Of a stretch of 42,241 nt of DNA, positions 1 through 42,241 are shown piece after piece. A model generated the notes under the pieces. It ran no database searches and was not told the origin of the DNA. It saw only the letters and a program-made list of their open reading frames with translations. Origin of the DNA: Oscillospiraceae bacterium. GTDB lineage: Bacteria; Bacillota; Clostridia; Oscillospirales; CAG-272. The DNA lies in assembly GCA_015065295.1 (NCBI GenBank), contig SVQN01000016.1:1-42241 (forward strand), given 5' to 3'. Position 1 is the first letter of the stretch. Each line of letters begins with the position of its first letter. The translations under genes were made by a program, and so were the position numbers.

Positions 1-2012
1 ACAACGGGTTCTTCTACAACAGTTTCTTCTACAACTTCTTCAACAACAGGTTCTTCTACTACGGGTTCTTCAACAACAGGTTCTTCTACAACCGGTTCTT
101 CAACAACCGGTGCTTCTTCAACTACAGGAGCTTCTTCTACAACGGGAGCTGCGGGAACTTCGGTGAGAATTTCAGCAGAAAGGTTGTTGGTAGAGGAGAA
201 GAGAAGGAGGTCTTCGCCAGCGAGAACTGCTGCGGGAGTACCGTTTGCACCGTCGTATGCCTTTGCAGCATCTTCGGATTCAAAGAATGCGATGTATGCG
301 ATGTCAATTGCGTCGCCGTCCTGAATCTGTGCGCCGCCGGAATTTGCTTCTGCGTCACGGTTGGGTTCCATAACGTCAAAACGGAAGCCGAGACCGAGGG
401 AGTCAGCCCAGATGGAGGTGAGGGTGGTGGTTTCGCTTACGGAAGTAAGGTCAACAACGATGGTTTCCCACTGCTGAGTGTGGTTCCACTTTACGGGGAT
501 GAAGGGTTCTGCTGCGGGAGAGATGTAGATCTGACCGGTGATGGTGTTGCCTTCATTGTCCTTTTCGGTGATGGTGCGGTACTTGATCTGAGCCCAGGTA
601 ACAACGGAGGGGTCAAAGTCAAATACGTTTTCATAGTTTGCGTACGGGTCATTGCCGCTTGCTACATAGTGAGCGTATTCAAACGCGCCTTCAACCGGAG
701 CTTCTGCTGCGGGAGCTTCGGTGGTAGCTGCTGCTGCGCCGTAAGTGGGGTTGGAGCCGTCCTTAGCCTTACCGTAAAGTTCAACTTCGGAAACGTCGCC
801 GTGCTGCATATAGTTGATGTAACGGAAGTAACGATAACCGGTGTTAGCGTCTGCGTCCATGTCAGCGGTGCAGTCGATGTAGGTGATTTCTGCTGCTGCG
901 CCGTTAGCATTGTAGAAGAGTTCTACGGAGTCTTCGAATTCAGGGTCGTTGGATGCTTCGATGGTAGCACCGTCGAAACGGTCTGCCCAGTTGTCACGGG
1001 GACGGATAACGATCTTGGTGAGGATCATTTCTTCACCAGCGTCGATACCGCACCAGTCAACGGAAGCGGTAGCCGGGTCAAAGAAGGTAGCCGGGTCGCC
1101 GTCGAATGCGGATGCACGGCCGGAACCAGCGGTGCCGTCCCAACCGAGTTCGGAACCGATGAGTTCGCCTGCGATGAGAACGGAGTCAGCCGGAACGTCA
1201 GTACCGGAAGACGGGTATGCTGCCGGGAGAGCGGATGCGGTAGCTGCTGCTGCGGGAGCTGCTGCTTCGGTGGTAGCTGCTGCTGCGCCTGCACCGGTGA
1301 TGGTGTTGGCATCAGTACGGGTGGTGTTTGCCTTGTATTCAGCTTCGGTACCGAGGAATACCCATGCACCCTTCTTGTGGGATACAGAGAGTTCGAGGTC
1401 GCCGAAGAATACGTTTTCTACTGCTACAACAGCGTCTGCGATCGGAATATCCGCGCAGGCAGCTACGAGCTTTGCAGTAACGTCAGAGGATACGGAACCC
1501 ATCGGAAGGGTTGCGTAGTCGAGGTTCATGGTGATGTTTTCGTATTCACCGGTCATAACGCCGGTTTCGTCTACGAGTTCAACTGCACGGCAGTTGTTGC
1601 CCATGAGCATACCGATTGCGCCTGCGTTGAGAGCGTTTTCGGACTTAACGGTGAAGGTGGAGTCGCCGCGTACGGTGAGAGCGAGCTTGCCTTCAACTTC
1701 TGCCGGGAACCATTCGGGCTTGGTGCCGAGGTTGCAGAGAACAACTTCGTACCAACCGGACTTCAGGTTTGCCATTGCGTTTTCTTCAAGGAAGGTACCG
1801 TCAGCGAGCTGAGCGATATTGTGGCCGGCAACGGTGCCGTCTTCGAACCAGATACCCTGGGTGGTCTTGTCGTACATTGCAAGAGCCGGGCTCCAGTATT
1901 CGCCATCAGATTCGTCGTAGGTGTAGTAACCTGCGTCGTTGATAGCACTTGCGCCGATCGCAAGGGTAGCTACCATAGCTACTGCGAGCAGCATGCTGAG
2001 AAACTTTTTCAT
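1..2012 (-). CDS. Secreted discoidin-domain protein with Val-Glu-Pro tail (partial, C-terminus off the left edge)
   Basis: The reading frame is open from the ATG at 2012 to the window edge, giving 670 residues with no stop. GGAGGAAA lies just upstream of the ATG. Residues 1-23 form a signal peptide (MKKFLSMLLAVAMVATLAIG then ASA). Residues about 24-235 match nothing I recognise. Ala/Thr-rich linkers lie near 237-267 and 420-435. Residues about 280-412 look like an F5/8 type C (discoidin) carbohydrate-binding domain: Gly-Arg-Ala-Ser-Ala-Phe-Asp-Gly-Asp near the start, YRYFRYIN late, and ending in VSEVELYGK. A second Asp-rich domain spans about 440-600. From about 615 onward the chain is a tandem repeat of P-V-V-E-E units that runs off the window. 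The protein is most likely exported and binds glycan or the cell surface; the acidic tail may be a spacer to an anchor not seen here. No catalytic motif was found. Confidence 0.85.
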   Translation of the reverse strand, partial: MKKFLSMLLAVAMVATLAIGASAINDAGYYTYDESDGEYWSPALAMYDKTTQGIWFEDGTVAGHNIAQLADGTFLEENAMANLKSGWYEVVLCNLGTKPEWFPAEVEGKLALTVRGDSTFTVKSENALNAGAIGMLMGNNCRAVELVDETGVMTGEYENITMNLDYATLPMGSVSSDVTAKLVAACADIPIADAVVAVENVFFGDLELSVSHKKGAWVFLGTEAEYKANTTRTDANTITGAGAAAATTEAAAPAAAATASALPAAYPSSGTDVPADSVLIAGELIGSELGWDGTAGSGRASAFDGDPATFFDPATASVDWCGIDAGEEMILTKIVIRPRDNWADRFDGATIEASNDPEFEDSVELFYNANGAAAEITYIDCTADMDADANTGYRYFRYINYMQHGDVSEVELYGKAKDGSNPTYGAAAATTEAPAAEAPVEGAFEYAHYVASGNDPYANYENVFDFDPSVVTWAQIKYRTITEKDNEGNTITGQIYISPAAEPFIPVKWNHTQQWETIVVDLTSVSETTTLTSIWADSLGLGFRFDVMEPNRDAEANSGGAQIQDGDAIDIAYIAFFESEDAAKAYDGANGTPAAVLAGEDLLLFSSTNNLSAEILTEVPAAPVVEEAPVVEEAPVVEEPVVEEPVVEEPVVEEPVVEEVVEETVVEEPV

Positions 2013-2089
2013 TGTTTCCTCCATTTTGAAAGATAAAATGATACAAATACACACCGGGATTGCAGCAGTCCCCGCGCATATTTTACTTC

Positions 2090-2118
2090 ATTATAGCAAA
2101 CTTCCGCGCGGAATACAA
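2090..2118 (-). promoter_or_regulatory. Promoter of the secreted discoidin-domain gene
   Basis: On the minus strand TTGTAT (2113-2118) and TATAAT (2090-2095) are separated by 17 bases, about 80 bases upstream of the ATG at 2012. Confidence 0.6.
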
Positions 2119-2143
2119 GTCGGTTCGGCAAAATAAACGAGAG

Positions 2144-2177
2144 AAAAAAACGCAGAACTGTAAAATCCCGCGTTTTT
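2144..2177 (-). terminator. Terminator after the P-II-like gene
   Basis: Read on the minus strand, AAAAACGC (2170-2177) and GCGTTTTT (2146-2153) pair across a 16-base loop and are followed by T residues. It lies about 40 bases after the P-II-like stop codon. Confidence 0.6.
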
Positions 2178-2215
2178 CCACCAAATTTGACGAATTCCTC
2201 AGCCGTTTGAGCCGT

Positions 2216-2911
2216 TCAGTCCTCATCCTCGATGAGCTTGAATCCGGCGGTATCGTTGATCGGAAGCGTGAAAACAAGCGAATTTGCTTCCGTGTCCGCA
2301 CCGGCGTGCTGCATGATGGCGCGCATGATGTCCTTCTTGTTCTTGCTGCGCGCAACGATAAACACCATTTCCTTTTCCGCAGCAATGGACAGGCCGAAGA
2401 ATTTCTTCGCGCTCATGGCACCGGTTCCCTTCGCGTGAACAACGGTTCCGCCCGCAGCACCGGCCGCACGCGCTGCATCCATCACCATATCGGTGCATCC
2501 GCCGGAGCAGATTGTGATAATAAGTTCGTATTTGGATTCCATGGATTCCTCCAATTTTGTATCAGTAGCTGTCGTAGAATTTTCTTCTGCATCCGCCGGA
2601 GCAAGTGCCGCCGCCGTATAGCTTCCCGCACTGGAGAAGGGGACGGACACCGCAATTCCGCGGTCGGGCATATCAATTTTCATTTCACTGGAGAGCTTCC
2701 GCATCAGCTTCCGCCGCAGGACGGTGTCGGCGAAGGTGATCGAAATCATCTTTTCCGTTGCCTCCAGCCCCATCATGGACAGCAGGCTTTTCCGTGCCGT
2801 CCCGTTTGCCACCGTGCTCATGACCACCGAACATCCGTATTTCTCAAAAAATTCCGAAAACTGTTCGCTGTCGATCCGGCGGCTGATGGTAATTATCATA
2901 TTCAGTTCCAT
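2216..2911 (-). CDS. Double-domain P-II-like (GlnB-type) regulatory protein
   Basis: This 231-residue protein is twice the usual length of P-II (about 110). It appears to be two P-II-like ferredoxin-fold halves. The first (about 1-95) begins MELNMIITISRR; the second (about 127-231) begins YELIITICSGGCTDMVMDAA. The second half carries GTVVHAKGTG where P-II proteins have the T-loop. A linker rich in Ala, Thr and Glu joins them. The canonical uridylylated tyrosine of GlnB is not seen. P-II proteins sense ATP/ADP and 2-oxoglutarate and gate membrane transporters; the gene lies downstream of a DUF1538 membrane protein on the same strand, a pairing I recall from other Firmicutes. An inferred role is a small-molecule sensor controlling that protein. 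The start ATG at 2911 follows AGAGGT. The spacer to the DUF1538 gene is occupied by a repeat element. Confidence 0.75.
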   Translation of the reverse strand: MELNMIITISRRIDSEQFSEFFEKYGCSVVMSTVANGTARKSLLSMMGLEATEKMISITFADTVLRRKLMRKLSSEMKIDMPDRGIAVSVPFSSAGSYTAAALAPADAEENSTTATDTKLEESMESKYELIITICSGGCTDMVMDAARAAGAAGGTVVHAKGTGAMSAKKFFGLSIAAEKEMVFIVARSKNKKDIMRAIMQHAGADTEANSLVFTLPINDTAGFKLIEDED

Positions 2912-3031
2912 AGATTACCTCTGTTTTCTCTTACAAAGTATAGCAAGTGCAAGGATACGGTTCGGGGGATACGGTCGCTTTTTGAAAAAAGCTCCGCAAA
3001 AACTTTCAATCTGTGTTGACATTTGGTACAG

Positions 3032-3542
3032 TTGGTATGGGAGAGAAGGGGAAATGGGAATATTCCGTGGAGTACGGCTGAAATTTGTTTCGCCCGCTGA
3101 CGTAGAGCAGTAAAAACTATGAGAAATAGGAGAGCGACTTCTCAAAACTCCGTTTTGTTCAGCACAGGTCACTTCCGTCTCCGTGATACAGTACGCCCTG
3201 TTCAAATTCAGCTACATTTACTTGGGCTTCCGCACGCCGTGGCTCGGTCGCCGTGCGTGCTTTCGTTAGTGCAAACCGTATGTCAGCCGACCAAATTGCC
3301 GAAAAGCGCGGACGGCGGGATAGCCAAGCCGCGCGGATGCTGACGAACCGTAGATGAATTCAATAGTGGCGTACTACATCGTGCAGTCGAAAACCGGCGT
3401 GGGAAGTCAGGGTCTTGGCGGAGCCTGACTTCCCCAAAACGATTTTCGTGGAAATTCAAACCAGCATCATGTCAGCAGGTCTAACAAATTTCAGCTTCAC
3501 GAACCGGTATATTTCAAAAAAATCCCCTCTCCACCATATCAG
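3032..3542. repeat. Element E: about 510 bp MITE-like element with long imperfect terminal inverted repeats
   Basis: The left arm (3032-3113) and the right arm (3461-3542) are imperfect inverted repeats of about 80 bp. The best matching stretch is GCTGAAATTTGTT followed by CCxGCTGAC; the outermost stretch is GGTATGG/GATATGG then GAGA and GGGGA. Inside, 3401-3411 and 3424-3434 form a perfect 11 bp hairpin (GGGAAGTCAGG/CCTGACTTCCC) with no T-run. Short open frames are present in several phases, but none has a ribosome site, so I read them as non-coding. It fills the gap between two genes that are expected to be neighbours. Confidence 0.6.
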
Positions 3543-3582
3543 CCAAACAAACCGGCTACAACAGATTAAAGTTCTTTGCACA

Positions 3583-3600
3583 GCTTTCTTTTAAGAAAGC
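3583..3600. other. Small perfect hairpin downstream of the DUF1538 gene
   Basis: GCTTTCTT and AAGAAAGC pair with a two-base loop. No clear T-run follows on the minus strand, so termination is uncertain. It is the only structure in 3543-3645. Confidence 0.35.
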
Positions 3601-3645
3601 GCGTTTCCCCTGCACTTAAAATCCGCACACACAACATTTTGTCAC

Positions 3646-5202
3646 TCACATTTCAATAATATCGTCGTCCACTTCCAGAATCGCAACATCGGGTTCTTCG
3701 ACAGCCGGTTCTTCGGCCGCCTTCTTTTTCAGCTTCAGCTTGTAGATCAGACCGAGTACCTGAATGGCGATCAGGGGAGTCATGGCAACCATGGCAACCA
3801 CGCCGAACGCGTCTTCGACCACGTTGCCGCCGACCGCTTCGCAGATGCCGATGGTGAACGGCAGAAGGAAGGTCGCCGTCATGGGACCGGACGCAACGCC
3901 GCCCGAGTCAAACGCGATGGAGACGAAAATGTCGGGAACAAAGAACGACAGCGTCATGGCGATGGCGTAGCCGGGGAGAATCATCGTGTAGATGGAAACG
4001 CCGGTGAGCGCACGCAGGATCGCCAGACCGACCGACGCCGCAACGCCGAGACCGAGGGTCGTGAACAGTGCCTTGCGCGGGATTGCACCTGCGGTGATCT
4101 CTTCGACCTGCTTCGTCAGGACGTGTACCGCCGGTTCCGCCGATACGATGAAGTAACCGATCAGCATCCCGATCGGAATCGCCAGCCATGCGTACCACGT
4201 TCCGCCGAGAACGCCGCCGATGTAGGTACCGATCGGCATGAACCCGACGTTCACGCCGGTCAGGAAGAGAACAAGACCGATGTATGTATAAAGTACACCC
4301 ACGGTGATCGTCACCAGGGATTCGCGCTTCATGCGTGCGAAGATCGCCTGATAGATCAGGAAGAAAATGTAGATCGGGCTGACTGCCATCGCCACTTCCT
4401 TCGCGTAATGGGGGATCATCACGACAAACGAAGTGAACATCGACCGGGAGTCCTCCGCAATCTGAAAGACTTCGCTTTCATAGTCAGAGCCCCCTGCCCC
4501 GAACAGAAGTCCGAGGATCATGACGGAGAGAATCGGGCCGACCGAGCAGAGAGCAACGAGACCGAAGCTGTCGCCGCCGGCCTTGCTGTCCGAACGGATG
4601 GATGCAACACCGAGACCGAGTGCCATAATGAACGGAACCGTCATCGGACCGGTCGTGACCCCGCCGGAGTCAAAGGATACGGCAAGGAAGTCCGGAGAAA
4701 TGAAAAAAGACAGCCCGAAGACCAGAGCATAGAAAATCATCAGCAGCGTACGCAGTCTGATGGCAAACAGGATACGCAGCATGGCGATCACCAGAAAAAT
4801 ACCGACGCCGATGCCGACCGAAACGATCAGCGTGAAATTCGGAATGGCGGGAATCTGGTTGGCGAGAACGGTCAGGTCGGGTTCGGAGATCGTCACCATC
4901 AGACCGACGATGAACGATACGATGATGATTAATACGATATTCCGGGATTTTGTCATACTCTGACCGACGTATTCACCCATCGGGGTCATCGCCGTTTCGG
5001 AACCGAGGGTGAAGAGTGCCATTCCGACCACCAGCATGACCGCGCCGAGCAGGAAGGTCGGAATCATCCCCGAAGGAATCGGCGCGACCGTGAAGGTCAG
5101 AAGAAGCACGATGATCGTGACGGGAGCGACGGAGGAAATCGCCTCCATCAGTTTTTCGAGCAGTTTGCTGTACAGCGTTTTCCGGTAGCCGAACATGGGC
5201 AT
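3646..5202 (-). CDS. DUF1538 (PF07556) polytopic membrane protein
   Basis: 518 residues, mostly hydrophobic, with roughly a dozen membrane segments. The protein is an internal duplication: SFDSGGVTTGPMTVPFIMA near residue 176 and AFDSGGVASGPMTATFLLPF near residue 429 are the same motif in each half, as in the DUF1538 family, whose members are putative permeases of unknown substrate. The C-terminus is a cytoplasmic tail rich in Glu, Asp and Val. The frame is open to a TTG at 5223, but AAGGAGG at 5211-5218 points to the ATG at 5202, one base after the stop of the upstream exonuclease gene, so the two are translationally coupled. The downstream P-II-like gene on the same strand suggests ligand-gated control. 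The substrate is unknown. Confidence 0.85.
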   Translation of the reverse strand: MPMFGYRKTLYSKLLEKLMEAISSVAPVTIIVLLLTFTVAPIPSGMIPTFLLGAVMLVVGMALFTLGSETAMTPMGEYVGQSMTKSRNIVLIIIVSFIVGLMVTISEPDLTVLANQIPAIPNFTLIVSVGIGVGIFLVIAMLRILFAIRLRTLLMIFYALVFGLSFFISPDFLAVSFDSGGVTTGPMTVPFIMALGLGVASIRSDSKAGGDSFGLVALCSVGPILSVMILGLLFGAGGSDYESEVFQIAEDSRSMFTSFVVMIPHYAKEVAMAVSPIYIFFLIYQAIFARMKRESLVTITVGVLYTYIGLVLFLTGVNVGFMPIGTYIGGVLGGTWYAWLAIPIGMLIGYFIVSAEPAVHVLTKQVEEITAGAIPRKALFTTLGLGVAASVGLAILRALTGVSIYTMILPGYAIAMTLSFFVPDIFVSIAFDSGGVASGPMTATFLLPFTIGICEAVGGNVVEDAFGVVAMVAMTPLIAIQVLGLIYKLKLKKKAAEEPAVEEPDVAILEVDDDIIEM

Positions 5203-5203
5203 A

Positions 5204-6097
5204 TCACGGTTCCTCCTTTGCAACAGATGCCGCCGCCATCATCCGCATGGCATCGTCAAGACAGTCCATGCAGAAGCTCATGGTTTCTCTGGGGCGGATA
5301 TAGTTCAGACGAAGCTCGTCTGTCGGACACGGTAAAGGGGCGTTTCCGTCGAGCAGAATCAGACGGCGGTTGAGAAGCAGACGTTCCCTTGCCTCCCCGA
5401 CCGCGCGCCGGATTGCGGGACGTTCGATTTCCTCGGTACGTTCCATCAGAGCGGTCAGACTGCCGAATTTTGCAAGAAGAGCGGCGGCGTTTTTGGGGCC
5501 GACACCGGGCACACCGACGATGTTGTCGGATTTGTCACCTACCAGACATTTCCAGTCAGCAAACTGGGAGGGTTCCACGCCGTATTTCTGCCGCACGGTC
5601 GGCGGAGTGACGAGGGTGCTGTCGAATCCGTGGTAATTGAGGATCGACACCTGTTCGGAAACGAGCTGCCAGTAGTCGCGGTCGGTGGACATGATGATAA
5701 TATCGAAGTCTTCCGCGCACTGCATCGCGTAGGAAGCGATCACATCGTCCGCCTCGCAGCCGTGGATTTCGGCATACGGGATATTCATGCGCGTCAGCGC
5801 GGCATAAATCGCGGGGAGCTGGGTAAACGGGCATTCCTCCGGTGCCATTTCGCTGTAGTCGGGACGGTTGGCCTTGTAGTCCTCGTCCAGTTCGCGCCGG
5901 TCGCCGCAGTCGGGCGAGTCAAAGGAAACAAACACGCGGTTCGGCTGAACCATCCGCAGCACCTTGTCGATGGCGCAGACAAAGCCGTAGAGCGCGTTGT
6001 ACTTCACCCCTTCGGGGCTGTAAAAATTGTCCGGCATTCCGTAGAACATCCGGAACAGCAGGTTATGTCCGTCGATCAGCAGCAGTCGTTCTCGCAT
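5204..6097 (-). CDS. Free-standing 5'-3' exonuclease (FEN/PolI N-terminal family)
   Basis: 297 residues, the length of the isolated 5'-nuclease domain of DNA polymerase I, with no polymerase part. All metal-site signatures are visible: D9 in LLLIDG, the arch with DEDYKANR (about 71-78), EADD at 115-118, STDRD with D139 and D141, and LVGDKSDN with D188 and D191. A helix-hairpin-helix (NIVGVPGVGPKNAAALL, about 192-208) follows. It is expected to remove 5' flaps or RNA primers and act in repair. GAGGATATC precedes the ATG at 6097. It is the first gene of a two-gene unit with the DUF1538 protein, one base apart, a combination with no obvious functional link. Confidence 0.93.
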   Translation of the reverse strand: MRERLLLIDGHNLLFRMFYGMPDNFYSPEGVKYNALYGFVCAIDKVLRMVQPNRVFVSFDSPDCGDRRELDEDYKANRPDYSEMAPEECPFTQLPAIYAALTRMNIPYAEIHGCEADDVIASYAMQCAEDFDIIIMSTDRDYWQLVSEQVSILNYHGFDSTLVTPPTVRQKYGVEPSQFADWKCLVGDKSDNIVGVPGVGPKNAAALLAKFGSLTALMERTEEIERPAIRRAVGEARERLLLNRRLILLDGNAPLPCPTDELRLNYIRPRETMSFCMDCLDDAMRMMAAASVAKEEP

Positions 6098-6139
6098 GAT
6101 ATCCTCAAACTTTCTTCATATTTATTAACAATCGTATGT

Positions 6140-6168
6140 ATTATATCATACCCTGTTTCGAAATGCAA
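6140..6168 (-). promoter_or_regulatory. Promoter of the exonuclease-DUF1538 unit
   Basis: On the minus strand TTGCAT (6163-6168) and TATAAT (6140-6145) are 17 bases apart, with a TG one base before the -10 box. It lies about 45 bases upstream of the start codon. Confidence 0.75.
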
Positions 6169-6228
6169 GGTTATTTCCAACAAGATTTCTGGGTTATTCC
6201 CCGCAGATTTTTCTGCCGCGATAAATCA

Positions 6229-6258
6229 ATAAAAAAGCAACGGTTGTTTCCGTTGCTT
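6229..6258 (-). terminator. Terminator after the toxin-antitoxin pair
   Basis: On the minus strand AAGCAACGG (6250-6258) and CCGTTGCTT (6235-6243) pair with a 6-base loop, followed by a T-run (6229-6234). It sits about 15 bases after the toxin stop. Confidence 0.85.
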
Positions 6259-6273
6259 ATACTTACATACAGT

Positions 6274-6531
6274 TTAATCCTCATAATGTCCCTTGCAGCT
6301 GAGAATATACAGATTTCCGGATTCAAATGTGTAAACAAGGCGGTTTGTGTCATCAATCCGGCGGCTCCATGCTTTCCGATGCTTCAGCTGCTCCGGTTTG
6401 CCGATCCCGTCTCCAAGCGGATCACGTTCGATATCCCGAATAAGCTGGTTGATGCGCTTCAGCGTTTTCTTATCCTGACTTTGCCAGTACAGATACTCAT
6501 CCCACGCATCGTCCGACCATACTTTATTCAT
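6274..6531 (-). CDS. yoeB: YoeB/Txe-family mRNA interferase toxin
   Basis: 85 residues from the ATG at 6531, the same length as E. coli YoeB, beginning MNKVWSDDAWDEYLYWQSQD. The catalytic set known for YoeB is present: E47 in GKPE, R64 in NRLVY, and the C-terminal H82-Y83 in KGHYED. YoeB is a RelE-fold endoribonuclease that cleaves mRNA in the ribosomal A site. The ATG at 6540 would give three extra residues, but the family start fits 6531. The start overlaps the antitoxin end by 8 bases, the usual coupling that keeps toxin synthesis below antitoxin. All catalytic residues are intact, so the toxin is probably active. Confidence 0.93.
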   Translation of the reverse strand: MNKVWSDDAWDEYLYWQSQDKKTLKRINQLIRDIERDPLGDGIGKPEQLKHRKAWSRRIDDTNRLVYTFESGNLYILSCKGHYED

Positions 6532-6778
6532 CGTCGTCAACCTCGATCAATTCGTGAACAGTGCCGCCACCCCGGGCAATCTGTTCAAGACCGCGGTCAA
6601 TTTTTGCGAGATATTCCGCATTCCGAAGGCGTTTCTGAATCTCATTCCATTCTTCCATACTAATCATAACAATGTTCTGCTCCGATTCCCGTTCCAGCAC
6701 AAGAGGTTCCTTGTTGGAAACCCGATCAAAAAACGCCTTCATGGAATCACAGAACGTGGAATATTTAACCGATGTCAT
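6524..6778 (-). CDS. yefM: Phd/YefM-family antitoxin
   Basis: 84 residues. The N-terminal part (MTSVKYSTFCDSMKAFFDRV) is the Phd/YefM DNA-binding fold. The middle carries IVMISMEEWNEIQ, typical of the family, and the acidic tail (ELIEVDDDE) would wrap the toxin. A GTG at 6787 is in frame, but GGGAGG lies between it and the ATG at 6778, so 6778 is the start. The protein should neutralise the downstream YoeB and repress the shared promoter. An AT-rich TATTAAT stretch around the -10 region could be the operator; this is inference. Confidence 0.93.
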   Translation of the reverse strand: MTSVKYSTFCDSMKAFFDRVSNKEPLVLERESEQNIVMISMEEWNEIQKRLRNAEYLAKIDRGLEQIARGGGTVHELIEVDDDE

Positions 6779-6808
6779 GCTGTACACCTCCCGATCATAT
6801 TCATTAAT

Positions 6809-6837
6809 ATTATACCATATCCCGTCCGGAAATGCAA
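6809..6837 (-). promoter_or_regulatory. Promoter of the YefM-YoeB pair
   Basis: On the minus strand TTGCAT (6832-6837) and TATAAT (6809-6814) are 17 bases apart. The -10 box overlaps an AT-rich stretch that could bind the antitoxin. Confidence 0.75.
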
Positions 6838-6850
6838 GGAAATTCCTGAC

Positions 6851-6881
6851 AAAAAACTCTCCCGCAATGACGAGAGAGTTT
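6851..6881 (-). terminator. Terminator after the ferritin-BFD unit
   Basis: On the minus strand AAACTCTC (6874-6881) pairs with GAGAGTTT (6854-6861), followed by a T-run. It begins about 10 bases after the stop of the BFD-like gene. Confidence 0.85.
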
Positions 6882-6890
6882 GAAGCCGTT

Positions 6891-7109
6891 TTAGATTCTT
6901 TCGTGACCCATCAGAATTTCCGAGATCACGTCGAGCACCTTGTCGTGGCATCCGCCGCATCCGGTGGAGCAGTGCGTGACCTTCTTGACATCCTCGAACG
7001 CCGCCAGAACGTTGTCGAACTTCTTGTTCTGATGAAGCGCGTCCGCGATATCGAAATACGTTACCTTCTTGCAGTTGCAGATGGTATAATTTTCCTTCAT
7101 ATCAGCCAT
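6891..7109 (-). CDS. BFD-like [2Fe-2S]-binding protein
   Basis: 72 residues. Cysteines C11, C13, C47, C51 and C54 (ICNCKK and HCSTGCGGC) match the C-x-C ... C-x-x-C pattern of the bacterioferritin-associated ferredoxin / NifU-middle [2Fe-2S] fold; one extra cysteine (C47) is present. AAGGAG precedes the ATG. The gene lies 13 bases after ferritin in the same transcript. Bfd supplies electrons to reduce and release iron from the ferritin core. Here the partner is a non-haem ferritin rather than a bacterioferritin, so the analogous role is inferred. Confidence 0.85.
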   Translation of the reverse strand: MADMKENYTICNCKKVTYFDIADALHQNKKFDNVLAAFEDVKKVTHCSTGCGGCHDKVLDVISEILMGHERI

Positions 7110-7122
7110 GGCGTTCTCCTTC

Positions 7123-7635
7123 TTACAGTACCAGCGACGGTGCGGCGTATACGCGGGCTGCCAGTTCCTGGTTCAGCATATACAGGCTCTTCGGGTCGGA
7201 GCCGTACAGTTCCATCTTGGAAATCAGGTCGTTGGCGTTCTTTTCTTCTTCGCCCTGTTCCTTTACGAACCAGTCGAGGAACTGCATGGTGCGGAAATCG
7301 CGGACTTCGTACGCAGCGGCGTAGATGTCGTTGATGAGGGAGGTGACGTAGATTTCGTGCTTCAGACCGGCCTTGAGAGCGTCCATGTCGGTGTTCAGCT
7401 CAACGTCCGGCTTGTCGATGGCTTCGAGAGTCACCTTTTCGTCGTTGTTCAGCAGGTAGCGGTAGAACAGCATCGCGTGGTCGCGTTCTTCCTGAGCCTG
7501 CACCATGTACCAGTTGGCGAAGCCGTCGAGGGAACGGTCGTCATAGTAGTTGGAGAAATCGAGATAGAGATAAGCGGAATAGAATTCCTTGTTGACCTGC
7601 TGGTTGAGCAGATCGCGCACTTTGGGGTTCAGCAT
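7123..7635 (-). CDS. Non-haem ferritin (iron storage)
   Basis: 170 residues, normal for FtnA-type ferritin. The ferroxidase residues fall at canonical positions: E17, E50, H53, E94, Q127 and E130. The four-helix pattern is clear (MVQAQEERDHAMLFYRYL and FLDWFVKEQGEEEKNANDL). It should oxidise ferrous iron and store it as ferric mineral in a 24-mer in the cytoplasm, and protect from oxygen. AGGAGG precedes the ATG. It is first in the transcript with the BFD-like protein. No Fur-box-like palindrome was identified with confidence. Confidence 0.96.
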   Translation of the reverse strand: MLNPKVRDLLNQQVNKEFYSAYLYLDFSNYYDDRSLDGFANWYMVQAQEERDHAMLFYRYLLNNDEKVTLEAIDKPDVELNTDMDALKAGLKHEIYVTSLINDIYAAAYEVRDFRTMQFLDWFVKEQGEEEKNANDLISKMELYGSDPKSLYMLNQELAARVYAAPSLVL

Positions 7636-7683
7636 GATATGTCCTCCTTGGGGATAAAGATTCGGTCGGTTGACTGTGGATAT

Positions 7684-7712
7684 ATTATAGCAAAATCTCC
7701 GGAAAAATGCAA
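7684..7712 (-). promoter_or_regulatory. Ferritin promoter
   Basis: On the minus strand TTGCAT (7707-7712) and TATAAT (7684-7689) are 17 bases apart. The spacer contains TTTTCCGGA, also present in the spacer of the SGNH hydrolase promoter. Confidence 0.75.
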
Positions 7713-7755
7713 GAGGGAATTCTTGAATTCAAACAGACCTCCCTGCTGTTCCCTC

Positions 7756-8340
7756 TCAGTCCTCCGTTATGTTCACAAGCGGACTTTTGCAGGCATAGCA
7801 TTTTGTATCGTCGAGACGGTTGAACGAGCCGCAGACGGGGCAGAAGATTTCGGCACGGCCGGTGGTATAGTTGACGGGGTATTTCAGTCCCGGGAATTTC
7901 TGCACCTGATCGCCGATGTGGTAATAGGAATCTCCCAGTCCGGCTTCGTCGCCGACGAGAACGATCTCGCGCATCCCCCGGCTGGTCGTGGCGACAGTGA
8001 CCACGCGGACGTCGTAGCCTTTGTTTTTGATGAGGAACGACGGGGTGTAGGATTTGGAGAGATAGCCGGAGCGTTCGGAACTGTCGGGGTCTTTGATGCG
8101 TTTGATTTCGCCGCGCCACGAACGCTCGAAAATGCGGCGGTAGAGCTTGAAGAAGAAGGGGATCATCAGCAGGAGGACGAAGAAAATGCCGCTGGGGTCG
8201 GTGAAGCTGCCGCCGGTTTTGGTGTGGTAGACCCGGAAAAGAAGGAACGTGATGCCGAAAACGGCAAGGCAGATGAGGGTATATTTGAGCTGCTGGAGAA
8301 ACGCGAGTTTCCGGAGCTGTCTGTAGGTTGTGTCGTTCAT
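7756..8340 (-). CDS. Two-helix membrane protein with C-terminal zinc ribbon
   Basis: 194 residues. Two membrane segments lie near 18-36 and 48-66. A soluble domain follows and ends in a Cys4 zinc ribbon (FCPVCGSFNRLDDTKCYACK). The stretch from GDQVQKFPGLKYPVNY to the end is clearly similar to the C-terminus of the protein at 26084-27358 (GDHVLKLSAFRYPVNC). The start follows AAAGGAGTCTCTC, the same leader as the gene upstream (8470-9099), from which it is separated by repeat H1. No known function. Confidence 0.8.
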   Translation of the reverse strand: MNDTTYRQLRKLAFLQQLKYTLICLAVFGITFLLFRVYHTKTGGSFTDPSGIFFVLLLMIPFFFKLYRRIFERSWRGEIKRIKDPDSSERSGYLSKSYTPSFLIKNKGYDVRVVTVATTSRGMREIVLVGDEAGLGDSYYHIGDQVQKFPGLKYPVNYTTGRAEIFCPVCGSFNRLDDTKCYACKSPLVNITED

Positions 8341-8358
8341 GAGAGACTCCTTTCTGTT

Positions 8359-8466
8359 GGCTAAGGACTAAGGGTGAATGACTAATGACTGATCCAAAAC
8401 GTCCGTTCCGCCGGATTCCGTAAAGTCCGGATAGTCATTCACTCTTAGTCTTTCGTTCTTAGTTAT
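8359..8466. repeat. Element H1: heptamer-armed palindrome
   Basis: Left arm made of 7-base units such as GGACTAA, GGGTGAA, TGACTAA; right arm is the complement (AGTCATTCACTCTTAGTC). The element fills the space between two co-oriented genes, starting 3 bases from one stop codon. Confidence 0.7.
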
Positions 8467-8469
8467 GTA

Positions 8470-9099
8470 TCATTTCATCTGTTCGGGATCCATGCGGATT
8501 TTGACTTCGCTGTTCCGCTCACGTTCATAGGCTTCCCATGCACGCGAGAAGAGAAGGTACAAAACTGCGATGTGTATCACAAAATATACGAGGTAAAAGA
8601 GGATAAAGATAATATTGTCTGCGGGAAGGTAGCCGAATTCACGGATATCTTCCAAATTATAGTTGTAAGTGGGAAGAAGATATAACCGGCTGTACAGGAA
8701 ATTCGGCGCAATTGCGAAGATGCCGTCGCAGAATCGGCAGCCGAATACCGGTCCCGGCATGGTAGGCAGACAGCAGAGAAGGAAACGTAAAATTTCTGCC
8801 GGAAGAACAACAAACAGGAAACTGCCTCGGAGTACGGATTGGTTCCCTGCCCCTTTACAGATATCGGGAATCTTGTATTTAAAATAAAGGCGGATTCCGA
8901 ACCATGTAACGCTTACAGCAAGCAGTGCATAGAGAACAACAAAAACAATATAATGCCGGTTGGCTGCTTCTTGGCCGATCGTTGCATTGACAATCATGTT
9001 GAAAAAGACAAAAGCAACGGTTCCGGCGGCATTGGCGATCATCATAATGATGCCGTAGACGACACTGTCGAGGATGGTGGTGGTTTGTGGGGATTTCAT
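8470..9099 (-). CDS. Polytopic membrane protein of unknown function
   Basis: 209 residues with about five membrane segments (roughly 12-35, 47-68, 88-108, 120-135, 160-185) and a charged C-terminus (SRAWEAYERERNSEVKIRM). No domain was recognised. It may be distantly related to the membrane protein at 16476-17150, but I cannot show this. GAAAGGAG precedes the ATG. It follows the solute-binding lipoprotein by 26 bases, so it is probably in the same transcript, but it does not look like an ABC permease: no EAA loop was found. Confidence 0.75.
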   Translation of the reverse strand: MKSPQTTTILDSVVYGIIMMIANAAGTVAFVFFNMIVNATIGQEAANRHYIVFVVLYALLAVSVTWFGIRLYFKYKIPDICKGAGNQSVLRGSFLFVVLPAEILRFLLCCLPTMPGPVFGCRFCDGIFAIAPNFLYSRLYLLPTYNYNLEDIREFGYLPADNIIFILFYLVYFVIHIAVLYLLFSRAWEAYERERNSEVKIRMDPEQMK

Positions 9100-9125
9100 G
9101 AGAGACTCCTTTCTATGATTGAATT

Positions 9126-10595
9126 TTATTCCGCATTTACATATTCTTCAAGCTGCATCCAGAGGTCTTCCCAGAGTTCGTCCGGGGTCTTTTCGCCGCG
9201 CTCCGCTTCCCATGCGTAATTCGATATCCCGTTCATCACCGTTCTGTCCGTGAAGGTCGTTTTCTTCATGGCTTTGATCGGGTCAAAATAACTGTCCACA
9301 AATTCTCTGGAAAATTCGCCGTACAGCGGGAATATCTCAAGATACTGGCGGCGGACGTAGGTATCCGGTCCCGTGTAGAAGGTATAGATCGTATCGAGCG
9401 CGTAGTCGCTGACGGGCAGTCCGTAACGCCAGCCGATCTGGCACTGGGTTTCATAATACACCGCGTTTTCGAGGAACCATTTGACGGCAGTCGTGTTTTC
9501 CGTGTCGGCGTTGACGGCGAAATACCAGTTCATCATGGGACAGGGAGCCTTGCCGTCGGCGGTAGGCAATGTGAAGACCAGCGGCGTTTCCCCCGCTTCA
9601 TTCAGCAGGGTATAGGTTCGGTTGAACAGCATCAGCGTATCGAGTGTTCCGAGGAAATGCGGCGCGGTAAAGAACATCAGGCCGCCATCACGAAAAGCGT
9701 CGGTCATACTGCCGTTGTGGGCGGCGGTCGCCCCGCTGTAATCAACGGAGGTCAGAAAATCCGGGAACAGCCCTTCCCTGTAATATCCGGCGTATTCTTC
9801 GGTGATCCGGCGCAGGTCGTCTTCCGGAAGGAGTTCCCCCGTGACCGGATCAAATACGGAAACTCCGTCGTGATACAGGAGATAGGTCGAGGAAAACAGC
9901 TCCGGAAACGCATAATTTCCCGGATAATCCCTGTAATACTGCGCGATTTTTCCGGAAAACTCGCCCATTGTGACTTTGGAGCCGTCGAGGATGCCGAGGT
10001 CGGTCATGTGGAAATCGGTGGTGAACAGATAGCCGAGACTGAAATTCGCCGGGAGAAAATACTGCGTTCCTCGATATTCCCCGCAGGTGAGGACGGTCTT
10101 ATTGCAGTCGGCGAGGTCGGGGTTCAGCCGGTCGAGCGGGAGAAATTCGCCGTTATCGAGCAGGTGCATGGTACCGGGAATGCTGCTGTGTCCCGCGTTG
10201 ACGTAATCGAGAATGAGGTCGGGAGCCGTCCCGTTTTTCAGTTCTCCGGCAAGCTGCGCCTTGGCTTCCCGTGGAGACATATCGGTATAGTCGCGGCAGA
10301 GGACGGTCACTTCGGGATAATATTCGCTGAAATTTCCGATGAGCAGATCGAGGTATTCCCGGTTGTACGAATCGTAATACAGAACCAGTTCCAGCGGCTC
10401 CTCCTCGTCGGACGTTTTGGCGGAACGAGAAAGAACGGGTCTGTCCTCGTCGGCGGTCTGCTCATTCTGTCCGTCAGAGGAAGGCGGAGACACGGCATTT
10501 TCGGAGACACCGGCGGTCTCACCGGCACATCCCTGCAGAAGCAGAAGAGAGGAAAAAAGAACGAGGGCGAAACGTGCGGATATGGATGTTTTCAT
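9126..10595 (-). CDS. Extracellular solute-binding lipoprotein (family 1 type)
   Basis: 489 residues. A lipoprotein signal ends in LLLLQGC (C23 lipidated). After a Ser/Glu-rich linker, ELVLYYDSYNREYLDLLIGNFSEYYPEV opens the periplasmic-type binding fold, with KNGTAPDLILDY in the usual place of family 1 sugar-binding proteins. C-terminal AVKWFLENAVYY and the final Trp/Glu helix also fit. It should capture an oligosaccharide outside the membrane for an ABC importer. No permease or ATPase gene is next to it; the following genes are small membrane proteins of unknown function. AAAAGGAG precedes the ATG. Confidence 0.85.
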   Translation of the reverse strand: MKTSISARFALVLFSSLLLLQGCAGETAGVSENAVSPPSSDGQNEQTADEDRPVLSRSAKTSDEEEPLELVLYYDSYNREYLDLLIGNFSEYYPEVTVLCRDYTDMSPREAKAQLAGELKNGTAPDLILDYVNAGHSSIPGTMHLLDNGEFLPLDRLNPDLADCNKTVLTCGEYRGTQYFLPANFSLGYLFTTDFHMTDLGILDGSKVTMGEFSGKIAQYYRDYPGNYAFPELFSSTYLLYHDGVSVFDPVTGELLPEDDLRRITEEYAGYYREGLFPDFLTSVDYSGATAAHNGSMTDAFRDGGLMFFTAPHFLGTLDTLMLFNRTYTLLNEAGETPLVFTLPTADGKAPCPMMNWYFAVNADTENTTAVKWFLENAVYYETQCQIGWRYGLPVSDYALDTIYTFYTGPDTYVRRQYLEIFPLYGEFSREFVDSYFDPIKAMKKTTFTDRTVMNGISNYAWEAERGEKTPDELWEDLWMQLEEYVNAE

Positions 10596-10658
10596 AATGC
10601 GTCTCCTTTTGATTGAATTTTATTACATGGTCATGTGACTGCTTTGTGGTATGTCTGG

Positions 10659-10687
10659 ATTATATCACAAAAGGATAATGCTGTCAA
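10659..10687 (-). promoter_or_regulatory. Promoter of the solute-binding lipoprotein
   Basis: On the minus strand consensus TTGACA (10682-10687) and TATAAT (10659-10664) are 17 bases apart, with TG one base before the -10 box. Confidence 0.85.
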
Positions 10688-10726
10688 GTGACTGTATCAA
10701 AAAATTTCGGAAAGGCGTGTGATTTT

Positions 10727-11129
10727 TAACGTAAGTTCGACAGAAAAACTATCAATTTCGGCTTCCCTTTGTCATTCCGAGGACTTATCTCTTGAAATCA
10801 CAACTGAAGTTCTTGTCCGAGGAATCTTCGCACGCCACTGTGTCAGCCGTCCAGAATGTCCGTGGTTATCGTATAATTTCGACTTCAGAGGTTTACGAAC
10901 GCCCATAACTAACAGTTTGTCCAATATAAGGAACAGCAAATTGTACGTTATAACAAAGTTGAACCTCTGTAGCTGAATAGCTAAGAATACCACGGACATT
11001 CCTTACGGCTGACACAGGAGAGTGCGAAGATTCCTCGGACAAGAACTTCAGCTAAAATCGTTCGTGATAAGTCCTCGGAATGACAAAGGGAAGCCGAAAT
11101 TGATAGTTTTTCTGTCGAACTCATGTTAA
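10727..11129. repeat. Element C1: about 400 bp palindromic element
   Basis: Outer arms AACGTAAGTTCGACAGAAAA and its near complement (TTCTGTCGAACTCATGTT) enclose a long palindromic core: GTCATTCCGAGGACTTATC, then TTCTTGTCCGAGGAATCTTC, GTGTCAGCCG, and CTTCAGAGGTT, all repeated inverted on the other side. The short frames inside have no ribosome sites. It fills the gap 10688-11160. Confidence 0.8.
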
Positions 11130-11166
11130 TCAAACATCTCCCCTTCCCCGTCTTTCCAAAAAACTG

Positions 11167-11195
11167 TTGCATTTTCCCGGAAAATGTGCTATAGT
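11167..11195 (+). promoter_or_regulatory. Promoter of the SGNH hydrolase gene
   Basis: TTGCAT (11167-11172) and TATAGT (11190-11195) are 17 bases apart. The spacer is the near-palindrome TTTTCCCGGAAAA. Confidence 0.7.
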
Positions 11196-11234
11196 AAATC
11201 CAACAAAATTCCTATGATCCAAGGAGGATTTCCC

Positions 11235-12299
11235 ATGAAAATCGGTGATATCGACAAGAATCTGGCCGTTGAATCCAAGCTGAACCTGCCCGACGCGGTC
11301 TGGTTTGACGTGAAAGAGGCTCCCATCGAGGTGCGCGGCCTGGCTGTCTGCGGAAAGGGCGACAAGTTCCGCCGGATGCCGCAGGACATCGCGGACGCGA
11401 CCAACGACGGCGTGAAGTACCTCAACACCAACACGGCGGGCGGACGCATCCGGTTCCGCACGGACTCGCCGTACATTGCGATCAAGGCGGTCATGCCCGA
11501 CAACGGCACCATGGCGCACATCACCATGGTCGGTCAGTCCGGCTTTGACCTGTACCGGAGCGACGCGGGCGACTATCACTACGCCGGTTCGTTCATCCCC
11601 GGCGGACGGAACCACGGCTACGAATCCCAGAAGCCGACCGACGGCAAAATGCACACCTACACGATCAATATGCCCCTGTACGACCCCGTGGAAGAGGTCT
11701 ACATCGGTCTGGCGGCGGATGCGAATCTGGAGGCTCCGGAGCCGTACAAGTACGAACAGCCGGTTCTCTACTACGGCTCGTCCATCACCCAGGGCGGGTG
11801 CGCGTCCCGTCCCGGCAACGCGTATCAGGCGATGATCTCCCGCAGGCTCGACGGGGATTTCATCAACCTCGGTTTCTCCGGCAGCGGCCGTGCGGAACAG
11901 GTGATCTGCGACTACATGGCGTCCCTCGATCCGCTGGTGTTCGTCTCGGACTACGACCACAATGCGCCGAGTGCGGATTATCTCGAAAAAACGCACTATA
12001 ATCTGTACGAAACCTTCCGCAAGGCGCATCCGGACACGCCGTACATCATGGTATCGAAGCCGGACTTCCATCCGGAAAATCCGGAAGACGTGCGCCGTCT
12101 TGCGATCATCCGCGAAAGCTACGAAAAGGCTGCGGCGAACGGCGACAAGCACGTTTATTTTGTCGACGGTTCGCACATTTTCGACGGCGAATTTGCCGAT
12201 TCCTGCACGGTCGACGGATGCCATCCGAACGATCTCGGCTTCTTCCGTATGGCGATGGTCATCGGCGAAGCGGTTGAAAAGGCGATTTTGGAGATTTAA
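11235..12299 (+). CDS. SGNH/GDSL-family carbohydrate esterase-type hydrolase
   Basis: 354 residues from the ATG at 11235 after AAGGAGGATTTCCC. The N-terminal half is a beta-rich domain with GFDLYR, the signature of the GxDLY (SGNH N-terminal) domain. The C-terminal half has YYGSSITQGG with nucleophile S183, GFSGSG (block II glycine) and DGCHPND with D327 and H330 of the triad. Relatives of this Lipase_GDSL_3 type often deacetylate carbohydrates; the substrate here is not known. There is no signal peptide, so it is cytoplasmic. The GH2 glycosidase lies downstream in the same direction, separated by repeat B1, so the two may act on the same glycan. Confidence 0.85.
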   Translation: MKIGDIDKNLAVESKLNLPDAVWFDVKEAPIEVRGLAVCGKGDKFRRMPQDIADATNDGVKYLNTNTAGGRIRFRTDSPYIAIKAVMPDNGTMAHITMVGQSGFDLYRSDAGDYHYAGSFIPGGRNHGYESQKPTDGKMHTYTINMPLYDPVEEVYIGLAADANLEAPEPYKYEQPVLYYGSSITQGGCASRPGNAYQAMISRRLDGDFINLGFSGSGRAEQVICDYMASLDPLVFVSDYDHNAPSADYLEKTHYNLYETFRKAHPDTPYIMVSKPDFHPENPEDVRRLAIIRESYEKAAANGDKHVYFVDGSHIFDGEFADSCTVDGCHPNDLGFFRMAMVIGEAVEKAILEI

Positions 12300-12305
12300 G
12301 GTTCC

Positions 12306-12526
12306 AACGTAAGTTCGATAGATAAACAACAGCGAAAAATATACCCGTAGGGAGCGGCGCCCTCGTCGCTCCGTTGAACGATTTGCTTATACACAATTTT
12401 GTAAATCGAACTTTAACTTCAATTTATCAAATTTTGTATTGCCTAAACCATCCGACGGAGCGACGAGGGCGCCGCTCCCTACGGGTTGGGATAAAATCGT
12501 TCAGATATCGAATACATCCGTAAATA
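12306..12526. repeat. Element B1: palindromic MITE-like element
   Basis: Left end AACGTAAGTTCGATAG; inner arms CCGTAGGGAGCGGCGCC (12345 onward) and its complement ending near 12484. The right outer arm is degraded (ATATCGAATACATCCG), so this is an older copy. It lies between the esterase and the GH2 gene. Confidence 0.75.
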
Positions 12527-12541
12527 AGGAGGTCTTTTACA

Positions 12542-14890
12542 ATGCGTGAAAAAATCTTACTTGACGAAAACTGGATGTTCCACCGCGGGGACATTGTCCG
12601 GAAACGTCCGTCCGTAAAGGGGCCGATCTATTCCGGTGCGAAGACCGTGCGTGAACGATGGGGCGCGGCTTCCCCCGCATACAACGACAATCCCGACGAT
12701 TACGGCGGAGGCGAATTCCAGTCCGACCGCTGGGACCGCGTGAATCTGCCGCACGACTACGTCATCGAAGGCGAGTTCGACAAAAACGAAAACAACGCGC
12801 TCGGCTATCTGAAATACGACAACGCGTGGTACCGGAAGCACTTCAGGCTGGACGAAAGCGACCGGAACCGCCGTCTGACGCTGTATTTCGAAGGAGTCAG
12901 CGGACAGTCCGCGATTTACCTCAACGGGATTCCGCTGTATCACAATTTCTGCGGCTACACCTCGTTTGAGGTGGACATCACGGATTCTGCCATCTTCGGC
13001 GGCGACAACGTTCTGGCGGTCTACATCGACGCGTCGCATCACGAAAGTTGGTGGTACGAGGGCGGCGGCATCTACCGTCACGTCTGGCTCGTGAAAACCG
13101 CGCCGGTCTGCGTGGATTTGTGGGGCGTGCAGATTCTCCCGAAACGGCTGCATGACACCGTCTGGGAAGTGGAAGTCCACACGACCGTGCGGAACATCTC
13201 CACCGTTCCCGCCGATGTGCGGGTCACAACCGGATTGTCCGACCGCCGCGAAACTTCCGCTGGAACTTCCGCCGGAATTTCCGCTGGATTCGGCGGTACG
13301 TCCGTGACCGTTCCGGCGAAAGGGACGGCGGAGGCTGTATATCGTACAGTTGTAGATAATCCGACTCTCTGGCAGGTCGGCTGCGGGTATCTGTATACTG
13401 CCGAAACAAAAATTTATTCCAATAATGAAGAAATTGACATCGTCCGCGACCGGTTCGGCTTCCGCGAGGTGGTGTGCGATCCGGAGCATGGTCTGTTTGT
13501 CAACGGAAAACATACGACCATCTGCGGGGTCTGCGGACATTACGACTACGGTCTGACCGGCAAGGCGGTCCCGGACAATATTTTCCGTTACAAAGTGAAA
13601 ATGCTCGCCGGAATGGGCGCGAACGGCTATCGCACAAGCCACTATCCGCAGTCCGAAGCCCTCATGGACGCGCTGGACGAAGCCGGATTCATCGTTTTGG
13701 ACGAAACGCGCTGGTTCACGTCCACCCCGGAAGGGATCGGGCAGCTTGAAATGCTCGTGAAGCGCGACCGGAACCGTCCGTCGGTGTTCTTCTGGTGCGT
13801 GGGCAACGAGGAACCGCTGTTTGCCGAAGAACGCGGGCGGCGCATTGTCGATTCCCTCTCGGCAGTGGTGCGGCGGCTTGACCCGACCCGTCCGGTGACT
13901 GCGGCGTGCGACCGTCCGGACAAGGCGACCGTCTACGGCGACCTCGACGTGATCGGGATCAACTACGGTCTCGGTTCGTACGACGCCGTTCATGCCGCGT
14001 TCCCCGACCGTCCGGTCATGTCCACGGAAAACTGTGCGACCGGCACGACGCGCGGCTGGTATTTCGACGACAGTCCGGAACAGGGGTACATCAACGCTTA
14101 CGACCGCGACACGAATTCGTGGTTCCGCGGACGGGAACTGACGTGGAAATTCCTGATGGAACGCGAATGGGTCATGGGCGGGTACCAGTGGATCGGCATC
14201 GAGCACCGCGGCGAAACGATGTGGCCGAGACTGTGTTCGCAGTCGGGCGCAATCGACCTGTTTATGCAGAAAAAAGAGGCGTTCTACCAGAATAAATCCC
14301 TGTGGACGACCGACCCGATGGTGCATCTGATCCCGCACTGGAATCACAGCGGCCGGGAAGGAGAGCTTCTGCGCGTGCGGGCGTATACGAACTGTGAGGA
14401 AGCCGAACTGTTTGTTGACGGCGTGAGCATGGGACGGGTTCCGGTGGAAACCTACGGTCACGCGGAATGGGAGGTCGAATATCAGCCCGGCATGATCGAA
14501 GCGGCGGCGTATATCGGCGGCGAGGAAGTCTGCCGTGACCGCCGCGAAACGACGGGACGTCCGGTGAAGCTGAAGCTGATCGCGGAAAACGCGGACGACG
14601 TGACGGCAAACGGGCAGGACATCGCGGTGTTCACCTGCGTCGCGCTGGATGAAGCGGGACGGGAAGTTCCGGACGCGTCGCCGGTGGTACGGTTTACGTC
14701 GAATGCGCTCGGACGGGTCGTCGGAACGGGTTCGGACGTGTGCGACCATGTGCCGGTGGCATCGCCGGAGCGGAAGATGCGCGCGGGACGGATTGCCGCT
14801 GCGGTGCGCGTCGGGAAGACGCACGGGACGCTGAAGCTGTACGCAGCTGCAGATGGACTGGACGGCACACGATGCGAAGTGGAAATTTGA
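12542..14890 (+). CDS. Glycoside hydrolase family 2 (beta-galactosidase-type)
   Basis: 782 residues starting after AAGGAGG. N-terminal sugar-binding domain (about 1-185, with VNLPHDYVIEGEF and YEGGGIYRHVWL), an immunoglobulin-like domain (about 190-305), then the TIM barrel. The acid/base is E423 in WCVGNEE and the nucleophile E496 in STENC. GANGYRTSHYPQSEALMDALDE is the typical GH2 barrel segment. A C-terminal Ig-like DUF4982/bacterial-Ig part follows (about 600-782). There is no signal peptide, so it probably acts on imported oligosaccharides. A short SAG-repeat insertion (about 240-250) in the second domain is unusual. The exact sugar cannot be told from sequence; galactoside or glucuronide are possible. 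Confidence 0.93.
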   Translation: MREKILLDENWMFHRGDIVRKRPSVKGPIYSGAKTVRERWGAASPAYNDNPDDYGGGEFQSDRWDRVNLPHDYVIEGEFDKNENNALGYLKYDNAWYRKHFRLDESDRNRRLTLYFEGVSGQSAIYLNGIPLYHNFCGYTSFEVDITDSAIFGGDNVLAVYIDASHHESWWYEGGGIYRHVWLVKTAPVCVDLWGVQILPKRLHDTVWEVEVHTTVRNISTVPADVRVTTGLSDRRETSAGTSAGISAGFGGTSVTVPAKGTAEAVYRTVVDNPTLWQVGCGYLYTAETKIYSNNEEIDIVRDRFGFREVVCDPEHGLFVNGKHTTICGVCGHYDYGLTGKAVPDNIFRYKVKMLAGMGANGYRTSHYPQSEALMDALDEAGFIVLDETRWFTSTPEGIGQLEMLVKRDRNRPSVFFWCVGNEEPLFAEERGRRIVDSLSAVVRRLDPTRPVTAACDRPDKATVYGDLDVIGINYGLGSYDAVHAAFPDRPVMSTENCATGTTRGWYFDDSPEQGYINAYDRDTNSWFRGRELTWKFLMEREWVMGGYQWIGIEHRGETMWPRLCSQSGAIDLFMQKKEAFYQNKSLWTTDPMVHLIPHWNHSGREGELLRVRAYTNCEEAELFVDGVSMGRVPVETYGHAEWEVEYQPGMIEAAAYIGGEEVCRDRRETTGRPVKLKLIAENADDVTANGQDIAVFTCVALDEAGREVPDASPVVRFTSNALGRVVGTGSDVCDHVPVASPERKMRAGRIAAAVRVGKTHGTLKLYAAADGLDGTRCEVEI

Positions 14891-14892
14891 AA

Positions 14893-15012
14893 GGACTAAG
14901 GGCTAATAACTAATGGTGAATAGCTATTGAGTTCAACCAGACTCAATGTCAGCCGACAGATGTAACGTTTGATTAGTCATTCACCATTAACCATTAGTTA
15001 TTAGTCAAAAAA
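14893..15012. repeat. Element H2: heptamer-armed palindrome
   Basis: Left arm GGACTAAGGGCTAATAACTA, right arm CATTCACCATTAACCATTAG; central TGTCAGCCGACA. It begins 2 bases after the GH2 stop codon and ends against the -35 box of the tRNA promoter. Confidence 0.75.
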
Positions 15013-15015
15013 CGC

Positions 15016-15045
15016 TTGACAATCCGGCATCCGGTATGATATAAT
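15016..15045 (+). promoter_or_regulatory. Promoter of tRNA-Gln
   Basis: TTGACA (15016-15021) and TATAAT (15040-15045) with an 18-base spacer and TG before the -10 box. The tRNA begins 11 bases later. Confidence 0.85.
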
Positions 15046-15056
15046 ATTAAGGATGT

Positions 15057-15128
15057 TGGGGTATCGTCAAGCGGTAAGACACAGCACTTTGACTGCTGCA
15101 TTCACTGGTTCGAATCCAGTTACCCCAG
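15057..15128 (+). tRNA. tRNA-Gln (anticodon TTG)
   Basis: 72 nt cloverleaf. Acceptor TGGGGTA pairs with TACCCCA; the anticodon stem CAGCA/TGCTG encloses the loop CTTTGAC with anticodon TTG; the T arm is ACTGG-TTCGAAT-CCAGT. No CCA is encoded. It is a lone tRNA gene with its own promoter and terminator. Confidence 0.97.
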
Positions 15129-15137
15129 AGACAGCAA

Positions 15138-15174
15138 AACACCGGTGAAGGAATTTCTTCCGCCGGTGTTTTTT
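15138..15174. terminator. Bidirectional terminator between tRNA-Gln and the S41 peptidase gene
   Basis: AACACCGG (15138-15145) pairs with CCGGTGTT (15163-15170), with an inner GAAGGAA/TTCTTC extension and T-runs on both strands. It can serve the tRNA and the convergent peptidase gene. Confidence 0.85.
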
Positions 15175-15176
15175 GT

Positions 15177-16457
15177 TTACTTCAATGTTTTGATATATTC
15201 CACGACTGCGCCGACCGGATCGGTGGTATCCAGCCAGTAATCCGGTGCAATGCCCTTCCCTTCTTCAAACCCGTCCATATTAAAAACTTTATAACCCATG
15301 TGGAAAGTCACACCGGAATTCGGAAGACGGTAGCTGCGGTTTTCGCCGAATTGTCCGCATCCCGCCGTTGCGCTTCCGACAAAACAGACGTTTTTTACAG
15401 ACTGCGCGAATTTCACTGCCCCTTCGCCCGACGATGCTACGCCCTTATTCTGCAATACGAACAGTTTTCCGTTGTATGTCGCCTTTGAGTGATCGATCTT
15501 CTCGCCGCCAAGGAAAGTCCGATAGGTTTTTAACGGTTCTTTCACCTCTTCATCCAAGAGCGGATTTTCCAAGACAGAACCACTTACTTCCCATACAGCA
15601 TGGTCGTTCAGTCCCCGTACAAAATGCGACGGATAGTAAGTACTTCCGCCGTAGTTATTCAGCACCGACCACACAAGAACCGCTGATTCCCGATACGTTT
15701 CCCCTGATTTTCGGAACGGCTCAAATGGATTCTCCGTATTCGGGTCGACACAGTAGTTTGTGTGGTATACGACCGGAATACCGTCCCTTTCTGTCTCCAG
15801 CATCTGTTCCTCACTGGTTTCTGCCGCATCAGTACGGCAGTGGTGTACCGGACAGGAAACACCGTCCAGCTGGATACTTTCAACCTTTTCCGGCGATAAC
15901 ATCCCTATCAGATACCGCCGTGTTCCATCCGGTGCGGGAAGAGTTTCAAACAAATATTCTTTTATATTTTCTGCTGTAAAAATATAACCGCTGCTGAAAA
16001 TACCCGTTTCGTCTTCAAGAACCGTATAGCCTTCCACTGTTTCCGCCACGGTAATCCCGGTAAAATATGCATGGTATGCTTTCTCAAACGAAGATTCATC
16101 CTTCGTCCGGAAATAAAAATGCGTATCGTTGATGTACGGTTTGAGCGGAAGATAAAAGGCATTTTTCACATCCATCGCGCTCATACGTTCGGGGAGACTG
16201 CTGAGAATCTGCTCTTTCAGTCCAGTAAAGTCCACTTTGTCCGCGTAGTATTCATATCCGGCATAGCAGAAGCGCAGAAGATCGAAAAAGCAGTCGATAT
16301 CTTCTGCCGCCTTTTCACGTGTCACTTCGGCATTTTCGTTCCACTCCCAGTGTTTCCAGTCCGTAACGAACAGCGGACGGAGACGTTCGATGGTTGCTTC
16401 ATCCATTGGCATCGGCTGTGCTTCGGCATAATAATGTTGAAGCTCTTCGTGTTTCAT
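15177..16457 (-). CDS. S41-family (tail-specific-protease-like) peptidase
   Basis: 426 residues. The C-terminal half has the S41 core: LFVLQNKGVASSGEGAVKF (Ser nucleophile near residue 341), then VCFVGSATAGCGQFGE and the family end GIAPDYWLD. The N-terminal half is a helical region (about 1-100) I do not recognise. No PDZ domain, signal peptide or membrane segment was seen, so it is likely cytoplasmic, unlike secreted CtpA. GGAGG precedes the ATG. It is third in an operon after an extended sigma factor and a membrane protein (18-base gap). Confidence 0.8.
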   Translation of the reverse strand: MKHEELQHYYAEAQPMPMDEATIERLRPLFVTDWKHWEWNENAEVTREKAAEDIDCFFDLLRFCYAGYEYYADKVDFTGLKEQILSSLPERMSAMDVKNAFYLPLKPYINDTHFYFRTKDESSFEKAYHAYFTGITVAETVEGYTVLEDETGIFSSGYIFTAENIKEYLFETLPAPDGTRRYLIGMLSPEKVESIQLDGVSCPVHHCRTDAAETSEEQMLETERDGIPVVYHTNYCVDPNTENPFEPFRKSGETYRESAVLVWSVLNNYGGSTYYPSHFVRGLNDHAVWEVSGSVLENPLLDEEVKEPLKTYRTFLGGEKIDHSKATYNGKLFVLQNKGVASSGEGAVKFAQSVKNVCFVGSATAGCGQFGENRSYRLPNSGVTFHMGYKVFNMDGFEEGKGIAPDYWLDTTDPVGAVVEYIKTLK

Positions 16458-16475
16458 TGGATTCCTCCATTTTTA

Positions 16476-17150
16476 TTATTTCTGTTTGTTTCGATAGGCA
16501 AAGGGGATTTGTACAGCATCTTCCGGAGACCATGTTTTTTCCGGCGGAGTTCCCTTCTTCTTTTCTGCTTCCGATTCCAGAATGATCCGAAACTGCTTTT
16601 TCCATCCGTTCATGTAACCGATACAAGCACCGGAGAACAGGAAACCACAGTAGATCAAAACTGCAAGCAATACCACCCTATACGGAAATCGAAAGGCGAT
16701 ATCCGCAAACAAAGCGCGTGTACCATTTCCAAGAAAACGCGCAATATAAGGTACCGGCGCGGCAAAAAACAGATACGCCATACTGAGTCGGGCAGTAAAT
16801 GAACACAGAAGCCCATGTACGGCGGTTCCAAGTCCGACACTTGCAGACATGACAGATAGATTTACATGCTCGGCAGAACGATTCCTGCTGAGAAAAAAAC
16901 GTGCGGCAGATGCCCCAATGTGCGTACACAGGACACCGCATCCGACCGTACAGCAAATTTGGGAAACAACCGCATACAGAAGCCAGAGTTTCTGTTCGTC
17001 AAGGTTCATATAGTATCCCTTTAAAAAGTCAAACAAATGCGGAAGGGAGATGATATAGCTTACCAGCAAAAGCAGGATATTGGAAACAAGTCCCATAACC
17101 GTGGCAAACGCAAAGACAAGGACACTGTGAAGAAGAATAATTTTTTTCAT
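16476..17150 (-). CDS. Four- to five-pass membrane protein, paralogue of the N-terminal module at 26084
   Basis: 224 residues with membrane segments near 8-30, 50-75, 95-118, 125-145 and 150-178, then a charged tail. The stretch LSMAYLFFAAPVPYIARFLG is nearly the same as LSMAYLVIASPVQYIARFLG in the protein at 26084-27358, and the first segments align too (SNILLLLVSYIISLP against SNVVILLVGWITSLP). There is no zinc ribbon here. The stop of the sigma gene overlaps this gene's ribosome site (3-base gap), so translation is coupled. It may be the membrane partner of the extended sigma factor; this is inference from order only. Confidence 0.8.
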   Translation of the reverse strand: MKKIILLHSVLVFAFATVMGLVSNILLLLVSYIISLPHLFDFLKGYYMNLDEQKLWLLYAVVSQICCTVGCGVLCTHIGASAARFFLSRNRSAEHVNLSVMSASVGLGTAVHGLLCSFTARLSMAYLFFAAPVPYIARFLGNGTRALFADIAFRFPYRVVLLAVLIYCGFLFSGACIGYMNGWKKQFRIILESEAEKKKGTPPEKTWSPEDAVQIPFAYRNKQK

Positions 17151-17153
17151 ACC

Positions 17154-18830
17154 TCATCCTTTCTGACCATTCTTTGTGTAAGCAAGGAAAATCACCGGCG
17201 TTTTTCCGATTTCGATCGGATAGGGGAGCAATCCGGCTTTCACAATCGCAAGCATCTGTGCCATGACATAACTGCCGAGAGCTCCTTCATGCTCGTACAT
17301 CTGCCATTTATCGACATGGTGAGGAACTTTGTTTTTCCGCGAACGATACAGTTCTTCCAGACGTTCTCCGGCAATCCGGTATACCCGCTCCGTCAGTTCC
17401 TTCAGCGGAACACTCCAGCGGTTCGCAGCTTCCCACGACAATGCCGGAATATCCAATACAGCTTTCCCATCCGCGTCGCGCCGGAGAATGTGCAGTTTTT
17501 CAAACTCCGGAATCAGTTCATACAGCCGTTCATCTTCTGCTGTAACACCTCCGTCCGGAACCAGGGAAACCAGAAATCTGCCGACTGCTCCGAAATCCGG
17601 CGAATACTTCATTCCCGGATATGCCCAGTGTGCATCCCCGAACAGGGACTGATAATCCCAGATATAGTACCCTTCGTTTCGTCTTCCCTGCTGTACCGGA
17701 CCGGAACCGTAATATTTCGGCTGTCTGGCATCTTCTTCCAGAATAATTCCTGTCGCATACCATCGGCCGCCATTCGGACGTTCCGGATAATCTCCCGGAT
17801 AATGCACACTCACGCCCAGTGTTTCTTCCGTTCTCCTTATACAGTTTTCCAGAATCCGGTTCAGGAAGTACAGCAGAAGGGTCGCACGCTGTTTGTCTGT
17901 CATCGCACGCACTTCCTCTTCCTCCATCATGCCGGACAGGGTATTCCAGATTTCCTTCCAGAGAGGTTCTGCAAGTTCCTTCGCCGCCGCTTCCTGCGCT
18001 TCCACATCGCCGTAATGATCTTCCATCTTCTGGATATAGCAACGGGTATAATACAGTCCGCCGGACGTTTGACCGAGCAGTTCCCCTTCCGTAAGTTTTT
18101 TCAAAAACCCTTCCAGATACGCGCATGGAATCCCCATCGCCCCGGCAATATCGGCGGCAGACAACGGCTTTTCGTATGTTGTAATGAGGATATTGGCGTC
18201 AATCAGCGTACTCACCAGACAGAACGGCTCCCTGTTGATTCCGCAGCTTCCGGCGATCTGGAATGCCATATTCTTCGGTGCATAGCTTGCTTCGGTGTAC
18301 TTTTCCATGTTCTTTTTCATTCCCTCTCTGAGCAGTTCCCGCCCTTTGTGCAGACGGCTCATCACGGTTCCGCGCGGTATCTGCAAAGCCTCCGCGATGG
18401 TATCGACCGATTGTCCGTGCAGATAATAGCGCACAATCACCTGCCGGTATACCTCCATCAGCCGTCCGATCTCACGCCGCAGAAGTTCGGCTTCGCGGTC
18501 TTTTTCCGCTTCTTCCTCTTCCGCATCAAAGGTTTCTTCATAGCGCAGAAAACCCTCGGAACGTCCGTTCAGCGTTTCATAATGTTCGGCGGAACGATAT
18601 TTCTTCCGGAGCCAGTCGTTATATTTATGCTTCAGTACTTTCGAGAGAAATGCCTTCGGATAGGCGATCGACCCCTTTTTCCGGAGTTCCAGCAGTACCG
18701 CCAGCATGGTTTTCTGAAGAATATCCTCCATCGCGGGACAATTCTTATGCTGAATCGCCGCGCACTCGATGAGATAACTGAGATAATCGGCAATGTCCGG
18801 GTCGTTCAGGATCGGTCTGTCGCTGCTCAT
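17154..18830 (-). CDS. ECF-like sigma factor with very long C-terminal extension
   Basis: 558 residues; ordinary ECF sigma factors have about 170-200. Residues about 30-80 are sigma region 2 (MEDILQKTMLAVLLELRKK, then FLSKVLKHKYNDWLRKKY). Residues about 115-172 are region 4 with a helix-turn-helix (YYLHGQSVDTIAEALQIPRG, then VMSRLHKGRELL). After a Glu-rich link, 205-265 look like a winged helix (ILITTYEKPLSAADIAGAMG, then a wing GGLYYTRCYI). The last ~290 residues are an unrecognised soluble domain rich in Tyr and Trp. An ATG at 18851 is in frame, but AAAGGAG lies between it and the ATG at 18830, so the latter is the start. First gene of an operon with a membrane protein and a peptidase; no anti-sigma gene is visible, so the extension may do that job. 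Confidence 0.85.
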   Translation of the reverse strand: MSSDRPILNDPDIADYLSYLIECAAIQHKNCPAMEDILQKTMLAVLLELRKKGSIAYPKAFLSKVLKHKYNDWLRKKYRSAEHYETLNGRSEGFLRYEETFDAEEEEAEKDREAELLRREIGRLMEVYRQVIVRYYLHGQSVDTIAEALQIPRGTVMSRLHKGRELLREGMKKNMEKYTEASYAPKNMAFQIAGSCGINREPFCLVSTLIDANILITTYEKPLSAADIAGAMGIPCAYLEGFLKKLTEGELLGQTSGGLYYTRCYIQKMEDHYGDVEAQEAAAKELAEPLWKEIWNTLSGMMEEEEVRAMTDKQRATLLLYFLNRILENCIRRTEETLGVSVHYPGDYPERPNGGRWYATGIILEEDARQPKYYGSGPVQQGRRNEGYYIWDYQSLFGDAHWAYPGMKYSPDFGAVGRFLVSLVPDGGVTAEDERLYELIPEFEKLHILRRDADGKAVLDIPALSWEAANRWSVPLKELTERVYRIAGERLEELYRSRKNKVPHHVDKWQMYEHEGALGSYVMAQMLAIVKAGLLPYPIEIGKTPVIFLAYTKNGQKG

Positions 18831-18947
18831 TGAGAATCTCCTTTCTGCCATTCGGCTGTTTTCGTATATTCAGTCGCAGAAGTCGGTCTGTGCATCGCAG
18901 TTTTACAAAAATATTTTCACAAAAAATCAAAATCTTCTCTTTCCGCG

Positions 18948-18976
18948 CTTACTGTATACAGAAAGTATGATATAAT
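18948..18976 (+). promoter_or_regulatory. Probable promoter of the Gfo/Idh/MocA oxidoreductase gene
   Basis: TATAAT at 18971-18976 with TG one base before it (extended -10). The -35 candidate CTTACT is weak. Confidence 0.5.
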
Positions 18977-19054
18977 AAAGACATTAAATCAAAATTTTCT
19001 TTTTCAATCTACTGCAATTCCGTAAATTTTGAACCCACGAAAGGACATCCCCCT

Positions 19055-20047
19055 ATGACCAACCTCAAACTCGGCATCATCGGCACCAATTTCGTCGTGG
19101 ACTGGCTGTGCGACGCCGTCGATTCCTCCGAAGGCATCGTCAACCACGCCGTCTACTCCCGCACTTCCGAACGCGGGAACGAATTCGCCGCCAAGCACAG
19201 CATCCCCAACGTCTACACCGACATGGAGGAATTCCTCTCCTCCGACATCGACGCGGTCTACATCGCCAGCCCCAATTTTCTCCACGGTCCGCAGGCCATC
19301 GCCGCGATGAACCACGGCAAGCACGTTCTCGTGGAAAAGCCCGCCGCGCTCTCCGCCGCCGAATTCGACGAAATGCTCGCCTGCGCGAAGGCGAACAACG
19401 TCGTTCTGATCGAAGCCATGCGTCCGGCGCACGACGAGGCTCTGGCGGACATCCGCGAAGCCATGACGAACATCGGCCCGATCCGCCGCGCGGTTCTCGA
19501 ATTCTGCCAGTATTCCTCCCGCTACGACAAATTCCGCGCCGGCGAAGTCATGAATGCGTTCAATCCCGCGCTCGGCAACGCCGCGGTCATGGACATCGGC
19601 GTGTACGCGCTCGAAGTCTGCGTTCTGCTGTTCGGCGCGCCGAAGGAAATCATCAGCCGCTCCGTGATTCTCGAAAACGGCTTCGAAGGCATGGGCACGG
19701 TCTTCCTCGATTACGGCAGCTATCAGGTGGACGTGGCATACTCGAAGATCACGGACTCCGTCATTCCGTCGGTCATCACCGGCGAGGACGGTTCGCTCAA
19801 GCTCGGCAAGCTGTCCACGCTCGATTCGCTGACCCTCTGTATGCGGAAGCAGGAGCCGCAGGTGATCTTCGAAGGCCGCGAGGACGGCGGTGCGGGAAAC
19901 ATGGTTTACGAAGTGGCAGATTTTGTAAAAATGATCCATGGGGAGCTGGATCAGGCATATTATCACGAAGCGACGCGCGAGACTTTGCGGATTATTGATG
20001 AAGTACGGAAGCAGAGCGGAATCGTGTTCCCCGGATGCGTGTGGTGA
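19055..20047 (+). CDS. Gfo/Idh/MocA-family NAD(P)-dependent sugar oxidoreductase
   Basis: 330 residues. The Rossmann fold opens with LGIIGTNFVVDWL, a variant of the GxGxxG loop. AVYIASPNFLHGPQA and HVLVEKPAAL (E94-K95-P96, with the catalytic-region Lys) are hallmark motifs. The C-terminal alpha/beta domain holds MDIGVYALE. Family members oxidise or reduce sugars or cyclitols in the cytoplasm. AAGGACATCCCCCT precedes the ATG. It is divergent from the sigma operon and stands alone, so the substrate is open. Confidence 0.93.
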   Translation: MTNLKLGIIGTNFVVDWLCDAVDSSEGIVNHAVYSRTSERGNEFAAKHSIPNVYTDMEEFLSSDIDAVYIASPNFLHGPQAIAAMNHGKHVLVEKPAALSAAEFDEMLACAKANNVVLIEAMRPAHDEALADIREAMTNIGPIRRAVLEFCQYSSRYDKFRAGEVMNAFNPALGNAAVMDIGVYALEVCVLLFGAPKEIISRSVILENGFEGMGTVFLDYGSYQVDVAYSKITDSVIPSVITGEDGSLKLGKLSTLDSLTLCMRKQEPQVIFEGREDGGAGNMVYEVADFVKMIHGELDQAYYHEATRETLRIIDEVRKQSGIVFPGCVW

Positions 20048-20055
20048 GCAGCTGA

Positions 20056-20276
20056 TAAACGTGAGTTCGATAGAAAAACGAAAAGGACAGGTATATCCGT
20101 AGGGAGCGGCGCCCCCGTCGCTCCGTTGAACGAGTTAGACTCACAAAACGTCTGTAAACCAAATTTGGAGTTCTATTTATCAAATTATGTCTGGTTTGAA
20201 TTGTCAGACGGAGCGACGGGGGCGCCGCTCCCTACGGTTTCAGCCGTCAATACAGAAATCTATCGAACTCACGTTA
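20056..20276. repeat. Element B2: palindromic MITE-like element
   Basis: AAACGTGAGTTCGATAG at the left and CTATCGAACTCACGTTA at the right. Inner arms CCGTAGGGAGCGGCGCC and its complement. Clear target duplication is not seen beyond TAA. It starts 9 bases after the oxidoreductase stop. Confidence 0.85.
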
Positions 20277-20278
20277 AA

Positions 20279-20380
20279 AGCTAAGAGTGAATAGCTGATA
20301 GCTTCAACCAAATCGTCCGTCAGCCGGAAAACAGTGAGTTCAGCATAGTCTTCACCGTTTCCCCTCAGTCCTTAGTCATT
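20279..20380. repeat. Element H3: heptamer-armed palindrome, directly abutting B2
   Basis: AGCTAAGAGTGAATAGCTGA on the left, CTCAGTCCTTAGTCATT on the right, with GTCAGCCGGAAA in the centre. The arms are less perfect than in other copies. Confidence 0.6.
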
Positions 20381-20426
20381 CCAAATTTGCCGCACAAACT
20401 CCGGTGAAAATTGTGTATTTTAGAAA

Positions 20427-20455
20427 TTGACAGAAACGGTCAAATCCATTATAAT
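20427..20455 (+). promoter_or_regulatory. guaB promoter
   Basis: TTGACA (20427-20432) and TATAAT (20450-20455) with a 17-base spacer. Confidence 0.85.
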
Positions 20456-20460
20456 TTTAA

Positions 20461-22008
<1,548 letters not shown>

Positions 22009-22023
22009 GTCTATAAAAAATTT

Positions 22024-22056
22024 ATCCACACGTCTTTATGGCGTGTGGATTTTTTA
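22024..22056 (+). terminator. guaB terminator
   Basis: ATCCACACG (22024-22032) pairs with CGTGTGGAT (22042-22050) followed by a T-run, 15 bases after the guaB stop. Confidence 0.9.
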
Positions 22057-22078
22057 TTATCGCTTATTTTTCTGGTAT

Positions 22079-22297
22079 TAACGTGAGTTCGACGGTATTC
22101 CATATTGACGGCTGAACCCGTAGGGAGCGGTGCCCTCGCCGCTCCGTCGAACGTTTGGGTTATACAAAATTTGATAAACCAAATCCTGCACTTCTATTCA
22201 CAGACAATTTGTTTATCTAAATCGTTTAACGGAGCGGCGAGGGCACCGCTCCCTACGGGTGAAGTTGTTGATGCAGATATCCATCGAACTCACGTTA
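22079..22297. repeat. Element B3: palindromic MITE-like element
   Basis: Outer arms ACGTGAGTTCGACGG and CCATCGAACTCACGT; inner arms CCCGTAGGGAGCGGTGCC and complement. TATTA flanks both ends. It is nearly identical to B6 and to the complement of B4, so these copies are recent. Confidence 0.9.
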
Positions 22298-22328
22298 TTA
22301 CAGGGTATTTATGATTTTTTTACATTCC

Positions 22329-24962
22329 TCATTCAGCCGGAACCAGTTCCACCGTCACGATCGTCTTCGCCGGAACGTCCACGCTGCACTTGCCTTCGCG
22401 GACGAGGAGCTTCTTCTGACGGTCTTCGTTCAGGTTGACCGCGTACGCCGCGCCGAACTTGCCGGTGAGGTCGAGCTTCATCTTCGCGGACTTCGCGTTC
22501 GGGTTGAAGACGCGGAGGATCACCGTGTCGCGGAAGTCGCTCATCTTCAGCGCGCTCAGGACAAAGCCGCGGCCGCTGATGCCGACCAGTGCGTCCGTCG
22601 CGGGAACCGTGCCGCCGTGTGCCGGGGCGCAGACTGCCATCGGTGCGTAGCAGCCGAAGGAATAGCCTTCGTCAATTGCCGTATTACGGTCATCACGGCT
22701 TGTCATGCTGTAGGGGACGAGTGCGTATTCGACCGTGAGTACGCCCTTGCACTGCGCTTCCGGGGTCGGGAAGTCGCCCCAGTCGCCCAGCTCGTGCGTG
22801 CCGCGGTGGATCGTCAGGGACAGTGTGTGGCCGTCGTCGCGCAGGACTTCGTATTCGTTCAGACCGCGTCCCGCCATGAATACGCCGCACTTGTCGTCTT
22901 CCACGCCGAAGAAGTTCGTCATCTTGCCCGGCTTGTTCGGGTTCTTCCAGCCTTCCCACGGCGTGATTTCACGTTCCACCATGTTGAACTGGCCTTCCGC
23001 CATCAGCAGATCGGACTGGATGCCATGTTTTGTCAGAACAACCACACGATGGTTGTCCGCATTGTTGTGGATGACCGTCTTCATGTCCAGACGGCGTGCG
23101 CCTTCGCGGAGGGTGAAGTACGCTTCGATCGTCATTTCGCATTCGCCGGTGCGGGTACGGGTCGCAAAGTCCACGCCGGACGGAATCTTCATCGTGTGCG
23201 TCGCCTTGAAGGTCGCGGATGCCGCACTCGCGGACACCAGTTCGACCTTTGCACGGGTGCCTTCGGTGGTCACGCGCAGGAGGTCTTTCGTTTCGCGGTA
23301 GTTGTATTCGTTGCCCGCGTCGCCGCTGTCCACGAAAATGCCGGTGGTGTAAACCGCGCCGGTCTTCCGGTCGGTCACAACGGCGGAACCGTCACGGCTG
23401 AACTTCACGCGGAGTCTCTTGTTTGCCATGCCCGTTTTGGAAACGGTGAGGTCGGTCGCCGCTTCCTTCGCGCCGTCAATGGCAACGCCGAAGGTCTTCC
23501 AGCCTGCCGCCGGAACGTCTGCCGCACGGAAGGTCAGTTCAAACCGGTGAACGTTGAACGGTACGCGGAACGCATCCTTCGGGAGGATGTAGTCCCAGAC
23601 CACGCCGCAGTCGCGGATGTCTGCCGGGAGAACGGTTCCGCCATCAACGACAGCAATGTCCGCCGCCGTGACGGTCGTGTCTTCGGGGAGGTCGAGCTTC
23701 ACGGTAACGGCTTCGGACGACGTGTGCGCCGTGGGATTGAACACGGTCACGGCGTACTTCGTGCCGGCCGATTCGGTGTTGACATTCGCCATGAACGCCG
23801 CCGCTTCTTCCTTCACGAGTTCGCCGCCGGACGCGAGAACCTTCTTGAATCTCGTCACCATTTCGGAGTGAACGTCGTCGAGGGAGCAGCCGCAGATGGA
23901 GTCGTGCGGGTGATTCTTTAACAGATTCTTCCAGAGGAACTTGAGATAATCGCGGTCGGCGGGCTTGTTTCCGTAGAGTGCCGCCAGAACGGACAGCGGT
24001 TCCGCCTTCTTTTCGAGGAGGTTTTCGCATTCGCGGTTGTACTGCTTAAGATAAATTCTGGAAGATGCGGTATTGGCGAGCGTCCACCAGCCGTCGCTGT
24101 ATTCGCCGTCGAGTTCGCCGACGAAAATGCCGAAATTGTCGCGGTAGGGGAGGATTGCGTCAAAGTAGTCGCGGAAATTGGAGTGGATGAGTTCATCCGG
24201 ATAGCCGTCCGCGTTCAGCTTGTCGATGATCTGACCGATGTCGATCTGCGCGGGCTGATGGTCGCAGCCGTTCATGAGAAGCAGATGCGGGGTGGTGGAC
24301 TTTGCGGCGATGGAATCCGCGCACGCCTTGATCTTGGCAGCCGCCTTTTCGGGATCGGCGGGGATTTCGTTGCCGTTGCTGTACCAGTCGAGGAAGACCG
24401 CGCCGTTGACTTCGGAGCCGTCGGGGGAACGCCAGATGATTTCGGAGCGCGCCTTGCCGTAATTTTCTTCGCCGGTGTCGAGACGGTCGCCGTGACGCTC
24501 GGAAACGCCGCGTCCGAAGGCAACGCAGTCGATGCCGAAGCCGCGGAGAATCTGGGGAGCCTGGCTGATGTTGCCGAACGCGTCCGGGAAGTAGCCGATG
24601 TCGGAGACCTTGCCGTATTCGGCAGCGACCTGCTTGCCGACGAGCATATTGCGGACGTTGGATTCGCCGTCCACGAGGTATTCGTCCTGAAGGATGTACC
24701 ACGGACCGGAGACGAGCCGTCCTTCGGCGATGTATTTTTCGATCTTTCCGCGCATCTGGGGACGAACGGCGAGGTAGTCCTCGATCACGACGGCCTGACC
24801 GTCGAGGTGGAAGCTCTTGAAGGAGGGGTCGGTGTCGAGGGTATTCAGCAGGCGGTCGAAGAATTCGACGAGCTTGAAGCGGTGCGCCTCAAAGGGCATA
24901 TACCACTCGCGGTCCCAGTGGGTATGGGAAATAAAGTGAAGATGTTTCTTTTCGGTAGACAT
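22329..24962 (-). CDS. Glycoside hydrolase family 38 alpha-mannosidase
   Basis: 877 residues from the ATG at 24962 behind AAAGGGA; the frame runs further upstream but that part crosses the promoter. Zinc and catalytic motifs of GH38 are present: HTHWDREWYMPFE (H15, D17), YFPDAFGN with nucleophile D127, MNGCDHQP near 280 and HDSICGCSLDDVHSEM near 360. The long beta-sandwich C-terminal part is also typical. There is no signal peptide, so it likely trims mannose from imported high-mannose or other alpha-mannosyl oligosaccharides. No transporter or partner gene is adjacent. Confidence 0.95.
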   Translation of the reverse strand: MSTEKKHLHFISHTHWDREWYMPFEAHRFKLVEFFDRLLNTLDTDPSFKSFHLDGQAVVIEDYLAVRPQMRGKIEKYIAEGRLVSGPWYILQDEYLVDGESNVRNMLVGKQVAAEYGKVSDIGYFPDAFGNISQAPQILRGFGIDCVAFGRGVSERHGDRLDTGEENYGKARSEIIWRSPDGSEVNGAVFLDWYSNGNEIPADPEKAAAKIKACADSIAAKSTTPHLLLMNGCDHQPAQIDIGQIIDKLNADGYPDELIHSNFRDYFDAILPYRDNFGIFVGELDGEYSDGWWTLANTASSRIYLKQYNRECENLLEKKAEPLSVLAALYGNKPADRDYLKFLWKNLLKNHPHDSICGCSLDDVHSEMVTRFKKVLASGGELVKEEAAAFMANVNTESAGTKYAVTVFNPTAHTSSEAVTVKLDLPEDTTVTAADIAVVDGGTVLPADIRDCGVVWDYILPKDAFRVPFNVHRFELTFRAADVPAAGWKTFGVAIDGAKEAATDLTVSKTGMANKRLRVKFSRDGSAVVTDRKTGAVYTTGIFVDSGDAGNEYNYRETKDLLRVTTEGTRAKVELVSASAASATFKATHTMKIPSGVDFATRTRTGECEMTIEAYFTLREGARRLDMKTVIHNNADNHRVVVLTKHGIQSDLLMAEGQFNMVEREITPWEGWKNPNKPGKMTNFFGVEDDKCGVFMAGRGLNEYEVLRDDGHTLSLTIHRGTHELGDWGDFPTPEAQCKGVLTVEYALVPYSMTSRDDRNTAIDEGYSFGCYAPMAVCAPAHGGTVPATDALVGISGRGFVLSALKMSDFRDTVILRVFNPNAKSAKMKLDLTGKFGAAYAVNLNEDRQKKLLVREGKCSVDVPAKTIVTVELVPAE

Positions 24963-24998
24963 TGAAGAATCCCTTTCGGATGGTGATTTTACAGAGAT

Positions 24999-25027
24999 AT
25001 TGTAATATATTTGAAGGGATTTGTCAA
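24999..25027 (-). promoter_or_regulatory. Promoter of the GH38 mannosidase gene
   Basis: On the minus strand TTGACA (25022-25027) and TACAAT (24999-25004) are 17 bases apart. Confidence 0.8.
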
Positions 25028-25163
25028 GAGCAATATCGGCGGCGGAACCGCGTACGCATATACACATGTACACATCGTTTTCACTTCCCGTCGTTTTTTC
25101 ACACTTTCCGGAGAAGTTCACATTTTTTTATTCTTCCTGTTATTTTAGGAATGAGGAAATATG

Positions 25164-25632
25164 AAAAACAAATAGATATTCTCTCCCCTTCCACTTCACT
25201 TTGTCATTCCGAGGACTTATCTCTATAAATTATAGCTTCCGTTCTTGTCCGAGGAATCTTCGCACTCCACTGTGTCAGCCGTAGTGGATGTCTGTGGTTA
25301 TCTTAAAATTTCGACTTCAGAGGTTTACGAACGGCTATAACAAACAGTCTGCACAAATATAGGAACAGCAGATTATACGTTATAACAAAGTTGAACCTCT
25401 GAAGCTGAGTAGGAAAGCGATACACGGACATCCCTTACGGCTGACACAGTGGCGTGCGAAGATTCCTCGGACAAGAACTACAGCTTAAACTTCAAGAGAT
25501 AAGTCCTCGGAATGACAACGTGAAGTGGAAGGGGAGAGATATCCCTCGGAATGACAGTGTGAAGTGGAAGGGTAGAGATATCCCTCGGAATGACAACGTT
25601 TGGAGGAAGGGGGGAGAATATCTATTTGTTTT
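25164..25632. repeat. Element C2: C core inside a different arm pair
   Basis: The arms here are AAAAACAAATAGATATTCTC and its near complement, not the TAACGTGAG type. The core is the same as C1 (GTCATTCCGAGGACTTATC, CTTGTCCGAGGAATCTTC, GTGTCAGCCG). On the right, a unit of about 35 bases with GAAGTGGAAGG and GAGATATCCCTCGGAATGAC is tandemly repeated. Confidence 0.8.
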
Positions 25633-25653
25633 TATATTTTCTTATTTATAAAA

Positions 25654-25872
25654 TAACGTGAGTTCGATGGATATCTGCATCAACAACTTCACCCGTAGGG
25701 AGCGGTGCCCTCGCCGCTCCATTGAACGATTTAGATAAACAAATTGTCTGTGAATAGAAGTGCAGGATTTGATTTATCAAATTTTGGATAACCCAAACGT
25801 TCGACGGAGCGGCGAGGGCACCGCTCCCTACGGGTTCAGCCGTCAATATGGAATACCGTCGAACTCACGTTA
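25654..25872. repeat. Element B4: palindromic MITE-like element, inverted orientation
   Basis: Nearly the reverse complement of B3 and B6. TAAAATA occurs on both sides (target-duplication-like). It is inserted at the inner edge of the right arm of the giant palindrome. Confidence 0.9.
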
Positions 25873-25995
25873 AAATAACAAGTAAAAATAAAAATGTGAA
25901 CTTCTCCGGAAAGTGTGAAAAAACGACGGGAAGTGAAAACGATGTGTACATGTGTATATGCGTACCGCGCTCTTCCTATTTCTGTCCTGCCCCCA

Positions 25996-26024
25996 TTGAC
26001 AGCTACTCCATTCTGTGTTATAAT
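25996..26024 (+). promoter_or_regulatory. Promoter of the modular membrane/zinc-ribbon gene
   Basis: TTGACA (25996-26001) and TATAAT (26019-26024) with a 17-base spacer. Confidence 0.85.
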
Positions 26025-26083
26025 TTAACCACAACCAAATGCAGTCACATGAACCTATCACACCGCAGAAAGGAGACTTTCCC

Positions 26084-27358
26084 ATGAAATCCAAATCCCC
26101 CCGCCTTATCACGCTCCGCGAAATCCTCGTCAATGCCCTGCTCATTTTCTGCGCCGTCACGGTCGTCGGCACCATCTCCAACGTCGTCATCCTCCTCGTC
26201 GGCTGGATCACGTCCCTGCCCGTCACCGCATCCCTCGACGCACAGGGCTACTCGCAGGCGGAACAGCAGACCGTCTGGCTGTTCTACGCCATCCTCGCCA
26301 TGACGGTCTGCGTGATCTGCTCGTTTGCCGTCACCATGGCCGTCGGTTCGCGCGCCGCACAGTACCGCGTCGGCTACGGTCAGCCGCGTCACATCGGCAT
26401 CCTCACGCCCCTTGCAACCGTCGGACTTGCCCTCGCCGTTCACGGTCTGCACTGCGTCATCCTCGCCGACCTGTCGATGGCGTACCTCGTGATCGCATCC
26501 CCTGTCCAGTACATCGCGCGGTTCCTCGGAAAGGGAGAAAATACCATTTTCATCGAGGATGCGTTCGATTTCGGGATGGAATACGTCTGGGCGGCGATCG
26601 GGATTTACCTCGCGTTTTTGGCCCTCTCCTGCGGCGCGGCGTATATTGCCGGGTTTTACCGCCGCATCCGCGAAGTCGAGAAAAAGGAAAAAGAAGATGC
26701 CTCCGCCGCACGGTATGAGGAGCGCAAAGCCCGTCTGGAAGCGGAAGGACGCGGCGGCGTATCGAACACCCAGCCGGAATGGAAGCCGGAGATCAAGCGG
26801 GAAACGCTGTCGAAGCGGACGGAGGAACGTCTGCGCGAGCTGAACCGGGCGAAAATTGTACATACGGTAATCTTCATTCTCGCGTGGATGGCCGTGGACG
26901 TGCTTCTGTGGTACCTGTGGTCGAAGTCGAGCGGACGGGAAATGCTGTCGCCGTCGGCGATTTTCTTCACGATCCTGCTGGTGATCCCGTTCTGGCCGAT
27001 GAAGAAGTACGAAATCTTTCTCGGAAAAACGTATTACGCGGAAGTGGCGGAAATCAAAGTTGTCGAACGGACGGAAATCTCCTCCGCGAAAACCGGAAAA
27101 CGCACCCGCGTGATGACCTACCGGATCGTCTACCTCCGACCGAAAGGCGGCGCATCGGAAAAACTGGAATTCAAGGAAAAGGAAATGCTGTCGTTTGACG
27201 TGGGCGACCATGTTCTGAAGCTGTCGGCGTTCCGCTACCCGGTGAACTGCAACTTCGACGATGTCCACGACGTCTACTGCCCGAACTGCGGACACAGCAA
27301 TGTCCTCGGACGGAAGCGGTGCGGCGGCTGCGGATATAAATTGGGAAGAGAAAAGTGA
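26084..27358 (+). CDS. Modular membrane protein with C-terminal zinc ribbon
   Basis: 424 residues from the ATG at 26084 after AAAGGAG. The N-terminal module (about 1-190, five membrane segments) is paralogous to the 224-residue protein at 16476-17150, sharing LSMAYLVIASPVQYIARFLG. A charged coiled stretch (EVEKKEKEDASAARYEERKA) follows. The second half has two more membrane segments (about 265-285 and 295-315), a beta-rich domain, and a Cys4 zinc ribbon (YCPNCGHSNVLGRKRCGGCG), matching the 194-residue protein at 7756-8340. So it is the sum of two modules that occur separately elsewhere in this window. Function unknown. Confidence 0.8.
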   Translation: MKSKSPRLITLREILVNALLIFCAVTVVGTISNVVILLVGWITSLPVTASLDAQGYSQAEQQTVWLFYAILAMTVCVICSFAVTMAVGSRAAQYRVGYGQPRHIGILTPLATVGLALAVHGLHCVILADLSMAYLVIASPVQYIARFLGKGENTIFIEDAFDFGMEYVWAAIGIYLAFLALSCGAAYIAGFYRRIREVEKKEKEDASAARYEERKARLEAEGRGGVSNTQPEWKPEIKRETLSKRTEERLRELNRAKIVHTVIFILAWMAVDVLLWYLWSKSSGREMLSPSAIFFTILLVIPFWPMKKYEIFLGKTYYAEVAEIKVVERTEISSAKTGKRTRVMTYRIVYLRPKGGASEKLEFKEKEMLSFDVGDHVLKLSAFRYPVNCNFDDVHDVYCPNCGHSNVLGRKRCGGCGYKLGREK

Positions 27359-27471
27359 ACAGTGAAGAGAGAAGAGTGAAAAGAAAAGGAAGATTTTTGC
27401 ACCCCTGCGGGGTGTAAAAATCAACAATTTCTCTTCTCTTTTCTCTTTTCCCTCTTCTCTTTTCCCCTTAT
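27356..27471. repeat. Element K1: purine-arm palindrome
   Basis: Left arm of GTGAA/GAGAA units, right arm of TTCTC/TTTTC units. The centre is a 14 bp hairpin, GATTTTTGCACCCC (27392-27405) with GGGGTGTAAAAATC (27409-27422), loop TGC. The first bases overlap the stop codon of the upstream gene. It could end that transcript. Confidence 0.8.
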
Positions 27472-27483
27472 CCATGCTATAAT
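27455..27483 (+). promoter_or_regulatory. Possible eutH promoter
   Basis: TATAAT at 27478-27483, 39 bases before the ATG. The -35 region falls inside the pyrimidine arm of K1 (TTCTCT) and is weak. Confidence 0.4.
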
Positions 27484-27521
27484 ATCAGCAAATCCTACAT
27501 CCCTTCCCCAAGGAGCTCCCC

Positions 27522-28604
27522 ATGTCCCACCTCACCCCCAGCCAGATCATCATCGACCTCATGGTCGTCTGCATGATTCTCGGCGCGCTTGACCACATCT
27601 TCGGGAACCGCTTCTCCCTCGGTACCCAGTTTCTCGAAGGATTCGCCGCGTTCGGCTCCATTGCCCCCACGATGACCGGCGTTCTCGTCCTCGTTCCCCT
27701 CATCAGCACCTACCTCTCCCCCGTCGTCACGCCCGTCTGTCAGGCGGTCGGCATTGACCCCGCCATGTTTGCCGGTGCGCTTCTGGCGTGCGACATGGGC
27801 GGCTACCCTCTCGCGTGCGAACTTGCCGCCGATCCGCAGGCCGCCGGTCTGTCCGGGATGATTCTCGCCAGCATGATGGGCGCGGCAATCGTCTTCAACA
27901 TCCCCGTCTCCCTCGGCATCATCGACAAGGCCGACCGCCCCGCGATGTCCAAGGGCATCCTCTGCGGGTTCATCACCATCCCGGTCGGGTGCTTCTTCGG
28001 TGGTCTGACCGCAGGCTATGACCTCGGCTTCCTCCTGAAAAATCTCGTGCCGGTTCTCCTGATCTCCGTCATCATCTGCGTGTTCCTCGGACTCCTGCCC
28101 GATGTGATTACCAGAGTTTTCCTGATTTTCGGCAAAGTCATCGGCATTGCGGCAACAGCGGCGGCGACGGTCGCCATCGCGGAGGCACTGACGGGCATCA
28201 CGATCATCCCGGGTCTCGGCTCGGTGTACGATGCCATGGAGGTTCTGGTTTCCATCATCCTCGTCCTTCCGGGGGCGTACGTCATGGTCACGATTGTGTC
28301 GAAGCTGCTGAAGAAGCCGTTTGAGAAAGCGGGACGTCTGCTCGGCATCAACGACAAATCCACGCTCGGACTGGTCACAAGCATGGCGAATGCCGTCCCG
28401 ACGTTCGGCTTAATCAAGGACATGGACGAACGCGGGAAGGTACTGAACTTCGCGTTTCTCGTGAGCGCGGGGTATCTGCTCGGCGACCATCTGGCGTTCT
28501 CGAGTGCGATGGACGCGACGCTCGTTCTGCCGACGTTAGTCGGCAAGCTCACCGGCGGCGTTACGGCTGCGGCAGTCGCGCTGTGGATGACGAGGAAGAA
28601 ATGA
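27522..28604 (+). CDS. eutH: EutH-type ethanolamine permease
   Basis: 360 residues with about ten membrane segments. It follows the EutH pattern along its length: MILGALDHIFGNRFSLGTQF, DPAMFAGALLACDMGGYPLA, IVFNIPVSLGII, LTGITIIPGLGSV, and KDMDERGKVLNFAFLVSAGY. EutH takes up ethanolamine. No ethanolamine ammonia-lyase, microcompartment or regulator gene is near, so it is an orphan copy; its substrate could be ethanolamine for phospholipid use or a related amine. AAGGAGCTCCCC precedes the ATG. Element B5 lies between its stop and a terminator. Confidence 0.92.
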   Translation: MSHLTPSQIIIDLMVVCMILGALDHIFGNRFSLGTQFLEGFAAFGSIAPTMTGVLVLVPLISTYLSPVVTPVCQAVGIDPAMFAGALLACDMGGYPLACELAADPQAAGLSGMILASMMGAAIVFNIPVSLGIIDKADRPAMSKGILCGFITIPVGCFFGGLTAGYDLGFLLKNLVPVLLISVIICVFLGLLPDVITRVFLIFGKVIGIAATAAATVAIAEALTGITIIPGLGSVYDAMEVLVSIILVLPGAYVMVTIVSKLLKKPFEKAGRLLGINDKSTLGLVTSMANAVPTFGLIKDMDERGKVLNFAFLVSAGYLLGDHLAFSSAMDATLVLPTLVGKLTGGVTAAAVALWMTRKK

Positions 28605-28621
28605 ATAATGAATAATTAAGT

Positions 28622-28842
28622 TTAATGTGCGTTCGATGGTATTCCATATTGACAACTGAACCCGTAGGGAGCGGCGCCCCCGTCGCTCCATCAAACGATT
28701 TCGATAAACAAAATGTCTGTATATGGAATTTATAGTCTCGTTCTATCAAATTTTGTACATTCAAATCGTTCGATGGAGCGACGAGGGCGCCGCTCCCTAC
28801 AAGTGAAGCTGTCATTGCAGATATCCATCGAACTCACGTTAA
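28622..28842. repeat. Element B5: palindromic MITE-like element with 9 bp target duplication
   Basis: Arms TGTGCGTTCGATGG (variant) and CCATCGAACTCACG. TTAAGTTTA lies immediately outside both ends. Inner arms CCCGTAGGGAGCGGCGCC and complement. Inserted between eutH and its terminator. Confidence 0.9.
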
Positions 28843-28856
28843 GTTTATATTTGAGG

Positions 28857-28892
28857 AATCACCGTTGTACGCAAGTATGGCGGTGATTTTTT
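28857..28892 (+). terminator. Terminator of eutH
   Basis: AATCACCG (28857-28864) pairs with CGGTGATT (28881-28888), followed by a T-run. It is 250 bases beyond eutH because B5 lies in between. Confidence 0.8.
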
Positions 28893-28968
28893 GTCGTTCG
28901 ATTGGTAAGAATTTTCCGGGAGGGGACGTAGTATATTATACCAACCCTTCTCCCGAAAGGAGCCTGCC

Positions 28969-29721
28969 TTGACCCGTTTTCTTCCCGTGTTTCTCCTGCT
29001 TCTGCTCCTGTTTTCCTCCTGCGGCACCGCTTCCGCTGACATACGTTCCGTCCCCATCCTCATGTATCACGATATCTCCGCCGATTCCGCCCCCGACAAC
29101 GCCTTCACCGTCCCGCTGTCCCTGTTCGACGGGCATCTGTCCGCCCTCGCCGATGCCGGGTATACCTCCGTCACCTTCGCCGACCTCATCAATTTCGTCT
29201 ATTTCGACGGCGATCTCCCCGAACGTCCGGTCGTGATTACCGCCGACGACGGCTACACGAACGTCCTCACGCTCGCCGCACCTGCCGCCGCCCGTCACGG
29301 CATGACCCTCTCCTGCGCCGTCATCGGCAGTTTATCCGGGAGCGGCAGTCATTTTTCTCTGGACGGCGATATTCCTTCAAATGTCGAAATTATCTCCCAC
29401 ACCTACGCTCTGCACGACCGCACGCTCACCTTCGCGCCGGAACTCGGCTCATACGAACAGCTTCTCACCGACGATTACCGCCGGATGTGCGGCTGTTACG
29501 CCGGACGTTTCCCGCAGATACCGACCGTCCTCGTCTATCCTCACGGCGTATATTCGACAGAATCCGAACAGATTCTGCATCATCTCGGCGTACTCGTCAC
29601 CGTCACCTGCGACGCGGGCGTTGCCGTGATCGAAAAAGGCAATCCGGAATCCCTGTACGCCCTGCCGAGGCTTTCGGTATGGAAAAACACAAACCTGAAG
29701 GAACTAATGGCTAATGGCTAA
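28969..29721 (+). CDS. Polysaccharide deacetylase-family lipoprotein (TTG start)
   Basis: 250 residues. The start is TTG at 28969, placed 8 bases after GAAAGGAG; no ATG is suitable. The lipoprotein signal ends LLLFSSC with C18. The NodB fold follows: PILMYHDIS, VVITADDGYTN (D93, D94) and a metal motif IISHTYALHDR (H144, H149). YPHGVYSTES is the later conserved motif. Members remove acetyl groups from peptidoglycan or extracellular glycans; lipid anchoring places it outside the membrane. The last residues (LKELMANG) and the stop codon lie inside repeat H4, so the C-terminus was altered by that repeat. Confidence 0.9.
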   Translation: MTRFLPVFLLLLLLFSSCGTASADIRSVPILMYHDISADSAPDNAFTVPLSLFDGHLSALADAGYTSVTFADLINFVYFDGDLPERPVVITADDGYTNVLTLAAPAAARHGMTLSCAVIGSLSGSGSHFSLDGDIPSNVEIISHTYALHDRTLTFAPELGSYEQLLTDDYRRMCGCYAGRFPQIPTVLVYPHGVYSTESEQILHHLGVLVTVTCDAGVAVIEKGNPESLYALPRLSVWKNTNLKELMANG

Positions 29722-29807
29722 TGGTGAATGACTAATCATCCCCTCTGTCAGCCGGACTACATAAAATTTAACCCAGTCATTCACCATTCACCCTTAGTTC
29801 TTAGCCT
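29702..29807. repeat. Element H4: heptamer-armed palindrome
   Basis: Left arm: three units of the type CTAATGG/CTAATGG/TGAATGA in a row. Right arm: CATTCACCATTCACCCTTAG. Centre CTGTCAGCCGGAC. Its left arm supplies the final codons and stop of the deacetylase gene. Confidence 0.75.
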
Positions 29808-29814
29808 TTCCCTC

Positions 29815-29843
29815 TTGATTTTTCCGTTCACCCATGATAAAAT
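29815..29843 (+). promoter_or_regulatory. Promoter of the GHL6-type glycosidase gene
   Basis: TTGATT (29815-29820) and TAAAAT (29838-29843) with a 17-base spacer and TG one base before the -10 box. Confidence 0.7.
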
Positions 29844-29878
29844 TTCTATATCACAAATTCAAAGAACGGAGATATCCT

Positions 29879-31849
29879 ATGAACTTTCGCCAAATCCATC
29901 TCGACTTCCACACCAGCGAGAAGATTCCCGGCATCGGCAGCCGCTTCTCCAAGGAACAGTTCCAGTCCGCGCTCAAACTCGGTCATGTGAACTCCATCAC
30001 CGTCTTCTCGAAGTGCCACCACGGCTGGGCGTACCATCCCAGCGAAGCCAACGAGATTCACCCCGGTCTTGATTTCGACCTCCTCGGCGCGCAGATCGAA
30101 GCCGCCCACGAAATCGGCGTGAAGACCCCCGTCTACCTCTCCGCAGGCCTCGACGAAAAGATGACCCGCCGTCATCCCGAATGGCTCCGCCGCGGCAAGG
30201 ACGACCGCATCGACTGGACCGCTCCCGGCTACCACGAATTCTGCATGAACACCCCCTACCTCGACTACCTCATCAAGCAGGTCGAAGAAGTTGTCCGCAA
30301 TTACGACTGCGACGGCATCTTCCTCGACATCGTCGGCGTGCGGATGTGCTGGTGCCAGAACTGCATCAAGACCCTTCTCGACGAAGGCAAGGACCCCTAC
30401 GACGACGCGAACGTCCGCGAACTCGGCGAACGCATCTACAAGAACTACACGACGAAAATCCGCGAAGCCGTTGACCGCATCAAGCCCGGTCTGCCCGTCT
30501 TCCACAACAGCGGTCACATCCGCCGCGGCCGCCGTGACCTCGCCGACGTGGACACCCATCTCGAACTTGAATCTCTCCCGACCGGCGGCTGGGGCTACGA
30601 CCACTTCCCTCTCTCCGCCGCGTATTCCCGCACCCTCGGCAAGGATTTCCTCGGCATGACCGGCAAATTCCACACCACATGGGGCGAATTCGGCGGCTAC
30701 AAGCATCCGAACGCTCTCCGCTATGAAGAAGCCCTCTGCACCGCGTCCGGCGCGAAATGCTCCATCGGCGACCAGATGCACCCCGACGGACACATGGACG
30801 AAGCGACCTACGCCCTCATCGGCGCGGCGTACGCCGAAGTCGAAGAACGCGAACCGTGGCTCGACGGCGTGACCTCCGTGGCGGACATCGCCGTTCTCTC
30901 CGAAGAAGCGATCTCCAACTATTACGCAAGCGGCAAAATCCTCCATCACGGCGGTGCGGATGCCGACGCGGGTGCCGTACGCATCCTTCTCGAAGGCAAA
31001 TACCTCTTCGACGTGATCGACACCGAAGAACCGCTTGACAAATACAAACTCCTGATTCTCCCCGATACCGCAAAGCTCGACAGCTATCTGACCGACAAGA
31101 TCAGGGCGTTCACCGCGAAGGGCGGCAAAGTCCTCGCAACGGGCGAAAGCGGTCTGTCCGTCAATGAAGATGCGTTCGTTCTCGATTTCGGCTGCAAATA
31201 CCTCGGCGCATCCGCGTTCAAGCCGGTTTACTTCCGTCCGCAGTTTGACCTTCCCTGCCTCGGCAATACGGCGTTCGTCATCTACAACAACGCCTACGAC
31301 ATCGAAGCGGCGGACGGTGCGGACGTGGTCATCACCCGCGAAAATCCGTACTTCAACCGGACGACGTTCCACTTCTCGTCGCACCAGCATACCCCGAACG
31401 ACAAGTCCAAGACCTACCCGGCAGCCACAATCGGTGCAGACGGCGCGTACATCTCCGCGAAGCTGTTCACGGAATACGCAAAGATGGGCAGCCTGATTCC
31501 GAAGCTGCTTGTGACCCACGTCATCGACACCCTTCTCGGCGAGGCAAAGATCCTGACGACGAATCTTCCGGCACAGGGCGTCGTCACGCTCATGGATCAG
31601 ACCGGCGAACACCGTCTCGTGAACCACGTTCTGTACGCGTCTCCCGTCCGCCGCGGCAGCGGAGTGGAAATCATCGAAGACATCATCCCGCTGTACAACA
31701 TTGACGTAGCCATCAAGCTGGACAAGCAGCCGAAGCGCGTCTACCTCGCACCGGAAAACAAGGACATTGCCTATACCTGCGAAAACGGCGTCCTGTCCTA
31801 CACAATCGACAAGCTCGACCTCCACGCGATGGTTGTTATTGATTATTGA
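29879..31849 (+). CDS. GHL6-type glycosyl hydrolase with beta-galactosidase trimerisation-like domain
   Basis: 656 residues from the ATG at 29879 after CGGAG. Residues 1-330 form a TIM barrel of the GHL6 (PF14871) type: RQIHLDFHTSEKIPGIGSRF, VNSITVFSKCHHGWAYHPSE, YDCDGIFLDIVGV, and an MCWCQNC cysteine cluster after beta strand 4. Residues about 370-500 look like the GATase-like trimerisation domain of GH42-type enzymes (KYKLLILPDTAKLDSYLTDK). A small beta domain ends the chain. No signal peptide. The sugar is unknown; annotation pipelines sometimes call relatives beta-galactosidase or alpha-L-fucosidase. The D-lyxose isomerase-like gene follows in the same direction. Confidence 0.85.
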   Translation: MNFRQIHLDFHTSEKIPGIGSRFSKEQFQSALKLGHVNSITVFSKCHHGWAYHPSEANEIHPGLDFDLLGAQIEAAHEIGVKTPVYLSAGLDEKMTRRHPEWLRRGKDDRIDWTAPGYHEFCMNTPYLDYLIKQVEEVVRNYDCDGIFLDIVGVRMCWCQNCIKTLLDEGKDPYDDANVRELGERIYKNYTTKIREAVDRIKPGLPVFHNSGHIRRGRRDLADVDTHLELESLPTGGWGYDHFPLSAAYSRTLGKDFLGMTGKFHTTWGEFGGYKHPNALRYEEALCTASGAKCSIGDQMHPDGHMDEATYALIGAAYAEVEEREPWLDGVTSVADIAVLSEEAISNYYASGKILHHGGADADAGAVRILLEGKYLFDVIDTEEPLDKYKLLILPDTAKLDSYLTDKIRAFTAKGGKVLATGESGLSVNEDAFVLDFGCKYLGASAFKPVYFRPQFDLPCLGNTAFVIYNNAYDIEAADGADVVITRENPYFNRTTFHFSSHQHTPNDKSKTYPAATIGADGAYISAKLFTEYAKMGSLIPKLLVTHVIDTLLGEAKILTTNLPAQGVVTLMDQTGEHRLVNHVLYASPVRRGSGVEIIEDIIPLYNIDVAIKLDKQPKRVYLAPENKDIAYTCENGVLSYTIDKLDLHAMVVIDY

Positions 31850-31861
31850 AAGGAGTAATGT

Positions 31862-31973
31862 GACTAAGGACTAATGGTGAATGGTTAAGGACTATGTCCA
31901 AACTTACCGTCTGTCAGCCTGACAAGCGGGAAGCCATAGTCATTCACCATTAACCATTAGTCCTTAGTCAAAA
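31862..31973. repeat. Element H5: heptamer-armed palindrome
   Basis: Left arm GACTAAGGACTAATGGTGAA, right arm CATTCACCATTAACCATTAG then TCCTTAGTC. Centre CTGTCAGCCTGAC. It fills the space from the glycosidase stop to within 11 bases of the next ATG. Confidence 0.8.
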
Positions 31974-31983
31974 ATTTATTTTT

Positions 31984-32655
31984 ATGAAACGTTCGGAAGT
32001 GAACCAGTACATCCGCGAATTCCGCGAAGAACTGGATAAAATTTCCTTCAAGGTGCCGCCGTTCTGCGCGATCCGTGCGGACGAATGGGCGGACCTCGGC
32101 CACGAATACGACGAAATCCGCGAACGGATGCTCGGCTGGGACATCACCGACTTCGGTTCGGGCGACTTCATGAAGGTCGGTCTTCAGCTTGTGACCATGC
32201 GGAACGGCAAGCTCGGCGACCCGGACAGCAAGACCTACGCCGAAAAAATCATGATGGTGCGCGATGGTCAGGTCACGCCGATGCACTTCCACTGGAATAA
32301 GATGGAAGACATCATCAACCGCGGCGGCGCAGACCTCGCGGTACAGGTGTACCTCGCGGACGAAAACGAAAACCTGTCGGACGCGCCGGTTCCGGTGACG
32401 ATGGACGGCATCACGAAGATGTACCCGGCGGGAAGCATCGTCAAGGTGAAGCCGGGCGAATCGATCACGATGCAGCGTTACCTCTACCACAGCTTCTGGG
32501 GCGACGGCGGCACCGCAATGGTCGGCGAAGTCTCGATGGTGAACGACGACGCAAACGACAACCGTTTCTACGAACCGTGCGGCCGTTTCTCCGCCATCGA
32601 CGAAGACGAGGCACCGGAGTATCTGCTCTGCAACGAGTATCCGGCTGCAAAATAA
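31984..32655 (+). CDS. D-lyxose ketol-isomerase family protein (cupin)
   Basis: 223 residues, the usual length. Cupin metal ligands are visible: H101, H103 and E108 in MHFHWNKMEDI, and H169 in QRYLYHSFWG. The family interconverts D-lyxose/D-xylulose and D-mannose/D-fructose. The ATG at 31984 is preceded by AAAAATTTATTTTT with no Shine-Dalgarno match, because the space is taken by repeat H5; coupling from the upstream gene seems unlikely over 134 bases. The mannose activity would fit the GH38 mannosidase in the window. Confidence 0.9.
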   Translation: MKRSEVNQYIREFREELDKISFKVPPFCAIRADEWADLGHEYDEIRERMLGWDITDFGSGDFMKVGLQLVTMRNGKLGDPDSKTYAEKIMMVRDGQVTPMHFHWNKMEDIINRGGADLAVQVYLADENENLSDAPVPVTMDGITKMYPAGSIVKVKPGESITMQRYLYHSFWGDGGTAMVGEVSMVNDDANDNRFYEPCGRFSAIDEDEAPEYLLCNEYPAAK

Positions 32656-32674
32656 GCGAAATCTCATAAAAACA

Positions 32675-32710
32675 GGGGAACCTCCATGAGGTTCCCCAAA
32701 ATTTTTTATT
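32675..32710 (+). terminator. Terminator of the lyxose isomerase gene
   Basis: GGGGAACCTC (32675-32684) pairs with GAGGTTCCCC (32688-32697) with a CAT loop, then AAAA and a T-run. Confidence 0.93.
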
Positions 32711-32714
32711 CGTT

Positions 32715-32934
32715 TAACTTGAGTTCGACGGTATTCCATATTGACGGCTGAACCCGTAGGGAGCGGTGCCCCCGCCGCTCCGTCGAACGTTTTGGTTATA
32801 CAAAATTTGATAAACCAAATCCTGCACTTCTATTCACAGACAATTTGTTTATCTAAATCGTTCAACGGAGCGGCGAGGGCACCGCTCCCTACGGGTGAAG
32901 TTGTTGATGCAGATATCCATCGAACTCACGTCGT
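32715..32934. repeat. Element B6: palindromic MITE-like element
   Basis: Left end ACTTGAGTTCGACGG, right end CCATCGAACTCACG. CGTTTA is present directly outside both ends. Almost identical to B3. The right-hand duplication includes the stop codon of the convergent MATE gene, which stays intact. Confidence 0.9.
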
Positions 32935-34380
32935 TTATTTCTCCTTCACATCCTCAATCACGCACTTGATCCAGAAGCCCGACTTGACCATCGGAATACC
33001 GATGAACAGCTTGATGATATCCGAAAACTGCACAATCAGGTAGATCGTGATGATCGGCAGGGACGTGAACCGGCAGAGGGCCATCGACAGCATCGCCGGA
33101 ACAACCCAGGTATACACGCAGTCGAACAGGAATGTGATAACCGTTTTGCCGCCCGAGCGCACCGTGAAGTAGATGCAGTGGATCAGCGCGTGAATCGGCA
33201 GCGATCCGCCCATCACCATCAGGCATTTCGATGCCAGCGCGCGTACTTCCTCTTCGACGTTGTACATCTGAGGAATGAACGGCGCGGCAAGAATGATAAT
33301 CAGCCCGATCAGAATGTGCGAGACAAACGTAAAGAACAACAGCTTGTTGTCCACATCGACCGCACCCTTCGTGTCGCCCGCGCCGAGCTTCTGCCCGACG
33401 AGGATGGACACCGCCGTCCCCATCGCAAACATGATGACGCAGAACAGGTTCCACGCCGTGCCGGAAATGTTGGTCGCGGCAATCACGATGATCCCGCGGG
33501 AGGCGTAGTTGCTGTTGATGAACGTCTGGCCGAGCGACCAGAGGACTTCGTTCAGCATCAGCGGCGTTCCGGTGACGGCAATTTTCTTCACCAGTGCCGC
33601 CGGAATCCGTGCGCTGCGGTACGCGCCTTCGATAAACCGGAATTTTTCATGCCGCTTGTGGGTCAGGAACACCACATAAAACAGTTCGACAAAGCGCGAC
33701 ATGACCGTTGCAAGCGCGGCACCCGCCACACCCATTTCCGGGAATCCGAACTTCCCGTAAATCAGGAGGTAGTTGAACGTCAGGTTGACGAAAATGGCGA
33801 TGACCCCGCCGACCATGGGCGTGACCGTCTCGCCGGTTTCGCGGAGCGTTCCGGCATACACCTGCACGATGGCAAAGGGAACCAGCCCCCACAGCGCGAT
33901 GGCGAAGTAGCGTTTTGCCGCTTCGAGCGTCCGCGCGATGTCCTCGGCGGTGTTCGTCTCATTTTCGAGGAAGATCATGAGAAGCGGTTCGGCGAACAGG
34001 GAAAAAATGACAATGGCGAGAACCGACACGATGATCGAGAAGAGCATCTTGAAGCGGAACGTGTCGCGCATCCCCTTCCAGTCGCCGACGCCGAAGAACT
34101 GCGTCCCGAAGATCGACGCGCCGGAAAGCCCGCCGAAAATGGTGAGGTTGAAGACGAAAATGATCTGGTTGACGATGGAAACGCCGCTCATCGGGTGGGT
34201 TCCGAGTCCGCCGACCATGAGGTTGTCGAGAAGACTGACGAAATTGGTGATCCCCTGCTGGATAATAAGCGGCAGAACCAGCACAAACAGGGTACGGTAA
34301 AACGCGCGGTCGCCGATAAATTTTTGTTTAAACGTCATAATAATATAATTAAAAATGAATCTGCCGTATCGGTAAAACAA
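32935..34380 (-). CDS. MATE-family multidrug/metabolite exporter
   Basis: 481 residues, or 467 if the ATG at 34338 is used. Twelve membrane segments; YRTLFVLVLPLIIQQGITNF and VSLLDNLMVGGLGTHPMSGV are typical of the first MATE segments. It would export cationic compounds using an ion gradient. The TTG at 34380 follows GGGAGG with about 11 bases spacing; the ATG at 34338 fits the family N-terminus better but has no ribosome site. The GGGAGG lies inside the left arm of the palindrome at 34391-34912, so a repeat may now provide the translation signal. Confidence 0.93.
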   Translation of the reverse strand: MFYRYGRFIFNYIIMTFKQKFIGDRAFYRTLFVLVLPLIIQQGITNFVSLLDNLMVGGLGTHPMSGVSIVNQIIFVFNLTIFGGLSGASIFGTQFFGVGDWKGMRDTFRFKMLFSIIVSVLAIVIFSLFAEPLLMIFLENETNTAEDIARTLEAAKRYFAIALWGLVPFAIVQVYAGTLRETGETVTPMVGGVIAIFVNLTFNYLLIYGKFGFPEMGVAGAALATVMSRFVELFYVVFLTHKRHEKFRFIEGAYRSARIPAALVKKIAVTGTPLMLNEVLWSLGQTFINSNYASRGIIVIAATNISGTAWNLFCVIMFAMGTAVSILVGQKLGAGDTKGAVDVDNKLLFFTFVSHILIGLIIILAAPFIPQMYNVEEEVRALASKCLMVMGGSLPIHALIHCIYFTVRSGGKTVITFLFDCVYTWVVPAMLSMALCRFTSLPIITIYLIVQFSDIIKLFIGIPMVKSGFWIKCVIEDVKEK

Positions 34381-34390
34381 ACGACATTTT

Positions 34391-34912
34391 CCTCCCTCTT
34401 CGAGGCAATGCAGTCAACTTAAGAAAAAATGAGTAAATCCGAAAAACAGACAGATTTCTATGCCTTTCGGCTTCACATTGTCATTCCGAGAGATATCTCT
34501 ACCTTTCAGCCCAACATTGTCATTCCGAGGACTTATCTCTTGAAACTATAGCTTCAGTTCTTGTCCGAGGAATCTTTGCACTCCCCTATTCAGCCGTAAG
34601 AGTTGTCTGTGGTATTCTCTTCTACTCAGCTACAGAGGTTTAACTTTGTCATAATGTATGATTAGAAGTTTCTTTATTTGTGCAGATTGTTCGTTATAGG
34701 TGTTCGTCAACCTCTGAAGCCGAAAATTCAAGATAACCACGGACTTTCCGGACGGCTGAATAGGGGAGTGCAAAGATTCCTCGGACAAGAACTGAAGCTA
34801 TAGTTTCAAGAGATAAGTCCTCGGAATGACAATGTTGGGCTGAAATTTATAAACTTTCTATCAAACTTGTGTTTTTCTCGTTAAGTTGACATCATTCCCT
34901 CAAAGAGGGAGG
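34391..34912. repeat. Element C3: C core nested in a third arm pair
   Basis: The outer arms are CCTCCCTCTTCGAGGCAATG followed by GTCAACTTAAG (34391-34423) and the inverted TTAAGTTGAC then CAAAGAGGGAGG (34881-34912). Between them sits a C core with GTCATTCCGAGGACTTATC, TTGTCCGAGGAATCTTTGC and their inverted copies. The only structure in the gap 34381-34958. Confidence 0.8.
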
Positions 34913-34958
34913 CAAATATTATTCGCTTTACGGAAGCTGCGAACTCCCTTGAATTTTT

Positions 34959-36374
34959 TTATACCTTAAACCGGAAGAAATTCTTCGTATTATTATAGCA
35001 GATATCGCAGACGAGCGTCGCCAGTGCTTCGGGATCGAACGGGTACAGACCGTCTTCCACCCATTCGCCGATCAGGGCGCACAGAATCCGGCGGAAGTAT
35101 TCGTGGCGCGGGTACGACGTGAAGCTGCGGGAGTCGGTCAGCATACCGTTGAACTTGCCGAACGCCGACAGGTTGGCGAGCTGCTTCATCTGCGCCTTCA
35201 TGCCGTCCATCGTGTCGTTGAACCACCATGCGGAGCCCTGCATCACCTTCGGATAGCCGTCTTCCGAGGTCTGGAAGCAGCCGAGTGCCGCGCCGATAGA
35301 TGCGTTCGCGGACGGGTCGATCGAATACAGGATCGTTCTGGGAAGCGCATCACGGTTTTCCATCGCGTTCATGAGCTGGAGAATACCTTCGACATTCGTA
35401 TATCCGATGGTATCGAATCCGCTGTCGGGGCCGAGCTGCTTCATCATGCGGTCGTTGGCATTGCGGTAAACGCCGGCGTGAATCTGCATGACCCAGCCGT
35501 GCTTCGCGTATTCGCCCGCGAGCCAGAGGAGCATTTCGCACTTGAACGCGCACAGCATTTCGGCGGTAACGTCCCTGCCGTCGGAGGCAATTGCACATTC
35601 GAGAGCCTTGTTCGCCGCGTATTCGTTCGGCTTGACGTACATCGGGAATTCGTCGAGACCGTGGTCGGCGGTACGGCAGCCCATGTCCGCGAAGAATTCA
35701 ATCCGCTTGCCGAGAGCTTCCTTGAGGCTGGCAACGTCGGTGATGTCCACGCCGGATGCCGCGCCGAGCTTCTTGTAGTAATCCGCGAGACCGGGCTTGT
35801 TGATGTTGAAGCACTTGTCGGGACGGAATGCGGGAAGAACCTGCACGTCAAACGACTTATCTTCCGCGAGAATCTTGTGATATTCGAGGGTGTCGGCGGG
35901 GTCGTCGGTCGTGCAGACGATTTCCACGTTCGACTGGCGGATGAGGTTGCGGACGCTCATGGACGGATCGGCGAGCTTTTCGGACGTGATCTTCCAGACT
36001 TCGTCGGCGGTCTGTTCGGAGAGGATGAGATCGCAGTCGAAGTAACGCTGGAGTTCGAGGTGCGTCCAGTGGTACAGCGGATTGCCGATGAGGGACGGCA
36101 TCACAGTCGCGTACGCCTTGAACTTTTCGTAATCGGACGCGTCGCCGGTGATGAACTTTTCCGCAACGCCGCAGCTTCTCATAGCGCGCCATTTGTAGTG
36201 GTCGCCGGAAAGCCAGAGTTCGGTAATGTTGGAATACTGCTTGTCCTCGGCGATGTCGCGCGGGGGAACATGGCAGTGATAGTCAATGATCGGAAGTTCT
36301 GCCGCGTAGGTGTGGTACAGAATTTTCGCAGTCTCGGTGGACAGCAGGAAATTTTTTCCCATGAAGGTTTTCAT
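34959..36374 (-). CDS. uxaC: Uronate isomerase (glucuronate/galacturonate isomerase)
   Basis: 471 residues, normal for UxaC. It converts D-glucuronate to D-fructuronate and D-galacturonate to D-tagaturonate. Motifs: PIIDYHCHVPPRDIAED (metal histidines), VCTTDDPADTL, LPAFRPDK, MQIHAGVYRN, and LTDSRSFTSYPRHEYFRRIL near the end. AAAGGAG precedes the ATG. It lies downstream of a TIM-barrel sugar isomerase on the same strand with element D between them. No uxaA, uxuA or kdgK is in the window. Confidence 0.97.
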   Translation of the reverse strand: MKTFMGKNFLLSTETAKILYHTYAAELPIIDYHCHVPPRDIAEDKQYSNITELWLSGDHYKWRAMRSCGVAEKFITGDASDYEKFKAYATVMPSLIGNPLYHWTHLELQRYFDCDLILSEQTADEVWKITSEKLADPSMSVRNLIRQSNVEIVCTTDDPADTLEYHKILAEDKSFDVQVLPAFRPDKCFNINKPGLADYYKKLGAASGVDITDVASLKEALGKRIEFFADMGCRTADHGLDEFPMYVKPNEYAANKALECAIASDGRDVTAEMLCAFKCEMLLWLAGEYAKHGWVMQIHAGVYRNANDRMMKQLGPDSGFDTIGYTNVEGILQLMNAMENRDALPRTILYSIDPSANASIGAALGCFQTSEDGYPKVMQGSAWWFNDTMDGMKAQMKQLANLSAFGKFNGMLTDSRSFTSYPRHEYFRRILCALIGEWVEDGLYPFDPEALATLVCDICYNNTKNFFRFKV

Positions 36375-36422
36375 TGTGTGATCTCCTTTATATGTTATTT
36401 TCAGAAGCCGTTGAGTATCTTT

Positions 36423-36578
36423 AAAGGTGACACCTCATCAGTCGCTACGCGCCAGCTTCCCCTCAAGGGGAAGCCAAAAATAGAGAAAACTTCTATCGGC
36501 TGACGGATGAATTTGCACTTTCCAAGCCTTCCCCTCGAGGGGAAGGTGGCACGAAGTGCCGGATGAGGTGTCACCCTT
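36423..36578. repeat. Element D: palindromic repeat
   Basis: AAAGGTGACACCTCATC at the left and GATGAGGTGTCACCCTT at the right; inner arms CTTCCCCTCAAGGGGAAG and CTTCCCCTCGAGGGGAAG are each palindromic themselves. Sequences of this kind are familiar to me from gut Firmicutes genomes. Confidence 0.8.
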
Positions 36579-36597
36579 AGAAATACGAAACGGGTCC

Positions 36598-37470
36598 TCA
36601 GAGGATTTGCTTCAGATAATTCAGCGTGTTCTCCAGCTTGGCGATGTCGTATTCCCCGCCGTCGAGCATCACGGGGGATTCAAGCGTGACCGTTCCGGCA
36701 TATCCCATGCCGTCGAGAAGTCCCGCAACGTCCGCAAAGTCGATCGTTCCCTCGCCGGGATGCAGAATCGGACGGAGCGCGGCAAAATCCCGGTAGGTTC
36801 CGCCGAAATCACTGATGTGGACGTGTTCGATGCACGGCGCAGTCAGCGGATCGGTGAGCGTTTCGCGGGTCTGTTCGTGGAGCTTGCCGAAGCGGGTATC
36901 GAAAATCAGCGCGGTATTCGCCGGAAGCGGGAATAAACTCCGCCAGTTCGACAGAGGATCGCCGTGGCTGGACGGAATATTCTCGATCAGCAGGCGCACG
37001 CCGGACTCCGCCGCCGTTTCGGACAGCAGCGCGAGCTTGGAGGCATTGTAATCCACATGACCGTCGGACGCACGTCCGCCCCAGAGGTGGAGAACCATCC
37101 GGTGCAGTCCGGTCAGCTCCGCCATGCGGCAGTTTTCGCGGTACAGGGCGAAGGCGTTCTGCCAGAGAGCGTCGGCTTCGTCGGACTTTCCGTCGGCGTT
37201 CAGCACGCCTGCGTCGGAAATCATCGTGCCGACCTCCTTTTCGCAGTGGATCACGGAATCGGGAGAAACCAGTCCGGAAGCGTTCACGGCATCCGCGACG
37301 GTTTCGAGTTTGTCATAATAGAACTGGAGCATCATCAGCTCCACGCCGTCACAGAACCCGGCTTCGCGGAGACGGACGAACTCCCGCAGAGCGCGGCGGT
37401 AGTCGTAGCCGTTGCGGTAGCCGACCATGGTGCCGGTGGACGGAAAAAGAGCGCGGTTATGGCTTGTCAT
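36598..37470 (-). CDS. Xylose isomerase-like TIM-barrel sugar isomerase/epimerase
   Basis: 290 residues of the AP-endonuclease-2/IolE fold. Visible: FCDGVELMMLQFYYDKLE, HRMVLHLWGG, VRLLIENIPSSHGDP (metal Glu), ALIFDTRFGKLHEQ, HVHISDFGGTYRDF and LHPGEGTIDFADV (metal His and Glu). These proteins isomerise or epimerise sugars or keto-sugar acids. AGGA precedes the ATG. It is upstream of uxaC on the same strand and may share its transcript, so a uronate-related role is plausible. Confidence 0.85.
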   Translation of the reverse strand: MTSHNRALFPSTGTMVGYRNGYDYRRALREFVRLREAGFCDGVELMMLQFYYDKLETVADAVNASGLVSPDSVIHCEKEVGTMISDAGVLNADGKSDEADALWQNAFALYRENCRMAELTGLHRMVLHLWGGRASDGHVDYNASKLALLSETAAESGVRLLIENIPSSHGDPLSNWRSLFPLPANTALIFDTRFGKLHEQTRETLTDPLTAPCIEHVHISDFGGTYRDFAALRPILHPGEGTIDFADVAGLLDGMGYAGTVTLESPVMLDGGEYDIAKLENTLNYLKQIL

Positions 37471-37510
37471 ATTCGGAATTCCTGTGGAATTTTCATAAAA
37501 TTACAGGATA

Positions 37511-37539
37511 ATGATACTATATCGAAACGGATTTGTCAA
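37511..37539 (-). promoter_or_regulatory. Promoter of the sugar isomerase (and possibly uxaC)
   Basis: On the minus strand TTGACA (37534-37539) and TATCAT (37511-37516) are 17 bases apart. Its -35 region and spacer start (TTGACAAATCC) match the mannosidase promoter. Confidence 0.75.
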
Positions 37540-37576
37540 GAGATAGACAAGAACTAAGAGTAAAGAACTGATAACC

Positions 37577-37975
37577 AACGGAAGTTCGATAGAATTCCAT
37601 CCCTTTCCGCTTCACGTTGTCATTCCGAGGACTTATCACGAACAATTATAGCTGAAGTTCTTGTCCGAGGAATCTTCGCACTCCCCTGTGTCAACCGTAG
37701 CGGATGTCCGTGTATCACTCTCCTACTCAGCTTCAGAGGTTCAACTTTGTTATAACGTACAATTTGCTGTTTTTTTATTTGTGCAGACCGTTCATTATAG
37801 GCGTTCGTTAACCTCTGAAGTCGAAATTTCAACACGACCACGGACATTTCCTACGGCTGATACAGGAGAGTGCAAAGATTCCTCGGACAAGAACTTCAGT
37901 TATAATTGTTCGTGATAAGTCCTCGGAATGACAACGTGAAGCTGTATCATAAAGAAATCCCCCGAACTCACGTTA
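37577..37975. repeat. Element C4: about 400 bp palindromic element
   Basis: Outer arms AACGGAAGTTCGATAG and (partly degraded) CCGAACTCACGTTA, of the B/C1 type. The core repeats GTCATTCCGAGGACTTATC, TTGTCCGAGGAATCTTCGC and their inverted copies. It is the only structure in 37540-38000. Confidence 0.8.
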
Positions 37976-38000
37976 ATATAAATTATTCATAATTTTTCTC

Positions 38001-38029
38001 TTGTTCTTTTCCATTTTCTATAGTATAAT
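38001..38029 (+). promoter_or_regulatory. Promoter of the MutS-like gene
   Basis: TTGTTC (38001-38006) and TATAAT (38024-38029) with a 17-base spacer. Confidence 0.7.
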
Positions 38030-38071
38030 AGGTAAGATAATGCTAATTCTCTCTATACACGGAGTTTTTAT

Positions 38072-39700
38072 ATGGCTGAAAAAACCAACGAAATCATTGA
38101 TACATCGGATATCAGTCTTCTCTATCCCGACGCGGACAGTCTCCGGCGTCATTCTCTCGGCGAGGAAGTCGCACGCCTGTCCCAGATCACTGCGGAACAG
38201 CTCGAACTCTACTTCCTCATGGACCTCAAATCCTGCGACTTCGGCAGCTTCTATACCTGCGACCCCGAAGTCATCCTCTACCGCCAGGACACCTTCGAGG
38301 ATATGACGGGCAATCCCGAACTGACCCAGATTCTTCTGAAGATGATCCCCTTCCTCAACGACATCACCGAGCTTCGCCGCATGGGCAGCGATTCCGCCGC
38401 TTCCAACGAATCCTACCTCTACAGCATTACAGAAGTCGAGCTTTACACCTCCCTTCTCGACCATCTCCGCGACAACCTGCTCCCGCTCGCGCCGAAGTTC
38501 AAGAGCACCGCGTTCCGCCGCTTCGCCGAACGCATCAATGCCCTCACCGCCAGCGAATACTACAAGAACATCAACGCGCAGCTCAAGGAACTGACCGCCC
38601 GCGTCCGCGAAATCAAGAGCGTGACCATCGGCGTGAACTTCGACTCCCAGCTCCGCGCCGACCGTGCGGGCGTTCTCTCCATCAACAACGAATACTTCAA
38701 GTCCGGCGAACTGCTCGACAAGATGCTCCGCCTCGACTTCAAGTCCGACGAACGCACCTGTATCGCTCCCCTCGTCGCCTTCAAGAAGGGACAGTCCGAC
38801 AACCAGCAGATGGCACTCGCCAACGCCTTCAACGGCGCGATCAACGACGTGTTCCGCCAGTCCATCCGTTCGTGGAAGAAGGTCATCCAGCACTACGTTC
38901 TGGAAAACACCGACTTTCTGATCCGTCTGATGCCGGAAATCGAGTTCGTCACCAAGGCAACCGAGCTTCTCCTCAAGCTCAAGGCAAAGGGATGCCCCCT
39001 CTGCCATCCCGAAATCCGCCCCATCGCGGACAAGGCGTTCACCGCCAAGGGACTGTGCAACCCCATCGTCTCCATGAAGCTCGACGTTCCCGTCATCCCG
39101 AACGACTTCACGTTCGACAAGGACGGCATGATCTACGTCATCACCGGCCCGAACCGCGGCGGCAAGTCCGTCATCACCTGCGCCGTCGGCATCGCGTTCG
39201 TCATGGCACAGCTCGGTCTCCCCGTCTGTGCGGACGAATGCGTCATCAGCCCCTGCGACGAAATCTTCACTCACTTCCCGACCGGCAGCGAAGACACCAT
39301 CGACAAAGGCCGTCTCGGCGAGGAATGCTCCCGTCTGAGCGTGATCTTCGAAGAAGTCACCGAAGACAGCCTTGTCCTCCTCGACGAAGCCCTGTCCTCC
39401 ACCGGCTCCTACGAAGGCGCGTACATCGCATCCGAAGTCCTGCAGGGCTTCTCCATGGTGAAGTGCCGCGGTATCTTCACGACTCACCTGCACGACCTTG
39501 CGGCATCCGTTGACCGCATCAACGAAACCTGCCAGCCGAAGGGCGGCGTAAAAATCGACAACCTCGTCGCAGCCATCCAGGAAGGCTCCCGCAGCTTCAA
39601 GATCCGCCGCGCAAAGCCGGACGGCAAGAGCTACGCACGCGATATTGCGGAAAAGTATGGTTTGTCGATTGACAAAATTATGGACAAAATCAAGAAGTGA
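38072..39700 (+). CDS. MutS-related ATPase lacking mismatch-recognition domains
   Basis: 542 residues, much shorter than MutS (about 850). The N-terminal mismatch-binding and connector domains are absent; a helical lever-type region (1-330) leads to the ATPase. Walker A is GPNRGGKS (G359-S366; MutS has GPNMGGKS), Walker B is LVLLDEALSSTG (D438, E439), and TTHLHDLAA is the His switch. A CPLCHPE cysteine pair precedes the ATPase. The protein resembles the MutS-III/V group with no known role in mismatch repair. There is no Smr nuclease domain. GGAG precedes the ATG. Confidence 0.88.
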   Translation: MAEKTNEIIDTSDISLLYPDADSLRRHSLGEEVARLSQITAEQLELYFLMDLKSCDFGSFYTCDPEVILYRQDTFEDMTGNPELTQILLKMIPFLNDITELRRMGSDSAASNESYLYSITEVELYTSLLDHLRDNLLPLAPKFKSTAFRRFAERINALTASEYYKNINAQLKELTARVREIKSVTIGVNFDSQLRADRAGVLSINNEYFKSGELLDKMLRLDFKSDERTCIAPLVAFKKGQSDNQQMALANAFNGAINDVFRQSIRSWKKVIQHYVLENTDFLIRLMPEIEFVTKATELLLKLKAKGCPLCHPEIRPIADKAFTAKGLCNPIVSMKLDVPVIPNDFTFDKDGMIYVITGPNRGGKSVITCAVGIAFVMAQLGLPVCADECVISPCDEIFTHFPTGSEDTIDKGRLGEECSRLSVIFEEVTEDSLVLLDEALSSTGSYEGAYIASEVLQGFSMVKCRGIFTTHLHDLAASVDRINETCQPKGGVKIDNLVAAIQEGSRSFKIRRAKPDGKSYARDIAEKYGLSIDKIMDKIKK

Positions 39701-39810
39701 AGAGAGAATAGTGAAAAGTGAACAGTGAAAAGAAAAGGAAGATTTTTACACCCCCGCGGGGTGTAAAAATCAACAATTTCTCTTCTCTCTTCTCTTTTCT
39801 CTCTTCACTC
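39697..39810. repeat. Element K2: purine-arm palindrome
   Basis: Arms of GTGAA/GAGAA units and their complement. The centre is GATTTTTACACCCC (39741-39754) pairing perfectly with GGGGTGTAAAAATC (39758-39771), loop CGC. Its first bases overlap the stop codon of the MutS-like gene, as K1 does with its own upstream gene. Confidence 0.85.
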
Positions 39811-39820
39811 AAAAAACCGG

Positions 39821-39839
39821 AGGTTTTTTACATGAACGA
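39821..39839 (+). promoter_or_regulatory. Ribosome site inside a perfect hairpin, before the Lrp/AsnC gene
   Basis: AAAAAACC and GGTTTTTT pair around GGA at 39811-39829, so the GGAGG ribosome site lies in the loop and stem, immediately before the ATG at 39832. The same hairpin occurs before the gene at 42217. Confidence 0.5.
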
Positions 39840-40311
39840 TCTGCTTAAACTTCTCGAAAACGACGCCCGTCTGTCTCCCGAATCGCTCGCGCTTATGCTC
39901 GACAAGGAGGTCGGCGATATCAAAACCATGATTGAAGATTACGAAAACGCCGGCGTAATCCTCGGTTACCAGACCATCATCGACTGGGACAAGACCGATG
40001 TAGAGGAAACCGTTTCCGCGATCATCGAAATCAAGATCACGCCCCAGCGCGAACACGGCTACGACCGCGTGGCGCAGAAAATCTACAATTATCCGGAAGT
40101 CGAATCCGTCTACCTCATGTCCGGCGGCTACGACCTGTCCGTTTCCATCAAGGGCAAGACCATGCGCGAAGTCGCCCTGTTTGTTGCCGAACGTCTCGCG
40201 CCCATCGACGGCGTTCTTTCCACCGCGACCCACTTTGTCCTCCGCAAGTACAAGGACAACGGTGTCGTCTACGGCGTGGCTCCGGTTGACGAGAGAGGAA
40301 TGATGATGTAA
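39832..40311 (+). CDS. Lrp/AsnC-family transcriptional regulator
   Basis: 159 residues. The N-terminal winged helix (about 1-60: NDLLKLLENDARLSPESLAL, then MLDKEVGDIKTMIEDYENAG and VILGYQTIID) and the C-terminal RAM effector domain (about 70-150: IEIKITPQREHGYDRVAQKI, VESVYLMSGGYDLSVSIKGK) are both complete. Lrp-type proteins bind amino acids and regulate amino acid genes. The frame opens further upstream, but that part encodes repeat K2; the ATG at 39832 is the start. It overlaps the aminotransferase gene by one base (TAATG), so it probably controls or senses the product of that enzyme. Confidence 0.95.
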   Translation: MNDLLKLLENDARLSPESLALMLDKEVGDIKTMIEDYENAGVILGYQTIIDWDKTDVEETVSAIIEIKITPQREHGYDRVAQKIYNYPEVESVYLMSGGYDLSVSIKGKTMREVALFVAERLAPIDGVLSTATHFVLRKYKDNGVVYGVAPVDERGMMM

Positions 40312-41474
40312 TGGACTACTCCAAGATTCTCTCTCCCACCGTACAGGAAATCAAGCCCTCCGGCATCCGCAAATTCTTCGACCTCCTCGAAAATATGCAG
40401 GGCGTTGTCGCCCTCACCGTCGGTCAGCCGGACTTCATTACCCCGTGGCACATCCGCGTCGCCGCCATCGAATCCCTCGAAAACGGCAAGACCTACTACA
40501 CGTCCAACAGCGGCACGCTCGAGCTCCGTCAGGAGATTTCCGCCTACATGAACCGCCGCTACCAGCTGACGTACGATCCGAAACATGAAGTAATCGTCAC
40601 CGTCGGCGGCAGCGAAGCCATCGACATCGCCATGCGCGCGGTCATCGCTCCCGGGGATGAGGTCATCATTCCCCAGCCGGCGTTCGTCTGCTATGGCCCG
40701 ATCTGCGAACTGGCGGGCGGCAAACCGGTCTATATCAACACCAAAGAGGAAAACAAGTTCAAGCTCACCGCCGACGAGCTGAAAAGCGTCATCACGCCGA
40801 AGACAAAGATGCTCGTCCTTCCCTACCCGAACAACCCGACCGGCGCGATCATGACCCGCGAAGACCTCGAGGAAATCGCGGAAGTCCTGCGCGGCACGGA
40901 CATCATGATTCTGTCCGACGAAATCTACTGCGAGCTGACCTACGGCCGTGACCACGTTTCGATCGCGTCCCTTGACGGAATGCGCGAACGCACGATCATC
41001 GCCAGCGGCTTCTCGAAGACCTACGCCATGACCGGCTGGCGTCTCGGCTACACCCTTGCTCCCGCCGAAATCACGACGCAGATGCTGAAAATCCATCAGT
41101 ACGCGATCATGTGTGCGCCGACCACGTCCCAGTACGCGGCAGTGGAGGCGATGCGGAACGGGGACGCCGACGTGGAAATGATGCGGAAGGAATACAACCG
41201 CCGCCGCCGCTACATCGTCGGAGGACTGCGCTCCCTCGGCATCGACTGCTTCGACCCGGAAGGCGCGTTCTACGTCTACCCGAACATCTCGAAATTCGGA
41301 CTGAGCTCCGAGGAATTCTGCGAACGGCTTCTTCAGGAAGAAAAGGCGGCGATCGTTCCCGGCACGGCATTTGGTGACTGCGGCGAAGGCTTCGCACGGA
41401 TTTCGTATGCGTACTCCGTCGAGCATATTGCGAAGGCACTCGACCGGATCGAACGGTTCGTAAAAAAATTATAA
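40311..41474 (+). CDS. Class I/II PLP-dependent aminotransferase
   Basis: 387 residues. VALTVGQPDFITPWHI, PYPNNPTGAIM, ILSDEIYCELTYG and GFSKTYAMTGWRLGY with PLP lysine K236 are the fold-type I aspartate-aminotransferase-subgroup motifs. ISYAYSVEHIAKALDRI closes the small domain. The likely substrates are aspartate, aromatic amino acids or alanine; sequence alone does not decide. It is translationally coupled to the Lrp/AsnC gene. Confidence 0.96.
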   Translation: MDYSKILSPTVQEIKPSGIRKFFDLLENMQGVVALTVGQPDFITPWHIRVAAIESLENGKTYYTSNSGTLELRQEISAYMNRRYQLTYDPKHEVIVTVGGSEAIDIAMRAVIAPGDEVIIPQPAFVCYGPICELAGGKPVYINTKEENKFKLTADELKSVITPKTKMLVLPYPNNPTGAIMTREDLEEIAEVLRGTDIMILSDEIYCELTYGRDHVSIASLDGMRERTIIASGFSKTYAMTGWRLGYTLAPAEITTQMLKIHQYAIMCAPTTSQYAAVEAMRNGDADVEMMRKEYNRRRRYIVGGLRSLGIDCFDPEGAFYVYPNISKFGLSSEEFCERLLQEEKAAIVPGTAFGDCGEGFARISYAYSVEHIAKALDRIERFVKKL

Positions 41475-41475
41475 T

Positions 41476-41663
41476 GACTAAGGACTAATGGTGAATGGTG
41501 AAGGACTATGTCAGACTTCATGTGAAGCTGCCAAAATATACGAATACGCGAAGTACGCATATTTTGGGGTCAGTGTGTGTGCACAGAAACGCCCGTCAGC
41601 CGGATCACAAAAAATCCAGCCATAGTCATTCACCATTAGCCATTAGCCATTAGCCATTCGTCA
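41476..41663. repeat. Element H6: heptamer-armed palindrome with an inserted hairpin
   Basis: Left arm GACTAAGGACTAATGGTGAA, right arm ending in three ATTAGCC units. Longer than other H copies because a hairpin (CCAAAATAT at 41531-41539 pairing with ATATTTTGG at 41559-41567) lies between the arms. It begins directly after the aminotransferase stop. The rest of the gap to 41754 is AT-rich and holds only the L28 promoter. Confidence 0.75.
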
Positions 41664-41754
41664 CTCTCACTTTTCCACAGGATTCCCACACCAATTTCCA
41701 CAAAAAAATCCGCAAAATTTTCACGTTTTTGGCGAATAAAAATCAATAGAGGTA

Positions 41755-41783
41755 TTGCAATTTCGCTTCAACTGTGATATAAT
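41755..41783 (+). promoter_or_regulatory. rpmB promoter
   Basis: TTGCAA (41755-41760) and TATAAT (41778-41783) with a 17-base spacer and TG one base before the -10 box. Confidence 0.8.
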
Positions 41784-41832
41784 AACTAACGTTGACTTGT
41801 CTAAAGATTCCATATACGGAGGTATAGTTAAA

Positions 41833-42018
41833 ATGGCAAAGTGCTGCATCTGCGGAAAGGGCGTTACCTTTGGTCACAACGACTCCCATTCCCATCGTAA
41901 GACTAATAGAATGTGGAAGCCGAACATCCGCAAGGTAAAGGCTGTTGTTGACGGTACTCACACCACCGTAAGCGTATGCTCCCGCTGCCTGCGTTCCGGT
42001 AAGATCAACCGCGCGTAA
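41833..42018 (+). CDS. rpmB: 50S ribosomal protein L28
   Basis: 61 residues. MAKCCICGKGVTFGHNDSHS, KTNRMWKPNIRKVK and VCSRCLRSGKINRA are the L28 signatures. It is the zinc-binding (C+) type with CxxC pairs at both ends. GGAGG lies 11 bases before the ATG. Single gene with its own promoter and terminator. Confidence 0.98.
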   Translation: MAKCCICGKGVTFGHNDSHSHRKTNRMWKPNIRKVKAVVDGTHTTVSVCSRCLRSGKINRA

Positions 42019-42046
42019 GGTTATCAACCACAATATGTCGCTTAAA

Positions 42047-42071
42047 ACTCCCTCATCTGCAGGGGGTTTTT
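42047..42071 (+). terminator. rpmB terminator
   Basis: ACTCCCT (42047-42053) pairs with AGGGGGT (42061-42067; one G-T pair), followed by a T-run. Confidence 0.75.
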
Positions 42072-42080
42072 GACTTTATT

Positions 42081-42199
42081 ATAGCTAATAGCTAAAAGTG
42101 AATAGTGAATAGTTACCAGCTTCAACCAAATCGTTCCGTCAGCCGACAGAACGAAAAGTTGAATCAGCTATTCACTATTCACTATTCGCTATTAGTTAA
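42081..42199. repeat. Element H7: heptamer-armed palindrome
   Basis: Left arm ATAGCTAATAGCTAAAAGTG then AATAGTGAATAG; right arm CTATTCACTATTCACTATTC. Centre CCGTCAGCCGACAGAACG. It ends against the hairpin ribosome site of the next gene. Confidence 0.8.
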
Positions 42200-42216
42200 A
42201 AAACCGGAGGTTTTTT

Positions 42217-42241
42217 ATGATTCGCATCGAAGCTCACCGCG
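42217..42241 (+). CDS. Start of a further gene (partial, 8 residues)
   Basis: ATG at 42217 after AAAAAACCGGAGGTTTTTT, encoding MIRIEAHR before the window ends. The ribosome site again sits in the AAAAAACC/GGTTTTTT hairpin. Product not identifiable. Confidence 0.6.

Follow-up and report, generated by a model that had tools for sequence, protein, structure and literature searches.

In the genome of an Oscillospiraceae bacterium, we detected a modular set of palindromes placed within palindromes, in which one type of outer arm encloses at least four different cores and one core is enclosed by several types of arms. An earlier note on this DNA had proposed such a set, and we find it well beyond the window, by which we mean the whole analysed stretch of 42,241 nt. 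The host genome that carries the window (G000) has 135 contigs and is 70.8% complete; our table of arm-core pairings covers all of this incomplete genome. We distinguish the outer arms T1 (TAACGTGAG), T2 (a second type, also found round the C core) and S (CCTCCCTC type), and the cores B, C, D and E. For the pairing of the C core with T1 arms and for its pairing with T2 arms, more than one origin is supported.

Elements in the window

The six B copies of the earlier note are all present, at 12306, 20057, 22079, 25654, 28623 and 32715. These T1-B elements, listed like the other elements without strand, are found at 12305..12526 (right end decayed, REPIN-B core at about 12343-12486), 20057..20276, 22079..22297, 25654..25872 (with the 5-bp duplication AAAAT), 28623..28841 (6-bp target duplication AAGTTT) and 32715..32933 (right end imperfect, 4-bp duplication). 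The C core is likewise found at 10727, 25164, 34391 and 37577, in the arms that had been named for each. The T1-C element C1 (10727..11128) consists of T1 terminal inverted repeats (10727-10740 / 11115-11128), inner arms and the C core, and the T1-C element C4 (37577..37975) has T1 arms, the left one being CAACGGAAG, round the C core. The B elements and C1/C4 indeed have their outer arms in common, and what they share extends beyond the 14 bp into an inner arm, about 26 bp long. Compared to shuffled sequences, the DNA fold of C1 has a z of -30.5 and that of the B copy at 25654 a z of -12.75.

The other two C copies lie within further layers. In the C2 element (25164..25633), the C core is flanked by AAAAACAAATAGATATTC arms of 18 bp, and the right end of this core carries about 39 nt duplicated in tandem. 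C2 is the centre of a palindrome with V outer arms on the left (25052..25148, + strand) and on the right (25871..25965, - strand, 95% identity to the left arm), and the T1-B element at 25654 lies in the right arm. The V arm is a repeat that is also found singly (C109:718-801 and C20:2559-2614), which rules out a unique inverted duplication as the source of these outer arms. The nested element at 34369..34934 has S outer arms (34369-34429 / 34874-34934); read by eye, it is three-layered, with the CCTCCCTC outer arm, a T2 remnant on the left only and the C core at about 34518-34831. The window also contains several P palindromes without a C core, e.g. at 31861..31970, and P-like arms surround a C core elsewhere in the genome (G000:C40, L038).

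Arm-core pairings and target duplications

Sites of the arm TAACGTGAGTTCGA with at most 2 mismatches number 104 in G000, compared to 10 for the reversed control, so that the sharing of arms goes beyond chance. Classified by eye, the 24 C copies of G000 fall into at least four outer-arm types plus singletons: six have T1 arms, ten have T2 arms (two of these also lie within CCTCCCTC-type arms), one has CCTCCCTC arms and a T2 remnant, one has P arms (weak), one has arms of the 25164 type, four are singletons and one is mixed. Conversely, at least four cores occur within T1 arms, i.e. B, D, E and C. The B and D cores are GTAG-tagged REP pairs that resemble REPINs, with GTAG beside a hairpin and two such units in inverted order; the E core is a single or paired hairpin and the C core a long palindrome. 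The inner arm lies between the T1 outer arm and the B or C core and ends in ...GCTTCAC in many copies. Twelve of the 13 T2-arm sites are C copies (the remaining one is C32:2184).

REPIN-D is also found beyond T1 arms at six sites (L159, L161, L162, L163, L165 and L166), where the surrounding DNA has no flanking inverted repeats, and REPIN-B at three (L173-L175). The left flank of one free REPIN-D copy, L161, resembles T1. The exact 21-mer of the C core was found in no stretch of the named genome collection, from which records close to G000 were possibly omitted.

The T1 arms are the ends of MITEs, having terminal inverted repeats in many copies together with target duplications. Exact target duplications of 4-6 bp flank 23 of the 41 paired T1 elements (37 of the 41 are in G000), distributed by core as B 8/18, C 1/3, D 7/11, E 5/6 and deletion forms 2/3. 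A duplication of exactly 5 bp was found for 12/41, compared to 0.4 expected from mispaired flanks; the frame was picked after viewing the flanks, and the null uses the identical frame. The T2 elements (10 copies) likewise combine the terminal inverted repeats and target duplications of MITEs. In a frame chosen from an earlier result, and leaving out the two copies nested in S arms, the 7-bp flanks agree at 6-7 of 7 positions in 4/8 copies and in 0/56 cross pairs; the other four tested copies score 5, 4, 2 and 0 of 7. As T2 arms round the C core have 7-bp duplications, a second system thus carries the C core too.

The T1 site is present at 2 mismatches in 21/24 genomes of the genus, and its number clearly exceeds the reversed control only in G012 (24 vs 4), G022 (12 vs 1) and G016 (9 vs 0). 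No autonomous T1 element with a transposase was recognised among the listed sites of G000, and no long T1 pair among those of the 24 genus genomes; neither a T1 nor a T2 transposase was found. Five wider T1 pairs in G000 (1.1-2.2 kb) were taken for two adjacent elements or weak sites with 3 mismatches.

Origins of the pairings

We compared the C cores in trees that rest on about 318 columns, or about 100 columns for each third of the core; recombination weakens any single tree of this core. On the tree with 24 rows, the six T1 rows require 6 changes of label and are thus unclustered, as 500/500 shuffles are as low. The T2 label is somewhat clustered, with 6 changes compared to 8.3 for shuffled labels (31/500 as low). 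A single T1-C clade is rejected with all rows (p-AU 1.3e-4), against the T2 rows alone (2.5e-5) and in each of the three core thirds. A single T2-C clade is also rejected (p-AU 9e-6; 11 rows, L046 included), with no rejection in the middle third (p 0.079). Both C-core lineages bear both arm types. Furthermore, the cores are mosaic: lineage I is a clade with 100/100 support in the left third and is rejected in the right (0.011) and, narrowly, in the middle third (0.047).

Individual copies also combine parts. Two copies have hybrid arms (L178, with T1 on one side, and L041), and the loop is inverted relative to the arms in 2/10 T2 copies (L042 and L051; the loop orientation of L040 was re-read from its alpha arm). 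By eye, an extra small core hairpin is common to L042, which has T2 arms, and L053, which has T1 arms. In the 13 symmetrical cores, the two arms of one C copy are more alike than arms of different copies (0.931 vs 0.877 over 60 nt; 0/2000 permutations), and this likeness is weak over all 24 cores (0.812 vs 0.790; 38/2000). The inner arms show no such likeness within copies, as random pairings were as high in 1767/2000 cases for T1-B (18 copies), 1990/2000 for T1-D (11) and 394/2000 for T1-C (3). A general homogenisation of arms is thus unsupported for the inner arms of T1-B, T1-C and T1-D.

We consider it probable that MITE ends and passenger hairpins were reassorted by recombination or template switching and then amplified. 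The elements would be non-autonomous mobile palindromes of three layers, i.e. outer arm, inner arm and core. The T1 and T2 outer arms are terminal inverted repeats that would be recognised by two different putative transposases. Each of these would move the whole element whatever it contains, with a duplication of about 5 bp of target for T1 and of 7 bp for T2. The cores would be passengers, and the REPIN-like B and D cores could be moved by RAYT-type transposases. We infer that new pairings would mostly arise by exchange between elements via the common inner arm and core, aided by hairpin folding. One-sided exchange would give a hybrid, template switching between arms would restore the symmetry and nested insertion would add further layers; combinations with intact ends would then be amplified by the arm-specific transposase. 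More tentatively, folded palindromes may recombine or switch template within a shared stem and so replace a whole core or a pair of outer arms in one or two steps, with unrelated transposition systems sharing a pool of hairpin cargo. Such an exchange of tips agrees with the mosaic cores, the loop inversions, the hybrids and the several origins of pairings.

The earlier note had instead proposed insertion into hairpin loops. On this reading, REPINs (via a RAYT) and C (via some other enzyme) would enter the tip of a pre-existing palindrome; we regard this as unlikely. The T1-B core is exactly central in 18/18 copies, with arms of 39-40 nt on both sides, a position for which insertion into a loop would directly account, and inner arms end in GCTTCAC or similar directly before either core; however, the T1-D arms are unequal (34-46 nt in 9/10 copies, 160/45 in one) and the C cores are mosaic rather than intact blocks. 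In favour of loop insertion, G000 has a Y1_Tnp gene, and enzymes of this type act on single strands. REP dimers within longer palindromes have been reported in other species (PMC3733652), but six REPIN-D copies here lie free of palindromes. Empty arm pairs, for which the note had suggested a search in related strains, were not found in clean form in the T1 pairs that we examined, which cover part of the 104 sites of G000 and 18 stretches of relatives. The shortest T1 pairs (30 to 91 bp) are deletion derivatives or contain a single hairpin, with the 44-bp pair L094 as a possible exception; two candidates were ruled out by eye, as L075 (81 bp) retains D sequence and L068 (90 bp) B sequence. Sites in relatives also lack matching palindromes: by eye, three relatives have 25-30 nt instead of a palindrome at the 34391 site, and no arm-like palindrome is seen at the 37577 and G000:C135 sites. 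At the 25164 site, G022 and G012 have other sequence, and the left flank of L036 was not found in 6 genomes.

Ordinary nested insertion, in which each pairing would have arisen a single time and spread as clonal copies made by the transposase of its arm, seems less likely still. T1-B and T1-D do resemble amplified composites with duplications, and three insertions with target duplications lie within another element: two in an arm (L038 and the B copy at 25654) and one, a T1-D element, in the loop of a C copy (L084), which also fits loop insertion. However, the rejection of a single origin for T1-C and T2-C and the presence of both arm types on both core lineages argue against it. Chance likeness or an assembly artefact is very improbable. 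Although this is a draft, metagenome-type genome in which several contigs start or stop within T1-B copies, the arm sites far exceed the control, target duplications flank many of the T1 elements, four C and six B copies lie on a single contig, and the separate assemblies G012, G015 and G022 also contain T1 elements, whose cores are E or B-like.

Relation to known repeats

Bacterial MITEs such as RUP, Correia/NEMIS, Nezha and QMITE are short and have terminal inverted repeats, target duplications and many copies. The T1 and T2 elements share these traits, but here several unrelated palindromic cores occur in one arm type and one core occurs in several. The insertion sequence IS1397 is aimed at REP palindromes. 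Such insertion sequences also bring mobile DNA and palindromes together, whereas here the host palindrome itself is mobile. QMITE2 of Coxiella contains a GTAG REP, and IS1111 is aimed at the REP palindrome in QMITE2 (PMC10969869).

As in REPIN/RAYT systems, the B, D and G units consist of GTAG and a hairpin in inverted pairs. The Y1_Tnp gene of G000 (one match in the incomplete genome) carries a G-type unit, and a RAYT-relative gene in another genome contains REP-D (L273); the incomplete G000 yielded no cognate RAYT for either B or D. Unlike REPINs, most B and D copies are enclosed in an element that resembles a MITE and has a target duplication of its own.

The view that no described family has this structure was overstated. 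A REP dimer within a larger palindrome is described for GTAG-15 of A. variabilis and CGTC-1 of H. neapolitanus, and the relevant passages report no unlinked target palindromes in these species (PMC3733652). As described there, each palindrome has one REP family, whereas here one arm type combines with several REP types, non-REP cores and target duplications. The BOX elements of S. suis have two kinds of ends (boxA/C and boxE/F) round identical boxB modules (PMC3049150). The C core is similar in having different ends, being carried by T1, T2, S, P (weak), 25164-type and singleton arms; the BOX section of that paper, however, has no symmetrical arms, symmetry-centred core or tree test of reshuffling. 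The exact arm-core combination was not found in literature on nested, chimeric or arm-swapping palindromic repeats, as far as the relevant parts of PMC3733652, PMC10969869, PMC3049150, PMC6006769 and PMC2817692 go, which does not prove its absence. Modular repeats of a comparable sort are thus known already, and the present set is unusually rich.

These elements show that small non-coding mobile elements can be built up from parts, i.e. ends for a transposase to read and cores that are hairpins and may be moved by a system of their own. Such assembly could explain why the families of bacterial palindromic repeats are so varied and difficult to classify, and the set is a testable case for hairpin-to-hairpin exchange as a source of new families.

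Combinations of arms and cores

All six B and four C elements of the window were found as the earlier note had described them. Folded as single-stranded DNA, the two elements that we analysed, C1 (10727..11128) and the B copy at 25654, reached z -30.5 (0/100 shuffles as good) and z -12.75 (0/200), respectively. The window is contig C89 of a 2.9 Mb genome (G000; 135 contigs, completeness 70.8%), which contains 24 distinct copies of the C core, a long palindrome. The proposal that arms and cores are interchangeable is borne out by the table of arm-core pairs for this genome, where the C core occurs in several arm types and the T1 arm with several cores. Based on an assignment of the outer arms by eye, six C copies have T1 arms (TAACGTGAG; L031, L033, L035, L037, L045 and L053, with degenerate ends in L037, L053 and on the right of L035) and ten have T2 arms (CTATAAATGAGCAAATCCG; L034, L039, L040, L042, L043, L044, L047, L048, L050 and L051), of which L034 and L051 are additionally enclosed by S arms (GTTAATTTAAGG). 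L046 (34391) combines S arms with a one-sided T2 remnant. There is one weak case of P arms (GACTAATGGTGA; L038), one copy with the arm type of C2 (25164..25633, L032), one with mixed arms, having T1 on a single side (L041), and four with singleton short inverted arms: L036 (14 bp, a T2-like stretch beyond one side), L049 (15 bp, perfect), L052 (reaching 7 bp past the common inner arm) and L084.

The 41 paired T1 elements (37 from G000, three from the relative G012 and one from the relative G022) enclose the cores B (18), D (11), E (6) and C (3) as well as small deletion forms (3). Part of the 104 T1 sites was read, and since pairing was limited to ends with at most 2 mismatches, the 41 do not cover all copies of C, B and D. 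Aligning the edges of arms and cores reveals three layers: a variable outer arm, a common inner arm that reads GAyrGA-ATTCyAT...GCTTCAC, and then either core. At the right end of C2 (window 25518-25595), a ~39-nt unit of core edge and inner arm is in tandem repeat, and a similar tandem repeat lies on the left side of the 34391 core. The window also contains two more palindrome families, one being GAAGAGTGAAAAG...GGGTGTAAAAATC (27338-27460 and 39687-39809) and the other simple GACTAATGGTGAATAG palindromes without cores (14894-15006, 29704-29804, 31861-31970, 41472-41652 and 42079-42201). Contigs C14, C67, C42, C22 and C127 of G000 start or stop within T1-B copies; the repeats thus break the assembly and the copy numbers are lower bounds.

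Exact T1 sites are present in 3 of 59 genomes, counting G000. At 2 mismatches, most genomes of the genus are at control level, with G012, G022 and G016 above it. At the places read, T1 occurs together with E hairpins and a single REP-like remnant in G012, as a 68-bp form with a single E hairpin in G015 and as a small B-like form in G022, and one T1 end in G007 adjoins 16-23 nt shared with the C core. Thus, T1 arms of other species also hold differing cores. The window segment 29812-32643 is inverted compared to G012 and G022 and, in the matched part, to G015. The T1-B copy at 32715 lies 72 bp past the right end of this segment and that at 28623 lies ~1 kb ahead of the left end; the inversion may have been mediated by B copies.

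Phylogeny and mosaic structure of the C cores

On the tree of the C cores (24 copies, 318 columns), the T1 label requires 6 changes for 6 rows (500/500 shuffles as low). The T2 label, with 11 rows including L046, requires 6 changes compared to a shuffled mean of 8.3 (31/500 as low) and is thus somewhat clustered. A constraint holding the T1 copies together was rejected (p-AU 1.3e-4, or 2.5e-5 against T2 rows alone), and so was one on the T2 copies (9e-6). By thirds of the core, the T1 constraint was rejected in the left (4e-6), middle (0.005) and right (0.008), and the T2 constraint in the left (7e-4) and right (9e-4) but not in the middle (0.079). Lineage I, which was named after the first tree had been inspected, forms a sharp split in the left third (support 100/100), whereas the right third rejects this grouping (0.011) and the middle third does so marginally (0.047). 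We thus conclude that C cores are mosaics.

Two of the ten T2 copies (L042 and L051) have a loop that is inverted with respect to the arms. The script also scored L040 as inverted because it could not place the beta arm of this copy; by its alpha arm, L040 belongs with the remaining eight. An extra small core hairpin is common to L042 (T2) and L053 (T1), with core lengths of 334 and 336 versus 313-319. In 13 symmetrical C cores, arms are more alike within than between copies, both over 60 nt (0.931 versus 0.877; own partner best in 7/13; 0/2000 permutations) and over 137 nt (0.791 versus 0.767; 4/13; 0/2000). This signal is weak across all 24 cores (38/2000) and absent from T1-B, T1-C and T1-D inner arms.

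Outer arms and the origin of nested palindromes

The outer arms are the ends of transposons. With T1 read as AACGTGAG...CTCACGTT, a frame picked after inspecting the flanks, exact direct repeats of at least 4 bp surround 23 of the 41 elements. Compared to mispaired flanks, there are 12 duplications of 5 bp (0.4 expected), 9 of 4 bp (1.0) and 3 of 6 bp (0.0), with one element scored at two lengths, and duplications are seen with every core type. For T2, we used a fixed frame derived from an earlier look at T2 flanks and left out L034 and L051, which are nested in S. The 7-bp flanks match at 7/7 positions in L040, L047 and L050, 6/7 in L044, 5/7 in L043, 4/7 in L042, 2/7 in L048 and 0/7 in L039, while 0/56 cross pairs reach 6 matches. 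Duplications at both T1 and T2 elements indicate that a single core is carried by two systems. T2-arm sites number 13 compared to 3 in the control; 12 of the 13 were assigned to C copies, the remaining one being C32:2184.

The earlier note had suggested that cores insert into the hairpin loops of an existing palindrome. B is indeed exactly central, with 39-40 nt on each side in 18/18; however, D is less well centred (9/10 within 34-46 nt, one 160/45). A search for empty arm pairs, which the note had proposed as a check, yielded no clean bare pair among the pairs examined: the smallest retain core remnants or a single hairpin, save two, an ambiguous one of 44 bp in G000 and one of 30 bp in G012 that looks like a deletion. 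Sites in relatives also speak against a pre-existing palindrome. The 34391 site measures 30 nt in G012, 28 in G015 and 25 in G008, compared to ~620 nt, and contains no palindrome (G022 has a different hairpin); by eye, no arm-like palindrome was seen at the 37577 site in G022 or at the C135 site in G012 and G022. T1-D accounts for two of the insertions with target duplication within another element, one in a C arm (L038) and one in the C loop (L084); the third is B in the V arm (25654), so that 1 of 3 landed in a loop. At the 37577 site, that of C4 (37577..37975), G012 has a gene (L124, G012:C103), which sits between inverted V-like repeats (ATACACATGATACACTT...) and by eye looks like a uroporphyrinogen decarboxylase type.

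REPIN-like cores and known relatives

Both B and D are REPIN-like cores, in which GTAG plus a hairpin occurs twice in inverted order. Solitary REPIN-D is 78 bp long. Flanking inverted repeats are lacking for REPIN-D at six places (L159, L161, L162, L163, L165 and L166; L167 left out), although the left flank of L161 is T1-like, and for REPIN-B at three (L173, L174 and L175). Among the other B places, L178 has T1 on a single side, L176 has a degenerate T1, L179 and L184 are T1-like, and L177 runs off the end of its contig.

G000, at 70.8% completeness, has one match to Y1_Tnp, the RAYT gene at L109:1357-1965 (G000:C113), whose 202-aa ORF itself includes a REP pair of a third type, G. Among named relatives, those nearest to the protein (51-54% identity) come from Ruminococcaceae/Ruminococcus bins, which makes a clostridium the probable host. 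An inverted GTAG REP pair is often found within the coding sequence of clostridial RAYT genes: among the 80 loci (L247-L326) kept out of 119 relatives found, 48 have a pair inside the matched stretch, 43 of these without a stop there, and another 13 have one half of the pair, compared to 1/77 upstream stretches in the control. The REP sequence varies between genes, and both REPs within one gene mostly match; that of L273 is of the D type. In our literature search and the retrieved portions of RAYT papers, we found no passage on REP pairs inside RAYT genes.

There are precedents for several of these features. A 2013 study describes REP dimers in long palindromes and no unlinked targets in two species (PMC3733652), and other papers report BOX elements of S. 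suis with the same boxB modules and two kinds of ends (PMC3049150), QMITE2 of Coxiella containing a GTAG REP (PMC10969869) and, in yeast, template switching that homogenises inverted-repeat arms and inverts the spacer (PMC8604942). The kind of element is thus already known and the one presented here is a variant, for which the case for repeated reassortment is unusually clear.
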